In this document: positions 1 through 64,000 of the stretch, piece after piece
How the letters are laid out: every line of letters starts with the position of its first letter
Numbering within the stretch: the stretch's first letter is position 1
NCBI RefSeq assembly: GCF_009664085.1
Contig: NZ_CP039268.1
Span: 1,101,501-1,165,500, forward strand
Length of the DNA: 64,000 bases
From: Thermochromatium tepidum ATCC 43061
Lineage (GTDB): Bacteria > Pseudomonadota > Gammaproteobacteria > Chromatiales > Chromatiaceae
Reading direction: 5' to 3'
Position numbers and translations under genes: made by a program
The notes under the pieces: generated by a model
What the model saw: only the letters and a program-made list of their open reading frames with translations
Databases searched by the model: none
What the model was told of the DNA's origin: nothing

Positions 1-45
1 CAGGTCCGCCAGGAGTGGATCGTCAATCACTGAAGACCAATTCAC
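1..45 (-). CDS. Start of a gene running off the left edge, possibly Uma2/DUF820 family
   Basis: Only 15 codons are in the window. A GTG start at 45 is preceded, at a spacing of about 8 bases, by a good ribosome binding site (GGAGG on the minus strand, 54-58). The start reads MNWSSVIDDPLLADL, which resembles the N-terminus of Uma2-family (DUF820) putative endonucleases. It begins about 58 bp downstream of the csm2 stop, where csm3 would be expected. Too little is visible to be sure of the family; a GTG at 54 is an alternative start but sits directly on the ribosome binding site. Confidence 0.3.
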   Translation of the reverse strand, partial: MNWSSVIDDPLLADL

Positions 46-102
46 TTTGTTCACCTCCACGACCAGATCTCGGATCGAATGGATAGTTAGGGACCCGCGC
101 CC

Positions 103-585
103 CTAGTTCTCGCGCGGGCGCTCGGCCTTGTAGAAGCCCAGGAAGGCCTCCAGGAACAGCTTCACCTGGCCCAGTGTCTTGGCATCCTCGGCCTGACGCA
201 GACAGTGATTGAGCAGGGCCACGAAGTTGGCATCGACCAGATCGCGCCCCTTGGCATAGGCGGCCTTGGCGTTGAGCATCAGGATGAAGGGCCGGTACTC
301 CGCAAAGCGCTCGGGGGCCTGCTCCACCTTGGCCACCCACATCAACAGCTCATCGTAGAACCGGCGCAGTTGGCTCGGCTTGTTGCAGCGCTGGTTGCTC
401 TCGCTGATGGTCTTGGCACAGCGCTGGGCTACCTCGTTGAACAACTGGGCCTCCAGGTTGGCGCCAAACCGGACCCGGCTCAGATCGATGCCCGGCACAG
501 GGGGTTCGTCGCGCCGTTGGAAGCGGTTGTCGCCGCCCCGCTGGGGGCCGCGTGGGTTGGAGTAGTTGGAACGTCCTTCGGCCAT
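103..585 (-). CDS. csm2: Type III-A CRISPR effector small subunit Csm2
   Basis: Csm2 is the small alpha-helical subunit that forms the second filament of the type III-A (Csm) complex and helps hold the crRNA-target duplex. The 160-residue product has the family's hallmarks: an N-terminal low-complexity stretch, then a helical core with SQLRRFYDELLMW and MLNAKAAYAKGRDLVDANFV, and the C-terminal signature KLFLEAFLGFYKAERP. The start at 585 was chosen because the family-like sequence follows it; an in-frame ATG further upstream would overlap cas10. It lies 13 bp downstream of cas10 and is probably co-transcribed with cas6 and cas10. The expected csm3 does not follow directly. Confidence 0.87.
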   Translation of the reverse strand: MAEGRSNYSNPRGPQRGGDNRFQRRDEPPVPGIDLSRVRFGANLEAQLFNEVAQRCAKTISESNQRCNKPSQLRRFYDELLMWVAKVEQAPERFAEYRPFILMLNAKAAYAKGRDLVDANFVALLNHCLRQAEDAKTLGQVKLFLEAFLGFYKAERPREN

Positions 586-598
586 GGGATGAATCCTC

Positions 599-3313
599 TC
601 AGTCGCGGGTCTGATAGAGATGGGTAAAGAGCGCCAGGCGATAGGCACCGCCGAAACGCTCGATGCCCTGCTGGGCGATGACCTGAGCCAGACGCTGCAT
701 CAGGCGCCGACGTTCCGGTTCCAGATCGCGACCACGCAGGCGTTGCTCCAGCATCCGATAGGTGCGATAGGCAAACTGGCTGTGCCAGATGGCATCCTCC
801 GGGCGTGCGGTCTTGGGATTCTGGAACCGCTCCGCCTTGTCGATGAGTTCCAGCAGGCCATAGAGATATCCGGTGCTCAGACCGATCTCGGTCACCAGCC
901 CCTCCAGTTCGGTGCGCGCCTGGTCCAGTTCATCGAAGGTCGTCCAGGGTACGGTCTGGCCAAAGCCGGTCACGCTGTCTTTCGCGGGACGGTGCGTCTT
1001 GGCCGCCTCCAGGGCCTGTTCGCCAAGTTCCGCCAGATGGCGCACGGGGAGCCCCGGCTTGGTGGTCGAGAGACCGGCCGAGAAATGGATGCCGGGGTTC
1101 TCGGCGACATAGCACCGAAACGCGGCACGCAGTTCACGCGCCAGATCCATCTGCGTCTTCCAGGGGCCGATCAGGAAGAAGTCATCCCCGCCGGCAAACA
1201 CGGTATAGGCATTCTTGTAGCGGGTGCGGCACAGCCACGGCAGATAAAGGGCGAAGAAGGCGTTCATCTGGCGCGAGAGCGCGGCCATCTTGGCGAAGGT
1301 CGGGGCCTTGAGTCCGCGCTGGAAAATGGCACCCAGGTTGTCCACATCGCCCTTGAGCGTGGTCAGGGCGCGAATGCCGACCCAGCGCCCGCGCCCATCG
1401 AGGCGCTGATCCTCACAGGCCAGATGGTTGAAGGTCTTGGGTTCGCCGGGACCGGCGTCAAACGGCTCCTCGGGATCGGCGCGACCGTATTTGTCCTCGA
1501 ACCAGGGATGACCGACCTCATCGCCCAGAAAGCGCGGGATATAGGCGTTGATCGCGCGGCGCGCGTAGCCGTTCCACAGCGGGCAGGTGCCGTCTTCATC
1601 CGGCAGACTGAAATCCCAGACCCGTAACAGGTTGTCGCACCAGACCTCGGGACCAAAACGCCCGCTCGCCTCCTCGTCGCCGGTGAAGCCGATGCGATAA
1701 CCGAACAGGTCGATGGCGAGCGTGTCGCGGACGATCGGGGAGCGACTCACCAACAGCCGTTCGTGGCGGGTCAGCCAGTTGCCCAGGTCGATCTGGTCCT
1801 TGGCCAGACGCCCGAGCTGGATGGTGCGACCGGCCTCCGTGAGGTGCGTGACCGCCGGCGACCGTCCGTCGATCTGACAGACGCCACGGGTGTTGTCGAA
1901 GCGGTCGAGGAAACCCGTAAAGGCCGCCGTCGGGGCCGACTCGCCACAGAGCCCGAAGCGTTGGGCCTTGGCCTGTTCGAGCTGGGCGAACAGCCGTTTC
2001 ATCAGTGCGTCGAAGCCCCTCACCCCTGTCCCTCTCCCGTTGTGAGAGGGGTGAGTCGAGGTCAGAAAGTCGTTACACGAGGCCGCCATCCATGCCAGTC
2101 CCACCCCGAACTGTCCGTGACTGTGCTCCAGACACCAGGCGTCGATGTCGCGACGCACGCGCTTGAGCGCCTCCAGGGTCTCGGCGGTGTTGGGCGCCAC
2201 GATCAGGAACTTGCCGGCGGCGTTGATGATCTGGCTGGTTGCGGGCAAGGCCAGCGCATCGAGCACCCGCATGGCGGCGCATTCGGTCAGGAGACCGACG
2301 TAGAACGAGCGTCCGCGCAACAGCTTGGCGGCGCGGCGGTTGGTCTCCCCGCCGCTGGCGAAGATAAACTCCTGGATGCCGAACAGATCGCCCTGGATCA
2401 AAAGCAACTTCGACTCATCCCAGTCGCGGCGGTCGTGCTGCGCCTGAGCCACGGCCTCGGGATCATCACCGCGCTCGTGATGGTAACGCCACAGCGCTAC
2501 GGCCAGCGCCGCCACGGCCTTGGAGTGGTCGTAGAGTGAGACCTCCGGCCGGACGCCAAAGGCGGTGGCCGAGGGGATGGCGTGGGTGAAGGTCAGCCAC
2601 AGGGTCTCGAAGTGGTCGAGCCACAGGTCGAGCCGTGCGCGGTGTGAGGTCGGGATCGCGGTCAGCGCCTCAAGAAAGCCATCCCAGAGCCGGCGATAGT
2701 CGGCCTGAGCCTGGCCGACCTGGTTGGTTTCGACCTCCTTGGCCGGCACCGGGAACAGCGTCAAGGGCGCCAAGGGCCGGAGCGGATAGCGTTTGGTCAG
2801 TGTCTCCGGCTTGGTGTCTGTCTCATCCAGACAGATCTGCTCAAACAGCGTCAACTGCCGGGACGTGATGTGGTTGAGCTTGGTACTGGTCTGCTCCTCG
2901 CTGTCGTTGTAGCGGTCGAAGGTCTCGCGCTCGAAGCCCGAGGCCACGCGGTCGGCGGTGGCGATGATCCACTGCATGAACGTGGTCGGTTTGTGGTGAC
3001 AGGCGGCGGCATTGATGAGCGAGTCGTCGGCGTCGCGATCCTTCCAGGCCGCAAAGGGCGTCATGTCCTGACCGACGAGGCCCGGCAGGTGCGGTTCCAG
3101 TTGGTCGATCGCCAGCGCGGTATAGGCCGCATGGCGATGGCTGTACCAGTGCCGACCGCCTTGCTCCTGACGGCGGGCGTAGAGCTGAAGATGGGTCTCC
3201 AGCGCCTCGGGGTCGATCATAAGCCCCGCACGCTCGGCGAACTTGCCGACATCATGCAGCAGGCCCGCGAGTGCGACCCGGCAGGAGGCGGCCAAGCGGT
3301 CATCGTGTGTCAT
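599..3313 (-). CDS. cas10: Type III-A CRISPR large subunit Cas10/Csm1
   Basis: Cas10 is the large subunit of the Csm complex. On target RNA binding its palm domain makes cyclic oligoadenylates and its HD domain can cut single-stranded DNA. The 904-residue product has an N-terminal HD motif (LLHDVGKF, about residues 18-25) and the catalytic palm motif FAGGDDFFLIG with GGDD near residue 707, preceded by GDVDNLGAIF. Both active sites look intact. The ATG at 3313 has GGAG seven bases upstream; an ATG at 3325 is an alternative. A palindromic repeat is inserted in frame near residues 420-432. The intact GGDD matters because a CARF effector that would respond to its product lies at 6328-7473. Confidence 0.92.
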   Translation of the reverse strand: MTHDDRLAASCRVALAGLLHDVGKFAERAGLMIDPEALETHLQLYARRQEQGGRHWYSHRHAAYTALAIDQLEPHLPGLVGQDMTPFAAWKDRDADDSLINAAACHHKPTTFMQWIIATADRVASGFERETFDRYNDSEEQTSTKLNHITSRQLTLFEQICLDETDTKPETLTKRYPLRPLAPLTLFPVPAKEVETNQVGQAQADYRRLWDGFLEALTAIPTSHRARLDLWLDHFETLWLTFTHAIPSATAFGVRPEVSLYDHSKAVAALAVALWRYHHERGDDPEAVAQAQHDRRDWDESKLLLIQGDLFGIQEFIFASGGETNRRAAKLLRGRSFYVGLLTECAAMRVLDALALPATSQIINAAGKFLIVAPNTAETLEALKRVRRDIDAWCLEHSHGQFGVGLAWMAASCNDFLTSTHPSHNGRGTGVRGFDALMKRLFAQLEQAKAQRFGLCGESAPTAAFTGFLDRFDNTRGVCQIDGRSPAVTHLTEAGRTIQLGRLAKDQIDLGNWLTRHERLLVSRSPIVRDTLAIDLFGYRIGFTGDEEASGRFGPEVWCDNLLRVWDFSLPDEDGTCPLWNGYARRAINAYIPRFLGDEVGHPWFEDKYGRADPEEPFDAGPGEPKTFNHLACEDQRLDGRGRWVGIRALTTLKGDVDNLGAIFQRGLKAPTFAKMAALSRQMNAFFALYLPWLCRTRYKNAYTVFAGGDDFFLIGPWKTQMDLARELRAAFRCYVAENPGIHFSAGLSTTKPGLPVRHLAELGEQALEAAKTHRPAKDSVTGFGQTVPWTTFDELDQARTELEGLVTEIGLSTGYLYGLLELIDKAERFQNPKTARPEDAIWHSQFAYRTYRMLEQRLRGRDLEPERRRLMQRLAQVIAQQGIERFGGAYRLALFTHLYQTRD
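2019..2055. repeat. Palindromic repeat inserted in frame inside cas10
   Basis: CTCACCCCT at 2019-2027 and AGGGGTGAG at 2047-2055 form a perfect 9-bp inverted repeat around a CCCTCTCCC-type loop. This is the look of a common dispersed intergenic palindrome. Here it is translated in frame (STHPSHNGRGTGVRGF) and lengthens Cas10 by roughly a dozen residues between the HD and palm regions. Confidence 0.5.
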
Positions 3314-3360
3314 CGGTTTCTCCATGCGGCATATTCTCCAACTGTTTTCCGATCTGTCGT

Positions 3361-4407
3361 CTAGCGCAAGCTTGCAAGCCGATAGCGCCCCAACCCGAAG
3401 GCCGTACCCTGCCCGACATGCGTCCACTGCCCGAACCAGAGCGCCGGCCACAGCTCGGCAAGCGCCGGGCCTTCGAGGCTGACTTCACCGATCAGCCCCC
3501 CGAGCTGCATCAGCGCCTCCTGACGCGAGGAATAGCGCGTCCAGTCGTGCCAGCGCAGCCAATCGACCTCCAGCCGCAGGGCAGCCGGATCGGTCGGCAG
3601 CCGACGATGATCGAAGCGGTCGGGATCACCGCCATGCGCGGCGGCCAGGGTGCGCAGTCGGCGATAGAGGGCATGGGCGATGTCGAGCGCGGTCAGCTCG
3701 CGCGCGCCGATGCGCCGCCCGTCGCGCTTGAGCCGCCAGGGGGTGAGCAGGTGTAGATGGGCGCGTGCCGGGACTGGTGGCACCAGGGGCGCGACGGTCT
3801 CCAGCGCCTCATAGCGTCCGACGGTGGCGTCATAGACCGTCTGCCAGTCCTCTGCGCCGAGCGTCCCTTCGCGCTCGACGGCGGTCAGGGTGAAGCGTCC
3901 GCCTGAGCGCCCGAAACCGCGCGCCCCGGCCAGGCCGAAGGCGTGGATCAGGTAGGGCATCTGCTGGATGCCCGCGCCCAGCAACTGGAGATCGAGGTGA
4001 AAGGCGGTGTCCGGCTCCACCACACGCGGGGCGCACGGATCGATGGCGAGGATGAAGGGATGCGGTGATCCGCCCGGTGTGCCCTGGGCGTCTGGGGTCT
4101 CGAACAGGGTCGAATAGACGCAGTGGTGGATGAGCAGACAGCCCGTACAGGTCGGCTGACGGGTGACACAGGCGGTGCGGCGCAGTCCGTAGCCGAGCAG
4201 TCCCCGCCAGGCCGAGCCGCTGTACTCGGGCAAGCGGATCGACTCCTGAGCCGTGAAATGAACGCGGAAGTGCGCCAGTGGCGGCACAGACTCGACCGTC
4301 GGCCCCGTGGCCAAGGGCTTCGGGTCGGGGGCCGACCCATCTGCCATCTCGAAACTGGCTGTCATGGACTGCAACGACTTCAGCTCGACGGGTTCTTTCC
4401 AACCCAT
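3361..4407 (-). CDS. cas6: CRISPR pre-crRNA processing endoribonuclease Cas6
   Basis: Cas6 cuts the precursor CRISPR transcript within the repeats to give mature crRNAs. The 348-residue product has two RAMP-like halves. The first contains IRLPEYSGSAWRGLLGYGLR followed by a CxxC-CxxxxxHHC cluster (residues about 85-102) that could bind zinc. The second ends in the glycine-rich GQGTAFGLGRYRL typical of the Cas6 C-terminal domain. The ATG at 4407 is chosen for the GAGGAGG about eight bases upstream. It precedes cas10 by about 47 bp in what looks like a cas6-cas10-csm2 operon. A 284-bp internal segment (3701-3984) is repeated at 10399-10682. Confidence 0.85.
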   Translation of the reverse strand: MGWKEPVELKSLQSMTASFEMADGSAPDPKPLATGPTVESVPPLAHFRVHFTAQESIRLPEYSGSAWRGLLGYGLRRTACVTRQPTCTGCLLIHHCVYSTLFETPDAQGTPGGSPHPFILAIDPCAPRVVEPDTAFHLDLQLLGAGIQQMPYLIHAFGLAGARGFGRSGGRFTLTAVEREGTLGAEDWQTVYDATVGRYEALETVAPLVPPVPARAHLHLLTPWRLKRDGRRIGARELTALDIAHALYRRLRTLAAAHGGDPDRFDHRRLPTDPAALRLEVDWLRWHDWTRYSSRQEALMQLGGLIGEVSLEGPALAELWPALWFGQWTHVGQGTAFGLGRYRLASLR

Positions 4408-4632
4408 GTCATCAGCCTCCTCAAGGCTTCGATCCAATGGCCGCTGTGCGCCGTGGCCTCCCTGCCTCCCTGGCCTACCTACCTCCCTGGCTTCAGACGG
4501 GCCACCGGCGCGGGGTGCATCGTCTCAGCTTTGGTTGGTCATCGCCGGGGCTGCAAGCTTGCGCCAGTTGGAATTCAGGTTCGCACGCGGGCGTGCACAT
4601 GGAAGTGTCGCCTTAAGCGCAGTTGACACCAA

Positions 4633-4646
4633 GTGATCTAGATCAA
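4633..4646. promoter_or_regulatory. FNR/CRP-type palindrome upstream of cas6
   Basis: GTGATCTAGATCAA matches the FNR consensus TTGAT-N4-ATCAA at 9 of 10 defined bases and contains a perfect 12-bp palindrome. It lies about 226 bp upstream of the cas6 start and is repeated in copy 2 at 10820-10833. Regulation by an FNR-like factor is inference only. Confidence 0.35.
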
Positions 4647-4694
4647 TTTTCGAGCCGAGTGTGGAGGCGGGTTGTAGAGGGCGGCTTTCAATTT

Positions 4695-4853
4695 GTGGGA
4701 GTGGCTTTAGCCGCGATTCGGAGCCGATTTATTTGTCGCGGCCAAAAGCCGCATCCTCCGGGATGCGTGGGTGGGGTAGGAGCGCCTTCAGGCGCGATCG
4801 CGGTGCCCATCCCCGCATCAACCGCCAAGATCGCGGCTAAAGCCGCTCCTACC
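4695..4853. repeat. REP-like palindrome cluster
   Basis: Three related imperfect palindromes occur: about 4695-4717 (GGCTTTAGCC core), 4776-4800 (GCGCCTTCAGGCGC core) and 4829-4853 (GGCTAAAGCC core, inverted relative to the first). Each carries GTAGGAGCG-like flanks. They are typical extragenic REP elements and recur at 10882-11040 and 39763-39789. Confidence 0.75.
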
Positions 4854-5019
4854 GTTGTGATTTCGGCCAGTCAGCGCACGACGCTCGAGTCTTAATCCCC
4901 TCAAAAGCGGGTCTCGATGCGAACAGGCGTGGATGGGCCTGACGCAAGCCGTCGCGCCGGTCCTGTTCCAGGTCACAGAGGCTGGTCAGCCACAACGGGG
5001 CCAGCGCCCCGGGTGTGGT

Positions 5020-5276
5020 CGTGGCGAGCAGGCGGAACCGGTCACAGCCAGTTCGGCCAGCTCTGAGCCGAACGCTTTCTGATTGACCCGCGCCCAGGCT
5101 GTGCGCAGACAGCCGGCCAGGGTCTAGGGTGGCGGGAAGCGCGGTGCATCGGCACCGGCCTGATCGTCGAACGGACGTCCCGAGCGCACGATCAGCGGGG
5201 CCAGGGGCTCCAGGCTGACCACTGGACTCGGGGGCACCGATTGGACAGGCTGACGTTGCACGGGCGTGGCAGATTT
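5020..5276 (-). pseudogene. Relic of a type III-B cmr3 gene (5' part)
   Basis: Conceptual translation from about 5276 reads PLAPLIVRSGRPFDDQAGA, then RFPPP, a stop, then TLAGCLRTAWARVNQKAFG. This matches the N-terminal region of Cmr3/Csm4-like RAMP proteins: the R-grPF motif, then the FPPP.T.AG..R.a segment. A TAG at 5124-5126 interrupts it exactly between FPPP and TLAG. After about residue 75 the frame is lost, although another frame remains protein-like to about 4925. It is a non-functional remnant of a Cmr operon; the identification rests on motif recall. Confidence 0.5.
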
Positions 5277-5288
5277 ACTGGTCTCATG

Positions 5289-5369
5289 CTACCCCGCCTT
5301 TGCCTGATGCTTATCCCGTTTCTGCTGCTTATCGTAACGAATCGGGCCTTTGTGCTTGGATTTGGCCAT
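5289..5369 (-). CDS. Very small basic ORF between the DUF29 gene and the cmr3 relic
   Basis: This is a 26-codon frame, MAKSKHKGPIRYDKQQKRDK and six further residues, with almost half its residues basic or glutamine. It overlaps the 3' end of the DUF29 gene in another frame and is in frame with the cmr3 relic that follows its stop. No family was recognised and no clear ribosome binding site was seen. It could be the end of a lost gene rather than a real peptide. Confidence 0.2.
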   Translation of the reverse strand: MAKSKHKGPIRYDKQQKRDKHQAKAG

Positions 5370-5826
5370 CGTTGCGAACCTGTGCGTTTTCGGGCAGCCA
5401 ATCGGAGTCCAGCATGGTCTCCAGCGGCCAGGGGCAATCGAGCGGCAGATCGGATAGTCCCGTCTCGCGCACGGCCAGATCGCGCCCGTCGCTCCAGGCA
5501 TCCGCAAACCAATCGGGATCGGAGAGGGTGCGTTTCAGACTGGGCGTGCGCTTCAAGCGGCGCGCGATGGCGGCGCGCTGGGTGCGGATCGTGGATTCCC
5601 AACTAGCACCGCGCCGCTCGGGCTGGTAGCACCATTTCAGCAAGTGCCCGATCAGGATCGCCATGCGGCTGATCAGCTCGCGTTGCTCGCTCTTGCCCAC
5701 ATCCTCGATCTCCTCGGCCAGGTGCTCTAGGTCGAGCCGGTCGAAACGGCCGGCGCGCAGTGCTTGTGCCTGCTCGTTGGCCCAGGCGACGATGTCAAGG
5801 TCATACAAGCTGGATGATGATTTCAT
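5329..5826 (-). CDS. DUF29 family protein
   Basis: The 165-residue product begins SLYDLDIVAWANEQAQALRA and continues LDLEHLAEEIEDVGKSEQRE, then LLKWCYQP and SWESTIRTQRAAI. This is the standard DUF29 pattern of a conserved N-terminal tyrosine/aspartate segment followed by helices. The biochemical function of the family is not established; members are common in cyanobacteria and gammaproteobacteria. The start overlaps the stop of the upstream 89-codon frame by ATGA at 5823-5826, which suggests translational coupling. It lies between two relics of the Cmr operon. Confidence 0.8.
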   Translation of the reverse strand: MKSSSSLYDLDIVAWANEQAQALRAGRFDRLDLEHLAEEIEDVGKSEQRELISRMAILIGHLLKWCYQPERRGASWESTIRTQRAAIARRLKRTPSLKRTLSDPDWFADAWSDGRDLAVRETGLSDLPLDCPWPLETMLDSDWLPENAQVRNDGQIQAQRPDSLR

Positions 5827-6092
5827 TGATTACGGACTCCCAGATCAGCAATGGTGTGGGCGGAGAGCCAGCGCGCCAGAATCAAGGTATCGGCCAGGGT
5901 GGCCAGCGATTGGCGACGAGAGGCCATGAGGATCGCGGTGCGTTGCTCCGTCGTCAGGGCTTCAGACCCGCCCCGGTCCTGGGCGCGGTCGAGCATCTGT
6001 GCGACCTCGGCCGCATGCATGCCGTGCGTCGTCGGACTGTTATCCTCACGCATCCAGGCCAGACGCCGGTCGATCCGGCGACGATCCGCCAC
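5823..6092 (-). CDS. Unrecognised small protein coupled to the DUF29 gene
   Basis: This 89-codon frame ends in TGA overlapping the DUF29 start. Its C-terminal part (REDNSPTTHGMHAAEVAQML, then ALTTEQRTAILMASRRQSLA, then TLILARWLSAHTIADLG) looks like a genuine helical protein. The N-terminal residues overlap the cmr1 relic in another frame, so the true start may be lost and this may be the tail of a larger gene. I do not recognise a family. Confidence 0.35.
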   Translation of the reverse strand: MADRRRIDRRLAWMREDNSPTTHGMHAAEVAQMLDRAQDRGGSEALTTEQRTAILMASRRQSLATLADTLILARWLSAHTIADLGVRNQ

Positions 6093-6292
6093 CAGAAGCG
6101 CAGTTGGCCGCGAATGCCCGCCGCCCGGATCGGCATCGCGGTATCGACTTCCGCCGCCCGGACCCCGCCGCCATACAGCGGCGTGACCAGCTTGCAGGTG
6201 TAATGGGTCCAGGGATCGGCTTCAGCCGCCTTGGTTTCAGACCACGCACTCAATGCAACGCTGGGATCAAGCTCCAGGGTAGATCGACGCAT
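6077..6292 (-). pseudogene. 5' fragment of type III-B cmr1
   Basis: From an ATG at 6292 about 70 codons match the start of Cmr1 RAMP proteins: the motif HYTCKLVTPLYGGGV, then the family signature PIRAAGIRGQLRFWWR. Similarity stops at about 6077. The frame then runs to 5954 with arginine-rich, non-RAMP sequence while another frame becomes coding. Cmr1 binds the 3' end of the crRNA in type III-B complexes; the fragment is far too short (normal length 300 or more) to work. It starts 36 bp downstream of the CARF-RelE gene. Confidence 0.65.
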
Positions 6293-6327
6293 CTCAAAGG
6301 CTCCGTGTGGGTGTCTCGGCGACGGCT

Positions 6328-7473
6328 TCAGTCTTCGTACAGTTCCATACGAACAAAGGGGGCGTAGTGGGCGCGACGCTCGGCCACCACGCGCGCCCCG
6401 GCATCGGTCTTGTGGTTCAGGGTCAGCAGGGCATCGTATTCGACATGATCGACGATGCGCCATACCAGCAGTCGCCAGCCCTCGACCGAGACCAGATAGC
6501 GGTCACGGGTATGATCGCCGCGCTTGAGCCAGAACAAACCGTTGCTCCATGACTCGTGTTTGCCGACCGCCAGTTGCTCGGGCGAGCGAGCCACGCGCGC
6601 GATGTAGTCATCAGGGTTGCAACCTTCAGTGCCACGAACCTTGAGTAAATCATCGAGCGCCCGCCGCGACAGATAGGGCACCAGCGCCGTGGGCCGCTCC
6701 AACTCCTCCCAGATCAGGAAGCCGACCGGCGACAGACTGACCTGCCCCTGACCGACATCCTCGAACAGCGACTCCAGAATCTCGCGCTCCGCGAACGACG
6801 GCAGCGCCTTGTCGAGTTCCGCACGCGGGATGGCCGTCTCGTTCTGGATGCGCTCCAGCAGCGGGCGCAGTGGTTCGAGCCGCGAGCGGGCAAACTCCAC
6901 TGGCATCATCGGTAGCGGAATCAGGGCGCTGGATTGCTCGAAGATGTATTTCGCCTGCACACCCCGGAGCATCCCGATCAGCACCGTGTAGGGCACCAGA
7001 CTCTTGAAGCCACCGGTGGGGTTGAGCACGCACTGTCCGGCGCCATTGGCGTCGATCTCGCGCAGCACGGCCTTGGTGAAATTGAGCACTCCAGCACTCC
7101 GGAAGGTCTGAGCATCCGTCACCTGCAAGCCTGAAATGACCTCGACCCGGCAGAGGATCCCCGGACGGGCCTGCTCCAGATAGCGCTTGACGGCCCAGGC
7201 ACAGGCCTGTCCGTCGACCGTTTCGGAACTGAACAGCACCACTGTGTCCTTGTCGTTCACACCCATGCGGGCCAGCGAGTGGATCTCGGCGGATAAGTCT
7301 CGCGTGAGGGCGGTTTCATCCTCCATGCTGGCGGTGCGGAAGGTGTTGTAGATGACCTTGGACGCGGCCTCGACCCCGCCGTGTTCAGTCACCCAGGCGG
7401 CATCGAAACGGGGCGTTTGTCCAAAGAATTTCTTGGCGGCACTGGTGCCGCAGGTGCACAGATAGACGGGCAT
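6328..7473 (-). CDS. CARF-RelE CRISPR ancillary ribonuclease, Cami1-like
   Basis: The 381-residue protein starts MPVYLCTCGTSAAKKFFG, the first strand and loop of a CARF domain of the APE2256/Csm6-like group. NPTGGFKSLVPYTVLIGML near residues 155-173 is the second CARF signature. A helical, winged-helix-like linker follows (about 210-265). The C-terminal 80 residues (RYLVSVEGWRLLVWRI, then ALLTLNHKTDA) fit a RelE-type mRNA interferase. This is the architecture of Cami1, which is activated by cyclic oligoadenylate and cuts ribosome-associated mRNA (recalled from the literature on the Allochromatium protein). The likely activator is the cas10 at 599-3313. The RelE assignment rests on pattern and position, not on a search. 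Confidence 0.75.
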   Translation of the reverse strand: MPVYLCTCGTSAAKKFFGQTPRFDAAWVTEHGGVEAASKVIYNTFRTASMEDETALTRDLSAEIHSLARMGVNDKDTVVLFSSETVDGQACAWAVKRYLEQARPGILCRVEVISGLQVTDAQTFRSAGVLNFTKAVLREIDANGAGQCVLNPTGGFKSLVPYTVLIGMLRGVQAKYIFEQSSALIPLPMMPVEFARSRLEPLRPLLERIQNETAIPRAELDKALPSFAEREILESLFEDVGQGQVSLSPVGFLIWEELERPTALVPYLSRRALDDLLKVRGTEGCNPDDYIARVARSPEQLAVGKHESWSNGLFWLKRGDHTRDRYLVSVEGWRLLVWRIVDHVEYDALLTLNHKTDAGARVVAERRAHYAPFVRMELYED

Positions 7474-7499
7474 GATGCAACTGACTCCTGGAGACGATG

Positions 7500-7738
7500 A
7501 GCACTATCCGGCGACGAGCATGCTAAAACAAGACAATGTCCTCCGCACGGCGCTGACAGGCGGCGATCTCCTCGGCATTCATCCAGCCCCGAGCGAGGTT
7601 GACAGCCAGAAACGATCCGCCGCCGGTGCACGCCGGACAATGCAGATAAAACCGTGCTGCAACGAAGGGTGCGCATCGCCCAACGATTGCCGACCACGCC
7701 AGCCTCTCAACCGCTGGCAGCACGACGATGCCCAGAAG
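7500..7738. other. Gene-poor gap between cami1-like gene and membrane gene
   Basis: No established gene is seen. On the minus strand a short frame ending at 7523 reads LHCPACTGGGSFLAVNLARG followed by WMNAEEIAACQRRAEDIVLF. It has a CPAC pair and protein-like composition but no clear start or family. It may be the 3' end of a lost gene. Confidence 0.3.
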
Positions 7739-8360
7739 TTAATCGTGAAACAGCCAGTAAACCACACCGCCCACCACTGCCGCCCGCGACCACCGGCGCG
7801 GCAATCAGTACGCCCACGCCGGCTGCCATGCCCCCACCGACCACGCTGCCGATCGTCGCCAACCCAGCCGGTCCGGCTCCGGTCAGAAAGACGGTGGCGG
7901 CGGAAGCGCCGGTCCCCAGGGCGGCACCGACGTAAGTGCCATAGTGCGCGGCATCACAGGCCACCGGATCTTGGCAATCGGCGTACAGGGTCTGGTTCAT
8001 GATCTTGGCGGCGCTCAGCCCCGTCGCACCGCCGATCGTCACTGGCCCGCCCGCAGCGGCCAGGGTTTTCATGATCGTCGCGCCCGATCCGCTGGCGATG
8101 ACAGTCACAACCGTCGTGGTTTCAACCACGGACGCACCCGTAGCGACTGCATCGGCCGTCTTTGCAACCTGCTGCGCCTGCGGATTCTCCATCACACACG
8201 CGACGGTATCGGCCAACAGCTCGACACTATCAGCCGCCAAACCGAGCTTGTTCGCCCCATCCAGCACATTCACGCCAAACGCGGGCGCGCTGGCGGTGGT
8301 CAGCAAACCCAGGGCCAGCACCGTGCCGACTGCCGTTTGCCGTGCATGAAGATCGCACAT
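7739..8360 (-). CDS. Secreted or membrane glycine-zipper protein of unknown function (probable frameshift near the 3' end)
   Basis: The product starts with a signal-peptide-like segment (VGTVLALGLLTTASAPAFG). It continues with alanine/glycine/threonine-rich hydrophobic stretches and a glycine zipper near residues 170-190 (GPAGLATIGSVVGGGMAAGV). As read, the frame continues to 7707 with an arginine-rich tail. A one-base shift near 7785-7795 would instead give an ending VVGGVVYWLFHD and a stop at 7739-7741, a much more natural membrane terminus; the coordinates assume that. GAGG nine bases before the ATG supports the start. It shares the zipper motif with the larger protein at 8445-10367, so the two probably act together. 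No family was recognised. Confidence 0.5.
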
Positions 8361-8444
8361 CGTTCAAACCTCGCGGTGTGGTGAAGATGGGGCTCATTGT
8401 AGAGACCGCGCCGCACACTGCCGACGTCACAAGCTTGCAAAGAC

Positions 8445-10367
8445 TCACAAGCCATCCCGCACCGGAATGAAGACGCCATCGGTCGTGGTCTGGATGTCTG
8501 CGAACCCCGCAGCGATCAAGGCGCTGTAACGCGCGATGAGCTCGGCCTTCAGGGCCGCCTTCTCCTCGGCCAGGACGGAAAGGATGTCGGCGCGCATCGC
8601 GTCGCGCGAGACCGCCTCGTCGATCTCGATGGCGGCCTTGTCGACGGCCAGCCAGGTGCCGACGCCGGCGGCGATACCGCCGACGAGCCCGCACGCCGGT
8701 GCCGCTGGTCCAAAGGGGGCGCAGAGGGCGGTGCCAGTCACGGCTCCGGCCCCGCCGGCGGCCAGTACGCTCACGCCTTTCTTGGCGGCGAACTTGGCCA
8801 GCATGGCCGCGGCGGCCTGCACGCTTTTCTTGGCTGCGACCTTGGCCACGATCGTCGCCACCAACTTTTTCGAGATCAGCGCGGCGGTGACCGCGCCAAC
8901 CGTCGTGCCTGTGATTCCGGCCGCGCTCGCGCGCCAGACATCGCGTTCGAGGCGCCCCAGGTACTCGATATGCAAAGTCGCCTGTGCACAGGGGTTGTCA
9001 CGGATCCGGGCCTCCAGGTCGTCATGCACCGCCTGCGAGACGTTGGCCAGTTCCTTCAGTGAATCTTCCCGCAGGTCGGTGTCGATGATGCCCAGCCGGC
9101 GGTGAAAGTCCGTGGCTTCAAACAGATGGGCTTCGAGCTTCTGGTCCATGAACTGACCAAAGTCGTCGGTCGCCAGGGCAAACAGGCGCTCGTATTCGCC
9201 CATCACGGTGAAATACCAGTCCAGATAGTCGTCGACCGCCGATTCCACGGTGGCAAAGAGCAGATCGAGTTCACGCTCCACGCGCGACGCGATCTCGCGC
9301 CCGAGTTCCGCTTCACGCGCCTGGATCCGCGCATTCAAGGCGCTGGCGTGCTCGGCGTTCTGCTCGGCCTGCGCTCGACACGGATCGATCCAGTTCAGCG
9401 CCTCCGAAGCGGGCGACTGAAGGTCGCTTGGATCGAGATCGCGCAGTTTCAGCATGGGATAGAGCGAGAACAGCGCCAGGACCAGGATGGTCAGCACGAA
9501 GGTCTTGCCCAGCGCGCCCTCGCCGGTGAGCGACTCAGCGCGGATTGCCCGCTGTTCGACCAGCGTGAGCACACCGAGCAACAGGTGCGTGAACACGAAC
9601 GACAGCAGGCCCAGTTGCAGCAGGAACAGCCCCCAGGCCGCCAGCCGCATCTCAGGCGCTGGCAACGTCGGGATGTAACGTTGCGCGAGCGCCCAGATCC
9701 CCTGATCGATGGCGCCCAGCACGCCGACCAGCCAGCCGAGCCAGTCACAGGCAATGCCCTGCCGTTCACGCTCAAACGCCTGCTCAGCGACGGCGTGCCA
9801 GGTATCGTGACGCAGATCGGGCGCACCGATTACGAAGAAGTCCAGGATGAAGAACGCCAGGGTCAGCAGCCCCAGGTTGGCCAGACGCAGCGGCCAGCCA
9901 CGGACCACGACACCGAGCCACTCCGGTTTTACTTGGCCGGTGACCCGACGCTGGAAGAACCGATAGACTGCGGTCACCACCGACGCATCCACCATCAGGA
10001 CCATCCACTGCTGGGCGCTCAGTCGCGTGGCCATGACCAGCAGCAAGGCCGCCAACACCAGGGCGGGAACCACCAGAATCGCGGCACCGAGGTGTCCGCC
10101 CCAGAACAGACGGCGCGTCAGCGCCTCCTCGTGCATCGCACCGCTCAGTAACACCCGGCGCTTGAACAGAAAGCTCTCGCGCGTCGTCAGCCACAGCGGA
10201 TAGGCCAAGAGCACCACCAGCAAGGGCATGACCCAGCAGGGGGCGGAGTGCATGGCGGCGGCGATCAGGAGCAGGCCCAGCGTCGTCAGCAGGGGCCACA
10301 GGAACAGTCCCCAGGAACTGGTGGGCAATGCATTGGAAGAAGTGTCCGTGTCCAGTATGCAATTCAA
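8445..10367 (-). CDS. Large multi-pass membrane protein with coiled coil and glycine zipper, unknown function
   Basis: The product is about 640 residues. Roughly six hydrophobic segments fill the first 310 residues (for example GLFLWPLLTTLGLLLIAAAM and LGLLTLAFFILDFFVIG). A charged helical region with coiled-coil character follows (about 340-470, including ALNARIQAREAELGREIASR). Next comes an alanine/glycine-rich amphipathic stretch with a zipper (CGLVGGIAAGVGTWLAVDKA, about 570-590) and a helical tail. The glycine zipper suggests membrane insertion or pore formation (inference). No CARF domain was seen. The apparent start is a TTG with a weak site, and the upstream region is cut about 30 bp away by the duplicated cas6 fragment, so the true 5' end may be missing. 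Confidence 0.6.
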   Translation of the reverse strand: MNCILDTDTSSNALPTSSWGLFLWPLLTTLGLLLIAAAMHSAPCWVMPLLVVLLAYPLWLTTRESFLFKRRVLLSGAMHEEALTRRLFWGGHLGAAILVVPALVLAALLLVMATRLSAQQWMVLMVDASVVTAVYRFFQRRVTGQVKPEWLGVVVRGWPLRLANLGLLTLAFFILDFFVIGAPDLRHDTWHAVAEQAFERERQGIACDWLGWLVGVLGAIDQGIWALAQRYIPTLPAPEMRLAAWGLFLLQLGLLSFVFTHLLLGVLTLVEQRAIRAESLTGEGALGKTFVLTILVLALFSLYPMLKLRDLDPSDLQSPASEALNWIDPCRAQAEQNAEHASALNARIQAREAELGREIASRVERELDLLFATVESAVDDYLDWYFTVMGEYERLFALATDDFGQFMDQKLEAHLFEATDFHRRLGIIDTDLREDSLKELANVSQAVHDDLEARIRDNPCAQATLHIEYLGRLERDVWRASAAGITGTTVGAVTAALISKKLVATIVAKVAAKKSVQAAAAMLAKFAAKKGVSVLAAGGAGAVTGTALCAPFGPAAPACGLVGGIAAGVGTWLAVDKAAIEIDEAVSRDAMRADILSVLAEEKAALKAELIARYSALIAAGFADIQTTTDGVFIPVRDGL

Positions 10368-10398
10368 CCTCGAAAGGAGTGTAGGTCAGGTGTTCAGT

Positions 10399-10682
10399 CG
10401 CGCGCCGATGCGCCGCCCGTCGCGCTTGAGCCGCCAGGGGGTGAGCAGGTGCAGATGGGCGCATGCCGGGACTGGCGGCACCAGGGGCGCGGTGGTCTCC
10501 AGCGCCTCATAGCGTCCGACGGTGGCGTCATAGACCGTCTGCCAGTCCTCTGCGCCGAGCGTCCCTTCGCGCTCGACGGCGGTCAGGGTGAAGCGTCCGC
10601 CTGAGCGCCCGAAACCGCGCGCCCCGGCCAGGCCGAAGGCGTGGATCAGGTAGGGCATCTGCTGGATGCCCGCGCCCAGCAA
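10399..10682 (-). pseudogene. Duplicated internal fragment of cas6
   Basis: This stretch matches 3701-3984 within cas6 at nearly every base and translates to the same middle segment (LLGAGIQQMPYLIHAFGLAG and on to LLTPWRLKRDGRRIGAR) with a few changes. It is joined at 10682 to a copy of the DNA upstream of cas6. It lacks both ends of the gene and is non-functional. Confidence 0.92.
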
Positions 10683-11111
10683 GACGGGCCACCGGCGCGG
10701 GGTGCATCGTCTCAGCTTTGGTTGGTCATCGCCGGGGCTGCAGGCTTGCGCCAGTTGGAATTCAGGTTCGCACGCGGGCGTGCACATGGAAGTGTCGCCT
10801 TAAGCGCAGTTGACACCAAGTGATCTAGATCAATTTTCGAGCCGAGTGTGGAGGCGGGTTGTAGAGGGGGGCTTTCGATTTGTGGGAGTGGCTTTAGCCG
10901 CGATTCGGAGCCGATTTATTTGTCGCGGCCAAAAGCCGCATCCTCCGGGATGCGTGGGTGGGGTAGGAGCGCCTTCAGGCGCGATCGCAGCGCTCGATGC
11001 CGGTTTCACCGCCCCAATCGCGGCTAAAACCGCTCCTACCGTTGTGATTTCGGCCAGTCAGCGCACGACGCTCGAGTCTTAATCCCCTCAAAAGCGGGTC
11101 TCGATGCGAAC
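10682..11111. repeat. Long direct repeat, copy 2
   Basis: This is a near-identical copy of 4495-4924 in the same orientation, including the FNR-like palindrome (10820-10833) and the REP cluster (10882-11040). Differences are concentrated in the REP region (for example around 10990-11015), so the duplication is not brand new. No gene is seen in it. Confidence 0.9.
10882..11040. repeat. REP-like palindrome cluster, second copy
   Basis: Three REP palindromes are arranged as at 4695-4853, carried along in the long direct repeat. Confidence 0.75.
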
Positions 11112-11126
11112 CCCTTGTGGATAACT

Positions 11127-11432
11127 TTAGGGGGCAAGCATGGATTTCGCCTCGGTCGCGTGTGCCCCGATCATGATGCCAAGGAGATGCACGTCATCGC
11201 CCTGTCGCTCATAGAGCACGCGCAGACCCTGGACGCTGTAGTCGCGGGTCTCGTCCCTTTGGCCCAGCGCGCGCGGCTGATCCAGCCTGGGCCGGACCAG
11301 CAACCGCTCAGCCCCCTGAAAGACCTGCTCGACCAGCCGCCGGGCCTGGATGGCCGAATCCCGGGCGACGAAGGCGGCGATGGCCTCGAGGTCGTCGAGC
11401 GCGGCGCGCGACCAGATCAGCTCTCCAGCCAT
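11127..11432 (-). CDS. ParE/RelE-superfamily toxin
   Basis: The 101-residue protein has the ParE/RelE fold pattern: an N-terminal LIWSRAALDDLEAIAAFVAR helix, then ARRLVEQVFQGAERLL, and the strand-rich C-terminus RDYSVQGLRVLYERQGDDVH and ILGIMIGAH-like residues. ParE members poison gyrase and RelE members cut mRNA in the ribosome; which applies here cannot be told. Its start overlaps the antitoxin's 3' end by 16 bp, the usual coupled toxin-antitoxin arrangement with the antitoxin first. Confidence 0.8.
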   Translation of the reverse strand: MAGELIWSRAALDDLEAIAAFVARDSAIQARRLVEQVFQGAERLLVRPRLDQPRALGQRDETRDYSVQGLRVLYERQGDDVHLLGIMIGAHATEAKSMLAP

Positions 11433-11689
11433 CGATCCAGCCGCTGCCTGGCTTCGTCGTTGAGATAACCGCGCCCCTGGGCGATGTCCTCACGTCCACG
11501 TTCGGCCTTCTCCAGCCGATAGAGGTGATACTGGATGTCTTCCAGGGTGCAGTCGTCGGGCAATTGGCGCAGCAGTTCGGTCACGATCTGCTTGGCATGG
11601 CGCGCGGTTGGTGTTCGTGCCGTCGTCGCCGCGACAGGCGGAGACAGGGGGGCGCGAACACCAGGGCGAAGGTCGTCGGGAATCTCCAT
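11417..11689 (-). CDS. Antitoxin of the ParE/RelE-type pair
   Basis: The 90-residue protein has a disordered, proline/threonine-rich N-terminus. A helical C-terminal half follows (QIVTELLRQLPDDCTLEDIQ, then YHLYRLEKAERGREDI), resembling antitoxins annotated as addiction-module proteins. The partner toxin follows with a 16-bp overlap. The exact antitoxin family is not certain; the position and size are the main evidence. The pair lies between a CRISPR-associated block and the molybdenum-cofactor genes. Confidence 0.7.
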   Translation of the reverse strand: MEIPDDLRPGVRAPLSPPVAATTARTPTARHAKQIVTELLRQLPDDCTLEDIQYHLYRLEKAERGREDIAQGRGYLNDEARQRLDRWLES

Positions 11690-11744
11690 AAGCCAAGGAC
11701 CCTAGGGTTGTGGATCGTCGTAGGTGTGAGTCAGCCCAATGGTC

Positions 11745-11999
11745 TCAGCCACCGGTGACCGGCGGGAAGAAGGCGACCTCCTGTCCGTCCAGGATCGGCG
11801 TCTCGGGGTGGGCCAGATCCTGTTCCACGGCGGCAAGAACGATCGCATCGGCGCCGAGCATCTCCGCCCAGACGCCACCCCGCGCACACAGCTGCCGGCG
11901 CAGTGCGGCGACGGTCGCGGTCTGCGCCGACCAGTCGAGCTGTTCTTCGCTGGTCGCGAGCCGTTCACGCAGCCGGGCAAAATAGCGGATCCGAATCAT
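11745..11999 (-). CDS. moaD: Molybdopterin synthase sulfur-carrier subunit MoaD
   Basis: MoaD carries a C-terminal thiocarboxylate that donates sulfur to precursor Z during molybdopterin synthesis, acting with MoaE. The 84-residue protein starts MIRIRYFARLRERL and ends in the diagnostic double glycine (FFPPVTGG). The ATG at 11999 fits the family length; an upstream in-frame start would add ten residues. It originally followed moeA directly and is now separated from the full-length moeA by the integron insertion. moaE is not in the window. Confidence 0.9.
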   Translation of the reverse strand: MIRIRYFARLRERLATSEEQLDWSAQTATVAALRRQLCARGGVWAEMLGADAIVLAAVEQDLAHPETPILDGQEVAFFPPVTGG

Positions 12000-12025
12000 G
12001 GTGTCCTCTTTGAAGCTTGGTGCGA

Positions 12026-12391
12026 TCAATAGAACAGCTCGGCAAAGGGCAGGAACTCGACCGGGTCACCGCGCGCGATGACCTGTCCCGGCTGGAGCTG
12101 GACCAGGCCATCGGCCCAGGCGACCGAGGACAGCACCGCCGAGGAGCGGCTGGGATAGACCGCGACCTCCAGCTCGCCATCGGCCCCGCGTTCCAGACGC
12201 GCACGCTGGAATTCGAGCCGCCGGTCTGGGCGCGGCCAGTCGAAACCGGCGCGGATCCGAAGCGGTCGCACCTCTAGCTCGCCCGCCACGCCCTGCATCC
12301 GGAGGATCAAGGGGCGCGCAAACAGCACGGCGGTGACAAAGAGCGAGACCGGATTGCCAGGACAGCCGAGCAGCGGCCTGCCCTGGACCTC
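12026..12391 (-). pseudogene. Duplicated 3' end of moeA
   Basis: Bases 12039-12391 appear identical to 13286-13638, the 3' end of the full-length moeA. This copy keeps what is probably the original ending (EFLPFAELFY and stop) and the original neighbour moaD. Its 5' side is fused in frame to an integron-integrase fragment. It encodes only about the last 120 residues (MoeA domain IV and part of III), so it cannot be functional MoeA. Confidence 0.93.
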
Positions 12392-12652
12392 ACGATAGAG
12401 GAACAGAATCGCCGACAGGGCCTGATTCTGCGTCAAAGCCGCCACCTGGCCATTGACCGCCAGATCGGTCAGAAACGCCTCGACCTCCGCGGCCCCCAGC
12501 TCACGCGGGTGACGCTTGCCGTGGAACAGGATGAAGCGCTTGATCCAATGCACATATTGACCTTCCGTGCGGATGGAATAATGCTTCGTCCTGAGCCGTT
12601 CGCGCACCTGGTCGAGCAGGCGGGGTGGCTGGGGAGCGTTGGGAGGTGTCAT
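12392..12652 (-). pseudogene. intI: Integron integrase intI, N-terminal fragment fused to moeA'
   Basis: From an ATG at 12652, about 87 codons match the N-terminal SAM-like domain of integron tyrosine recombinases (LLDQVRERLRTKHYSIRTEG, then YVHWIKRFILFHGKRHP, then ALSAILFLYREV). The catalytic domain is gone. The frame runs straight into moeA codons at GRPLLGCPG, giving a continuous hybrid frame 12026-12652. Both genes encode an EV-x-G segment at the junction, which suggests recombination at microhomology. It is oriented away from the attI core and cassette, as in a normal integron platform. Confidence 0.88.
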
Positions 12653-12764
12653 ATCTGGGGTCCTGCGGGCAAGGTTCTTTTTTATCAATCTGTTATACAG
12701 AATGCCCGCTTGCTAATAGGCATAACGCATCCAGATTATACACCTATATCGGTGTCTACTTTAC

Positions 12765-12771
12765 GTTAGAA
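12765..12771 (+). other. Integron recombination core (attI side)
   Basis: GTTAGAA, followed by GG, lies 113 bp from the intI fragment start and matches the core at the end of the attC site (13278-13284). The cassette therefore spans 12766-13278. The AT-rich DNA between 12653 and 12764 is the expected place for attI accessory sequence and cassette promoter, but no convincing -35/-10 pair was pinned down. Confidence 0.65.
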
Positions 12772-12807
12772 GGACGTCAAGACACAGGCACCCACGGGGT
12801 AGCAGAC

Positions 12808-13023
12808 ATGCACAACGAATTCACCGCAGTACTTGAGCGGGACGGTGAGTGGTACATCGCCTACTGTCCTGAGGTCCCGGGCGCGAACGGTCAGGGACGG
12901 AGCAAGGAGGAGGCCCGGAAGAGCCTCTCCGAGGCAATCGCCCTGATTCTCGAGGACCGGCGAGAAGACGCGTTTAGGGGCCTGCCAGCGGACGCCGAGC
13001 GTGACGTGGTCGTGGTCGAATGA
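12808..13023 (+). CDS. hicB: HicB-family antitoxin (integron cassette)
   Basis: The 71-residue protein has the partially RNase H-like HicB fold: EFTAVLERDGEWYIAYCPEV (two strands, then the P-E-V loop), GQGRSKEEARKSLSEAIALI (helix), and a short acidic tail. It neutralises HicA by masking its active site. It overlaps hicA by ATGA at 13020-13023, with hicB first. No DNA-binding domain is visible, so autoregulation may be weak; transcription probably comes from the integron platform. Confidence 0.85.
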   Translation: MHNEFTAVLERDGEWYIAYCPEVPGANGQGRSKEEARKSLSEAIALILEDRREDAFRGLPADAERDVVVVE

Positions 13024-13214
13024 AGCGAGGGGCTCTGCTACGCCACCTCCGGCGCCACGGGTGCTTTCTGAAGCGCGAAGGGAGTTCGCATTCTCTATGG
13101 TGCAATCCGCGTACAGGTGCTGTAGAGGCTGTGCCGAGACACGCCGAGGTTGCAGACCGATTGTGTCAGAAGATTTGCCGTGGCCTCTCGCTTCCAGAGT
13201 TGGGTCGCAAGTAG
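13020..13214 (+). CDS. hicA: HicA mRNA interferase toxin (integron cassette)
   Basis: The 64-residue HicA has a double-stranded-RNA-binding-like fold. It shows the family features LLRHLRRHGCFLKREGSSHS, with the catalytic histidine in SSHSLW, and a second histidine in VPRHAEV. It cleaves mRNA and arrests growth unless bound by HicB. The stop lies only 5 bp before the attC site, the compact spacing usual for gene cassettes. Confidence 0.85.
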   Translation: MKRGALLRHLRRHGCFLKREGSSHSLWCNPRTGAVEAVPRHAEVADRLCQKICRGLSLPELGRK

Positions 13215-13218
13215 CGCC

Positions 13219-13284
13219 TTCTAACAAGCGGCTGGAACGGGACCGCTTGCTTCGCTGCGCGGCCCCTCAGCCGCAACGTTAGAA
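13219..13284 (+). other. attC recombination site of the hicBA cassette
   Basis: TTCTAAC at 13219-13225 and its complement GTTAGAA at 13278-13284 bound a 66-bp imperfect palindrome. The inner pair is AAGCGGCTG and CAGCCGC, and the GC-rich centre can pair. This is the classic R''-L''-L'-R' layout of an attC. The core's TTA (13279-13281) is read on the minus strand as the TAA stop of the full-length moeA. Confidence 0.85.
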
Positions 13285-14529
13285 GTCGGCAAAGGGCAGG
13301 AACTCGACCGGGTCACCGCGCGCGATGACCTGTCCCGGCTGGAGCTGGACCAGGCCATCGGCCCAGGCGACCGAGGACAGCACCGCCGAGGAGCGGCTGG
13401 GATAGACCGCGACCTCCAGCTCGCCATCGGCCCCGCGTTCCAGACGCGCACGCTGGAATTCGAGCCGCCGGTCTGGGCGCGGCCAGTCGAAACCGGCGCG
13501 GATCCGAAGCGGTCGCACCTCTAGCTCGCCCGCCACGCCCTGCATCCGGAGGATCAAGGGGCGCGCAAACAGCACGGCGGTGACAAAGAGCGAGACCGGA
13601 TTGCCAGGACAGCCGAGCAGCGGCCTGCCCTGGACCTCGCCAAAGACGAGCGGCTTGCCGGGGCGGATCTTCACCTGATGGAACTCGATCCGACCGAGTC
13701 GCTCGACGGCGGGCTTGAGGTGATCCTCCTCGCCGACCGAGACCCCGCCGCTGGCGATGATCAGATCGGCCTCGCGTGCGCCGCGGGCCATGGCCGCAAC
13801 GGTCGATTCGAGATCGTCGGCGACGATGCCGAGATCCACCACCTCACAGCCCCAGGTCTGCAATAGCCCCATGAGGACGAAACGGTTGGAGTTATAGATC
13901 TGGCCGGGCTTCAGCGGTTCGCCGGGCAACGCCAGCTCGTCGCCGCTGGAGAGCAGCGCCACCCGCAGCCGCCGATGAACGACGAGCCTCGCCACGCCGA
14001 CCGAAGCCGCCAGACCTAGATGCGCCGGCGTCAACCGCGTGCCGGATGCGATGACCTCGGCGCCAGCCCGGATGTCCTCGCCCGCGCGGCGGATATTGGC
14101 GCCGGCCTTGATCTCGAGCGGAATCCGCACCTGTCCGTCGGACGCCTCGCACACCTCCTGTTCGACCACGGTATCCGCGCCCTCAGGCACAGGCGCACCG
14201 GTGAAGATCCGTGCCGCCGTGCCGGGGGCCAGCGGTTTGCCGACCGCGCCGGCCGGGATGCGCTGAGCGACCGCAAGACAACCGTCGTGCGCGCTCAGAT
14301 CGGCGTGCCGGATGGCATAGCCGTCCATGGCGCTGTTGTCCCAGCCGGGCACATCCAGGGTGCTCACCACGGGTTCGGCCAGCACCCGACCAAGCGCCGC
14401 TTCGAGCGGCAGGGTCTCGGTGCCGGCGATGGGTGAGACACGCGCCGTCAGAATGGCGACCGCCTGGTCCTTGGTCAGGGTCTTGCCGCCAGTTGCAACC
14501 GGTGCACAGTCGTTGGGTCGATCCATCAT
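13279..14529 (-). CDS. moeA: Molybdopterin molybdenumtransferase MoeA
   Basis: MoeA inserts molybdate into adenylylated molybdopterin. The 416-residue protein has the family motifs DVPGWDNSAMDGYAIR near residue 55, IFTGAPVPEGADTVV, the GGVSVGEEDH metal/pterin loop, and the C-terminal GCPGNPVS loop with the beta-barrel domain IV. The start ATG overlaps the moaB stop (ATGA at 14526-14529). The last residues are altered: the sequence ends EFLPFADF with a stop supplied by the integron attC, whereas the displaced copy ends EFLPFAELFY. This small change probably does not inactivate it. Confidence 0.94.
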   Translation of the reverse strand: MMDRPNDCAPVATGGKTLTKDQAVAILTARVSPIAGTETLPLEAALGRVLAEPVVSTLDVPGWDNSAMDGYAIRHADLSAHDGCLAVAQRIPAGAVGKPLAPGTAARIFTGAPVPEGADTVVEQEVCEASDGQVRIPLEIKAGANIRRAGEDIRAGAEVIASGTRLTPAHLGLAASVGVARLVVHRRLRVALLSSGDELALPGEPLKPGQIYNSNRFVLMGLLQTWGCEVVDLGIVADDLESTVAAMARGAREADLIIASGGVSVGEEDHLKPAVERLGRIEFHQVKIRPGKPLVFGEVQGRPLLGCPGNPVSLFVTAVLFARPLILRMQGVAGELEVRPLRIRAGFDWPRPDRRLEFQRARLERGADGELEVAVYPSRSSAVLSSVAWADGLVQLQPGQVIARGDPVEFLPFADF

Positions 14530-15056
14530 CGTTCCAATAAACGCGGGATGAGTTGAGCGAAATTGCAAGGCCGGGTGCGGATGTCCAGTTGGGGTTTTAG
14601 GATCCGCTCCCAAGCCGTGCGACAGGCCCCGGTCGAACCGGGCAGGCAGAAGACGAAGGTGCCATTGGCGAGACCAGCGAAGGCGCGCGACTGGAGCGCC
14701 GCGGCGCCGATCTCCTCGAACGAGACCTGCCGGAACAGCTCACCGAAGCCTTCGACCTGTTTGTCGAGCAGTGGGACAATGGCCTCGGGTGTGCTGTCGC
14801 GCCCGGTGATCCCTGTGCCCCCGGTGGTCAGGATCACCTCGATCTCGGGGTCGGCGATCCAGCGCGAGACGACCGCGCGCAACTGATAGACGTCGTCGCG
14901 GACGATCTCGCGGGCGACGACCGCGTGGCCGTCCGCCTCGGCGCGTTCGCGTAACAGTTGGCCGGAGGTATCCTGGGCTTCGTCCCGACTGTCCGAGACG
15001 GTCAGGATCGCCAGTCGCAGCGGACGAAATGGCTGCTCGATGAAATGTGCGCTCAT
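14526..15056 (-). CDS. moaB: Molybdenum cofactor biosynthesis protein MoaB/Mog family
   Basis: MoaB/MogA-family proteins bind and adenylylate molybdopterin before metal insertion. The 176-residue product has LAILTVSDSRDEAQDTSGQ at the N-terminus, the hallmark TTGGTGITGRDSTPEA loop near residue 90, and CLPGSTGACRTAW towards the end. The ATG at 15056 fits the family length; the upstream in-frame extension runs into ilvD. It overlaps moeA by four bases, so the two are translationally coupled. It starts 37 bp downstream of ilvD, which is a separate pathway. Confidence 0.92.
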   Translation of the reverse strand: MSAHFIEQPFRPLRLAILTVSDSRDEAQDTSGQLLRERAEADGHAVVAREIVRDDVYQLRAVVSRWIADPEIEVILTTGGTGITGRDSTPEAIVPLLDKQVEGFGELFRQVSFEEIGAAALQSRAFAGLANGTFVFCLPGSTGACRTAWERILKPQLDIRTRPCNFAQLIPRLLER

Positions 15057-15093
15057 GATGCGTACCGATGGCGTCGAGTATCCCGGGGGTCCG

Positions 15094-16944
15094 TCAGACT
15101 CGGCGCCACTGGCCGAGGTCGCGCACCGCGCCATGGGCCGCGCTGGTGGTCAGGGCGGCATAGGCCTTGAGTGCGCTCGAAACTACGCGCTGGCGCGCCG
15201 CCGGCTGCCAGGCATTCGGCCCCTTGGCCTCCATCGCCTGACGCCGTGCGGCCAGGACCTCCTCGCTGACCGCGAGATGGATGCGTCGATTGGGGATGTC
15301 GATCTCGATCCGGTCGCCCTCCTCGACCAGGGCGATGAGTCCGCCTGCGGCGGCCTCGGGCGAGACATGGCCGATCGACAGCCCCGAGGTGCCGCCCGAG
15401 AAGCGACCATCGGTGATGAGTGCACAGACCTTGCCGAGCCCCTTGGATTTGAGATAGCTGGTCGGGTAGAGCATCTCCTGCATCCCAGGTCCACCCTTGG
15501 GTCCTTCATAGCGGATGACGACGATGTCGCCGGGCTGGAGGCGGTCGGTCAGGATCGCAGAGACGGCGTCCTCCTGGCTCTCGAAGATCCGCGCCGGGCC
15601 GCTGAAGGTGAGGATCTCGGCGGCCACACCCGCGGTCTTGACGATACAGCCCTCCTCGGCCAGGTTGCCGAACAGGACCGCAAGCCCACCGTCCTGGCTG
15701 TAGGCATGGGCGCAGTCGCGGATGCAGCCGGAGGTGCGATCCAGGTCTAGCTCGGGCCAGCGGGCAGTCTGGTTGAAGGCGACCTGGGTGGGGACCCCGC
15801 CGGGTGCGGCGCGGAACAGCTCGTGCGCCTCGCTCGCCTGACTGCGCCCGATGTCCCAGCGCGCCAGGGCCTCGCCCAGGGTCGAGCTATGTACGGTCGG
15901 GACCTCGGTGTGGATCAATCCAGTGCGTTCCAGCTCGCCCAGGATGGCCATCACCCCGCCGGCACGGTGCACATCCTCCAGGTGATACTGGCTCGAAGGG
16001 GCGACCTTGCAGAGGTTCGGCACCTGGCGACTCAGGCGATCGATGTCGCTCATGCCGAATGCGACCCCAGCCTCGTGCGCCGCGGCCAGCAGATGGAGCA
16101 CGGTGTTGGTCGAGCCGCCCATGGCGATATCCAGGCTCATGGCGTTCTCGAAGGCAGCGAAGCTGGCGATCGAGCGCGGCAGGACGCGCGTATCGTCCTG
16201 TTCGTAATAACGGCGGGTCAGTTCCACGATCAGCCGCCCGGCCTCGAGGAACAGGTCGCGGCGCCTGGCATGGGTGGCCAGCAGCGAGCCATTGCCCGGC
16301 AGGGCCAACCCCAGGGCCTCGACCAGACAGTTCATCGAGTTGGCGGTGAACATCCCCGCGCAGGAGCCACAGGTCGGGCAGGCCGAGCGCTCGATCTCAG
16401 CGACATCGGCGTCGCTCTCATTGGGATTGGCAGCGGCGACCATGGCATCGATCAGATCCAGATGGACCTCGCCCGCGGCGCGCTGCACCCGCCCGGCCTC
16501 CATCGGCCCCCCCGAGACGAACACCGTCGGGATGTTCAGGCGCAGCGTGGCCATCAGCATCCCAGGCGTGATCTTGTCGCAATTGGAGATGCAGACCAGG
16601 GCGTCGGCGCAATGGGCATTGACCATATACTCGACCGAGTCGGCGATAAGCTCACGCGAGGGGAGGGAGTAGAGCATCCCGCCGTGACCCATAGCGATGC
16701 CGTCGTCGATGGCGATGGTGTTGAACTCCTTGGCCACGCCGCCGGCAGCCTCGATCGCGCGTGCGACCAGTTGGCCCAGATCCTTCAGATGCACATGCCC
16801 GGGGACGAACTGGGTGAAGGAGTTGGCAATGGCGATGATGGGCTTGTCGAAATCGGCGTCGGTCATGCCGGTGGCGCGCCACAGGGCGCGCGCGCCGGCC
16901 ATGTTACGGCCATGGGTGGTGGTTCTGGAGCGGTACTGGGGCAT
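15094..16944 (-). CDS. ilvD: Dihydroxy-acid dehydratase IlvD
   Basis: IlvD dehydrates 2,3-dihydroxy-isovalerate and -methylvalerate to the keto acids of valine and isoleucine synthesis, using an iron-sulfur cluster. The 616-residue length and start ([20 protein letters not shown]) match the enterobacterial type. Cluster cysteines are seen in [12 protein letters not shown] and in [19 protein letters not shown]. The C-terminal [20 protein letters not shown] is also typical. It looks intact. No other ilv gene is in the window. Confidence 0.97.
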
Positions 16945-17330
16945 GGGCTGACTGACCTCGGGTCTGAGCGAAGGCGGTCAGTATAGCGCCGCTCGGCGCC
17001 ATCCTTGAACACCTTGAGGCACTTGCTGGCGCATCGGCGTGGATGGCAAGGCCGCCTCCCCATGACGGCAGACGAAGCGTTTGGTCATCTCGCGGCGAGA
17101 CGCCGAAGAACTCAGTGCGTTCGATCTTGGCGGCTTCATCGACGCGGATGCGCAGGGTAACGCCTGCACCATCCAGTTTGTTCTCGAGCAACCCGGTATA
17201 GGCCGCTTCCAGGGGGTGTTTCGACACGCATCGCCATGATGGGCATACCCCTTTACTCGAAGTCATGGCGTCAGACCTGCCGATGGCGCAAAACGGAATT
17301 GACAGAAAGAACGATACACAACTGCCCCCC
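16945..17330. other. Intergenic stretch upstream of ilvD
   Basis: No gene is recognised. On the minus strand a frame from about 17220 to 16990 has protein-like stretches (LLENKLDGAGVTLRIRVDEA) but no family match and no clear end, so it may be a decayed gene. A C-run (17325-17330) sits just before the duplicated nurA start. Confidence 0.4.
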
Positions 17331-17374
17331 CTTCAGTTGGGCCTGGCTTGCCGGGTCGATCATCCCCCCTCCTG
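17331..17374 (-). pseudogene. Remnant of a nurA 5' end (duplicated segment)
   Basis: About 40 bp closely match 28218-28260, which is the start codon region and first codons of the nurA gene. Nothing further of nurA follows. With the duplicated HTH gene at 17669, it shows that two loci share the same divergent nurA/HTH control region. Confidence 0.7.
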
Positions 17375-17377
17375 CTA

Positions 17378-17571
17378 CTGGGTGCAATCAAAAGTGGGGG
17401 GAGTAAGCGATCCGCAGATGGACGCAGGACATGGTCTTTGCCAACGAAACATCTGCGTCATCTGCGGATGACAAACATCTGCGGATCAATGATGCGCCGT
17501 CGCGATGGCGCTGACTTTCGGCAACTTGGCCCTTCCGGCGCAACCGATGTCTCCCACTTGCAATTGCACCC
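17378..17571. mobile_element. 194-bp MITE-like element with 7-bp target duplication
   Basis: Imperfect terminal inverted repeats of about 20 bp (GGGTGCAATCAAAAGTGGGG on the left; GGGGTGCAATTGCAAGTGGG read inwards from the right) are flanked by CCTGCTA at 17371-17377 and 17572-17578. The equivalent spot in the related region at 28260-28267 lacks the insert. Inside, CCGCAGATG and three CATCTGCG copies can form hairpins. It has no coding capacity and splits the nurA remnant from the HTH gene. Confidence 0.7.
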
Positions 17572-17668
17572 CCTGCTAGTTGGCTATTCAAAGATGCACA
17601 AGTTTGCCGTATCTTTGCCAAGATTACCATCATCACCGGCCGCAGTCTTGTTGCCGGGCGAGGAAGCG

Positions 17669-17884
17669 ATGAAAGACGACGCGGCAGAGATACTCACCCT
17701 CGATGAAGTGGCAGCCTACCTCAAGGTGGGCAAACGCACGGTCTATCGCTTGGCGGCGGCGAAGAAGATTCCCGCCTTCAAGGTCGGAGGGACATGGCGC
17801 TTTTCGCGCCAGGAAATCGACCGGTGGATCAAACGACAGACGAACGACGACACGTCCGGGGACGGAAGCAAGGGCAACGAATAA
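17669..17884 (+). CDS. Excisionase-type helix-turn-helix protein, copy 1
   Basis: The 71-residue protein is a single HTH_17/excisionase-like winged-helix domain: LTLDEVAAYLKVGKRTVYRL followed by AAKKIPAFKVGGTWRFSRQE and IDRWIK. GAGG lies just upstream of the ATG at 17669. It is nearly identical to the protein at 28355-28558; the two diverge only in the tail. Its stop overlaps the helicase start (TAATG), so it is part of that operon. Such small HTH proteins commonly head defence operons and probably act as regulators (inference). Confidence 0.8.
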   Translation: MKDDAAEILTLDEVAAYLKVGKRTVYRLAAAKKIPAFKVGGTWRFSRQEIDRWIKRQTNDDTSGDGSKGNE

Positions 17885-18555
17885 TGCACGCCGAAGAGCT
17901 CAAACCGAACATCACCGTGCACAGGCCTCTGTTTCCGGAGCCGGTACAGGTCATCGTCGCGATTCCGATGGGCGCCTCCGTCAAACTGGTCGGGAAGGGA
18001 ACCCAATCCAATTCGGTTTATGAACCGATTCTGACCGCCGAGCAACTCGCCCTCCTCACGTCCTCCCCAGCCCACGAGCCCTTCGACGGCGATGCCCGGA
18101 AATTCCGCCTCGGAATCGAAGCGATGCGGCTGGGGCTTGCCTACGAGTACGACCCGTATTTTTCGCTCTCCATCGCCCGCGTCGACCCGCTGCCGCACCA
18201 GTTGGAGGCAGTCTACGACTACTTCATGAGGTTGCCGCGTATCCGGTTCTTACTGGCCGACGACCCGGGCGCTGGCAAGACGATCATGGCCGGCCTCCTC
18301 ATCAAGGAGCTCAAGATTCGCGGCCTGGTCAAGCGCGTGCTCATCATCACGCCGGCCAATCTTACATTCCAGTGGCAGCGCGAGCTGAAGGACAAGTTCC
18401 GGGAAAACTTCGAGGTCATCCGCAGCGACGTCCTGCGCGCCAACTACGGCATGAATCCCTGGCAGGAAAAGGATCAGGTGGTGACCTCGGTGTCGTGGGT
18501 CTCCCGCATCGAGGACGCCAAGGATTCCCTGCTGCGCAGCCCGGCGCATGTCAAG
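17884..18555 (+). pseudogene. SNF2-type helicase gene, N-terminal fragment
   Basis: About 224 codons remain. The start (MHAEELKPNITVHRPLFPEP) is a beta-rich N-domain. It is followed by VDPLPHQLEAVYDYFMRLPR, the Walker A LLADDPGAGKTIMAGLLIKE, and helicase motif Ia VLIITPANLTFQWQREL. This fits the large SNF2-like helicases of DISARM-like and DUF1156/DUF499 defence loci. The gene is cut by an IS3-family element just before the expected DEAH motif, and the rest is absent from the window, so it is inactive. Normal relatives are around 1000 residues. Confidence 0.85.
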
Positions 18556-18571
18556 ATAGTTGTCGCCTGAA

Positions 18572-19495
18572 TCATGCTGCCAAGACCTGAGCATTGTAGC
18601 CGGCCAAATGCGTCTTTATGACGGAGTCGCGTTCCGGGTTGAGCGTGACCGGGCCTATCGGATTCCAGTTGCGAGTAGCGCCCGACCAGCGAGCCGGGTT
18701 TTGCTCCCTGGCCCGAAGGTACTCCGCATGGCGAGCGGCGAGAATCGCCCGATCTTCGCCGGCGTGGCACTGTGCTGGAGTGACATAGCGGATGCCGCTA
18801 TGGCGGTGCGCGTGGTTGTACCAATGCACGAAACTCGCCGCCCAGGTGCGCGCCTGCTCAAGATCGGCAAAGCCCCTCGCGGGAAACTCCGGCCGATACT
18901 TGGCATTGCGGAACAAGGACTCGACGAAGGCGTTGTCGTCCGAGACACGCGGGCGGGAATACGACGGCTTGATGCCGAGCCAGTGGAGCATGGCCAGCAC
19001 CGTCGTCGCCTTCAAGGTCGAGCCATTGTCGCCGTGCAGGACAGGCTTTGCATCCAAAGCAGCAATGCCTTCGGCCAGGGCCGTCTTCTGCACCAGCCGG
19101 GTGGCATGGTCGGAATGATCGTCCGCATGCACCTCCCAGCCGACGATCTTGCGGCTATACAGGTCGATGATCAGATACAGGAAGAACCACTGCCCCGCCA
19201 CCTGGGCCGGCAGATAGGTCATATCCCAGCACCACACCTGGCGCTCTCCGGTGGCGACATGCGTCGTGGGCGGCCGCACGGCCTGGGGCGGCTTGGCGCG
19301 GCCGCGATGCGCACTCTGCCCCTGTTCCCTCAATACGCGACTGAAGGTCGATTCGCTGGCGAGATACACCCCTTCATCGGCCAGCATGGGCACGATGCGC
19401 GCCGGCGGCACGTCGGCAAAGCGCGGCTCGTTCGCCACCGCCAGCAAGCGGGCGCGTTCTTCTGCGGTGAGCGCGTGAGCAGGAACCGGACGCAC
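18572..19495 (-). CDS. IS3-family transposase OrfB (DDE integrase domain)
   Basis: The product of about 307 residues carries the rve integrase core: first aspartate in WCWDMTYLP, second in VLHGDNGSTL, and glutamate in DDNAFVESLFRNAKYRP. An N-terminal HTH_21-like segment (EERARLLAVANEPRFADVPP) precedes it. In this family OrfB is normally made as an OrfAB fusion by -1 frameshifting from orfA. The frame is open upstream through 19530, consistent with that. It looks intact. Confidence 0.9.
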   Translation of the reverse strand: MRPVPAHALTAEERARLLAVANEPRFADVPPARIVPMLADEGVYLASESTFSRVLREQGQSAHRGRAKPPQAVRPPTTHVATGERQVWCWDMTYLPAQVAGQWFFLYLIIDLYSRKIVGWEVHADDHSDHATRLVQKTALAEGIAALDAKPVLHGDNGSTLKATTVLAMLHWLGIKPSYSRPRVSDDNAFVESLFRNAKYRPEFPARGFADLEQARTWAASFVHWYNHAHRHSGIRYVTPAQCHAGEDRAILAARHAEYLRAREQNPARWSGATRNWNPIGPVTLNPERDSVIKTHLAGYNAQVLAA

Positions 19496-19529
19496 TGCAC
19501 CGGGGCGTCCATCCTGGCGGATTTCGCCG

Positions 19530-20015
19530 TTAGGGGTCTGCCAGCGTTGCAGCTGCCCTGTTGAAGATCGCCTCGACTTTTTTTGAGAGCACCAAAAGGG
19601 CCGCTGCCTCGGCCAGGGCTTTGTCCTTGCGTTGCAACTCCCGTTCGAGTTCCTTGATGCGCTTTTTGTCCGCCCGCGTCTGTTGCGGGCTGGCCCGAGC
19701 TTCTTCCGGTTCCGCCAAGGCCGCAGTGGCGCTCGCGCGCCATTGCTCCAGTTCGGCCAGGAATACGCCGTGTTCGCGACACCAGGCGCCCTTGTCGGCT
19801 TCGTTGAGGGCGGCCGTCGTGATCACCGCCTCCAGCCGCGCCGCCGCAGACCATGCCCGCCCGCGGGCGGGCATGGTCTGCACATCCTCCCGCCATTTCT
19901 CCAACGTCTGCACCGAAACGCCAACCTCTTTCGACAACGCGCCAAGCTCGGCGCTCTCCGGCGGCAACATGCGCGCCACCACCCGTCTCCTGAACGCTTC
20001 TCCGTATCGCGCCAT
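19530..20015 (-). CDS. IS3-family transposase OrfA
   Basis: The 161-residue protein has an N-terminal helix-turn-helix (YGEAFRRRVVARMLPP, then LSKEVGVSVQTLEKWRED), a central ARGRAWSAAARLEAVI block, and a C-terminal leucine-zipper-like coiled coil (RIKELERELQRKDKALAEAA) used for OrfA/OrfAB multimerisation. It binds the IS ends. It contains a 36-bp perfect palindrome at 19846-19881. Confidence 0.9.
   Translation of the reverse strand: MARYGEAFRRRVVARMLPPESAELGALSKEVGVSVQTLEKWREDVQTMPARGRAWSAAARLEAVITTAALNEADKGAWCREHGVFLAELEQWRASATAALAEPEEARASPQQTRADKKRIKELERELQRKDKALAEAAALLVLSKKVEAIFNRAAATLADP
19846..19881. repeat. 36-bp perfect palindrome inside orfA
   Basis: Bases 19846-19863 are followed by their exact reverse complement with no loop (centre CCCGCGGG), reading GCAGACCATGCCC outward on each arm. 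It is GC-rich and could extrude as a cruciform or stall replication. It is translated within the family's ARGRAW block, so it may partly be coincidence of coding constraint. Confidence 0.8.
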
Positions 20016-20066
20016 CTTCCATCCTCTTCGCCCCCAGGTTCATCGTCGTAAAGAGGCGACAACTAT

Positions 20067-21114
20067 TCTGACATGGGGGGAATGCGGCACGACGGCGCGC
20101 ACCTTCAAGAGCGCGTTGATCTGGGTGGTGGCGGATTCCGCTCAGCCCATGCGGGAAGAGGCAAGGAAGCTGCTCGCCTGGCAGGCGATTGCCGACGAGG
20201 CGGAGGATCTCAAGCTCGATGAGGCGCAGAAGAAGCAGCTCGCCGAAAACATCCACAAGGCCAGACGTGACCTGAAGGAGTCCATCTGGCGCGCCTACAA
20301 ACACCTGTTCCTGCTGGCCAAGGACAACACGGTAAAGAGGGTCGATCTCGGGCTCGTCCATTCCAGCGCGGCGGATTCCCCCATCTCCAACATCCTCAAC
20401 CGGCTGTCCGCTGACGGCGACATCGAGAAGGGGGTGAGCCCGAACTTTCTGGTGCGGAACTGGCCCCCCGCTTTCAAGGAGTGGGCGACGAAATCGGTGC
20501 GCGATGCATTCTATGCCTCGCCCGTGTTCCCGTGCCTATTGAACGCGGAGACGATCAAGGAAACCATCGCGCGCGGCGTCGAGGCTGGCATCCTGGCCTA
20601 TGTCGGGAAAGGCCCCGCAGGCGCGTATCAGCCGTTCGCCTTCAAGCAGAGCATCGACCCGGCAGACATCGAATTCTCCGATGACATGTTCATCATCACG
20701 GCTGAAGTGGCACGGGCCTACCTGGAGGCTCAAACCACACCACCGCCGGCGGGGGTTCCCGTGCAAAGAGGCGGCACGGGAGTTGGAACAGGGACAGGTG
20801 GAGGTGCGGAACCAAGTGGTACACCAATTGAACCTCAACCGGCGCCGACCCCGCCTGTTCCCGGGCCAGCGAAGATTGCCGGCATCCGATGGTCTGGCGA
20901 AGTGCCGCCACAGAAATGGATGAACTTCTACACCAAGGTGCTCTCACGCTTTGCGGCCACGCCGGGCTTGAAGCTGACCATCGCGGTCGAGGTGAGCCCC
21001 CCGGATGGACTCCCGCAGCAGTCACTGGAGGAGACGCAGAATGCCCTGCGGGAACTGGGACTGGATGACCGGGTGACGGAGAAGTCGTCGCCCGGAAACA
21101 ATGCCGGTCGGTGG
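20067..21114 (+). pseudogene. DUF499-family ATPase gene, 3' fragment
   Basis: About 349 codons correspond to the C-terminal part of DUF499 ATP-binding proteins found in DUF1156-methyltransferase/helicase defence loci. They include TFKSALIWVVADSAQPMREE, the central VRNWPPAFKEWATKSVRDAF, a Gly/Pro/Thr-rich linker, and the closing domain (WSGEVPPQKWMNFYTKVLSR). The 5' part with the Walker motifs was lost at the IS3 element. The 3' end is interrupted by IS66 at codon NNAGRW; across the 18.5-kb insert the frame would finish with TNHG and stop (39590-39604). It is non-functional as it stands. Confidence 0.75.
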
Positions 21115-22662
21115 GTAACTGTTCAGGTTCCCCATAAAAGAGTCTCTGATCCGGGTTTAAGAACGGGAAGGACAGCTGACAATAAGCGGCATGGAAAGAC
21201 TGCCCGATCTTGCTGACCTGACGCACGCGGAGAAAGACGCACTCATTCATCTGCTGTGGGATTGGGTCACCGCGTTGCGCCAGGAAGTCGTCCGGCTGAC
21301 AGCGGAAGTGACCCGGCTGCAGGGGGAAGTCGCCCATCTGCGCGGGCAGATGGCGAAGAACAGCCGCAACTCGAGCATTCCATCCTCGGCCGAAGGCTTG
21401 AAGAAGACGAAGTCGATGCGCAAGCAGGGAAGCCGACCGCCTGGCGGTCAGCCGGGTCATTCCGGTTCGACGCTCAAGCAAGTGGCGCAGCCCGATCACG
21501 TGGTGGATCATCCACTGCCCGAGGTATGCGACGTCTGCGGCGAATCGCTCACGGGGCAGGCCACGACCGAAATCCGCCAGGTCTTCGATCTGCCGCCGGT
21601 GACAATGGAAGTGACCGAGCACCGGATTCACGCGCTGCGCTGCACCTGCGGCAAACTGCACCGCAGCGAATTCCCGCCCGAGGTCACGGCCCCGGTTCAA
21701 TATGGCCCCGGCGTCAAGGCGCAGGCGGTCTATCTGACGCAGCACCACATGCTGCCCGTGGCGCGCACCGCCAACGTCCTTGCAGACCTGTATGGTGTGC
21801 CGATCTCGACCGGCACGGTTCAGGCCATGATCGGGGAGGCGAGTGAGCGGTTGGCTCCGACGGTCGCGCGGATCGCGGATGCGGTCGCTCAGGCGGATGT
21901 CGCGGGCGCCGACGAGTCTGGCTTTCGCGTGGCAGGCAAGCTCAACTGGCTGCACACCGCGGTGACCGACACCCTGACCTGGCTGGGTCTGCATGCCAAG
22001 CGCGGCAAGGCGGCGTTTGAGGACTTCGGTCTGCTGTATCGGCTCAAGGGAACGCTGGTTCATGACGGCTGGGCCTCGTATCGGGAACTGACCTGCACCC
22101 ATGCGCTGTGCAACGCCCATCATCTGCGTGAATTGACCTTCGTCCATGAGGAATGCGGACAAGCGTGGGCCAAGCGCATGATCGATTTGTTGGTCTGTGC
22201 CCACCATGAAACGGTGGCCGCCCATGGCCAGCCGCTGACGGCCCAGCGCATCCAGGCGATCCGCACTCACTACGAGGCGATCCTTGCTGAAGCGGCCGCC
22301 GCCAATCCAGCCAAACCCGCCAGCGGCAGACGCGGGCGCACGGCGCAAAGCGTGCCGTTCAATCTCTACCGACGATTGCGTGATCATGCCGACGATGTCC
22401 TGCGCTTCACGACCGATCCACGCGTTCCGTTCAGTAACAACCTTGCCGAACAAGCGATCCGCATGCCCAAGGTCAAGCACAAGATCGCCGGTTGCTTCCG
22501 CACCACCGAAGGCGCTTTAGCCTTCTGCACCATCCGCTCCTACCTCGCCACCCTGCAGAAGCAGCACTTCGACCTCTTCCAATCCCTCATCCAGGTGTTC
22601 AAGGGCAACACCCCTCAGCCAAATTTCTCGGGGTAGCTTCCCCGGGGCACCTGAACAGTTAC
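21115..22662 (+). mobile_element. IS66-family insertion sequence, copy 1 (left end of the composite unit)
   Basis: The ends begin GTAACTGTTCAGG and are matched by CCTGAACAGTTAC at 22662, imperfect inverted repeats of about 19 bp with the GTAA terminus usual for IS66. There is a single tnpC-like transposase gene and no tnpA/tnpB, as in the ISBst12-like subgroup. The 8 bp outside the left end (21107-21114, GTCGGTGG) do not recur at its own right end but do recur outside the right end of copy 2. Confidence 0.92.
21191..22636 (+). CDS. IS66-family transposase (TnpC-like), copy 1
   Basis: The 481-residue transposase has an N-terminal coiled coil (LRQEVVRLTAEVTRLQGEVA), the conserved MAKNSRNSSIPSS and GGQPGHSG segments, and a zinc-finger region (VCDVCGES, then RCTCGKLH). 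The DDE core follows (GADESGFRV, VHDGWASYREL, then SNNLAEQAIRMPKVKHKIAG). It looks intact. It differs from copy 2 at about six residues towards the C-terminus, so the two are not a brand-new duplicate. Confidence 0.95.
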   Translation: MERLPDLADLTHAEKDALIHLLWDWVTALRQEVVRLTAEVTRLQGEVAHLRGQMAKNSRNSSIPSSAEGLKKTKSMRKQGSRPPGGQPGHSGSTLKQVAQPDHVVDHPLPEVCDVCGESLTGQATTEIRQVFDLPPVTMEVTEHRIHALRCTCGKLHRSEFPPEVTAPVQYGPGVKAQAVYLTQHHMLPVARTANVLADLYGVPISTGTVQAMIGEASERLAPTVARIADAVAQADVAGADESGFRVAGKLNWLHTAVTDTLTWLGLHAKRGKAAFEDFGLLYRLKGTLVHDGWASYRELTCTHALCNAHHLRELTFVHEECGQAWAKRMIDLLVCAHHETVAAHGQPLTAQRIQAIRTHYEAILAEAAAANPAKPASGRRGRTAQSVPFNLYRRLRDHADDVLRFTTDPRVPFSNNLAEQAIRMPKVKHKIAGCFRTTEGALAFCTIRSYLATLQKQHFDLFQSLIQVFKGNTPQPNFSG

Positions 22663-23873
22663 GGGGCCTCAAATACAGGGCCGCGAACCGAAAGCAGGAG
22701 ACTGTCCGGCTTGGTGACTATCCAGCCTATTCCCTGGCCGAGGCTCGGAGCTGGCGGGACGACTGCAAAGCCTTGGTCAAACGCTGTCTCTCGCCCATGG
22801 CCCTCAAGCGAGGCGACCCGATTCCGGCAGAGGTTTCGCCAGCAGTCAAGGAAATGGCCGAGGCATTCGTCTCGAAGTGGTGCCTGAAAGCGAAAGAGGC
22901 TGCCAAAGCCAAGGAGGACGCGGCGCACGAGGCCGACACCGTCAGAGCCTTCGCCTGGCGTTGGCACGAGGAAATCGCCGCGCCGGCCAACAGCAACCCA
23001 CGCAACATCGAGCGCATTCTGAAAAAGGACGTGATCCCGGTCATTGGCGAAAAACGCCTTGCCGAAGTCACGCCCGATGACATTCTGACGGTCACCGACC
23101 GCATCAAACGCCGCGGTGCCGACCAGATGGCGCTACAGACCCGCAACGTGTTGAAGCGGATGTTTGCCTACGCCATTGCCCGGCAAAAGACCCAGTTCAA
23201 CCCGGCCGCCGCCATCGAGGCAAGATTCATCGCCCAGGCGAGAAGTCGGGATGTCGCATTGACGGCGGAGGAAATCGGCAGGCTGATGCGGGCCATTTAC
23301 CGCTCGAGCATGAAACGCTCACACAAACTGGCCCTGCACCTATTGATTCTCTGCATGGTGCGCAAATCCGAGCTGATCGAAGCGCGCTGGGAGGAAGTCG
23401 ATTTCGAGCGCGCTGAATGGGCGATTCCCGCCGAGCGCATGAAAAAGGACAGGTCGCATCTGGTGCCCCTTTCGCGTCAGGCGCTGGCGATGTTCGAAGA
23501 ACTGCGCGATCTGGCCAGCGGTTCGGAATGGGTTTTCCCCAGTCGCGGCGATTTACATCGACCGATCGCCAAGAGCACTTTGAACGTCGCGGTGCGGGCG
23601 CTGGACGTCGACGTGCGCGACTTCGTCCTCCACGACTTCCGGCGCACGGCCTCCACCCATCTCCACGAGCAAGGCTTCAATTCCGACTGGATCGAAAAAG
23701 CCCTGGCGCACGAGCAAAAAGGGGTGCGGGGCGTCTACAACCGCGCCGAATACCTTGCCCAACGCCGCCAGATGCTGCAATGGTGGGCGGACTACGTCGA
23801 TGGCCAGATCAGGGAAGACGCTGGCCGCGTCATCATCGGGCCATTTGGAAAGGCGTTCCAGTCGGCGGCTTGA
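22663..23873 (+). pseudogene. P4-type tyrosine integrase, 5' end removed by IS66
   Basis: Reading from the IS66 junction, the frame opens inside the N-terminal DUF4102-type arm-binding domain (ETVRLGDYPAYSLAEARSWR) without a start, so roughly 40-50 residues are missing. The core-binding and catalytic domains are complete: first arginine in MVRKSELIEARW, HxxR in LHDFRRTASTHL, histidine in LAHEQKGVRG, and tyrosine in YNRAEYLAQRR. An internal ATG at 22773 could give a 366-residue protein lacking the arm domain. Such integrases normally drive tRNA-site islands; it suggests the unit came from one. Confidence 0.85.
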
Positions 23874-23882
23874 ACCTTCGAG

Positions 23883-24977
23883 TCACTGACGCCTCGCCCA
23901 AACATCGTATTCGGTCATTGGCGTCGTCTTGTAGCGCAGAAAGGCGTCCGCTTGGCGCTTACCCATTGTGGCAGATCCTGCCTCTTTGATAGTCTGGATA
24001 CGCCAACCGCTTTCTCGCAGCGAATCCTTGATGATGCTCAGTGGATCAGCGCGCCTATCCGTGATACCGCCGAACCGGATGACCATTTTGGCATCTTCCG
24101 CGCACACGTTCTTAGCGTTGCGCCAGACTTGACGCAGATCGGCCGCAAAGTCCTCAGGGCTGGAATGAACGACCTGATTGCGGTTCGTGTAGTCGACGGC
24201 GTCGGGGCCACCCACGAACCAGTTTCGAAGCCACTGGTCGGGGATGTAGGTCCGCATACCGTAGTACGGGGGTGAGGTGATCACCCAGTCGAACCGGACT
24301 TCCGGCGTTTCCGGCTGAAGCGCCGTAGGCTCCCTGCTATCAGCCAACCGGACGGCTCCCGTGACGTTGGAAGATATCCCGTAATAGCGTTTTGCCCGCC
24401 GTTCAATCACTGCCAGGATATCGACGGCTTCAGGCAGAAGTCTGCGTTCTTGCCAAAAGCGCGTCGCGTAGGCGGGCTTGGGGGCATAGGTACGAGGGCA
24501 CTGGTTGGAGAAATAGCTCGGAAGTGTCTTCTGCTTCGGGCCATGCAGCGCACCCAGGATGATGCCACGCAGTGCGATGCGTGCGTCCGTGGTGCAGTCC
24601 TCCAGGAACGCTTCCCGGAACCGGCACAACGCGTCCAGCACGGTCGGGTGAAACGCCCATTGCCAAAACTCGCTGGCCGGAATTTGGCGTGCCTCACGTT
24701 CAGTCAGAATCCTGCGTGCTTCGGCAAGGATGTCATCAACGGTGGTCGTCGCGAGCTTGGCGGCGGTAATGGCTGCGGCAACCGGACTGGAGTCCACCCC
24801 TAGGGAACGGAGGCCGACAAGTCGTGCAGCAAAATTGGTGGTGCCCCGGCCGCAGAAGGGATCAAGCACGACATCACCTACCTGTGCTCGCCGCTTCAGA
24901 ATGTTGAGCGGAAAATCGAGCGGGAACATCGTGAAGTAGGGGCAAATTCCGTTCAGGGCCGTTTGTGCGGTGGACAC
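23883..24977 (-). CDS. DNA methyltransferase of the HerA-NurA module
   Basis: The 364-residue N6-adenine/N4-cytosine-type methyltransferase starts at GTG 24977, three bases after the herA stop. The AdoMet motif comes first (VLDPFCGRGTTNFAARLVGL, near residue 40) and the catalytic TSPPYYG follows near residue 230, then IRFGGITDR. It would modify host DNA to mark self, or act as part of a restriction-like system. Its position as the last gene of a nurA-herA-methyltransferase run implies a joint function. The target sequence cannot be predicted. Confidence 0.85.
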   Translation of the reverse strand: MSTAQTALNGICPYFTMFPLDFPLNILKRRAQVGDVVLDPFCGRGTTNFAARLVGLRSLGVDSSPVAAAITAAKLATTTVDDILAEARRILTEREARQIPASEFWQWAFHPTVLDALCRFREAFLEDCTTDARIALRGIILGALHGPKQKTLPSYFSNQCPRTYAPKPAYATRFWQERRLLPEAVDILAVIERRAKRYYGISSNVTGAVRLADSREPTALQPETPEVRFDWVITSPPYYGMRTYIPDQWLRNWFVGGPDAVDYTNRNQVVHSSPEDFAADLRQVWRNAKNVCAEDAKMVIRFGGITDRRADPLSIIKDSLRESGWRIQTIKEAGSATMGKRQADAFLRYKTTPMTEYDVWARRQ

Positions 24978-24980
24978 TGC

Positions 24981-27095
24981 CTAACTCCTCTTCCTGACGT
25001 AGGCAGTGTTGCGGGTCGGATGGGGGTATTGCTCCCACCCCTGGTCCTGCGGGCCATAGAAATGGTCAAGCGCCTTCTTCACAAGCCGGAAGGCTAAGGT
25101 ATCCCTGTCATCCAGATGCTCCGGCAGTTGCTTGAGGAAGAACGCCTTGATCGAGCCCCATGCGGCTCCATCGGTAGATTCGATTTTTGCGATCAGCTTG
25201 GCATCAACTCGCAGGGCTTCGATCGCCTTCTGCTCGATGTTCGCCATGACATCCACCGGCTCAGCTTCTTCGACCTCCGTCTCTTCAGGAAACAAAGCGC
25301 CTGCGCCATCAGCTTCAGGAATGCGGGCTGTCGTCGCGATCTGCCTCATCCCGGAGAAGATGCTACGTAGTGTTTGGGCGTAGGTGTGACCGGCTGGCTG
25401 GTTATAGTCATGGTCCCGCATCGAGAACATCTTCTCGAACGACAGTGCGCGGAGGCTGACTGGATAAGGCTTGCCTCCCACCGAGCTCCAAAACACACCC
25501 TGGCCAGGGATGGGCTCGTTAAGGAGCGAGCTCAACAAGTCGTCACTGAAATGGGCGTTGGCTCGTTTCAGGGACATGAGATCCGCCGCCGACAACAGGT
25601 GGAAGATGAACCAGTTGTCGCCCTGACTGAGGATCTCGACAGGAATGCTGCCCGGTTGCTGAGTGATCAGCAGCGCGCCCAGATCGTACTTACGACCTTC
25701 CTTCACCCAGGCGATGTAGGGCTCGGCAGCCGGTGCATTTTCGTTCAGCACCGATTGGGCCTCTTCGACGACCGCGATCGTCGGGATCGTCTTTGGATCG
25801 GCCGCGGTGAATTCTTGCTGGTTTCGATCGAAGATCCGGCGCAGGATCAGGCCCGAGAGAACCAGCGACTGGCCGCCGCGCATCTGGGAGACATCAATGA
25901 CGCACAGCTTCCCCTCGGAGAGCGCGTGAACCAGCATGTCCATGAGCTGGCTGCTCTTGTCATGCAGCATCTTCACGATTGTCGTCATATTGCTTCTGGC
26001 AGCGACCGCCTCTACCTCTTGCTTTTGCGGATCGAGATCAAGCAAGCGGCAGATGTCGTCAAGCGGTGTGGTGTTGCCGTTGGCGTCGATCAGATTGACC
26101 AACGACTCCCACCGGTCTTGCGGAAGCCCGCGCAGCTTCCGAACGTTCTGTTGCTCCTGGCGTTCTGGTCCGAGTGCGATCGAAATTACATCGCCTGGAC
26201 GTAGGCGGCGAATATCCAGCTTGATGCCGCCGGCCACGAACGACTGGTAGAAAGGACTCGGATTTTTCCTGTCGGTGAAGACGACGACCTTGTCCTCCAG
26301 AGCCGGGACATCGCATAGCCCCGGGCGGCCCTTGTCGTCAGGCCAGAAATACTCGCCATCCGGATCAAAGATCACCGTGCCGACGGGAGCCTGCTTGCCG
26401 GCGCGCTTGGTGACGAAGGGCGTCGTCTCGTAGAGCTTCGAGAAGAGCAGCTTGTTGAGATTGGATTTACCGAAGCCCGCTCTGGCAAAGATAAAGCTGC
26501 GGCGAGACACCAGTGACTCGATCGGGAAGCGGACCAATACCTCGGGACCGACCACCTGCATCCATTCTTGCGCTTGGAGTGATTTGCTGCCCGCGGCGTA
26601 GATATACTCGCCGAAGGCCAGATGGCCGATGGGTGCTCCATCGATGTTGTGACCGGCGATCTCTCGCAGCACTTCGTCATTCGGAAAGGCTACCTTGCTG
26701 CCAACATGAGGGAGCCGGCGATGCGAGGGGACGAAGGTGAGCCCCTTGCCGTTCTTGCGCAACACACCCAACACACGGATGTTGACCCGGTACTTGAGGT
26801 ACTGCTCGCGTAGGTCTTCGGGGATGGGCCGATCCTCACGAACGGCACGGAGATTGAACTCCTCGCCGGAGCCGAAAGACAGCTTGCCTTCCGAGGAGAA
26901 GGATGCGATCCGGCCTAAGACTGCTTCATCGGGCGTCTCCAGTTGCACGAGGAGGAACTGGCCGTGCATGGGGATGTTCTGGAACTCGTTCCTGTACGGC
27001 AACACCAGGTCGGCGTGGAACTCAAGTCCTCCTTGTTGAAAGCCCCGGAAGATGCCGACGACTTTTTCCTTGGGAAAGAGTTGAATCTCTGCCAT
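24981..27095 (-). CDS. HerA-like hexameric ATPase
   Basis: The 704-residue protein has an N-terminal HAS-barrel-like region (GQFLLVQLETPDEAVLGRIA), Walker A in FARAGFGKSNLNKLLFSK near residue 210, and Walker B in TIAVVEEAQSVL near residue 445. The typical HerA/FtsK-like C-terminal segment LITQQPGSIPVEILSQGDNW follows. HerA proteins pump DNA and feed it to the nuclease NurA; bacterial HerA homologues also power several anti-phage systems. It lies 12 bp after nurA and 3 bp before the methyltransferase, a tight operon. Confidence 0.88.
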   Translation of the reverse strand: MAEIQLFPKEKVVGIFRGFQQGGLEFHADLVLPYRNEFQNIPMHGQFLLVQLETPDEAVLGRIASFSSEGKLSFGSGEEFNLRAVREDRPIPEDLREQYLKYRVNIRVLGVLRKNGKGLTFVPSHRRLPHVGSKVAFPNDEVLREIAGHNIDGAPIGHLAFGEYIYAAGSKSLQAQEWMQVVGPEVLVRFPIESLVSRRSFIFARAGFGKSNLNKLLFSKLYETTPFVTKRAGKQAPVGTVIFDPDGEYFWPDDKGRPGLCDVPALEDKVVVFTDRKNPSPFYQSFVAGGIKLDIRRLRPGDVISIALGPERQEQQNVRKLRGLPQDRWESLVNLIDANGNTTPLDDICRLLDLDPQKQEVEAVAARSNMTTIVKMLHDKSSQLMDMLVHALSEGKLCVIDVSQMRGGQSLVLSGLILRRIFDRNQQEFTAADPKTIPTIAVVEEAQSVLNENAPAAEPYIAWVKEGRKYDLGALLITQQPGSIPVEILSQGDNWFIFHLLSAADLMSLKRANAHFSDDLLSSLLNEPIPGQGVFWSSVGGKPYPVSLRALSFEKMFSMRDHDYNQPAGHTYAQTLRSIFSGMRQIATTARIPEADGAGALFPEETEVEEAEPVDVMANIEQKAIEALRVDAKLIAKIESTDGAAWGSIKAFFLKQLPEHLDDRDTLAFRLVKKALDHFYGPQDQGWEQYPHPTRNTAYVRKRS

Positions 27096-27107
27096 ACCGT
27101 ATCCCCT

Positions 27108-28250
27108 TTATTCATACCGGCGCAGCGCCGGGTCGGCGTCCTGTAGCTGGAACGCGTCCAAGATCCCTGCGTCACCACCGAGGCTCGATCGCACGCCTTC
27201 GTAAATGAAGTCCTGCAAGATGTCGAAATCGAAATCGACCAGTGCCGCGTTTTCATGTGCTTTCTGCAGGCAACGCGGGTAATGCGGCACCGGAAAACCG
27301 TTGATCGCATCGGCGAGCATCGAGCCGAGGATGGTTTGCGCCTCGCCGACTTGCGGAACAAAGATGTCCACCGGCCACACCGGGTCGCGGCGGTGTGAGC
27401 CGAACTTCACCAGGAACATCTTGCCGCCGACGAACTTATTGATCTCTCCACCCTCACCGGCGCGGTCATCGCCCCGCGCGAATTCCGACCACTCGTAGGC
27501 CTTCTCCTCAACCTCGCGCGGCACCTCCACGTAGGCCGGGTAGTCGGTCTGAAGGACGCCTTCCAGAGCCATCGCCAAGCGGTACCGGGATAGCACTTTG
27601 CTGTGCTTGGCCACGCCAGCTAGATACACCCGACGACGGTTCTTGCTCCACTGCGCGTCGATTCGACCCTTCATGCCATGGAGCAGACGCTGGAACAGAT
27701 CCTTGGCGAAGACCTTGCTTCGCAACAAGCCGTCGCAAACGATCAAGGTATCGGTGCCGAAATCCTTCTTCAGGATCGCGAACAGGATCGCCCACTCGAC
27801 CAGCTCCCGGTAGACGTGCACCCAGCTGGGTGAAATCGGCTTCCCCTTGTCGGTCGGTCGAATCATGTGGGAGAGCGCTGGCAGGCTGTTCACTCCCAGG
27901 AAGGCCATCATCTCGCCGAGCGCCGTGCGAGGACTTCCATCACGTTCGAACTGGCGCTTGTCGAGCTTGTCGATGGGGGTCGTGGGCGAGATGGCCTCCA
28001 GGCAGTATTCGTTGTTGCTGCTGTCTACCACCCGCACAAGCTGGATCAGGAAGGGATCAAACCGGAGCTGGTTGTTGCCGCCATCGGTGCCGACTAGCGA
28101 GATCGATGTCGTGGCCCGCGGTTGAATACGGCGCGTGACGCTCTTCAGAGGGCGGATCTCTTCCCGCAGCGCGTCCAGCACCCCTTGATCGGTGCCGATG
28201 CAGTCCGCGATGGCTTCCTTCAGTTGGGCCTGGCTTACCGGGTCGATCAT
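27108..28250 (-). CDS. NurA-family nuclease
   Basis: The 380-residue protein has the NurA-domain features: the metal-binding aspartate in ISLVGTDGGNNQLRF near residue 55, a central FGTDTLIVCDGLLRSKVFAK with a second conserved aspartate, and a C-terminal GSMLADAINGFPVPHYPRCL. NurA is a 5'-3' exonuclease/endonuclease working with HerA. The ATG at 28250 was chosen as the first to fit the family. A duplicated fragment of this 5' end lies at 17331-17374. It is transcribed divergently from the HTH gene at 28355. Confidence 0.8.
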   Translation of the reverse strand: MIDPVSQAQLKEAIADCIGTDQGVLDALREEIRPLKSVTRRIQPRATTSISLVGTDGGNNQLRFDPFLIQLVRVVDSSNNEYCLEAISPTTPIDKLDKRQFERDGSPRTALGEMMAFLGVNSLPALSHMIRPTDKGKPISPSWVHVYRELVEWAILFAILKKDFGTDTLIVCDGLLRSKVFAKDLFQRLLHGMKGRIDAQWSKNRRRVYLAGVAKHSKVLSRYRLAMALEGVLQTDYPAYVEVPREVEEKAYEWSEFARGDDRAGEGGEINKFVGGKMFLVKFGSHRRDPVWPVDIFVPQVGEAQTILGSMLADAINGFPVPHYPRCLQKAHENAALVDFDFDILQDFIYEGVRSSLGGDAGILDAFQLQDADPALRRYE

Positions 28251-28354
28251 CCCCTCTCCCGCCGCTTGGCTATTCAATGATGCACAAGTTTGCCGTATCC
28301 TTGCCAAGATTACCATCATCACCGGCCGCAGTCTTGTTGCCGGGCGAGGAAGCG

Positions 28355-28558
28355 ATGAAAGACGACGCGGCAGAGATATTCACCCTCGATGAAGTGGCGG
28401 CCTACCTCAAGGTGGGCAAACGCACGGTGTATCGCCTGGCGGCGGCGAAGAAGATTCCCGCCTTCAAAGTCGGTGGGACATGGCGATTCCAGCGCCAGGA
28501 AATCGACCAGTGGATCACAGAGCAGACCGAGAGGGGAAGGCAGGGCCGAGAGGGCTAA
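28355..28558 (+). CDS. Excisionase-type helix-turn-helix protein, copy 2
   Basis: This 67-residue HTH_17-type protein is nearly identical to copy 1 at 17669 up to WRFxRQEID, then differs in its tail (QWITEQTERGRQGREG). It shares the same upstream region and ribosome binding site. It heads the hsdM-hsdS-higBA-hsdR operon, 44 bp before hsdM, and is divergent from nurA-herA-methyltransferase, so it could regulate both (inference). No catalytic function is expected. Confidence 0.8.
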   Translation: MKDDAAEIFTLDEVAAYLKVGKRTVYRLAAAKKIPAFKVGGTWRFQRQEIDQWITEQTERGRQGREG

Positions 28559-28602
28559 CACGGCTCGCCCAGTTCGGTGTCGAGCGAACAGAAGAAGACG
28601 AT

Positions 28603-30975
28603 ATGAAAAGCGGAAAAGTGCAAGACCAAAGCCAGATCAAGTGGATATCCGACTTCATCTGGAACATCGCGGACGACCGTCTGCGCGATGTCTATGTGCG
28701 CGGCAAGTACCGCGATGTCATCTTGCCCTTCACCGTGCTGCGGCGGCTCGACGCTGTGTTGGAGGAGACCAAGCAGAAGGTGTTGGAGCGCAAGCGCTTC
28801 CTCGACAAGAACCACGTCGCCGAGCAGGACGGCGCCCTGCGGATGGCCGCGGGGCAGGCGTTCTATAACGTCTCCGAGTTCACGCTGGCCAAGCTCAAGG
28901 CCAGCAGCCAGGGCCAACGTCTGCGCGAGGACTTCATCGCCTACCTCGACGGTTTCTCGCCGAACGTGCAGGAGATCCTCACCAAGTTCAAGTTCCGCGA
29001 TCAGATCCAGACGCTGGTGGATGCGCATGTCCTCGGCTACCTGATCGAGGACTTTCTCGACCCGGAGATCAACCTGTCGCCGCTGCCGGTCAAGGACGCC
29101 GACGGCCGCATCAAGCTGCCCGCGCTCGACAACCACGGCATGGGCACCGTGTTCGAGGAGCTGATCCGCCGCTTCAACGAGGAAAACAACGAAGAGGCGG
29201 GCGAGCACTTCACGCCGCGCGACGTGGTCAAACTCATGGCCAAGCTGATGTTCCTGCCGGTGGCCGACCAGATCCAGTCCGGAACCTACCTGCTCTACGA
29301 CGGCGCCTGCGGCACCGGGGGCATGTTGACCGTCGCCGAGGAGACCTTGCGGGAGCTGGCCGAGGAACACGGCAAGGAGGTCTCCATCCACCTGTTCGGG
29401 CAGGAGATCAACCCCGAGACCTACGCCATCTGCAAGGCCGACCTGCTGCTCAAGGGCGAAGGCGACGAGGCCGAGCACATCGTGGGCGGCGCGGACAAGT
29501 CGACGCTCTCCAACGACCAGTTCCGCAGCCGCGAGTTCGATTTCATGATCTCCAATCCGCCCTACGGCAAGAGCTGGAAGACTGATCTGGAGCGCATGGG
29601 CGGCAAGCAGGGGTTCAACGACCCGCGCTTCATCGTCAGTCACGGCGGCGACCCGGAGTTCAAGCTCATCACCCGTTCCAGCGACGGGCAGCTCATGTTC
29701 CTGGTGAACAAGCTGCAGAAGATGAAGCACAACACACCGTTGGGCAGCCGCATTGCCATCGTTCACAACGGCTCGGCGCTGTTCACCGGCGATGCCGGTC
29801 AGGGCGAAAGCAACATCCGGCGCTGGATACTGGAAAACGACTGGCTGGAAGCCATCATCGCGCTGCCGCTCAACATCTTTTACAACACGGGCATTGCCAC
29901 CTACATCTGGGTGCTGACCAATCGCAAGGCCGAGCACCGCAAGGGCCGCGTGCAGCTGATCGACGCGAGCCGCTGGTTCCAACCGCTGCGCCGCAACCTG
30001 GGCAAAAAGAACTGCGAGCTGTCCGAGGCGGACATCCAGCGCATCGTCGACCTCTACCTCGGGCAACCTCAGGACACGCCGGAGTCCAAGTGGTTCGACA
30101 ACGCCGACTTTGGGTACTGGAAGATCACCGTCGAACGCCCGCTGCGGCTCAAAAGCCAGCTCAAGCGCAGCGCCATCGAAACCCTGCGCTTCGCCAGCGG
30201 CGACGAGGCCCTGCGCGCCGAGATCTGGGGTCGGTATGGCGACAAGCTCTACACCGAGTTCCCGAAGCTCAAACCCGAGATCGAGGCGTGGCTGAAGGGT
30301 GACACCGGGGACGACGAAGACGAGCCCGAGAGCGATGAGGACGAGGCCGCGCCTGCCAAGAAGGCCGTGCCCGAGAAGCGCCGCAAGAAGCTGCTCGACG
30401 CGGCGACCTGGCAACGCGACAAGACCCTGGTCGAGCTGGCGCTGCTTGCGCAGCAGGCGCTGGGCGACGGCGTGTTCGACGACCACAACGACTTCCGCGC
30501 CCGCTTCGATGCAGCGATGGCCAAGCACGGCAAGAAGCTGGCCGCCGCCGAGAAGAAGGCGATCTTCAAGGCCGTGAGCTGGCGTGATGAAACCGCGCCG
30601 CCGGTGATTGCCAAGCGTACCAAGCTGAAGAAGGACGAGCCCTTCGAGCCGGGGCTCGACGGCGTGTACCTCGAAGTGGCGGGGAAAGACCGGCTCCTGG
30701 TCGAGTACGAGCCCGACACCGACCTGCGCGACACCGAGCAGGTGCCGCTCAAGGAACCCGGCGGCATCGAGGCCTTCTTCCGGCGTGAGGTGCTGCCGCA
30801 CGCGCCGGATGCCTGGATTGCGCGCGACAAAACCCAGATCGGCTACGAAATTTCCTTCGCCCGCTATTTCTACCAGCCCGCGCCGCTGCGCTCGCTGGAG
30901 GAAATCCGCGCCGACATCCTCGCGTTGGAAGCGAAGACCGAAGGTTTGCTGCACAAGATCGTAGGGGGCGCGTGA
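28603..30975 (+). CDS. hsdM: Type I restriction-modification methyltransferase subunit HsdM
   Basis: HsdM is the adenine methyltransferase of a type I system and forms M2S with HsdS. The 790-residue protein has the N-terminal HsdM_N region (ISDFIWNIADDRLRDVYVRG), AdoMet motif YDGACGTGGMLTVAEETLRE near residue 235, and catalytic NPPYGKSWKTD near residue 320. It is longer than the classical 500-residue HsdM owing to a C-terminal extension with an acidic linker (DDEDEPESDEDEAAPAKK) and a helical tail, as in the larger type I methyltransferases. Its TGA overlaps the hsdS ATG. Confidence 0.95.
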   Translation: MKSGKVQDQSQIKWISDFIWNIADDRLRDVYVRGKYRDVILPFTVLRRLDAVLEETKQKVLERKRFLDKNHVAEQDGALRMAAGQAFYNVSEFTLAKLKASSQGQRLREDFIAYLDGFSPNVQEILTKFKFRDQIQTLVDAHVLGYLIEDFLDPEINLSPLPVKDADGRIKLPALDNHGMGTVFEELIRRFNEENNEEAGEHFTPRDVVKLMAKLMFLPVADQIQSGTYLLYDGACGTGGMLTVAEETLRELAEEHGKEVSIHLFGQEINPETYAICKADLLLKGEGDEAEHIVGGADKSTLSNDQFRSREFDFMISNPPYGKSWKTDLERMGGKQGFNDPRFIVSHGGDPEFKLITRSSDGQLMFLVNKLQKMKHNTPLGSRIAIVHNGSALFTGDAGQGESNIRRWILENDWLEAIIALPLNIFYNTGIATYIWVLTNRKAEHRKGRVQLIDASRWFQPLRRNLGKKNCELSEADIQRIVDLYLGQPQDTPESKWFDNADFGYWKITVERPLRLKSQLKRSAIETLRFASGDEALRAEIWGRYGDKLYTEFPKLKPEIEAWLKGDTGDDEDEPESDEDEAAPAKKAVPEKRRKKLLDAATWQRDKTLVELALLAQQALGDGVFDDHNDFRARFDAAMAKHGKKLAAAEKKAIFKAVSWRDETAPPVIAKRTKLKKDEPFEPGLDGVYLEVAGKDRLLVEYEPDTDLRDTEQVPLKEPGGIEAFFRREVLPHAPDAWIARDKTQIGYEISFARYFYQPAPLRSLEEIRADILALEAKTEGLLHKIVGGA

Positions 30976-32342
30976 TGGCGGCGGCGAATCCCTATCCGAG
31001 CTATCGCGCATCGGGGTTGCCGTGGGTTCCCCAATTGCCGGAGGGCTGGCAGGTACTGCGCAATGGCCGGCTCTTTAGCCATCGCGTGGAAACTGGCTTC
31101 CCCGACTTGCCGATTTTGGAGGTATCGCTGCGCACGGGTGTTCGCGTCAGGGACATGGAGAACCTGAAGCGCAAGCAGGTGATGAGCCAGAAGGAGAAGT
31201 ACAAGCGCGCGGCCAAGGGTGACATCGCCTACAACATGATGCGCATGTGGCAGGGCGCCGTTGGCTCGGCTCCGGTCGATGGGCTGGTCAGCCCGGCCTA
31301 TGTCGTAGTGAAGCCCTATGACGAGGCCAACAGCCACTACTACAGCTACCTGTTCCGCACGGCGGCGTACATGCAGGAGGTCAACAAGTACTCGCGCGGC
31401 ATCGTGGCCGACCGCAACCGGCTCTATTGGGAGTCGTTCAAACAGATGCCCTCGCTCGTGCCTCCCCGCGCCGAGCAAGACCAGATCGTCGCCTACCTGC
31501 GCGCGCAGGACGCGCACATCGCCCGCTTCATCAAGGCCAAGCGCGAACTCATCAAGCTGCTGACCGAGCAGAAACTGCGCATCATCGACCAGGCCGTCAC
31601 GCGCGGCCTGGACCCCAACGTCCGGTTCAAGCCGTCCGGTATCGACTGGCTGGGCGAGGTGCCGGAGCATTGGGAGGTTTCTAAAGTCAAGCTGCTGGCC
31701 GACTACATCAACGGCTTCCCGTTCAAGCCTGCGGAATGGGGCGCGAAAGGTCGTCCAATTATTCGAATTCAGAATCTCACAAAGGAACACGCGCCGTTCA
31801 ACTACTATGAGGGTGCGATTCCTGAACGCAACCATGTCAAAAATGGCGATATCCTGCTTTCTTGGTCAGCTTCGCTCGGCGTATTCGTATGGAATCGTGG
31901 CGATGCATGGCTGAACCAGCACATTTTCAAGGTCGTTCCAGACCCTACGCGAATTACTCGTGGGTACTTCGTTTGGTTGGCCCGGTGGTTCTTGAACCAC
32001 ATGGAGGCCGAGGCGCACGGCTCTACCATGCAACACATTACTAAACCGAAATTCGGTTCGTTTCCTGTTCCTTTACCCTCGCTCGACGAGCAGGCGGAGA
32101 TAGAAGCGCACATCCAGCGTGAAACGCAAGATATTGACCTTGTCATCACCCGCACCGAAGACGAAATCAAACTGATCCGCGAATACCGCGACCGCCTGAT
32201 TGCCGATGTGGTCACGGGCCAAGTGGACGTGCGCGACTGGCAGCCCGGCCATGACGACGTGGTGAGCGACGAAGAACTGGCCGCCCTGGGCGACGACGAG
32301 GCTAACCTGAGCGAGGACGAGCCCGGCGATGGCGGTGAGTGA
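30975..32342 (+). CDS. hsdS: Type I restriction-modification specificity subunit HsdS
   Basis: HsdS recognises the bipartite target. The 455-residue protein contains two target-recognition domains, each opened by the usual motif: SGLPWVPQLPEGWQVLRNGR near residue 10 and SGIDWLGEVPEHWEVSKVKL near residue 217. They are separated by conserved helices (LPPRAEQDQIVAYLRAQDAH; second copy PSLDEQAEIEAHIQRETQDI). Start and hsdM stop overlap as TGATG, coupling translation. Base composition in the second domain (about 31700-32060) is visibly more AT-rich than its neighbours, as expected for a swapped specificity domain. Confidence 0.95.
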   Translation: MAAANPYPSYRASGLPWVPQLPEGWQVLRNGRLFSHRVETGFPDLPILEVSLRTGVRVRDMENLKRKQVMSQKEKYKRAAKGDIAYNMMRMWQGAVGSAPVDGLVSPAYVVVKPYDEANSHYYSYLFRTAAYMQEVNKYSRGIVADRNRLYWESFKQMPSLVPPRAEQDQIVAYLRAQDAHIARFIKAKRELIKLLTEQKLRIIDQAVTRGLDPNVRFKPSGIDWLGEVPEHWEVSKVKLLADYINGFPFKPAEWGAKGRPIIRIQNLTKEHAPFNYYEGAIPERNHVKNGDILLSWSASLGVFVWNRGDAWLNQHIFKVVPDPTRITRGYFVWLARWFLNHMEAEAHGSTMQHITKPKFGSFPVPLPSLDEQAEIEAHIQRETQDIDLVITRTEDEIKLIREYRDRLIADVVTGQVDVRDWQPGHDDVVSDEELAALGDDEANLSEDEPGDGGE

Positions 32343-32407
32343 AGCAGGGCTCAGGCGAGCGCTGGCCTTGGTCGAGCGGCCAGCCAGAGGGCGGCCGAGG
32401 CGATTAA

Positions 32408-32439
32408 CTTTACCAATTTGGTAAAGACGGTGTTATGAT
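32408..32439 (+). promoter_or_regulatory. Operator and promoter of higBA inside the hsd operon
   Basis: A perfect 19-bp palindrome, CTTTACCAATTTGGTAAAG (32408-32426), overlaps a possible -35 (TTTACC) and is followed by TATGAT (32434-32439) as a -10, 19 bp apart. HigA-type antitoxins repress their own promoters by binding such palindromes. The AT-rich patch stands out from the surrounding GC-rich coding DNA. Confidence 0.6.
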
Positions 32440-32450
32440 GGAGAACCGCG

Positions 32451-32780
32451 TTGGAGATCCGCTTCCGGGACAAAAAGGTGCGCCTGCTGTGCGAAAGCCG
32501 GGATGCCGCTGTGAAAAAGCTGGGCGATGCCTGCGCCCGCAAGCTGAGGGCCCGGCTGGATGACCTGGAGCACGCCGCAAGTGTGGCCGATCTGGTGGCG
32601 GGCAACCCCCATCCCCTGACGGGCGACCGGACTGGCGAGTATGCGGTCAGCCTGGCGGGCGGCTGGCGGTTGACGTTCTCGCCCGCCAATGACCCGGTGC
32701 CACGCCATGCCGACGGCGGCATCAACTGGCGGGCTGTGACCATTGTTTGTATCGAATTCATTGGGGACTACCATGACTGA
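32451..32780 (+). CDS. higB: HigB-family toxin
   Basis: The 109-residue RelE/HigB-superfamily mRNA interferase starts at a TTG. The pattern MEIRFRDKKVRLLCESRDAA, then LRARLDDLEHAASVADL, then YAVSLAGGWRLTFSPAND and a C-terminal VTIVCIEFIGDYH is typical of plasmid-maintenance killer proteins. GGAG about eight bases before the TTG, and the family-like first residues, support that start; no ATG lies in frame nearby. It precedes and overlaps its antitoxin by 8 bp, the toxin-first order characteristic of higBA. Confidence 0.85.
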   Translation: MEIRFRDKKVRLLCESRDAAVKKLGDACARKLRARLDDLEHAASVADLVAGNPHPLTGDRTGEYAVSLAGGWRLTFSPANDPVPRHADGGINWRAVTIVCIEFIGDYHD

Positions 32781-33927
32781 TCTGGATGCACCGTTCGCGC
32801 CGGACTGGGTTTCCCCACCCGGCGACACCATCGCCGATGTGCTGGAGGAGCGCGGCTGGACGCAAGCCGAGCTTGCGCGGCGGCTGGGGTACACCGAAAA
32901 GCATGTGAGCCAGCTCATCAACGGCAAGGCCGCCATCACCGAAGACACGGCCTCGAGGCTGGAGCGTGTCCTCGGCAGCACGGCGGGCTTTTGGTTGCGC
33001 AAGGAAGCGACGTATCGCGAGCGGCTGGAACGCCAGCAGTTCGCCCAGCGCTGCGCGGGGTGGGCGGACTGGCTGGATCGGCTGCCCATCAAGGAGCTGA
33101 TGGCGCAAGGCGCCGTCCCCAAAGTGCGTTTGGTGGAGAAGAACAAGCCGGCGCTGGTCGAGGCCTGTTTGCGCTTTTTCGGTGTGGCTTCTCCTGACGA
33201 GTGGGAAAGCGTTTACGTCAGCGACTTGAAGGCGCAGTACCGCCGCAGCCGTGCCGAGCAAAGCGACCTGGCGGCCATTGCAACCTGGCTGCGCCTGGGT
33301 GAAAAGCGGGCCGAGGGCTGGGATGCCCCCAAGTTCGACCGCGCGCGTTTCGAAAAGGCCCTGGGGGAGATTCGCGTCCTGACAACGCAGCCGCCAGAGG
33401 TGTTCGAACCGCAAATGAAGCGGCTGCTGCGGGATGCGGGGGTGACGCTGGCCTTGGTGCCGGCCATACCCCGGGCGCACGTCTCGGGGGTGGCCCGGTG
33501 GTTGTCGCCGTCGCGGCCGCTGATCCAGCTGTCCCTCTACGGCAAAACCAACGACCGCTTCTGGTTCACGTTTTTCCACGAGGCGGCGCACATCCTCTTG
33601 CATGGAACGTCGGCGCAAGACCGCAAAGTCGTGTTTCTTGACGATCCCGACGGCGGCGAGAGCGAAAACAGGCTTGAACACGAAGCCAATCGCTGGGCGG
33701 CGGATTTTTTGATCCCGCCAGAGCATGCAGGAGGGCTGCCGTTGCTTGAGACAAAAGCGTCGGTGCTCGCTTTCGCAAAGCGGCTCTCCATCCATCCAGG
33801 CATCGTCGTCGGTCGGTTGCAACACGATGGCTTGATCCAGCCCGCATGGATGAATGACTTGAAGGTCAGTTTCCGCTGGGCAGACCCACATCCGGATGCG
33901 AAGAGGACCACCCATGAGCGCGACTGA
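32773..33927 (+). CDS. higA: HigA-type antitoxin with ImmA/IrrE metallopeptidase domain
   Basis: The 384-residue protein joins a HigA/XRE DNA-binding domain (IADVLEERGWTQAELARRLG, then EKHVSQLINGKAAITEDTA) to a C-terminal ImmA/IrrE-type zinc peptidase domain with the HExxH-like FFHEAAHILLHG near residue 275 and HEANRWAADFLIP. The peptidase part may respond to stress and alter repression, as in other XRE-ImmA proteins (inference). The start overlaps higB and the end overlaps hsdR by 14 bp, so it is fully embedded in the hsd operon. Confidence 0.88.
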   Translation: MTDLDAPFAPDWVSPPGDTIADVLEERGWTQAELARRLGYTEKHVSQLINGKAAITEDTASRLERVLGSTAGFWLRKEATYRERLERQQFAQRCAGWADWLDRLPIKELMAQGAVPKVRLVEKNKPALVEACLRFFGVASPDEWESVYVSDLKAQYRRSRAEQSDLAAIATWLRLGEKRAEGWDAPKFDRARFEKALGEIRVLTTQPPEVFEPQMKRLLRDAGVTLALVPAIPRAHVSGVARWLSPSRPLIQLSLYGKTNDRFWFTFFHEAAHILLHGTSAQDRKVVFLDDPDGGESENRLEHEANRWAADFLIPPEHAGGLPLLETKASVLAFAKRLSIHPGIVVGRLQHDGLIQPAWMNDLKVSFRWADPHPDAKRTTHERD

Positions 33928-36919
33928 CACCAGCGAAAAAGGCCTCGAAGCGCTGATCGTGCGCGACCTGGTCGCCAGCGGCTACGTGCAAGGCTATGCC
34001 ACGGACTACCACCGCGACGTGGCGCTGGACGTGACGCAGTTGCTCGCCTTCCTCCGGGCAACGCAGCCGAAGGTTGTCGAGACGCTGAACCTGGACGCCG
34101 ACGGCATCCCGCGCACCCAGTTTCTACACAGGCTGCAAGGTGAAATCACCAAGCGCGGCGTGGTGGACTGTTTGCGCCGTGGCGTGAGCCACGGGCCGGT
34201 GCACGTGGACCTCTACAAGCTACTGCCCACGCCGGGCAATGCCGCCGCAGCGGAGGTCTTCGGCAAGAACATCTTCAGCGTCACCCGGCAGGTTCGCTAC
34301 AGCAACGACGAGTCGCAGCGCGCGCTGGACATGGTGATCTTCATCAACGGCCTGCCGGTGCTCACCTTCGAGCTGAAGAACTCGCTGACCAAGCAGACCG
34401 TGGCGGACGCCGTGGTGCAATACCAGACCGACCGCAACCCGGGCGAGCTGCTGTTCCAGCTTGGCCGCTGCATCGCCCACATGGCGGCGGACGACGCCGA
34501 GGTGCGCTTTTGCACCCACCTGACCGGCAAGACCTCCTGGTTCCTGCCGTTCAACCAGGGCTGGAACAGCGGGGCCGGCAATCCGCCGAATCCGCATGGC
34601 CTGAAGACCGACTACCTGTGGAAGCAGGTGCTGGTGAAGGAGTCGCTGGCCAACATCATCGAGAACTACGCACAGGTCGTCGAGGAGGAAGCGGAAGATG
34701 CCAACGGCCGCAGGCGCAAGACACGCAAGCAGATCTTCCCCCGCTACCACCAGCTTCGCACGGTGCGCGCCCTGCTGCGCCGCAGCCGCGCCGATGGCGT
34801 CGGCAAGCGCTACCTGATCCAGCATTCGGCCGGCAGCGGCAAGAGCAACACCATTGCCTGGCTGGCCCACCAGTTGGTGGAACTGAAGACGGAGGCGGGG
34901 CAGGCGCAGTTCGATTCGGTCATCGTCATCACCGACCGCCGCGCGCTGGACACGCAGATCGCCCGCACGATCAAGGCCTACGACCATGTGGCGTCGATCT
35001 ACGGTCATTCGGAGAGCGCCGAGGAGCTGCGCACCTTCCTGCGCCGGGGCAAGAAGATCATCGTCACGACGGTGCAGAAGTTCCCGTTCATCCTGGACGA
35101 GTTGGGCGACCTCGGCGACAAGAAGTTCGCCCTGCTGATCGACGAGGCGCACTCCAGCCAGGGCGGCAAGACGACCGCCAAGATGCATCTGGCGCTGTCC
35201 GGGCACGCTGCCGAAGGCGGCGAGGAGGAAGAGGAGGAGTCGGTCGAGGACAAGGTCAACGCCCTGATCGAGTCGCGCAAGATGCTGGCCAACGCCAGCT
35301 ACTACGCTTTCACGGCCACGCCCAAGACTCGGACGCTCGAGCTTTTCGGCGAGCGCCAGGTCGTTGGCGACACGGTTCAGTTCCGCTCGCCCGAGGAGCT
35401 GACCTACACGACCAAGCAAGCGATCCAGGAGGGCTTCATTCTTGACGTGATTGCCAACTACACGCCGGTGTCGAGGTTTTATCACGTCGCCAAGACGGTC
35501 GAGCACGACCCGGAGGTGGACAAGGCCAAGGCGCTGAAGAAGATCCGGCGCTATGTGGAGTCCCACGACAAGGCGATCCGCCGCAAGGCCGAGATCATGG
35601 TCGATCACTTTGTCGAGCAGGTGATCGACGCCAAGAAGATCGGCGGCCAAGCGCGCGCGATGATCGTCTGCAACGGCATCGCACGGGCCATCGACTACTT
35701 CCGCGAGGTGTCGGACTACCTCGCGGAGATCAAAAGCCCGTATAAGGCCATCGTGGCGTACTCCGGCGACTTCGAGATCGGCGGATCGAAGAAGACCGAG
35801 GCCGATCTCAACGGATTCCCGAGCAAGGACATCCCAGCCAAGCTCAAGCAGGAGCCGTATCGCTTCCTGATCGTTGCCAACAAGTTCGTCACGGGCTTCG
35901 ACGAGCCGCTGCTACACACGATGTACGTGGACAAGCCGCTGGCGGGCGTGCTGGCGGTGCAGACGCTCTCACGGCTGAACCGGGCGCACCCGAAGAAGGC
36001 CGACACGTTCGTGCTCGACTTCGCCGACAACGCGCAGGCCGTGAAGGCGGCGTTCCAGGAGTACTACCGCGCCACCATCCAGGAGGGGGAGACTGACCCT
36101 AACAAGCTCCACGACCTGAAGAGCGATCTGGACGCACAGCAGGTCTACAGCTGGCAGCAGGTGGAAGACCTCGTCGCGCAGTACCTTGGCGGCGCTGAGC
36201 GTGACCAGCTCGACCCGATCCTCGACGCATGCGTCGCCGAGTACGTCGAGAAGCTCTCTGAGGATGACCAAGTGAAGTTCAAGGGCAAGGCCAAGGCCTT
36301 CGTCCGCAGCTACGGCTTCCTTGCAGCCATCCTCCCCTACGGTCACCCGGCATGGGAGAAGCTGTCGATCTTCCTGAACTTCCTGATTCCGAAGCTGCCC
36401 GCCCCCAAGGAAGAGGATCTGTCCAAAGGCGTGCTGGAGGCCATCGACATGGACAGCTACCGGGCGCAGGCCCAGGCCTCCATGCGGATGGCGATGGACG
36501 ACGCCGATGCGTTCGTCGAGCCGCCGCCTCCCGGAGGGGGTGGCGGCGCTGGCGAGCCGGAGCTGGACAGGCTGTCGAACATCATCAAGCAGTTCAACGA
36601 CCTGTTCGGCAACATCAAGTGGCATGACGCCGACAAGATTCGCAAGGTCGTCACCGAAGAGATTCCGGCGCGCGTCGCACAGGACAAGGCCTACCAGAAC
36701 GCGCAGGCCAACTCGGGCAAGCAGAACGCGAGGCTGGAGCACGACAAGGCGCTCAACCGCGTGGTGCTCGAGCTGTTGGACGATCACACGGAGCTGTTCA
36801 AGCAGTTTTCCGACAACCCGAGCTTCCGGCGCTGGCTTACGGATACGGTATTCGAAGTGACCTACCGTCCGGGCGCGATGCCGCCGAAGGCGCAACCGCA
36901 GCTTGGCGCTCGTGTTTGA
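33914..36919 (+). CDS. hsdR: Type I restriction endonuclease subunit HsdR
   Basis: HsdR gives the DNA-translocating, cleaving subunit. The 1001-residue protein has the N-terminal nuclease motif (LDMVIFINGLPVLTFELKNS, with D and ExK), Walker A HSAGSGKSNTIAWLAHQL near residue 305, DEAH-type LIDEAHSSQGG, and TATPKT. A C-terminal helical domain interrupted by a proline/glycine linker (EPPPPGGGGGAGEP) follows. The start at 33914 lies inside the end of higA. It appears complete and, with hsdM and hsdS, makes a plausible active type I system. Confidence 0.95.
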   Translation: MSATDTSEKGLEALIVRDLVASGYVQGYATDYHRDVALDVTQLLAFLRATQPKVVETLNLDADGIPRTQFLHRLQGEITKRGVVDCLRRGVSHGPVHVDLYKLLPTPGNAAAAEVFGKNIFSVTRQVRYSNDESQRALDMVIFINGLPVLTFELKNSLTKQTVADAVVQYQTDRNPGELLFQLGRCIAHMAADDAEVRFCTHLTGKTSWFLPFNQGWNSGAGNPPNPHGLKTDYLWKQVLVKESLANIIENYAQVVEEEAEDANGRRRKTRKQIFPRYHQLRTVRALLRRSRADGVGKRYLIQHSAGSGKSNTIAWLAHQLVELKTEAGQAQFDSVIVITDRRALDTQIARTIKAYDHVASIYGHSESAEELRTFLRRGKKIIVTTVQKFPFILDELGDLGDKKFALLIDEAHSSQGGKTTAKMHLALSGHAAEGGEEEEEESVEDKVNALIESRKMLANASYYAFTATPKTRTLELFGERQVVGDTVQFRSPEELTYTTKQAIQEGFILDVIANYTPVSRFYHVAKTVEHDPEVDKAKALKKIRRYVESHDKAIRRKAEIMVDHFVEQVIDAKKIGGQARAMIVCNGIARAIDYFREVSDYLAEIKSPYKAIVAYSGDFEIGGSKKTEADLNGFPSKDIPAKLKQEPYRFLIVANKFVTGFDEPLLHTMYVDKPLAGVLAVQTLSRLNRAHPKKADTFVLDFADNAQAVKAAFQEYYRATIQEGETDPNKLHDLKSDLDAQQVYSWQQVEDLVAQYLGGAERDQLDPILDACVAEYVEKLSEDDQVKFKGKAKAFVRSYGFLAAILPYGHPAWEKLSIFLNFLIPKLPAPKEEDLSKGVLEAIDMDSYRAQAQASMRMAMDDADAFVEPPPPGGGGGAGEPELDRLSNIIKQFNDLFGNIKWHDADKIRKVVTEEIPARVAQDKAYQNAQANSGKQNARLEHDKALNRVVLELLDDHTELFKQFSDNPSFRRWLTDTVFEVTYRPGAMPPKAQPQLGARV

Positions 36920-37040
36920 GTCAGTAGCGCCCATAGTGCGCTGACGGTATTCCCGGATGACACCTTCCGCTTTCTCAGCTGCACGGCAAACACAGTCGGT
37001 ACGCTGGAAGGACACAGCCTGTCGGACTGCGTCCTTTCCG
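36920..37040. other. Short intergenic stretch after hsdR
   Basis: No gene or clear terminator was recognised between the hsdR stop and the 3' end of the minus-strand pseudogene. Confidence 0.4.
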
Positions 37041-37415
37041 TCAAGATCCGGCGCAGCCGCGGTCTGGATTTGCACCCGATGCGCGCGTTTTCGTCCTCGC
37101 CAGCTTCGCCGGCCGCCCGCCCTTGCCCTGACGCTGCCAAGGGCCGCGAAGATGCGGCTCCCAGTCCGGCCAGCGGCCCAGCGCGGAAGCGAGGGCGCGC
37201 GCCGTGCGCCAGTAGTCATAGCGGCTGCTCGGCGAAAGATTACTCGCCCAACGTTCCAGCGCTTAGCGCAAATGCTTGACTCGCCATTGGGGAGGCTCCC
37301 GGATGCCGAAGCGCGCCTCGATCGCCCGGGCAATGCGCCCGGCGCGCTCGATGTGACCGCGCAGCGAGGCCTTCGCGCCGGGCAGGGCGCGCTCGAGAAG
37401 AATCGCAACGCCCAT
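37041..37415 (-). pseudogene. Island-associated conserved protein with in-frame stop
   Basis: From an ATG at 37415 the frame reads MGVAILLERALPGAKASLRG, continues to RVKHLR, meets TAA at 37264-37266, and resumes in the same frame with ALERWASNLSPSSRYDYWRT and GRWPDWEPHLRGPWQRQG to a TGA at 37041. The strength of the sequence on both sides marks a single nonsense change in a once-complete gene of 124 residues. Such proteins are found next to Integrase_1-type recombinases on genomic islands (recall). Function is unknown. Confidence 0.6.
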
Positions 37416-37422
37416 GCCCGCC

Positions 37423-38032
37423 TCAGCCGCGATAGTGACTGCCGATATAGGCCGCCAGCACGTCGAGCCGGTTGTGGCCCAGCTCCTGGGCAAGCTCCAG
37501 CCCCAGCTCCTTACTCAGGGTCTCGACGGCCTCGGCCTCCTCCTCGGTGAGATCGTCGGACGGCAGACACTGCGCGACCACGGGCGCGGGGCGGTCGGCG
37601 AGCTCCTGGTAGCGGTCGCACGCCCATGCGGCACGCAGGTCGTGGTAGCCCTCGATGCCATGGCGGTGCAGGATGGCGCGTGCCTTGTGGATCTCCCCGT
37701 CATTGACGAAATCGTCGTAGGTTTCACTCGGCTTGAGCAGGTTGTTCCCGCAGCCCAGCTCGCGGCGGATGGTATCGGCATTTTCGAGCGCGCAGTCGGC
37801 CGCGCCATCGACCGGCACCCAGCGGGCCACCTCCTTGCCGCGTCCGCCCTTCGTGCCTTCGCGTACGTCGATGGCGCCTCTTTCGTCCCGTTCGCGCAGC
37901 CAGCGCGGGATGTCGCCAAGCACGGCCTCGCGCAGGCGCAGACCCAGACTGCGCGCGAGCTGCGCGACGGCAGACGCGCGCAACAGGCCGGCGTCTTCGA
38001 GCGCCTGGATCGCTGACTGGAAGTGATCCCAG
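37423..38032 (-). pseudogene. Integrase_1-type recombinase, C-terminal domain (5' end removed by IS66)
   Basis: The frame enters from the IS66 boundary (DHFQSAIQALEDAGLLRASA) and continues with VAQLARSLGLRLREAVLGDI, TKGGRGKEVARWVPV, GYHDLRAAWACDRYQEL and ELGHNRLDVLAAYIGSH. These are the R, HxxR, GH and Y positions of an Integrase_1 (PF12835-type) tyrosine recombinase. The N-terminal SAM-like domain is missing. Like the P4-type integrase at the other end of the unit, it was broken by an IS66 copy, so neither end-recombinase is whole. Confidence 0.8.
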
Positions 38033-39581
38033 GTAACTGTTCAGGTTCCCCATAAAAGAGTCTCTGATCCGGGTTTAAGAACGGGAAGGACAGCTGACAA
38101 TAGGCGGCATGGAAAGACTGCCCGATCTTGCTGACCTGACGCACGCGGAGAAAGACGCACTCATTCATCTGCTGTGGGATTGGGTCACCGCGTTGCGCCA
38201 GGAAGTCGTCCGGCTGACAGCGGAAGTGACCCGGCTGCAGGGGGAAGTCGCCCATCTGCGCGGGCAGATGGCGAAGAACAGCCGCAACTCGAGCATTCCA
38301 TCCTCGGCCGAAGGCTTGAAGAAGACGAAGTCGATGCGCAAGCAGGGAAGCCGACCGCCTGGCGGTCAGCCGGGTCATTCCGGTTCGACGCTCAAGCAAG
38401 TGGCGCAGCCCGATCACGTGGTGGATCATCCACTGCCCGAGGTATGCGACGTCTGCGGCGAATCGCTCACGGGGCAGGCCACGACCGAAATCCGCCAGGT
38501 CTTCGATCTGCCGCCGGTGACAATGGAAGTGACCGAGCACCGGATTCACGCGCTGCGCTGCACCTGCGGCAAACTGCACCGCAGCGAATTCCCGCCCGAG
38601 GTCACGGCCCCGGTTCAATATGGCCCCGGCGTCAAGGCGCAGGCGGTCTATCTGACGCAGCACCACATGCTGCCCGTGGCGCGCACCGCCAACGTCCTTG
38701 CAGACCTGTATGGTGTGCCGATCTCGACCGGCACGGTTCAGGCCATGATCGGGGAGGCGAGTGAGCGGTTGGCTCCGACGGTCGCGCGGATCGCGGATGC
38801 GGTCGCTCAGGCGGATGTCGCGGGCGCCGACGAGTCTGGCTTTCGCGTGGCAGGCAAGCTCAACTGGCTGCACACCGCGGTGACCGACACCCTGACCTGG
38901 CTGGGTCTGCATGCCAAGCGCGGCAAGGCGGCGTTTGAGGACTTCGGTCTGCTGTATCGGCTCAAGGGAACGCTGGTTCATGACGGCTGGGCCTCGTATC
39001 GGGAACTGACCTGCACCCATGCGCTGTGCAACGCCCATCATCTGCGTGAATTGACCTTCGTCCATGAGGAATGCGGACAAGCGTGGGCCAAGCGCATGAT
39101 CGATTTGTTGGTCTCTGCCCACCATGAAACGGTGGCCGCCCATGGCCAGCCGCTGACGGCTCTGCGCATCCAGGCGATCCGCACTCACTACGAGGCGATC
39201 CTTGCTGAAGCGGCCGCCGCCAATCCAGAGAAACCCGCCAGCGGCAGACGCGGGCGCACGGCGCAAAGCGTGCCGTTCAATCTCTACCGACGATTGCGTG
39301 ATCATGCCGACGATGTCCTGCGCTTCACGACCGATCCACGCGTTCCGTTCAGTAACAACCTTGCCGAACAAGCGATCCGCATGCCCAAGGTCAAGCACAA
39401 GATCGCCGGTTGCTTCCGCACCACCGAAGGCGCACAGGCCTTCTGCATCATCCGCTCCTACCTCGCCACCCTGCAGAAGCAGCACTTCGACCTCTTCCAA
39501 TCCCTCATCCAAGTGTTCAAGGGCAACACCCCTCAGCCGAATTTCTCGGGGTAGCTTCCCCGGGGGCGCCTGAACAGTTAC
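38033..39581 (+). mobile_element. IS66-family insertion sequence, copy 2 (right end of the composite unit)
   Basis: This is the same element as at 21115-22662, same orientation, about 99% identical, with ends GTAACTGTTCAGG and CCTGAACAGTTAC. Its left flank (GATCCCAG) and right flank (GTCGGTGG) differ, but the right flank equals the 8 bp outside the left end of copy 1. The span 21115-39581 therefore behaves as one 18,467-bp inserted unit with its own 8-bp target duplication. Confidence 0.92.
38109..39554 (+). CDS. IS66-family transposase (TnpC-like), copy 2
   Basis: This 481-residue protein matches copy 1 except for a handful of C-terminal changes (LLVSAHHE for LLVCAHHE, TALRIQ for TAQRIQ, NPEKPAS for NPAKPAS, and GAQAFCIIRS for GALAFCTIRS). 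Coiled coil, zinc-finger cysteines and the DDE segments are all present. Both copies could supply transposase in trans for the whole unit. Confidence 0.95.
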   Translation: MERLPDLADLTHAEKDALIHLLWDWVTALRQEVVRLTAEVTRLQGEVAHLRGQMAKNSRNSSIPSSAEGLKKTKSMRKQGSRPPGGQPGHSGSTLKQVAQPDHVVDHPLPEVCDVCGESLTGQATTEIRQVFDLPPVTMEVTEHRIHALRCTCGKLHRSEFPPEVTAPVQYGPGVKAQAVYLTQHHMLPVARTANVLADLYGVPISTGTVQAMIGEASERLAPTVARIADAVAQADVAGADESGFRVAGKLNWLHTAVTDTLTWLGLHAKRGKAAFEDFGLLYRLKGTLVHDGWASYRELTCTHALCNAHHLRELTFVHEECGQAWAKRMIDLLVSAHHETVAAHGQPLTALRIQAIRTHYEAILAEAAAANPEKPASGRRGRTAQSVPFNLYRRLRDHADDVLRFTTDPRVPFSNNLAEQAIRMPKVKHKIAGCFRTTEGAQAFCIIRSYLATLQKQHFDLFQSLIQVFKGNTPQPNFSG

Positions 39582-39604
39582 GTCGGTGGACAAATCACGG
39601 TTGA
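39582..39604 (+). other. Right target duplication and last codons of the DUF499 gene
   Basis: GTCGGTGG at 39582-39589 repeats the 8 bp before copy 1 (21107-21114). Reading on from there in the DUF499 frame gives TNHG and a TGA, a plausible original C-terminus. This supports insertion of the entire 18.5-kb unit into that gene. Confidence 0.8.
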
Positions 39605-40141
39605 CGCGGATCGGCACAACTTCGGGGGCGTATGGACTTTGAGCCTCCCCCAAAACTTCGTCGCCCTGGCCCTATCAAGGTAGATCTCGGAGGAGCGGGT
39701 CGGTGGGTTTGTTAGGGGCGCCGTGAGGCGCGATCGCGGCGCCCATCCCCGCATCAACTGCCAAGATCGCGGCTAAAGCCGCTCCTACCGCCGCTCTACG
39801 GCACGCGCCATAGTGGCAAGAGTGCCGTAAGGCGCGATCCACATCTTTTTTGAGGGCCGGGTTGATAACAAAACACCTTTCTTACCAAGGTAGTGTGTTC
39901 GGGCTATTTCTTCGCGCTCACCGGGCTGGAATCGCTTGGCTTCGCTGGAGGACAACGCGCTTTGCGCAGTTGGCAAAATTCACACCACCCGCGAAACCCC
40001 GCCATGTCCGGCCCCTCGCGGGGAAACCCAAGGTTTGGAAGCGGCTCAACTGGATGAGGCCGGGTGCAAATCTATACGGCAGAGCGGAGGCGTCGCGATG
40101 CCGGCTGATGCCAGGATCGCGCGCAGATTCGAGAGGCGGTC
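39605..40141. other. Intergenic stretch with a REP element between the island and argF
   Basis: A REP palindrome lies at 39763-39789 (GGCTAAAGCC core with GCTCCTACC), with a related half at about 39718-39740. A short frame from ATG 39631 (MDFEPPPKLRRPGPIKVDLG) could be the start of a lost island gene. Nothing else was recognised; this stretch probably marks the island's right boundary. Confidence 0.5.
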
Positions 40142-41062
40142 TCAGTGCGGAATCAGGAACTCAAGCAGCGCCTTCTGGATGTGGAGCCGGTTCTCGGCCT
40201 CGTCCCAGACTACGGAGCGCGGGCCATCGATGACCGAGGCGGCGACCTCTTCGCCGCGATGGGCAGGCAGACAGTGCATGAAGAGGGCGTCTGGGCTGGC
40301 CTGATCCATGATGGCGTCTGTGACCTGATAGGCCGCGAACGCGGTCCGGCGCCGTTCTAGCTCTTCCTCCTGGCCCATGCTGGCCCAGACATCGGTGGCG
40401 ATCAGGTGCGCGCCCGCGGCGGCCTCGCGCGGGTCGCGCAGGATGGTGCAGCGACCGCCGCAGGCGGCCAGGAGATCGGCGTCTGGCTCGAAGCCCTCGG
40501 GACAGGCCACGCGCAGCTCGAAGTCGAACAACTGCGCCGCTTCCAGGAAAGAGTTGCACATGTTGTTGCCGTCGCCGATCCAGGCCACGCGCTTGCCCTG
40601 GATGTCACCACGATGCTCATGGAAGGTCTGGAGATCGGCGAGGATCTGGCAGGGGTGACAGCGATCGGTCAGGCCATTGATGACCGGGACGCGCGAATGG
40701 GCGGCGAACACCTCGACCGTCTCCTGCTTGAAGGTGCGGATCATCACGGCATCGACCATGCGCGAGATAACCCGCGCACTGTCTGCGATCGGCTCGCCAC
40801 GCCCGAGTTGGGTGTCGCGCGGCGAGAGGAAGAGCGCATGCCCACCGAGCTGCACCATACCGGCCTCGAAAGAGACGCGGGTGCGGGTCGAGGCCTTCTC
40901 GAAGATCATGGCCAGCGTGCGACCGACGAACGGTCTGAATACCTGACCGGCGGCCTGCATCCGCTTGAGTTCGGTGGCGCGCGCAATCAGTGCTCGGGCC
41001 TCGTCGCGGCTCAGATCGAGCAATGAGAGATAGTGCCGGCAGTCTGTGTGTTGATTGGCCAT
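40142..41062 (-). CDS. argF: Ornithine carbamoyltransferase ArgF
   Basis: ArgF makes citrulline from ornithine and carbamoyl phosphate in arginine synthesis. The 306-residue enzyme has the carbamoyl-phosphate loop [10 protein letters not shown] near residue 56, [11 protein letters not shown] near residue 135, and the ornithine-site [12 protein letters not shown] near the C-terminus. It follows argD by 26 bp on the same strand, an arginine operon. No sign of damage. Confidence 0.97.
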
Positions 41063-41088
41063 CGGAGGCTGTCTCTCGCGGGTCGTCT

Positions 41089-42267
41089 TCAGGCGTCGCC
41101 CAAAAAGCCATGGATGAGGCCGGTCAGTGTGGCGACCAGTTCCTCGACCTGGGCGCGGTCGATGATCAGTGGCGGCAGCAGCCGGATCACGCGCTCGGCG
41201 GTGACGTTGATCAGGAGTCCGGCGTCGAGCGCCCGACCCACGAGCGCTCCACAGGGTCGGTCGAGTTCGATCCCAACCATGAGACCACGCCCCCGGATCT
41301 CGACCACGCCCCGAGTCTTGGCCAGCGCCGCGCGCAATGAATCGAGCAGATAGGCGCCCTGGACCTCGGCGTTTGCGATCAGATTCCCCTCGATCAGGGT
41401 CTCGAGCACCGCGCGCCCGACACGACAGACGAGCGGATTGCCGCCAAAGGTCGAGCCGTGCGAACCAGGCGTGAAGACCTCGGCCGCCGCGCCGCGTGCC
41501 AGACAGGCCCCGATTGGCACGCCATTCCCCAGGCCCTTGGCGAGCGTCATCACATCGGGCTGGATGCCCGCGTGCTGGAAGGCAAACAAGCGTCCGGTGC
41601 GCCCGATGCCGGTCTGGACCTCGTCGAGCATGAGCAGCCAGCCCGAACGGTCGCAGAGTTCGCGTAATCGGATGAGGTAATCGTCGGATGGGACACGGAT
41701 GCCGCCCTCGCCCTGGATTGGCTCGATCAGGATGGCAACGATGTTGGGTCGATTGGCCGCTGCCGTCTCGATCGCGTCCAGATCGTCATAGGGCACGCGC
41801 ACGAAGCCCTGCACCAGCGGCTCGAACCCGGCCTGGACCTTGCGGTTGCCGGTGGCCGAGAGCGTGGCCAGGGTGCGTCCGTGGAAGCTGTGCTCGGCGA
41901 CCAGGATCGCCGGGGCCTCGATGCCACGCCGATGGGCGTGGAGTCGGGCCAGCTTGATCGCCGCCTCGTTGGCCTCCGCGCCCGAGTTGGCGAAGAAGAC
42001 GCGATCCATCCCGGCCTGGGCGGTCAGGAGCGCGCCAAAACGCTCTTGCTCGGCGACACCATAGAGGTTGGAGGTATGGATCAGGCGTGCGGCCTGTTCA
42101 CAGAGTGCCTCGCGCACGGCCGGATGGGCATGGCCGAGTCCGCAGACGGCGATCCCGGACAGGGCATCCAGATAACGCCGGCCATTCGTGTCCCAGAGCC
42201 AGACGCCCTCACCTCGGTCGAAGGTGACAGGCAGGCGATTGTAGGTGGCCATCAAGGGTTCGCTCAT
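41089..42267 (-). CDS. argD: Acetylornithine aminotransferase ArgD
   Basis: This PLP enzyme converts N-acetylglutamate semialdehyde to acetylornithine, and probably also acts as succinyldiaminopimelate aminotransferase. The 392-residue protein has the phosphate-binding [16 protein letters not shown] near residue 95, the [11 protein letters not shown] loop with the PLP aspartate, and the Schiff-base lysine in [15 protein letters not shown]. The ATG at 42267 gives [20 protein letters not shown], the standard start. It probably leads an argD-argF operon. Confidence 0.96.
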
Positions 42268-42295
42268 GGCGCACAGACCCCGATCGAGCTTGAAT

Positions 42296-42334
42296 GAAAA
42301 TAAAAAAGGCGGTCGCCCCGCCTGGGAAACCGCC
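42296..42334 (-). terminator. Rho-independent terminator of sodB
   Basis: On the minus strand GGCGGT and ACCGCC (42308-42313 and 42329-42334) pair around a 15-base loop that contains further C/G pairing, followed by six T's and more A/T (42296-42307). It lies 78 bp after the sodB stop and just before argD. Confidence 0.8.
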
Positions 42335-42411
42335 TCTGTATAAGGCGAAGTTAGGAAATATAACGCGGTATTTAGAGGCTTGACAAGGATCTCCGCCTCG
42401 ATTCGCCTGGA

Positions 42412-42993
42412 TCAGCCTGCATAGTTGGCAGCGACGAACGCCCAGTTGATCTTGTCCCAGATGCTCTCCAGATACTTGGGACGGGCGTTGCGATAGTCGA
42501 TGTAGTAGGCGTGTTCCCAGACGTCGACGGTCAGGAGCGCGGTCTTGCCCGAGGTCATGGGGGTGCCGGCATTGGAGGTGTTGAAGATCTCCAGCGAGCC
42601 GTCGGCGTTCTTGACCAGCCAGGTCCAGCCCGAGCCGAAGTTGCCGGCGGCCGACTGGGTGAATTGCTTTTTGAACTCATCGAACGAACCAAAGGTGGCG
42701 TCGATCACAGCGGCCAGCGCCCCGCTCGGGGCGCCGCCGCCGTTGGGGCTGAGACAGTTCCAGTAGAAGGTATGGTTCCAGACCTGTGCGGCGTTGTTGA
42801 AGATGCCGCCCGAGGACTTAAGGATGATGTCCTCCAGGCTCATGTCGGCGAACTCGGTGTCCTGGATCAGGTTGTTGAGGTTGGTGACATAGGTCTGATG
42901 ATGCTTGCCGTAGTGGTACTCGATGGTCTCGGACGAGAGCACGGGTTCCAGGGCGTTCTTCTCATAGGGGAGGGCAGGCAGTTCGTGCATCAT
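42412..42993 (-). CDS. sodB: Iron superoxide dismutase SodB
   Basis: This cytoplasmic enzyme disproportionates superoxide. The 193-residue protein has the metal ligands in [13 protein letters not shown] (His26 region), NHTFYWN, and [13 protein letters not shown] (Asp and His). [12 protein letters not shown] and the [13 protein letters not shown] context are those of the Fe type. Two adjacent ATGs begin the gene; AGGAG about eleven bases before the first supports 42993, though the second gives the usual HELPALPY start. It is monocistronic with its own terminator. Confidence 0.95.
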
Positions 42994-43148
42994 GGTGGTC
43001 AGGTCTCCTGGGTGTGGCCTGGGATCTCAGGATCGAATGCAGCTCCACCATATAGTCGCGTGCTGGTTTTTACAACCGTCCCCGGTCTGGGATTCGGCTA
43101 TCCTCTTGGCGAGAGTCATCGAAATCACTGGGCGGGAGAAGCTCTGAA

Positions 43149-44924
43149 ATGTGCGGGATCTGTGGCGAGCTGCGGCTCGATGGTGTGCCGGCCGATCTGG
43201 ACGCGATCGGGCGGATGATGGCCGCGCTGACGCGGCGCGGCCCGGATCATGGCGGCAGCTACAGCGACGGGGCACTGGCCTTTGGGCATCGGCGGCTGGC
43301 GGTCATCGATCTGTCGGTTCGCTCCAATCAACCCATGGTCGATGCCGAGCTGGGGCTGGCCCTGGTCTTCAACGGCACCATCTATAACTACCGTGCCCTG
43401 CGGGCAGAGCTCGAAGGCAAGGGGTATCGCTTCTTCTCTGCCGGCGACAGCGAGGTCATCCTCAAGGCCTGGCACGCCTGGGGGACCGACTGCGTCGAGC
43501 GGCTGCACGGCATGTTTGCCTTCGCGGTCTGGGACGCCAACCGGCGTTCGCTGTTTTTGGCGCGCGACCGCTTTGGGATCAAGCCGTTATATTGGTCCGA
43601 ACAGGGTCAAGTGCTCCGTTTCGCCTCGACCCCCCAGGCACTCTTGGCCGCCGGCGGTCTGGATACGCGGATCGATCCGGTCGCGCTGCACAATCTCTTT
43701 ACGCTCCATGCCGTGGTTCCGGCCCCACGCACCATCCTCCAGGGTGTGCGTAAGCTCGCGCCCGGGCATTGGAGGCTGATCGAGGCCGATGGTCGTCAGA
43801 CCGAGCAATCCTATTGGCGTCTCGTCGCCCGGCGTCCCGAGTCGCCGCTGTCCGAGGGTGAATGGCTGGAGTCCATCCACGCCGCCTTGCGTCAGGCGGT
43901 CAGGATCCACAGCGAGGTCGCGGATGTCCCGGTCGGGGTGCTGCTCTCGGGTGGACTGGACTCCAGTCTGCTGGTGGCCCTGCTCGCCGAGGCGGGGGTC
44001 TCGGATCTGCGCACCTTCTCGGTCGGCTTCGAGGACACGCCCGAGGAGTCCGGCAGCGAGTTCGAATACTCGGATCTCGTCGTCGAGCGCTATGGCACGC
44101 ACCACCACAGGTTTCTGATCCCCAACGACCAGGTGTTGACTCGGCTCCCCGAGGCGATCGATGCCATGGCCGAGCCCATGTTCGGTCAGGACGCGGTCGC
44201 CTTTTATCTCCTTGCCGAACAGGTCGCGCGCGAGATCAAGGTGGTCCAGTCGGGGCAGGGCGCCGACGAGGTGTTCGGCGGTTATTTCTGGTATCCACGC
44301 ATGCTGGCCGAGACGACCGGCTCACCGCTGGAGCGCTTCGCCAAGCACTATTTCGACCGCGATCACGCCGAATATCTGCGCATGATCGGCCCGGACTACG
44401 CCGGCGAAGACTACACCTCGGCGTTCATCACCGAGCGTCTGGCCGAGCCGGATGCCGACACCTTCATGGACGCGGTGCTGCGTCTGGACGTGACCACGCT
44501 CATCGTCGATGACCCCGTCAAGCGGGTCGACAACATGACCATGGCCTGGGGTCTAGAGGCGCGCGTGCCCTTCCTCGATCACCAGCTCGTGGAAGTGGCG
44601 GCGCGCTGTCCACCCGAGCTCAGGCTGCGCGCCGGCGGCAAATATCCGCTCAAGGTGCTTGCCCGCGGGCGGCTGCCGGATGCGGTGATCGACCGCCCCA
44701 AGGGCTATTTCCCCATGCCGGCGCTCAAATACGTGCGCGGGCCCTTCCTCGACATGATGCGCGACGTCCTGACCTCGCGCGCCAGCCGCGCACGCGGTCT
44801 CTATCGTCAGTCCTATCTCGACCAGCTCCTGGCCGCACCCGACCTGCACCACACCCGCATCCAGGGCAACAAGCTCTGGCACCTGGCACTCTTGGAGCTC
44901 TGGTTCCAGCGGCACGTCGATTGA
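43149..44924 (+). CDS. Asparagine-synthase-like amidotransferase, probably N-acetylglutaminylglutamine amide synthase
   Basis: The 591-residue enzyme has an N-terminal glutaminase (Cys2 nucleophile, MCGICGELRLDG; RRGPDHGG) and a C-terminal synthetase with PP-loop LLSGGLDSSLLVALLAE near residue 265. Phrases such as QPMVDAELGLALVFNG, YRFFSAGDSEVILKAWHAWG and LHAVVPAPRTILQGVRKL match the amidotransferase of the N-acetylglutaminylglutamine amide osmolyte pathway more closely than AsnB. That dipeptide amide is an osmoprotectant in purple sulfur bacteria and others. The usual partner ligase/acetyltransferase is not adjacent, so plain asparagine synthetase activity remains possible. Confidence 0.75.
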   Translation: MCGICGELRLDGVPADLDAIGRMMAALTRRGPDHGGSYSDGALAFGHRRLAVIDLSVRSNQPMVDAELGLALVFNGTIYNYRALRAELEGKGYRFFSAGDSEVILKAWHAWGTDCVERLHGMFAFAVWDANRRSLFLARDRFGIKPLYWSEQGQVLRFASTPQALLAAGGLDTRIDPVALHNLFTLHAVVPAPRTILQGVRKLAPGHWRLIEADGRQTEQSYWRLVARRPESPLSEGEWLESIHAALRQAVRIHSEVADVPVGVLLSGGLDSSLLVALLAEAGVSDLRTFSVGFEDTPEESGSEFEYSDLVVERYGTHHHRFLIPNDQVLTRLPEAIDAMAEPMFGQDAVAFYLLAEQVAREIKVVQSGQGADEVFGGYFWYPRMLAETTGSPLERFAKHYFDRDHAEYLRMIGPDYAGEDYTSAFITERLAEPDADTFMDAVLRLDVTTLIVDDPVKRVDNMTMAWGLEARVPFLDHQLVEVAARCPPELRLRAGGKYPLKVLARGRLPDAVIDRPKGYFPMPALKYVRGPFLDMMRDVLTSRASRARGLYRQSYLDQLLAAPDLHHTRIQGNKLWHLALLELWFQRHVD

Positions 44925-45020
44925 GTCGCGTCGCCGCACCGAGCGGTAGGCTTGATAATGGCCGCGACGGCCTGATTTCGTGTGGGTCAGTAATCTCCAA
45001 CACGCAAAAGGGTGATTGAG

Positions 45021-45356
45021 ATGGATGTTTTGGAACGTATCGCCGAGCAGGTCAGGAGCAACCCAGTCGTAATCTACATGAAGGGTACGCCTAAATTCCC
45101 TCAATGCGGCTTTTCCATGCGCGCCGCCCAGGCCCTGCAGGAGTGCGGGGTGCCCTTCGCCTATGTCAATGTCCTGCAAGACCCCGAGATCTTCGAGAAC
45201 CTACCGCGTTTCGCCGACTGGCCGACCTTTCCCCAGATCTACATCGACGGCGAGCTGGTGGGCGGCTGCGATATCACGCTCGAGTTGCACGCCCGCGGCG
45301 AGCTGAAGGCGATGATGGAGCGAGCGGTCGCCAAGGCGCAGGCCGGAAACGCCTGA
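45021..45356 (+). CDS. grxD: Monothiol glutaredoxin Grx4
   Basis: Grx4 binds and transfers [2Fe-2S] clusters together with glutathione. The 111-residue protein has the diagnostic CGFS active site (TPKFPQCGFSMRAAQALQEC), the cis-proline in WPTFPQIYIDGELVGGCDI, and the single-domain length of the GrxD group. The ATG at 45021 is chosen; AAGGG lies about seven bases upstream, and the GTG at 45012 would sit on it. No operon partner is evident. Confidence 0.95.
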   Translation: MDVLERIAEQVRSNPVVIYMKGTPKFPQCGFSMRAAQALQECGVPFAYVNVLQDPEIFENLPRFADWPTFPQIYIDGELVGGCDITLELHARGELKAMMERAVAKAQAGNA

Positions 45357-45440
45357 GATTGACTATGCAAGCCCTCAACGCCGCTTGCCACGCCCGAGTC
45401 GGACTGGGTTCGCTCTCTGCAATCCACCAGGTGCCCGTGC

Positions 45441-46121
45441 TCAATCCAGACGCTGGTCTGATCCGTCCGACGCCTCGGTATGGCGCTCCCAGTAACGATC
45501 GGGGTCGAGTTCGTGCCAGCGGTTGACGACCGCGCAAAACAGCCGCGCGGTCTGCTCGGCGTCGTAGATGGCCGAATGTGCCTCGCTGTTCTTCCAACCC
45601 AACCCCGCCGCCTTGGCCGCCTTGGCCAGCACGGTCTGGCCGAACATCAGTCCGCCGAGCGTGACGGTGTCGAAGACGCTGAAGGCATGGAAGGGATTGC
45701 GTTTGTAGCCGGTCCGTTCGACGGCGGCCTTGATGAATCCCAGATCGAAGTGCGCGTTGTGTCCGACCAGGATGGCACGGTTGCAGCCGGCTGACTTGAC
45801 GGCCTTGCGGATCGGCGTCAGGAGACGTTCGAGCGCATCCCGTTCCGATACGGCATCCCGAAACGGATGGTGCGGATCGATGCCGTTGAAGGCCAGCGCG
45901 CGCGGATCGATCTCCGAGCCGACAAAGGGCAGCACATGGCAGGCGAGCGTCGGCGTGGGTTCGAGCAGACCGTCGGGCCGCTGCCGGATGATGACGGCCG
46001 CGATCTCCAGCAGGGCGTGGCGCTGGGCATCGAAACCGGCGGTCTCGACGTCCACCACAACGGGTAGGAAGCCACGAAAGCGCCGCGCGATGCCGTTGCG
46101 GATGGATGGCTGTTCTCTCAT
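45441..46121 (-). CDS. rnt: Ribonuclease T
   Basis: This DEDDh 3'-5' exoribonuclease trims tRNA and other stable RNA 3' ends. The 226-residue protein has Exo I in [15 protein letters not shown], Exo II in [14 protein letters not shown], and Exo III in [16 protein letters not shown]. The hydrophobic [20 protein letters not shown] segment is typical of RNase T. The ATG at 46121 ([18 protein letters not shown]) fits the family better than the longer in-frame starts. It lies divergent from mlaA. Confidence 0.93.
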
Positions 46122-46242
46122 CGTTACAGCATAAGTGCGCGCGCCATGAATGCCAATGCTCGAGGTCACCGCGAATCTCCGACGGCGCTTCGCGCTGTGG
46201 TAGGATCTTGATCCGGTTCATCGAGGAGGTTTGCCGGGTGTC

Positions 46243-46995
46243 ATGGGTAGGGTGATGCTGAGATCATGGGTACGCGCGCTGGCTTGGCTGGTGGCGCCGA
46301 CGCTCTTGCTTGGGTGCGCCTCTACGTCTGATCGCGAGTTCGATCCGCGTGATCCGCTGGAGCCCTTCAACCGAGCCACCTTCCGTTTCAACATGGATTT
46401 CGACAAGGCGTTCGTGCGCCCGATCGCCGCGGGCTATCGGAAGGTGACGCCCGAGCCGGTCGATCGCAGCATCACCAATTTCTTCAATAACCTGGCCGAT
46501 GTCACCTCGGCGGTCAACAATGTCTTGCAATTCAAGATGTCGCGCGCCGGCAGCGACGTCGGGCGTCTCTTCATCAACTCAACGATCGGTGTGCTGGGTT
46601 TCATCGACGTGGCCAGCAACGTCGGTCTGCCGAGCTACAAGGAGGACTTTGGACAGACGCTCGGGTATTGGGGGCTGGAGCCGGGCGCCTATCTGGTTGC
46701 GCCCTTGCTGGGGCCGACCAGCATGCGCGACGCCATCGGCAGGGGGGGCGACCTGTTCACGGATCCGCTGCTTGGTCTCAGACCGCATCAGGTGCGCTGG
46801 GGATTGGTCGGGGTCCGGGCGATCGACCAGCGCGCGGACCTGCTGAAGGCGACCGAGATCCTCGAAGGGTCCACCCTGGATCCCTACAGCTTTGTGCGCG
46901 ATGCCTATCTCCAGCGTCGCCAAGCCCTGGTGTACGATGGCCATCCACCGCAAGACCAGTCCCCACAGGACTTCTGGGACGAGGTCAAGTTCTAG
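46243..46995 (+). CDS. mlaA: Outer-membrane lipoprotein MlaA (VacJ)
   Basis: MlaA sits in the outer membrane and removes misplaced phospholipids from the outer leaflet, passing them to the Mla pathway. The 250-residue precursor has a lipoprotein signal with lipobox LLLGCA. The family sequence follows: [57 protein letters not shown], and the [19 protein letters not shown] segment. The start was placed at ATG 46243, 12 bases after a GAGGAGGT. No other mla gene is near. It converges on pyrC with a 4-bp overlap. Confidence 0.95.
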
Positions 46996-48047
46996 CCGGT
47001 TTGCACCGGCTCGACCTGCCAGCCGAGGGTCGCGCCGGCGCACAGCGGGACCACCCGGCTGTCTTTGAACCTGTAGTATTCGGGGACGGTCCAGGGCCGG
47101 CGGACCAATCGGATCCGCCCCTGGTTCATGGGGAGGCCGTAGAACTCCGCCCCATGCCGGCTCGCGAAGCCCTCCAGCCGGTCGAGTGCACCGGCCCGGT
47201 CAAAGACCTCGGCATAAAGCTCCAGTGCCGCATGGGCGCTGAAGATGCCCGCACAGCCACAGCCGCATTCCTTGGTTCCGAGCGCATGGGGCGCGCTGTC
47301 GGTCCCCAGAAAAAAACGCGGATGACCGCTGGTGGCGGCCTCGACCAGGGCCAGGCGGTGACGCTCGCGCTTGAGCACCGGCAGGCAATAGAGATGCGGC
47401 CGGATCCCGCCGGCCAAGAGGGCATTGCGGTTGTAGAGCAGATGATGGGGGGTGATGGTCGCCCCCAGGGTCTCGGGGCCGGAGCGCACGAAGTTCACCG
47501 CCTCGGCGGTGGTCACATGTTCAAGGACGACCCTGAGCCCGGGGTGCTGCTCGATGAGCGGATGCAGCACCCGCTCGATGAAGACCGACTCGCGGTCGAA
47601 GATGTCGATCGACTCATCCGTGACCTCGCCGTGCACCAGGAGCGGCATCCCAACCTCACGCATCGCCTCCAAGACCGGCTTGAGCCGGGTGATGTCGGTC
47701 ACGCCGTTCTCGGAGTTGGTGGTCGCCCCGGCCGGATAGAGCTTGCAGGCGACCACCAGGCCGCTTGCCTTGGCACGTTCGATCTCGGATGGGTTGGTGT
47801 GATCGGTGAGATAGAGCGTCATCAGCGGCTGAAAGTCGCTCCCCTCGGGCAGTGCGGCGAGGATGCGCGCGCGATAGGCGCGCGCCTGCTCGGTCGTCAC
47901 CACCGGTGGCTTGAGGTTCGGCATGACGATAGCGCGCGCGAACCGGCGCGCACTGAAGCCCACCACATCGGCCATGGCCGCGCCATCGCGCAGATGCAGG
48001 TGCCAGTCGTCCGGTTGGGTGAGTTCGATCGAGTCGTGGTGCTCCAT
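46992..48047 (-). CDS. pyrC: Dihydroorotase PyrC (class II)
   Basis: PyrC closes carbamoyl aspartate to dihydroorotate in pyrimidine synthesis, using two zinc ions. The 351-residue protein has HxH in [13 protein letters not shown], the carbamylated lysine in [18 protein letters not shown], the ligands in [10 protein letters not shown] and [11 protein letters not shown], and the catalytic aspartate in [16 protein letters not shown]. Length and motifs match the E. coli-type enzyme. It overlaps the mlaA stop tail to tail, leaving no room for a terminator between them. Confidence 0.96.
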
Positions 48048-48134
48048 GGCTCAAGCGACCTGAGTGTGCCAGGCGTACTGCTATCGATTAAAGTGCGCAA
48101 AGATTCACATGATACGCTTCCTGCCCTGAGTGCC

Positions 48135-51100
48135 CTAGGGCTGACTCAGGTCTGGCAGGCGTGACTGTCCCGACTGTATTGAGGACCCTCCTCGCACAGT
48201 TGATCTTTTCGACCCTCCTCTCACCAGCCGCCGCGCCCACTCGACCCCATCATCGACCAGGGTATAGACCACGGGCACCACCAGCAGACTCAGAAAGGTC
48301 GAGGTGATGAGCCCACCGATGACCACGATCGCCATGGGGGCGCGAAAACTGGGGTCCACACCGATGCCGAGCGCGATCGGCAGCATCCCGGCCCCCATGG
48401 CGACTGTGGTCATGATGATCGGGCGCGCCCGCTTGCGACAGGCATCCAGCAGCGCCTCCCAGCGGTTGAGGCCATGCGTGCGCCGCGCCAGGAGGATGTA
48501 ATCGACCAACAGGATCGAGTTCTTGGTGGCGATACCCATCAGCATGATGAGCCCGATCAGCGAGGGCATCGACAGGGCGCTGCCGGTCACAAACAGGGCA
48601 AGAAAGGCGCCGGGGATCGACAGCACCAGGGCCGCCAGGGTGGTGACGGGCTGCACGAAGTCGCGAAACAGCAACACCAGCACCGCATAGATGCAGAGCA
48701 CCCCGGTCAGCATCGCCACCCCAAAGCTGGCGAAGAGCTCGCCCATGACCTCGGCATCACCGACCTGGGTCTGGGAGATGCCCGGTGGCAGTTGGCGCAG
48801 ACTCGGCAACGCCAGCGCCTGTTTCTCCACCAAGCCCAGCGGTTGCTGATTGAGTTCGATCTCGAAGTTGACGTTGCGCCGCCGGTCGTAGCGATCGATC
48901 TCGGCCGGTCCGCTGTCGAGCCTCAGGTCGGTGATGGCACCGATCTGCACTGGCCCGTCCCGCCCGGGCACGCTCAGGCTGCGCAGCAGATCGAGGTCCT
49001 GGCGCGCCTCGGGCGGCAGCCTGACTACGATCGGCACCTGACGCTGAGAGAGATTGAGCTTGGGCAGCAACTGAGCATAGTCACCACTGGTGGCGATGCG
49101 TAGGGTCTCGGCGATGGCCGCCGTGGTCACGCCCAGCTCGGCGGCGCGGGCAGAATCGGGCCGGACCACCAGTTCGGGACGCGCCAGTCCAGCGGTATTG
49201 GTGACGGTGCCGATCCCGGGGAGGGTGCGCAACTCGCGCTCGACCCGGCGCGCGTGTTCGACCAGTCGCTCACCGTCCTCGCCGGTCAACACCAGGATGT
49301 ATTTCTCGTTGGCACCGGCCAGTCCCACGGTGAAGCGGATACCAGGGATGGCGGTCAGGGCCTCACGCAGCTCGCGCTCGATCGCCTGCTTGCTGACCCC
49401 CCGCCGCTCACCGCGCGGGCTGAGACGGATGGTCAGGGTCGCCTTGCGCACCTCCTGAACGCCTGTGCTCATGAGGGGATCGCTCCCGGCCGCGCCGCCC
49501 CCGATGGTGGTATAGACCAGTTGCACCTGGGGATGGCGCGCGATCAGGACCCGGGCCCGCTCGGCGGCCTCCAGGGTCTCATCGAGCCGGCTGCCAGGGG
49601 GGAGTTCCAGGTAGACCTGGGTCTGGGACATGTCGTCGGGCGGCAGGAAGCCGGTCGGCAGGAATGGCGCGAGTGCAAAGGCACCGACGAAGAAGACCGC
49701 AGCCCCCAGCAGCGTCAGCCAACGATGGCGCACACAGACCCCGCTCAGGCGCACCACGGCATCGAGCCAGCGCGGATGATCGTGGAGCCGGCGCGGTGGG
49801 CGCAGCAGATAGGCCGCCATCATGGGTGTGAGCAGACGCGCCACCACCAGCGAGAAAAAGACCGCGATGGCCGCCGTCCAGCCGAATTGGACAAAGAACT
49901 TGCCCGCCACCCCGCTCATGAAGGCCGTCGGCAGGAACACGGCGATCAGGGTGAAGCTGGTGGCGATCACCGCCAGCCCGATCTCATCCGCCGCCTCCAG
50001 CGCCGCCTGATAGGGCGTCTTGCCCTGGCGCAGATGGCGCAGGATGTTCTCGATCTCGACGATGGCATCATCGACCAGGACGCCGATCACCAGCGACAGG
50101 GCCAGCAGGGTCACGACATTGAGTGTGAACCCGAGCAGATGCATGGCGGCAAAGGTCGGCAGGATCGAGAGCGGCAAGGCCGTGGCCGAGATCAGGGTCG
50201 CGCGCCAGTCGCGCAGAAAGACCCAGACCACCAACACCGCCAGCAGCGCGCCCTCCAGCAGCAGCGACATCGAGCCTTCGAAGTTCTCCAGCACTGGATC
50301 GACGAAGTTGAATGACTCGACGATCTCAAGGTCCGGGCGCTCGGACTGAAGCCGCGCCAGTTCGGCCCGCACCCCCTGGGCGACCTGGACCTCGCCCGCG
50401 CCGCGACTGCGCACCACCTCGAAGCCGACCACCGGGCGCCCATCGAGCAGGGCGGCCGAGCGGCGTTCGGCGACGGTATCGATCAGGGTCGCGACCTGAC
50501 CGAGCCGGATGCGCCGACCATCAGACAGGCTGATGTCCAGCTCGGCCAACTCGGCGGCGGTCTGGACGGTCGCCAGGGTGCGGATCGACTGCTCGGCCCC
50601 GCCCAGATCGGCGCGCCCGCCCGCGTCCTCGCGCTGGATCAGGCGCAGCTGGCGCGAGATCTCGGCGGCTGTGACCCGCAGCGCGAGCAACCGGTCCGGG
50701 TCCAGCTCGACGCGCACCTCCCGCTCGACCCCGCCGACGCGGTTCACCGCCCCGACCCCAGGCACGCTGAGCAGACGCCGTGCCAGGTCGTTGTCGACGA
50801 ACCAAGACAGGGCCTCCTCGTCCAGACGCGGCGAGGCGACGGTGTAGCTTAGGATCGGGAGCCCGGTCAGGTTGATCTTGGCGACGATCGGCTCTTCCAA
50901 GTCGCCGGGCAGCTCGGGGCGGACGCGCGCGACCGCGTCGCGCACATCATCGACGGCCTCCTGGGTTGGTTTCTCCAGCCGGAACTCGGCGGTGATGGTG
51001 GCGGTGCCGTCCTGGATCTTGGTGTAGAGATGCTTGATGCCCTGGAGGGTCGCGAGGGCGTTCTCGATCTTGCGCGCCACCTCGGTCTCCAGCAGGGCGG

Positions 51101-51266
51101 GGGCCGCACCGGGCAGACTGGCCACCACTCGTACACTCGGCAGGTCGATGTCCATGAACTGCTGGACCTTCATGGTCATGAACGACAGCGTGCCCATGAA
51201 GGCCAGCAGGGCGAACAGCAGGATCGCCGGGATCGGGCTGCGGATCGACCAGGCGGAGAGGTTCAT
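48135..51266 (-). CDS. RND-family efflux transporter, inner-membrane permease
   Basis: The 1043-residue HAE-type proton-driven exporter has twelve predicted membrane segments and two large periplasmic loops. The start (MNLSAWSIRSPIPAILLFAL), the proton-relay aspartates in SLVIGVLVDDAIVEIENI, and the second-half GLIMLMGIATKNSILLVDYI are standard. The pore loop EGSMSLLLEGALLAVLVVWV is also present. It follows a periplasmic adaptor (52204-53355), with one small secreted protein between them. Substrate cannot be told; no outer-membrane channel gene is seen. Confidence 0.93.
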   Translation of the reverse strand: MNLSAWSIRSPIPAILLFALLAFMGTLSFMTMKVQQFMDIDLPSVRVVASLPGAAPALLETEVARKIENALATLQGIKHLYTKIQDGTATITAEFRLEKPTQEAVDDVRDAVARVRPELPGDLEEPIVAKINLTGLPILSYTVASPRLDEEALSWFVDNDLARRLLSVPGVGAVNRVGGVEREVRVELDPDRLLALRVTAAEISRQLRLIQREDAGGRADLGGAEQSIRTLATVQTAAELAELDISLSDGRRIRLGQVATLIDTVAERRSAALLDGRPVVGFEVVRSRGAGEVQVAQGVRAELARLQSERPDLEIVESFNFVDPVLENFEGSMSLLLEGALLAVLVVWVFLRDWRATLISATALPLSILPTFAAMHLLGFTLNVVTLLALSLVIGVLVDDAIVEIENILRHLRQGKTPYQAALEAADEIGLAVIATSFTLIAVFLPTAFMSGVAGKFFVQFGWTAAIAVFFSLVVARLLTPMMAAYLLRPPRRLHDHPRWLDAVVRLSGVCVRHRWLTLLGAAVFFVGAFALAPFLPTGFLPPDDMSQTQVYLELPPGSRLDETLEAAERARVLIARHPQVQLVYTTIGGGAAGSDPLMSTGVQEVRKATLTIRLSPRGERRGVSKQAIERELREALTAIPGIRFTVGLAGANEKYILVLTGEDGERLVEHARRVERELRTLPGIGTVTNTAGLARPELVVRPDSARAAELGVTTAAIAETLRIATSGDYAQLLPKLNLSQRQVPIVVRLPPEARQDLDLLRSLSVPGRDGPVQIGAITDLRLDSGPAEIDRYDRRRNVNFEIELNQQPLGLVEKQALALPSLRQLPPGISQTQVGDAEVMGELFASFGVAMLTGVLCIYAVLVLLFRDFVQPVTTLAALVLSIPGAFLALFVTGSALSMPSLIGLIMLMGIATKNSILLVDYILLARRTHGLNRWEALLDACRKRARPIIMTTVAMGAGMLPIALGIGVDPSFRAPMAIVVIGGLITSTFLSLLVVPVVYTLVDDGVEWARRLVRGGSKRSTVRGGSSIQSGQSRLPDLSQP

Positions 51267-51288
51267 CAGTCGATGCAGGTTGGCGGAA

Positions 51289-52074
51289 CTAGAGTCCCTG
51301 CGCGCGACGATAATCGCGCATCGCCTGATCGGCTATATCGAGCTGGCGGTCGTTACAGTTCGGACGCGCCTCCGTGCGTCGTCCGAGCCGGTCGTAATAG
51401 ACGACGCAGTCGTTCCTGAAGACTGCCTCGGCCTCGCCATTGCGGTCCATCATAATCTCCGGCGGGGGACCGCCTCGGTCGGGTCTAGGTTCGTATCTAC
51501 CGCTGCGCTCATCGCCAGACTGGTCACGTCCATCGCGTCCGTATCCGTCTTCATTGCCGCGTCCACCACCCTGGCCGCGCCCCTGTTGGAGCAGATAGGC
51601 ATCGACGGCATCCTCGGCACGGCGGCGGTCGCTCGAGTTGCAGTTGCTGCTACGGGTGATCAGCGTGCCCTCGCGGTCATAGAGCGCGGTGCAGCCGCTC
51701 GGCAGCCGCACCTCCAGCTCGCCGGAGCGACGCGGTACGACCTCGGGCGCACCGCTGCCACCCGAACCGCCGCCGCTGGGTGGGCGGCGTCCTTCGTACT
51801 GGACCTCGACGACGCGCCGCCGCTGGATCTCGCAGGTCCAGGGATATTTGCGTCCGTCGATCTTGGTCTTGCCCTCGACCCTGTAGTTCTTGTCGCCCGG
51901 CAGTTGGACGACCTGCTCATCGCGTAGATCGATGAGTCCGTAGTCGCTGCGCAATCGGGCCTCGCAGTCGCGGATGGCGTCCCTGGTGTTATAGGCAAGG
52001 GCGGTTGTGGGGACCGCAAGTATCAGGGCGAGCAGGAGTCGGGTCTGGGCGGTTGTTCTGGGAGGTTGACGCAT
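51289..52074 (-). CDS. Secreted protein of unknown function within the RND operon
   Basis: The 261-residue product has a clean signal peptide (LLLALILAVPTTALA, then YN). A small domain follows (DAIRDCEARLRSDYGLIDLR to KYPWTCEIQRRRVVEVQYEG), then two short repeats around cysteines (SGCTALYDREGTLITRSSNC; NDCVVYYDRLGRRTEARPNC) separated by a glycine/arginine/aspartate-rich linker. Four cysteines in the repeats could form disulfides. It lies between adaptor and permease genes, so a periplasmic role linked to that pump is possible. No family was recognised. Confidence 0.7.
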   Translation of the reverse strand: MRQPPRTTAQTRLLLALILAVPTTALAYNTRDAIRDCEARLRSDYGLIDLRDEQVVQLPGDKNYRVEGKTKIDGRKYPWTCEIQRRRVVEVQYEGRRPPSGGGSGGSGAPEVVPRRSGELEVRLPSGCTALYDREGTLITRSSNCNSSDRRRAEDAVDAYLLQQGRGQGGGRGNEDGYGRDGRDQSGDERSGRYEPRPDRGGPPPEIMMDRNGEAEAVFRNDCVVYYDRLGRRTEARPNCNDRQLDIADQAMRDYRRAQGL

Positions 52075-52203
52075 GATCTTTGAGTTCCATGGAAGGTTCG
52101 GATCAAACGGAATACTGTTGCGCGTCCGAGCCAGTCGAATACGGATCGGGCAGTGCGCATGATAGCGAAGTCCCAGGCGGAGCGGCGGGAGAAAGACGCC
52201 TCC

Positions 52204-53355
52204 TTATCGAACACTGCCATCCGGCGGTCCAGACTCCGAGATCCGCACCAGATCGCCGTCGGCGAGGAAGCCGACCCCAGTGTCGACCACCGTATCCGTG
52301 ACCTCAAGCCCGGCGCTGATCTCGACCCGATCGCCCAGACGCCGGTCGATCCAGACCTTGGTCTGAGCGACTGTACCCTGGGGTTGCAGCCGAAAGACAT
52401 AGGCGAAGCCCTCGCGCATCAGCACCGCCGACTGCGGCAGGGTCAGGGCAGGCGTGGTACCGAGATCCAGCTCGCCGCGAACGAACATCCCGGCACGCAG
52501 TGATTGGCCAGTCATCTCAGTGGGTAGATCGACATAGACCAGTCCGGTGAGCGTGCCCCTGTCGACGGTCGGGGCAATGAGCCGGATCCGCCCGTTCACC
52601 CAGGTTCCGTCCGGCGCCTTGATTCGGGCCGATCCGCCCGCTTGCAGCCGTGCCAGTTCGGTCGCCAGCACCTCGGCGCGCCATTCCAGCCGAGCGTCGC
52701 GGATAAGGCGCAGCAGCTCGGTCCCGGGCTGGACGAGTGCGCCCTGGGTCGCGCTGATCGCGGCGACGATCCCGGCGACCGGCGCGCGCACCTCGGTTCG
52801 CGATAGGCGCAGCTCCTCGGCGCGCACCCGCGCCCGGGCGGCCTCGAGCCGGGCCAGCGCGGTCTGTTCGGCACTCAGGTACTGGTCGGACTGCTGGGGG
52901 CTGAGCGCCGCCGTGCCCTGAGAGCGGCGGGCGCGCTCGGCGTCGGCGCGGGCCTCGGCGAGCTGCGCCTCGGCCTCGGCCAAGGCGGCCCGCGCCTGTT
53001 CGAGGGCCACCCTTGCGCTGTCGCTATCGATCCGGACGAGCAATTGGCCGCGCTCGACCCGGTCGCCGATCTCGACCGGCACCTCGACCAGCCGTTCGCC
53101 CCCGATCTCGGCGCCGACCACCACCTCGCGCCAGGCGGCGATATTCCCGGTGGCGGCAAGGGTGCGTGGCCAGATCCGGACCTCGGGGTGGGTGACGGTG
53201 ACGGTCAGGGCAGGTTTGGTCGTCTTGGGGGGCGCGTCATTGGCCGCCTGGGTCCAGCCTGACTGTTGGGCTAGGCCGAATATCAACATCAGCCCCAAGC
53301 CGAGGTGCTTGAACCAGTCGGGTCGTCGCGGATGTGTGTTGTCGGGCCTGTGCAT
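52204..53355 (-). CDS. RND efflux periplasmic adaptor (membrane fusion protein)
   Basis: The 383-residue HlyD/AcrA-type adaptor has an N-terminal membrane anchor or signal (WFKHLGLGLMLIFGLAQQSG), a lipoyl-like half (VVVGAEIGGERLVEVPVEIG, then DRVERGQLLVRIDSD), and a long alpha-helical hairpin (VALEQARAALAEAEAQLAEA). The second lipoyl half follows (SRTEVRAPVAGIVAAI), then the beta-barrel and membrane-proximal domains. It links the permease to an outer-membrane channel. The ATG at 53355 was preferred; longer in-frame starts add unlikely sequence. Confidence 0.9.
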   Translation of the reverse strand: MHRPDNTHPRRPDWFKHLGLGLMLIFGLAQQSGWTQAANDAPPKTTKPALTVTVTHPEVRIWPRTLAATGNIAAWREVVVGAEIGGERLVEVPVEIGDRVERGQLLVRIDSDSARVALEQARAALAEAEAQLAEARADAERARRSQGTAALSPQQSDQYLSAEQTALARLEAARARVRAEELRLSRTEVRAPVAGIVAAISATQGALVQPGTELLRLIRDARLEWRAEVLATELARLQAGGSARIKAPDGTWVNGRIRLIAPTVDRGTLTGLVYVDLPTEMTGQSLRAGMFVRGELDLGTTPALTLPQSAVLMREGFAYVFRLQPQGTVAQTKVWIDRRLGDRVEISAGLEVTDTVVDTGVGFLADGDLVRISESGPPDGSVR

Positions 53356-53495
53356 GTCGGTATCGCTTGGTGACGGCGGATGACGCTGAGTCAGGGGGCT
53401 GGGCCAGAATGTTCCGGACGGCGCCTTGTGTGGCCGATGGATTTCGGAAGGTCGCGCACTCGAGTGGGTTTCAAGCGGTTGCGTCATCGCGGTCG

Positions 53496-54419
53496 TCACG
53501 GCTGGCGATTGGTCTGAGCGATCAGGATGCGATTGCGTCCAGCGCGCTTGGCGCGATAGAGCGGGGCATCGGCCGCCTCGATCAGGGTCGAGGGATCCTT
53601 GTATTCGGGAAAGGCTGCTAGTCCGCCACTGAAGGTGCAATTGAACTCCGTGTCGTTGGCGATGAAGGTTACGGCTGCGAAGTTCTCGCGCACTGAATCC
53701 ATCACGGCCTTGGCCTGATCGGCGTCCAGTCCGGTCATGATGACGGCGAACTCCTCACCGCCATAACGCCCGACGATGTCAGACTCGCGCAGACGCAGTC
53801 GCAGGGTGCGCCCGAGTGCCATCAGCACCTGATCGCCGGTCGGGTGCCCGTGGGTGTCGTTGACGGCCTTGAAGTGATCGAGGTCTCTCATGGCGAGACA
53901 GAGCCTCTGTCCACTGCGCTGACAATTGGCCAGGGTCACCCTGAGTAGCTGCAGGAGGGTGTTGTGGTTGAAGAGCCCGGTGAGGCTGTCGCGGATCATC
54001 AGCGAGCGCAGGGTGCGCATGCGCTCGGCGCACAGCCGGACCTCGGTCACCAGGCGCGCAGGCGCGATCGGTTTGGTGAGAAAGCCATCGGCGCCGACCT
54101 CAAGCGCCTTGAACTGGCGCTTGGAGTCGGTTTCAGACGATACATAGACGATCGGCAGACCCAGATAGCCGGGGATCTGGCGCAGCACCCGCGCCAGCTC
54201 GGGTCCGGAGCACTGGGGCATATAGAGATCCATCAGTACCAGGTCGGTCTCGAAGTCCGCGAGGATCTCGAGTACGTGCTCGGGTTCGCTGACGACCCGG
54301 GTGATCATGCCGTCCGCCTCCAGGTTCAGGGCGTAGATCTCGCCGAGCAGCGGGTCGTCGTCCACGATCAGGATGTGATAGGGATTGGGGGGGCGCGATT
54401 GGTGAGCTGATCGAGCCAC
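53496..54419 (-). CDS. Response regulator with diguanylate cyclase domain (REC-GGEEF), WspR-like
   Basis: The 307-residue protein has a receiver domain (HILIVDDDPLLGEIYALNLE; phospho-acceptor in VLMDLYMPQCSG; lysine in GFLTKPIAP) followed by a GGDEF domain with intact active site RYGGEEFAVIM near residue 220. It makes c-di-GMP when phosphorylated. The start is a GTG at 54419 just before a run of seven G's (54387-54393). The region upstream encodes the end of another receiver domain in a frame shifted by one base. As the last gene of an mcp-cheB-cheR-cheA operon it is the likely output, as WspR is in Wsp. Confidence 0.88.
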   Translation of the reverse strand: MARSAHQSRPPNPYHILIVDDDPLLGEIYALNLEADGMITRVVSEPEHVLEILADFETDLVLMDLYMPQCSGPELARVLRQIPGYLGLPIVYVSSETDSKRQFKALEVGADGFLTKPIAPARLVTEVRLCAERMRTLRSLMIRDSLTGLFNHNTLLQLLRVTLANCQRSGQRLCLAMRDLDHFKAVNDTHGHPTGDQVLMALGRTLRLRLRESDIVGRYGGEEFAVIMTGLDADQAKAVMDSVRENFAAVTFIANDTEFNCTFSGGLAAFPEYKDPSTLIEAADAPLYRAKRAGRNRILIAQTNRQP

Positions 54420-54538
54420 TCGGCCAGCTCCACGGCCCTGACCGGCTTGCGGTAATAGGCCTGAGCGCCGGCCCTAACCGCCTGCAGGCGGGCCTGGAAC
54501 ATGGGGGTCTGGGTCCTTGCCTCAGGGGTGGTGAAGGG
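54420..54538 (-). pseudogene. C-terminal remnant of an extra receiver domain
   Basis: From about 54538 a frame reads TTPEARTQTPMFQARLQAVR, then AGAQAYYRKPVRAVELAEWL and DQLTNRAPP. That is the alpha4-beta5-alpha5 part of a receiver domain with its conserved lysine. It would join the REC-GGEEF gene in frame with one more base in the run of seven G's (54387-54393). The first 80 or so residues are missing, right up to the cheA stop, so an internal deletion as well as a shift is implied. Confidence 0.6.
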
Positions 54539-54544
54539 GTTGGG

Positions 54545-56815
54545 CTAACCTAACAGATTCATCAGGGTATCAACCAGACTCGATTGATTGAAGTCGCCCT
54601 TGACGATATTAGGCGTCGGCCCCGACCTGGATGCCGCGCTGCTTGTCTTCAGGCTTCTGGCGCGAGGTAACGATCAGGATCGGCGTGGAGCGGTATTGAT
54701 CGTGTTCGCGCAGACGCGCCGTCAGCGCGAAGCCGTCCATGCCCGGCATGTCGATGTCTGTAATCACGGCATCGAAGTGTCCGCCGAGCGCCTTCTGCCA
54801 GCCATCGAGCCCATCCTCGGCCAGGGTGACGTGGTAGCCATGGGCCTCCAGGATCTCACGCTCGATCTCACGGGTGTTGAGCGAATCGTCGACGACCAGC
54901 AGGCGCCGTCCGCCGGACGTCTGATGCGCATCGCGTCGGGCGGCGTTCATCAGAGGTGTCTCGCCACGCCGTCGGCGCGCCATCTCGATCAGGGCGGGTG
55001 CCTGAAGGATGCTGACCAGGGCATTGTCTCCGGTGATGACCATGCCAGCGACCAACCCGCCGAGGCGCAGATGGGCTGGGAGTGGCTTGATGACCATGTC
55101 GCGCTCATCGAGCAGCCGGTCCACGATCAGGCCCAGCTTGGTCTGGCGCGACTGGATGACGACCACCAGCCAGCCGGCGCCGGACTCGTTGTCTGTGGTG
55201 ATCTGGAGCGCGGGGAGATCGCCGGCCTGGATCAAGGGCAGGAACTCGTGGCGCAGCACCATGGCCGGGCGGTCGCCGACCTGCAGGATCTGGTCGCGCG
55301 GTACCCGGATCAGCTCGGCGACCTGATGCGCGGTCAGCCCAAAGGTCCGTCCGCCGGCCTCGAAGAGCAGCACCCGCATCACGGTGAGCGAGGCCGGGAG
55401 CTGGAGCGCAAAGCGGGTGCCGAGGCCGGGACGGCTCGTGATCGACAGCGAGCCGCGCAGCTCCTCGACGATGGCGCGCTTGACCGCGTCCAGGCCGACG
55501 CCGCGCCCCGAGATCTCGGTGATGATGGGGCTGGTGCTGAATCAGGGCAACAAGATGAGCTCGTTGATGGATGCGTCGTCGAGACCTGGGGCGCGGGCCG
55601 GATCGATCAGTCCCTTCTGGATCGCCTTGGCGAGGATGCGCTCGCGGTCGAGTCCGCGCCCGTCGTCCTCGATCTCAGCACCCCGACACCTTCCTGGCGC
55701 GCCGAGAGCCGGATGCGACCGAGGCGCGGTTTGCCGGCGGCCTGGCGTTCGTCCGGGGATTCGAGTCCGTGATCGACGGCGTTGCGCACCAGATGCACCA
55801 GGGCATCGCTCAAGTGATCGATGAGCTGACGATCCAGCTCGATCTCGCCGCCGCTGATCTCGCACTGGACCTCCTTGCCCAGCTCGCGTCCGAGTTGACG
55901 CGCCAGTGGCGCGATCGGCTCGAAGACGATGGCCAGCGGCAGCATCCGCATCACCAGGGCGCGATCATTGAGTTCGCTCGTCAGGTGCTCCTGTTCCTGG
56001 ACCAGATCGCACAGGGCGAGCGTGAAGGCGTGCATGGCCTGAGATTGGGCCTTCAGAGGCTCGCGTTCAGGTTCGGTCTCGGCGCAGACCAGGGCGGCTA
56101 AGGATTTGTCGAGTGCCTGGGCCTCCATCAGCTTCAGGCGCAGCTTGACCTGGTTGGAGACGACCTCGCCCATGAGCTTGATGAGCTCGTCGAGCTTGTC
56201 CATGCGCACCCGCACGCTGTCGAGGGCGCGTAGGGCGGTTGGGTCCGCGTGTGCCGGCTCCGCCGTCAGCAGTTCGGTCGGCGCGGGCTGGCTCGGCGTG
56301 CTCGTCCTGGAGTCCATGGGGCCTGAATCTGAGGGTACCGCAATGCGCGTTGGCTCGGATTCGGTCGCGGATGGCCCTGTCTCAGACCCTCTTTCCTCTT
56401 GGAAGGGGGGTGAGACCTCGGCATTGCCCTGAGCGGCTGCCGCAAGTGCCGCGCAGAGTGCCGGGTCGGCGGGCGGGATCTGACCCAGGTTCGGTTCCAC
56501 CTGCTCGACTAGGGCACCAATGGCGTCCAAAGACCGCATCAGGAGGGTGCCGAGTTCGGGATTCAGGCGGATGCGGCCTTCGCGCAATGCGCCCAGCACC
56601 TCTTCGAGCTGGTGTGCGGTCTCGGCGATACCCGTCAGCTTGAGCATCCGCGCCGAGCCCTTGAGTGTATGGGCGGCGCGGAAGAGCTCGTTGATCGAAT
56701 TGACGTCCAGGCCGACACCCGAGACCAGGGGCGCCAATCCGGCCTCGAGCCGCCCCAGCTGGTCACGGGCCTCGCTGGTGAAACGGGGCAGGAATTTCTT
56801 GATGTCCAGGGCCAT
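54545..56815 (-). pseudogene. cheA: Hybrid CheA histidine kinase with receiver domain, WspE-like, three lesions
   Basis: Read across its lesions the product has an Hpt domain (FRAAHTLKGSARMLKL, phospho-histidine near residue 50), the dimerisation helix and HATPase N box (LSDALVHLVRNAVDHGLESP), the G1 EIEDDGRGLD, the G2 TEISGRGVGLDAVKR, a CheW-like domain, and a receiver (RLLVVDDSLNTREIE; ITDIDMPGMDG). Lesions: a one-base loss near 55680 (after LSARQEG), an in-frame TGA at 55542-55544 where LLPGFST is expected, and an extra base near 54603 that truncates GADAYIVKGD. The largest intact piece is the first 1.2 kb. It starts 13 bp after cheR. Confidence 0.85.
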
Positions 56816-56828
56816 GATCAGGATCGGC

Positions 56829-58331
56829 TCAGAGGCTTGCTTCGAGTCGGGCCAGATGCAGTCGGCACAGTCGGTTCAGATCGCCGAGTGCCAGGGCCGG
56901 TGCGCCGATCAGGATCGTTTGAGGATTGGCGACCTGGGTATCACGTTCGAGCTGGTGCAACACGATCCTGTACTCACGCCGTGCCAGTTCTGTCTGCCCG
57001 GTCTCGCGATAGACCTCGGCGAGCTGGAAGTGGGCCGGCCAGCAGTCAGGCTGGTGGTAGATGGCGCGGCGCAGGAAGGCGATGGCGTCGTTCGTCTGTC
57101 CCTGCCGCCGGGCACCGCGTCCCAACACCAGCAAGGCCCCCAGGTGCCACGGATCGCTCGCCAGTATCTGATGCGCCAAGGCCAGGGCGTCCGCAATCCG
57201 ATCCAGCTCAAACAGCAGATAGGCCTTGAGCACCAGATCCTTCGCCCTTGGCTGGGGACAGGCACAGAGCGGTTCGAGCCGTTCGAGGGCTGTCTGATAC
57301 CGTTCGGACTGGGTGAGCGTGAGCGCCTCGTCATAAACGGCATCCGCCGCCGCGTCGTCGTAGACCTGCGGCCCTGGCGGCGGGGGGCGCGCGACCGGCA
57401 AGGGATCCGAGCGCGGCACGCCACTGTCGGTATGCAAGACCAGCCGCGCCGGTCGCACCGCTCCGACCGGCAACGCCCGTCTGGCACCTTGGGCATCAGC
57501 CGTCACCGACGCACGCCCCATCCCAGCCGGCTCGTTGACGAACAGAAACACCCCGTCACGCTCACACAGCGTCAGGATGCCGAAATCATTGGCCAGCGTC
57601 TCGGAGATGCCGACGATCAGATACCCGCCGGGCACAAGCAGCGTCTTGAGCCGCTCCAGCACGCGCCTGCGGGTCGGTTCATCGAAATAGATCGAGACAT
57701 TGCGAAAGAAGATCACATCCTGGTTGGCCAGGGTTTGCGGATACTCGGGATCAAGCAGATTGAGCGGATGGAAGTGCACCCCGCGGCGCAGACGCTCGTC
57801 GATCCGGAAATGATTGGTGTCTTCGGGACTGAAGTAACGCTCTTGGAGCTGAGGATTCAGGGCGCGAAACGAGAGACGCCCATAGATCCCGGCCTGCGCG
57901 CGCTCCAGGGCTGTCCGATCCACGTCCCCGGCGTTGACCTCGAACAAAGACTCGGCCAGCTCACCATAGCGCTCGCGTAATGCCATCAAGATCGAATAGG
58001 GCTCCTCACCGGTCGAGCAGCCGACCGACAGCAGCCGCACTGGGTCATCGGAGGCGCGACGCGCCAGCCGCTCGGGACAGAGCCGTTCGGTCAGCAGACG
58101 CAGATGCTGGGGCTCGCGATAGAAGTAGGTCTCGTTGATGGTGATGAGACTGGTGAGTGCCTGGAGCTCGGTCTCATCGTTGCGCAACCGCGCCAGATAG
58201 TCCTCGGGTGAGCGGGCGCCAATGCTGTCGATGCGCTTGGCGATCAGCTCGCGCCAGAGATCGTTGCCATAGGTGCCGGCATTGAGCCCTAGATGCTCGC
58301 GGATGAACTGCTGGATGGCGTCGAGATTCAT
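56829..58331 (-). CDS. cheR: CheR-type chemoreceptor methyltransferase with TPR domain (WspC-like)
   Basis: This protein methylates receptor glutamates with AdoMet. The 500-residue product has the CheR N-terminal helices (NETYFYREPQHLRLL), the AdoMet motif LLSVGCSTGEEPYSILMALR near residue 105, and DVIFFRNVSIYFDEPTRR. After a proline-rich linker come TPR-like helices (about 330-470, for example FLRRAIYHQPDCWPAHFQLA). The CheR-TPR form is characteristic of Wsp-type systems (WspC). Where most CheR proteins have RNVLIYF it reads RNVSIYF. ATG 58331 overlaps the cheB stop (ATGA). Confidence 0.92.
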   Translation of the reverse strand: MNLDAIQQFIREHLGLNAGTYGNDLWRELIAKRIDSIGARSPEDYLARLRNDETELQALTSLITINETYFYREPQHLRLLTERLCPERLARRASDDPVRLLSVGCSTGEEPYSILMALRERYGELAESLFEVNAGDVDRTALERAQAGIYGRLSFRALNPQLQERYFSPEDTNHFRIDERLRRGVHFHPLNLLDPEYPQTLANQDVIFFRNVSIYFDEPTRRRVLERLKTLLVPGGYLIVGISETLANDFGILTLCERDGVFLFVNEPAGMGRASVTADAQGARRALPVGAVRPARLVLHTDSGVPRSDPLPVARPPPPGPQVYDDAAADAVYDEALTLTQSERYQTALERLEPLCACPQPRAKDLVLKAYLLFELDRIADALALAHQILASDPWHLGALLVLGRGARRQGQTNDAIAFLRRAIYHQPDCWPAHFQLAEVYRETGQTELARREYRIVLHQLERDTQVANPQTILIGAPALALGDLNRLCRLHLARLEASL

Positions 58332-59386
58332 GGCAGCGTGCCCACCAGACGGCACAGGGCGCCTGCGATCTGGTCCAGGGGCAATACCTGGGCGATGGCG
58401 CCGGCGAGGATGGCCTCGCGGTTCATGCCGAAGATGAGCGAGCTGGCCTCATCCTGGGCCAGGGTCCAGCCACCGGCAGCACGGATGTCGAGCAGCCCGC
58501 GCACCCCGTCGCGACCCATGCCGGTCAGGATCACGCCCAGCCCCCCCTTCCCGTAATGCTCGGCCACCGAGGACAACAGCCGGTCGCAGCTCGGGTGATA
58601 GATGTCGCGCGCGTCCGGCTCGACATAGCGCAGACGTCGGTCAGCGCTCAGGATCAGATGCTGGGCTGGATCGGCCAGATAGATGCGCCCGGGTTGCGGA
58701 CGCTCGCCGGACTTGGCCACCACGACCTGCAACGGACAGAGGCCGTCGAGCCAGTCGGCCATGGCCGCGGCGAAGCCGACCGACAGATGCTGGACGATCA
58801 GGATTGGAGCGGCGAGCGTCGCCGGCAGTTGTGGAAGCAGTGCCGCCAGTGCCTGGGGGCCTCCCGTAGAGGAGGCGATGGCGATCAGACGCTCGTCCTG
58901 ATTTTCAGGACGCCCGCCGACCGCACCCGGCAATGGTAGCGACTGAAGTGCCGGCTTGGTCTGAGGCACGAGCGAGGTGGTACTCGACTGACGCCGGATG
59001 TGCCGGATCACGGGTACCCCGGCGAGCATCCGCAGTCGCTGCGCCAGGGCGCCACCATCGTCGATCCCCGGTTTGGCGGCGGCCTCGAGCGCCCCGCGCG
59101 CCACTGCCTCCATGGCATGGTGCGAGTCGGCCAGATCCGAGAGCACCAGGATGGGCGTGGCCCGCACCGCCATGATCTCCTCGATGGCGGTCAGGCCGTC
59201 CATCTCGGGCATCTGCAAGTCCAGGGTGATGACGTCGGGTTTGAGCGCGAGTGTCAGCTCCAGCGCCTCGCGCCCGTTGGCCCCCTCGCCGCAGACGCTC
59301 AGTCCGGGTTCGGATTCCAGCAGGGCGCGGATGAGCGCGCGCGCCGCGCCGCTGTCATCGACCACGAGGACGCGGATCGGTTTCAT
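58328..59386 (-). CDS. cheB: Chemoreceptor methylesterase CheB (WspF-like)
   Basis: CheB removes receptor methyl groups when its receiver domain is phosphorylated. The 352-residue protein has the receiver (VLVVDDSGAARALIRALLES; acceptor in ITLDLQMPEMDG; RGALEAAAKPG) and the esterase triad in IAIASSTGGPQALAAL, IVQHLSVGFA and GMGRDGVRGLL. It overlaps the mcp stop and the cheR start, each by ATGA. Both domains look intact. Confidence 0.95.
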   Translation of the reverse strand: MKPIRVLVVDDSGAARALIRALLESEPGLSVCGEGANGREALELTLALKPDVITLDLQMPEMDGLTAIEEIMAVRATPILVLSDLADSHHAMEAVARGALEAAAKPGIDDGGALAQRLRMLAGVPVIRHIRRQSSTTSLVPQTKPALQSLPLPGAVGGRPENQDERLIAIASSTGGPQALAALLPQLPATLAAPILIVQHLSVGFAAAMADWLDGLCPLQVVVAKSGERPQPGRIYLADPAQHLILSADRRLRYVEPDARDIYHPSCDRLLSSVAEHYGKGGLGVILTGMGRDGVRGLLDIRAAGGWTLAQDEASSLIFGMNREAILAGAIAQVLPLDQIAGALCRLVGTLP

Positions 59387-61346
59387 GCCTGACTCTGGCC
59401 CGAGTCCTCGGCTAGCGGCGGTTCGGACGCGGCGGGCCGTTCATCGAGCACAAAGCGATCGACCTGACCCTTGAGCGTCGCCGACAGCTGCATCATGCTC
59501 TGAGCCACCTGCGAGAGGCGCCGCACCGACTCGGCGGTCTCGGCGCTGGCGGTCACGATCTCCTTGAGCGCGACCACGATTTGATTGCTGGCGGTGCGTT
59601 GCTGTTGGGTCGAGAGACTGATCTGCTGGGCCGAGCTGCTGGTCTCGCTGGCGGTCTGCACCAGTTCGCGCAGGAAGTCGGCGGTGCGCGCCGAGGCGTC
59701 CAGACCCTGATCGATGCCGACCGAGCCCTTTTCCGAGGTGATGACCAGCCGGCCGATGGTCTCCTGGATCTCGGTGATCTTGTGCGCGATCTCGGACGTC
59801 GACGCGCTGACCGAGTCGGCCAGACGCCGGATCTCGGCGGCCACCACACTGAAGCGTTTGCCCGCCTCACCGGCCGATGAGGCCTCGAGCGCGGCATTGA
59901 AGGCGATCAGCCGGGTCTGATCGGCTAGGGTGTCGATGATCTCCATGATGCGCGTGATCTCCTTGGACTTGCCACCCAGATCCAGGATCTCTTTGAGCGA
60001 GACCTGATTGTCGTGGCGGATCTCCTCCATCTTGGTCACCAGTTGGCGCATGGACTCCTCACCCTGACGACTGCCGTCATAGGTGCGGCGTGCGATCTCG
60101 ACCACGGATCCCGAATATTCCGCGATCTGCGCCGAAGACGCAGACAGTTCCTCCATGGTCGAGGTGATCTCGGCCACCGAGCTCGACATCTCGCTCGAGG
60201 TAGCCGCCTGACCCTCGACGGCCTGGGCGATCTGACGCGCGGCCTCGTGGACCGAGAACGCATTGCGCTCGACCTCAGCGACCAGATCGCGTAGATGACG
60301 GCGCATCCGGTCCGTGGCCGCCGCCAGCTCGGCCAGTTCGTCGCGTCCGTCCAGGACGACCGCGCGTGATAGATCCCCGGCGGCCACGCGGTCGAGGCTC
60401 TGGGCGACACGCTGGATGCGGCGCGCGAGCACCCGCGCCGAGACAAAGGCCAGCGTCATGCCGATCGCCAGCATCAGACCGCCGAGCAGCCAGGTGCGCT
60501 CGATCGCCCGCGTCCGGATCCGGGTGTAGACCTGACGATCCTTGGCGATCTCGATCACCCCAAGCGGCTGGCCGGCATAGTCGCGGACCTGCTCGGCATA
60601 GACGGCCAGCTCCAGGCCGCCGATGGTCAGTTGGGCATACTGAGGCGTACCTGAGGAGGCCGCGGCGATGGCGGTCGCGTCGAGGAGTGGGCGGTCGCCG
60701 GCGGTGCTGGCAAAGGTCTGGATCTGGCCGTCACGGATCAGGTGCAGTCCCGCCTCGACGCCGTGGCGCGCCTTGAAGCCCTCGAAGAAGGCCGGTCCGA
60801 ACGACATACCGAACTCGACCGAACCGAGGTGACGGCCCTGATCGAAGACCGGCACCAGGCCGCGCGCGCCCAGACCGCCGACGCCCCATTCCAGCCCGCG
60901 ATGGGGGTACGCTCGGCATTGGTATCCACGACCGAATGGCGGAAGCTGGAGAGATCATCGCCGTATTTCTCGATCTGGTGCAGCCGCAGAAAGGAGGTCG
61001 CGGGTGGGGTATGGAACTGGAACTGGACGGCGCCATAGTCCTTGCTCAGCACCTCATAGGGCGGCAGAAGCTGGGTGCGCAACCAGTCGCGATCGCCGGC
61101 GGCAAACCGATGCTGGACCTCGGGGATATTGGCGACGAGCGCGCTTAGGGCCTCGGCCAGTCGGGTCTCGGTCTCGACGTCGAGCCGGATGCGTTCGGCG
61201 TACTGGTGCAGCTCGGTGCGCTCCGCCTCCAGGGCCAGGCCGTCTAGGGCACGCAGATTAAAGAAGGACAACACCAAGACGGCGAGCAGGATCGCGGTCC
61301 CGGCGCCGATCATGGAGTTGACCCAGAGACGGAGGTTGGTGAACAT
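59383..61346 (-). pseudogene. Methyl-accepting chemotaxis protein with Cache sensor, one frameshift
   Basis: Two overlapping frames make one receptor. The first 155 codons (from 61346) give a membrane segment (MIGAGTAILLAVLVLSFF) and the first half of a periplasmic Cache-type sensor (PPATSFLRLHQIEKYGDDLS). The second gives the rest (LVPVFDQGRHLGSVEFGMSF), a second membrane segment, HAMP, and the signalling tip (DQTRLIAFNAALEASSAGEA). A missing base near 60893 (in ATCGCGGGCTGG) separates them. The position and the operon fit WspA. It is either a real inactivating deletion or a sequence error. Confidence 0.85.
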
Positions 61347-61481
61347 CGATTGTTTCTCGTGCAGGCCGCGTCTGGCGCGGAGGTTGAAACCGCGTTTCCC
61401 GACTGCCGGATGCTAGCCCAAGCCGAGCCGTCAAAGAAGACCGTCACCCCAGAGAAGATTAAACCCGCCGCTGGAGCCGTC

Positions 61482-61856
61482 ATGGAGAGCTACACCGTCG
61501 TCCGTCCCGAACATCTCAACCACTATGGCCATCTGTTCGGCGGCTGTCTGCTCAAATGGGTCGATGAGATCGCCTGGATCGCCGCCAGTCGCGACAATCC
61601 GGGCTGTCGCTTCGTCACCGTCGGCATGGATCGGGTGGAGTTTCACCGCGGCGTCGATCTAGGCACGGTGCTGCGCTTCGTTGCCAACGCAAGCCGCCGC
61701 GGACGTACCTCACTGACCTATGACGTGAGCGTCTATGCCGATGATCTGGAGACCGGCAGCGAGGAGCCGATCTTCTCGACCCGCATCACCTTTGTGCGGG
61801 TCGACGCGCAGGGGCGGAAGACACCATTGCCTACCGCCGTACCGTCTCTCGTCTGA
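61482..61856 (+). CDS. Acyl-CoA thioesterase, hotdog fold (YciA-like)
   Basis: The product has 124 residues from ATG 61482, which has GGAG six bases upstream; longer in-frame starts to 61350 add sequence unlike the family. It has the hotdog helix with LNHYGHLFGGCLLKWVDEIA, where the asparagine and glycine/aspartate are the active-site region of cytoplasmic acyl-CoA hydrolases. VTVGMDRVEFHRGVDLGTVL, RTSLTYDVSVYADDLETG and ITFVRVDAQG follow. It hydrolyses acyl-CoA; chain-length preference is unknown. Confidence 0.85.
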   Translation: MESYTVVRPEHLNHYGHLFGGCLLKWVDEIAWIAASRDNPGCRFVTVGMDRVEFHRGVDLGTVLRFVANASRRGRTSLTYDVSVYADDLETGSEEPIFSTRITFVRVDAQGRKTPLPTAVPSLV

Positions 61857-61867
61857 CGGCGGGCGTG

Positions 61868-62305
61868 TCATGGCGTCTTCTGGGTTCGATCCATGACGTA
61901 GCCGGCCAGCCCCGCGCGCAGCGCCTCCGGCAGCGACTCGCCGACATGCACCTCATCCGTCACCAGGACATGGATGGTCCTGGCCGTCGCCAACTCCTCG
62001 CCGGCTTCGCTCAGGAAGCGATAACCGATCGCAAACGAGCGCCGGCGCAGATCCTCAACCTGGACCTCGACCCGGATCCGGTCCCCGTGACGCATCGGAT
62101 GCCGGTAATCGGCCTCGGCATGGGTCAGAGGCAGCAGGATCTCGCCGTCGCGGATCATGGCGTGGATCGGATAGCCGATGTCCTCCATGAGGGCCTCAAG
62201 CGCGTCCTGCGCATACCGGAACAGATGGGCGAAGAACAGCCGCCCGGCGGCATCTGTGTCGTGCAGCCGGACCTGGAACGCATAGTGGAAGGGGCGATCC
62301 GTCAT
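61868..62305 (-). CDS. Acyl-CoA thioesterase, 4-hydroxybenzoyl-CoA thioesterase type (YbgC/MenI-like)
   Basis: The 145-residue hotdog protein has the 4HBT signature VRLHDTDAAGRLFFAHLFRY (the aspartate is catalytic), then HAEADYRHPMRHGDRIRVEV and RRSFAIGYRFLS. ATG 62305 (MTDRPFHYAFQVRL) fits the family. Substrates of relatives range from 4-hydroxybenzoyl-CoA to 1,4-dihydroxy-2-naphthoyl-CoA (menaquinone/phylloquinone pathway). Context does not settle which. It is convergent with the other thioesterase. Confidence 0.85.
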   Translation of the reverse strand: MTDRPFHYAFQVRLHDTDAAGRLFFAHLFRYAQDALEALMEDIGYPIHAMIRDGEILLPLTHAEADYRHPMRHGDRIRVEVQVEDLRRRSFAIGYRFLSEAGEELATARTIHVLVTDEVHVGESLPEALRAGLAGYVMDRTQKTP

Positions 62306-62376
62306 GACGGTGCTTGACGAAGACACCTCCCTGTGTCTTTGCGGTAGTGCATTGGTCCAGGGGCGCCGATTGCGTT

Positions 62377-62973
62377 TTAGGAGGAACGCTTGGCAGCGAC
62401 CGAACCGCGGGTGCTCAGCATGAAGAATGCCGCGACGATGAAGGCAGCGATGGCCACGGCGATGACCATGGTCACGGGCTTGTTGGCGGGGTCGACGACC
62501 TTGAAGGGCTCACCGATCTTGACCAGGATGGCCGAATGGCGCGGATCGGCCAGCAGATAGCCGCAGAATCCGAGGAAGGCGCCATAGAACACCATCTTGA
62601 TGTCCAGATAGAGACCGACCAGGAGCGCGACCAGGGCCGTCATCATCACCAGGGTCACGGCGGCCTTCTGGCCACCCATGGCGGCATCGACGCCCATCTT
62701 GTGCAGGATGTCCAGCACCCAGATGAAGGCACCCCAGATGATGATCTGCTTGATCAGATAGAACAGACGCGAGTCACCCCGGACATAGGCGTTGCCCCAG
62801 GCCGTGACCAGGGAGATGAGCCCGATGACCGGGACGAAGTAGCCCCAGTAGAGGGCGATGCCGCTGGTGTTCTCGCGGGTGAGCGCGAAGAGTGCGACCG
62901 TACCGGCATAGAGGATGAAGAGCGGGAACAGGGCGAGCATCAACGAGCCTTGCGATTTTGTGGATGTCGTCAC
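62377..62973 (-). CDS. Integral membrane protein of unknown function
   Basis: The 198-residue protein starts at GTG 62973, with AGGAGG about seven bases upstream. It has five or six hydrophobic segments (LFPLFILYAGTVALFALT, ALYWGYFVPVIGLISLVTAW, VTLVMMTALVALLVGLYLDI, TMVIAVAIAAFIVAAFFMLS) and short loops. I do not recognise the family; it recalls small conserved membrane proteins of purple sulfur bacteria. It is transcribed alone, with a weak AAGACAC/GTGTCTT hairpin in the gap to the thioesterase gene. Confidence 0.75.
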   Translation of the reverse strand: MTTSTKSQGSLMLALFPLFILYAGTVALFALTRENTSGIALYWGYFVPVIGLISLVTAWGNAYVRGDSRLFYLIKQIIIWGAFIWVLDILHKMGVDAAMGGQKAAVTLVMMTALVALLVGLYLDIKMVFYGAFLGFCGYLLADPRHSAILVKIGEPFKVVDPANKPVTMVIAVAIAAFIVAAFFMLSTRGSVAAKRSS

Positions 62974-63235
62974 GATGAAGCCTCCTGACGTTTGGGTTGC
63001 TGTGATTGATGAGCCGATAGCCTGTGTGAAACGGCAAGCGAGACCAGCGAATCGGTCAGGCCTGTTGATAGTAACCTCACTGAAACTGCGTGTTAAGGGT
63101 CGAACGCAAACTCGATGGGGTGCCGTAACCCCGCTTTTGGCGAACAGTGTGCGATGGATGCCTGTTGTCCATTGCTTGGAGGCCGCCGGAGGACTAGAGT
63201 TCATCCCATCCAGTCGAGTCGAAAGGGTCGCCGCC
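62974..63235. other. Divergent intergenic region
   Basis: The region lies between the minus-strand membrane protein gene and the plus-strand PAN-domain gene. Promoters for both are expected here, but no clear -35/-10 pair or operator was identified. Confidence 0.4.
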
Positions 63236-64000
63236 ATGCCCGCTCCTGCGCCTCTCTCCAGCATCGTGCGTCTCGCACTGATCGGTCTGGCCTGTGTCTG
63301 GTCGCTTGCCGCCACGTCCGCCGAACGCTCCATCGAGCTCTTACCCGGCATCGACTACTTCGGGCGGGACTATGCGACCCTCAAATCCATCAGCCTGGAC
63401 GACTGCCAGACGGCCTGTCTGAATGACAGTCGCTGTCGCGCCTTCACCTACAACACCAAGGCCGCCTGGTGCTTTCTCAAGGAGAGCCACGAGGAGCCCC
63501 GCCCCTTCGCGGGTGCCGTCTCCGGGCAGGTCGTCGAGCGGGCCGTTCAGGTGACGGGTGCCGAGGGTACGGCGCCGCGTCCCGTCTCATCGCAGGCGCG
63601 ACTGGCCGAGCTCCAATTCCTGCCCCCGCGCGAGCTCGCCGAGGCGCGCCGACTGACCGCCAAGCTGGCGAGTGCGCCTGCGCCCGGGGTCAAGCTCGCG
63701 ACCCTAACGGCCCAGGCGCGCACCGCGCTGCAATCCAATGAACCCGCTCAGGCCGCCGCACTCTACTCCCAGGCACTGAATCTGGCGCCGGAGGATCCGA
63801 CTCTCTGGATGGCGCTGGCCGAGTCCTCGCTCGCCGCCGCCGAGGCGGGCGATTGGGACGACCGACAACGCTATCGTCAGCAGGCGACCGCTGCCGCCAT
63901 CAACACCTATACACAGGCGCTGAACGACGCCGAGCGCGCCGCCGCGCTCGCGCTCATCGCCCGGACCCTGGCCCAGCGCCAGGAATGGCGGGCCGCGATC
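63236..64000 (+). CDS. Secreted PAN-domain protein, N-terminal part (perhaps alpha-2-macroglobulin-like), runs off the right edge
   Basis: From ATG 63236 there are 255 codons in the window. A signal peptide (LALIGLACVWSLAATSA) is followed by a PAN/Apple domain with its cysteine pattern (LDDCQTACLNDSRCRAFTYN, then AAWCFLKE). TPR-like helices come next (QAAALYSQALNLAPEDPTLW, then RAAALALIARTLAQRQEW). A signal peptide, PAN and TPR in this order occur at the N-terminus of some large bacterial alpha-2-macroglobulin-family proteins (recall), but the diagnostic parts lie outside the window. The frame is open to the last base. Confidence 0.7.
   Translation, partial: MPAPAPLSSIVRLALIGLACVWSLAATSAERSIELLPGIDYFGRDYATLKSISLDDCQTACLNDSRCRAFTYNTKAAWCFLKESHEEPRPFAGAVSGQVVERAVQVTGAEGTAPRPVSSQARLAELQFLPPRELAEARRLTAKLASAPAPGVKLATLTAQARTALQSNEPAQAAALYSQALNLAPEDPTLWMALAESSLAAAEAGDWDDRQRYRQQATAAAINTYTQALNDAERAAALALIARTLAQRQEWRAAI

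What the first reader, a model, noticed from the sequence alone, without database searches (positions are those of the whole stretch)
21107..39589. 18.5-kb IS66-bounded composite unit carrying two defence modules, with an outer 8-bp target duplication
Two same-orientation IS66 copies (21115-22662 and 38033-39581) have unrelated inner flanks but share GTCGGTGG immediately outside the unit (21107-21114 and 39582-39589). IS66 elements make 8-bp duplications. Across the unit the interrupted DUF499 frame continues to a stop (NNAGRW then TNHG). So the whole block, with methyltransferase-HerA-NurA, HTH, HsdMS-HigBA-HsdR and two broken integrases, appears to have entered as one piece, by composite transposition or by recombination of a circle into a resident IS66. 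The two IS copies differ slightly, so it is not brand new.
Basis: partly seen in the sequence, partly recalled or inferred. Interest (0 to 1): 0.82.

Follow-up and report, generated by a model that had tools for sequence, protein, structure and literature searches.

The report
IS66-bounded anti-phage defence block
A 15-kb stretch with two anti-phage gene modules, flanked by two copies of a jumping gene that cut it out of an older island, appears to have entered this chromosome as one piece, and half of it belongs to a constant arm that other bacteria join to quite different defence systems at one fixed seam.

Summary
Two IS66 copies (21115-22662, 38033-39581; 15 differences) enclose 15,370 bp, with GTCGGTGG exactly outside both ends and unrelated inner flanks. 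Three of the four other full copies in this genome have their own 8-bp duplication; chance of such a match is about 5e-5 to 2e-4.

Entry as one IS66-bounded piece is supported. The 13-kb cargo is collinear, without IS66, in a genome of another family (G182). Both IS copies abut truncated integrase genes. The left edge is pinned: a Thiobacillus contig has the intact integrase beside mnmE, with GGGGCCTC where our sequence resumes.

The gene beside the left IS is HmaC; its two close relatives have their stop 27 bases before the IS, so the 'continued frame' is not evidence. No empty site was found. Composite transposition and recombination into a resident IS66 cannot be separated.

The newer point: MTase-HerA-NurA-HTH is a constant arm (HerA-NurA closest to TdpA-TdpB) joined, at one seam in the 3' end of the HTH gene, to type I R-M, Hma, BREX or UvrD-helicase genes. 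The arm's tree rejects a single origin for type I. This window holds two arm copies with different cargo.

The parts
17330..17375 (-). 46-bp stub of the 5' end of a NurA gene (relic of a second constant arm)
   Evidence: 93.5% match to 28217-28262
17580..17884 (+). resident HTH gene and leader (second copy of the arm's regulator end)
   Evidence: 94.8% match over 252 bp to 28266-28517; HTH_17 on the block copy
17885..18567 (+). HmaA-like helicase, N-terminal part only
   Evidence: PADLOC HmaA 8.4e-49 on 17794-18567
18555..20066 (-). IS3-like element that replaces the middle of the Hma genes; ends read from sequence, approximate
   Evidence: ORFs; inverted ends ATAGTTGTCGCCT seen in the sequence printed
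20101..21084 (+). HmaC (DUF499-like) C-terminal part; normal gene end at about 21084
   Evidence: PADLOC HmaC 1.4e-13; relatives stop at the codon aligned to 21085-21087
21107..21114 (.). left copy of the 8-bp target duplication GTCGGTGG
21115..22662 (+). IS66 copy, left (IS-L), one 481-aa transposase ORF
22663..23873 (+). P4-type tyrosine integrase without its N-terminal part; begins at the IS edge with GGGGCCTC
   Evidence: Phage_integrase 3.1e-28, Arm-DNA-bind_3 from profile position 36; 86% to the intact integrase beside mnmE in L047
23883..24977 (-). DNA methyltransferase, 364 aa
   Evidence: N6_N4_Mtase 2e-14
24981..27095 (-). HerA/TdpA-like hexameric translocase, 704 aa
   Evidence: DUF87 8.8e-19; TdpA 5e-22
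27108..28250 (-). NurA/TdpB-like nuclease, 380 aa
   Evidence: profile hit TdpB 1.3e-5; fold hits TdpB 8.4e-12 and S. solfataricus NurA 8.5e-7
28354..28558 (+). HTH_17 protein, divergent from NurA; its 3' end (about 28517-28527) is the seam where cargo changes between loci
   Evidence: alignments
28603..30975 (+). HsdM
   Evidence: PADLOC MTase_I 9.1e-260
30972..32342 (+). HsdS
   Evidence: PADLOC Specificity_I 1.3e-110
32451..32780 (+). HigB-like toxin gene by position; no family hit
   Evidence: position before HigA; no hit
32770..33927 (+). HigA-type antitoxin with an IrrE-like domain
   Evidence: TIGR02607 2.1e-14 above cut-off; HTH_3 and Peptidase_M78; PADLOC PD-Lambda-2_B 9.5e-33
33914..36919 (+). 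HsdR
   Evidence: PADLOC REase_I 1.2e-46; TIGR00348 3.5e-60
37423..38032 (-). second integrase (Integrase_1), N-terminal part missing, cut at the IS-R edge
   Evidence: PF12835 3.3e-10; the homologue in Halomonas has 134 codons before the matched part
38033..39581 (+). IS66 copy, right (IS-R), one 481-aa transposase ORF
39582..39589 (.). right copy of the 8-bp target duplication GTCGGTGG

Best explanation
The 18,467-bp unit is an IS66 composite transposon in structure. Inferred history: an integrative island with a P4-type integrase (of the kind found beside mnmE) carried MTase-HerA-NurA / HTH / HsdM-HsdS-HigBA-HsdR. One IS66 copy landed inside that integrase gene and another inside a second integrase gene on the far side. 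The outermost IS ends were then used together, so that both IS copies and everything between moved as one piece and made an 8-bp duplication just behind the HmaC gene of an already decayed Hma defence island between ilvD and argF. Shown: the duplication, the two cut integrases, the cargo as one unit elsewhere without IS66, and the insertion of the whole region between ilvD and argF. Inferred: that transposase and not RecA made the last join. What the cargo does: two complete-looking systems, a type I R-M with an embedded toxin-antitoxin pair, and a methylase plus HerA-NurA (TdpAB-like) translocase-nuclease that most likely degrades DNA lacking the methylase's mark; both functions are inferred from families.
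For: Exact 8-bp outer repeat, and 3 of 4 other full copies with their own 8-bp repeat. IS66 transposase family. Inner edges inside integrase genes: left resumes at GGGGCCTC, which stands at the same place in the intact L047 integrase; right lacks about 130 N-terminal codons. Collinear cargo at 88-92% DNA identity with no IS66 in the 39 kb fetched from G182; hub plus type I also in Cupriavidus cauae and Pandoraea nosoerga. ilvD and argF are 0.5-1.4 kb apart in 5 of the 6 same-genus stretches fetched, 23 kb here.
Against: No donor and no empty site found: this IS has no full-length match in 37 relatives other than the own genome or in 368 other genomes of the class (E<=1e-50), nor a near match in the plasmid collection. 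The IS copies are mosaic: sites 1129/1131 and 1197/1198 show all four combinations over the six copies, so IS66 copies have recombined here, which keeps the RecA route open. GTCGGTGG is not a rare word in the window.
Confidence: 0.58

Rival explanations
1. A circle carrying the block and one IS66 copy (excised from an IS66-flanked block elsewhere) recombined by RecA into a single IS66 that already sat behind HmaC with its own duplication.
For: It gives the same anatomy, and the mosaic IS copies show recombination between IS66 copies in this genome.
Against: Nothing found against it; no circular form or single-IS state could be looked for. The two IS copies differ at only one site in their first 1082 bases, so a crossover inside them leaves no readable trace.
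Confidence: 0.3
2. The two IS66 copies inserted separately into one older island and the outer 8-bp match is chance, or the right and left halves of two independent copies were left by deletions.
For: Copy L003 without duplication and the 37-bp remnant show that IS66 copies are also reshaped by other events; GTCGGTGG is found 6 times in the window.
Against: A match at exactly these two places has a chance of about 5e-5 to 2e-4. The inner flanks are integrase genes of another kind of island and not the neighbours of HmaC.
Confidence: 0.08
3. The block came through the repeated HTH leader (homologous recombination between the two arm copies) and the IS66 copies were added later.
For: Two arm copies 94.8% alike over 252 bp lie 10.7 kb apart, and cargo exchange at this seam happened in other lineages.
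Against: Recombination at the HTH would give breakpoints at the HTH; the block's outer limits are the IS ends with a target duplication.
Confidence: 0.04

Closest known systems
IS-bounded composite transposons (Tn-type units between two IS copies), IS66 family
   Same: Two like-oriented complete IS copies, outer 8-bp duplication, passenger genes between.
   Different: Transposition not shown, no second location found; passengers are an already linked pair of defence modules rather than a resistance gene. That IS66 makes 8-bp duplications and that such composites exist is recalled; the paper search returned listings only.
TdpAB (TdpA HerA-like hexamer with TdpB NurA-like nuclease)
   Same: Best solved relatives of both proteins: TdpA 5e-22, TdpB 8.4e-12 by fold and 1.3e-5 by profile.
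   Different: Only about 20% identity to TdpB; a DNA methylase gene stands where Tdp has its phosphorothioate gene (the latter recalled; two paper searches found no Tdp paper).
Type I R-M with a toxin-antitoxin pair inside, under a small regulator (RptR, EPEC: DarTG2 inside type I R-M)
   Same: Small regulator upstream, toxin-antitoxin genes between HsdS and HsdR; RptR is also found upstream of non-RM modules (passages of PMC12255303).
   Different: Regulator here is HTH_17 and has a fixed methylase-HerA-NurA arm on its other side; the TA pair is HigA-type. 'NurA' and 'HerA' do not occur in that paper.
HerA/FtsK capture systems and BREX-related capture (BRC) systems
   Same: HerA/FtsK translocases placed with other defence genes (passages of PMC10853773 and PMC12839542).
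   Different: No NurA in PMC10853773 (0 occurrences); the BRC system shares HerA with BREX parts in one system, while here a whole separate arm is joined to alternative systems. BREX paper seen in passages only.
Hma (PADLOC HmaA/HmaC)
   Same: Resident broken genes and L050 cargo match it.
   Different: Resident copy is a relic: the IS3-like element took its middle.

Membership tests
IS66 family insertion sequence | IS66-type DDE transposase | tested here: met
   PF03050 2.3e-48 and 6.6e-49
IS66 family insertion sequence | 8-bp target duplication | tested here: met
   3 of 4 other full copies; L003 without
IS66 family insertion sequence | terminal inverted repeats beginning GTAA (start recalled) | tested here: met
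   GTAACTGTTCAGG at both ends of both copies
composite transposon | two IS copies with outer duplication and no inner one | tested here: met
composite transposon | same unit at another site, or an empty site | tested here: inconclusive
   none found; collections are partial
composite transposon | movement shown | not testable with these tools
   needs culture work
TdpAB-like HerA-NurA pair | TdpB/NurA fold | tested here: met
   (mean pLDDT 86.1)
TdpAB-like HerA-NurA pair | HerA-type ATPase next to it | tested here: met
   DUF87; NurA next to HerA in 82 of 82 loci collected through HerA
TdpAB (strict) | phosphorothioate partner TdpC (recalled) | not tested
   no such search was made; neighbour is a DNA methylase, so not filed as Tdp
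Type I R-M | HsdM, HsdS, HsdR | tested here: met
Hma (resident) | complete HmaA, HmaB, HmaC | tested here: not met
   only the start of HmaA and the end of HmaC remain around an IS3-like element

The most novel reading that the evidence does not exclude
MTase-HerA-NurA with its divergent HTH gene is a docking arm: a portable regulator-plus-nuclease unit to which whole, unrelated defence systems (type I R-M, Hma, BREX type III-like, UvrD-helicase plus methylase, and one unidentified) are attached and exchanged at one seam in the 3' end of the HTH gene, so that one HTH switch drives the arm in one direction and whatever cargo is docked in the other. IS66 then makes such an assembled pair independent of its island's integrase.
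Probability: 0.4. Interest if true: 0.7.

Novelty: new variant of a known kind. Interest (0 to 1): 0.5.

Why it matters
It shows how an assembled pair of defence systems can leave its site-specific island after the integrase genes are broken. It also gives a concrete, testable case of modular defence assembly: one constant methylase-HerA-NurA-HTH arm, several alternative cargoes, a seam located to within about ten bases, and a tree in which arm and cargo disagree. If the HTH protein controls both sides, one regulator would switch unrelated defence systems in many bacteria.

Tried and rejected
DUF499 frame as evidence: rejected. Empty site in same-genus genomes: argF was found in 7 of 7, stretches fetched for 6 of 7, ilvD beside argF in 5 of these 6 (the G007 contig ends first), but neither 39582-40140 nor 17017-17330 aligns with any of the relatives' ilvD-argF stretches tried (one 28-bp hit in a G366 stretch, no more). 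G005 as empty site: its HmaC decays before the place. Own mnmE as the place the block left: mnmE has no integrase within 1.5 kb and the L047 integrase finds only the window copy in the own genome. IS66 block on plasmids: IS no match; the block matched 31 records, none over 80% covered, by type I genes in the 20 listed; HerA no match at 1e-50. IS sequence differences as a clock: rejected, copies are mosaic. Pfam, PADLOC and NCBIfam for NurA: no hit, settled by fold. PADLOC for the L046 cargo start: no hit. tRNA as attachment site: none in the window or in six loci. Structural second look by VIA: library not on hand.

Full report
OBSERVATION. Two IS66 copies in the same orientation at 21115-22662 and 38033-39581 differ at 15 positions, each with an intact 481-aa IS66 transposase. 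They enclose 15,370 bp. GTCGGTGG stands exactly outside both ends; the inner neighbours are GGGGCCTC and GATCCCAG. The genome (one contig, 2,958,290 bases) has six full copies and a 37-bp remnant. Of the four other full copies, L002, L004 and L005 have perfect 8-bp duplications and L003 has none. Over all 36 left/right pairs of flanks the only matches are these three and the outer pair of the unit. Random 8-mer pairs in the window match 97 times in 2,000,000, and positions at the same spacing 8 times in 45,517. The word itself is not rare (6 in the window, 3.55 expected).

THE FRAME ARGUMENT FAILS. The gene left of the unit is HmaC by PADLOC (1.4e-13), broken upstream by an IS3-like element that also cut HmaA. 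Its close relatives are G005 (86%) and G366 (83%). In both, the sequence ends ...DDRV[T/A]EK and a stop aligned to 21085-21087, 27 bases before the IS and before the 8-bp target. G005 also has an earlier stop, so it is itself decayed. In the window the frame happens to run on over 10 more codons; that it meets a stop 4 codons after the join carries no weight. So the IS sits just behind HmaC rather than in a conserved part of it.

THE SITE. In five of the six same-genus stretches fetched (G001, G002, G004, G005, G006) ilvD and argF lie about 0.5 to 1.4 kb apart; in the window they are 23 kb apart. The whole of about 17.0-40.1 kb is thus extra. None of the genus relatives shares the sequence next to the unit's right edge, so no empty site could be shown.

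THE CARGO PRE-DATES THE IS66 COPIES. In G182, of the same class but another family, MTase-HerA-NurA-HTH-HsdM-HsdS-HigBA-HsdR is collinear with the block at 88.6 to 91.7% over the matching pieces; the 39 kb fetched have no IS66 match. HsdS matches only in part there, as expected if the target differs. Cupriavidus cauae and Pandoraea nosoerga share a stretch 99.97% alike over 20,663 bp with arm and HsdM-S-R but no HigBA between HsdS and HsdR. In Thiobacillus UBA2597 (L047) the arm is followed by an intact integrase, 86% to the one beside our left IS, which lies behind the 3' end of a gene that I recognise as mnmE from its sequence (no family search of it; the own-genome homologue is 58% identical). 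That mnmE 3' ends are integration sites of some islands is recalled. The intact integrase reads GGGGCCTC exactly where the window's integrase begins after IS-L. This is what an IS inserted in that gene looks like from one side: GGGGCCTC would be the inner copy of the first insertion's duplication. The integrase's first part is nowhere in the own genome and the own mnmE has no integrase beside it. On the right, IS-R abuts an Integrase_1 gene whose Halomonas homologue has 134 codons ahead of the matched part.

HOW IT ENTERED. These facts fit composite transposition: two outer ends used together, target duplicated, inner duplications broken up. They equally fit a circle that recombined into a resident IS66. 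The six copies are mosaic (four combinations at two pairs of sites), so copies do recombine; the first 1082 bases of the two copies differ at one site only, too little to see a crossover. I favour transposition at 0.58 against 0.30.

WHAT THE CARGO IS. HerA: DUF87, nearest solved protein TdpA, 5e-22. 'NurA': no Pfam, PADLOC or NCBIfam hit, but a profile of 26 rows finds TdpB at 1.3e-5, and its model (mean pLDDT 86.1) finds TdpB at 8.4e-12 and Sulfolobus NurA at 8.5e-7. The methylase is N6/N4 type. A scan for HerA gave 146 relatives, best 80 kept. With two more from the genome search, 82 of 82 loci have NurA and 65 of 82 a relative of the methylase (some contigs end early, and in some the methylase lies elsewhere or on the other strand). 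The type I genes are complete in frame and a HigA-type antitoxin lies between HsdS and HsdR.

THE ARM AND ITS SEAM. In 9 of 82 loci a relative of our HTH gene stands divergently next to NurA (L044, L046-L050, L053, L054, L075). L051 has a cut trace at its contig edge and L122 a 38% relative. The cargo beyond the HTH is type I R-M (window, G182, L053/L054), BREX (L075: BrxF, BrxC, PglX, BrxH; L048: a BrxC-like ORF by its printed start, not scanned, with a HEC-01A protein behind it), a UvrD/GajB-like helicase plus methylase (L049), Hma (L050, which matches the window's resident HTH-HmaA start at 91% over 381 bp), and one unidentified (L046). L047's contig ends at the HTH. Aligned, the arms match up to the last part of the HTH gene and then split by cargo type, at window 28517-28527. 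The window has this twice: the resident copy (46-bp NurA stub, HTH, broken Hma) and the block copy (type I), 94.8% alike over 252 bp.

DO ARM AND CARGO SHARE ONE HISTORY? A tree of HerA+NurA DNA of 15 loci rejects the three type I arms as one clade (p-AU 2.0e-8; 2 changes forced by starred branches). Our block's arm lies with G182, L046, L047 and the BREX arms, while L053's lies elsewhere, although HsdR and HsdM of L053 are closer to ours (93%, 91%) than its HerA is (88%). The two BREX arms are also rejected as a clade (p-AU 7.9e-62), because L046, with another cargo, pairs with L075 at 100/100; against the labelled groups alone BREX needs one change only. Limits: 6 of 12 inner branches are open, one outgroup row is long, three have odd base make-up, and label shuffles are as low as observed in 208 of 500 for type I. 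So cargo exchange is supported for type I and for L046/L075, from few loci.

NOVELTY. IS-bounded composites, type I R-M with an inner TA pair, Hma and BREX are known kinds. HerA/FtsK capture and BREX-related capture systems are described in PMC10853773 and PMC12839542 (passages seen), a small regulator upstream of type I R-M and of other modules in PMC12255303 (passages seen). Paper searches with NurA and HerA gave listings in which I saw no description of this arm or seam; subscription journals are largely not held. I therefore call it a new variant of a known kind.

Noticed in passing
window 17376-17579: About 204 bp inserted between the NurA stub and the resident HTH leader, absent from the block copy, with imperfect inverted ends; looks like a small non-autonomous element.
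   Followed up: partly
window 18555-20066: IS3-like element with inverted ends ATAGTTGTCGCCT that stands between the start of HmaA and the end of HmaC; the middle of the Hma genes is gone.
   Followed up: partly
L003 (G000:C1:826516-828064) and L007 (G000:C1:2770053-2770089): A full IS66 copy without target duplication and a 37-bp IS66 end remnant elsewhere in the genome.
   Followed up: no
L053 and L054: 99.97% identical over 20,663 bp between records of Cupriavidus cauae and Pandoraea nosoerga: a recently shared mobile stretch carrying the arm and type I R-M.
   Followed up: partly
L039 and L042 (G006:C2): A 176-kb second replicon holds a methylase 86% like ours with the last 75 residues of the same integrase, without HerA-NurA in the stretch fetched, and a second fragment of the same pair in the other orientation.
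   Followed up: no
window 3701-4924 with 10399-11111, and 12039-12402 with 13286-13649: Long direct repeats at 96-99% identity outside the unit.
   Followed up: no
window 39703-39790: 88-bp repeat also at 4767-4854 (91%) and 10954-11041 (79%), right beside the unit.
   Followed up: no
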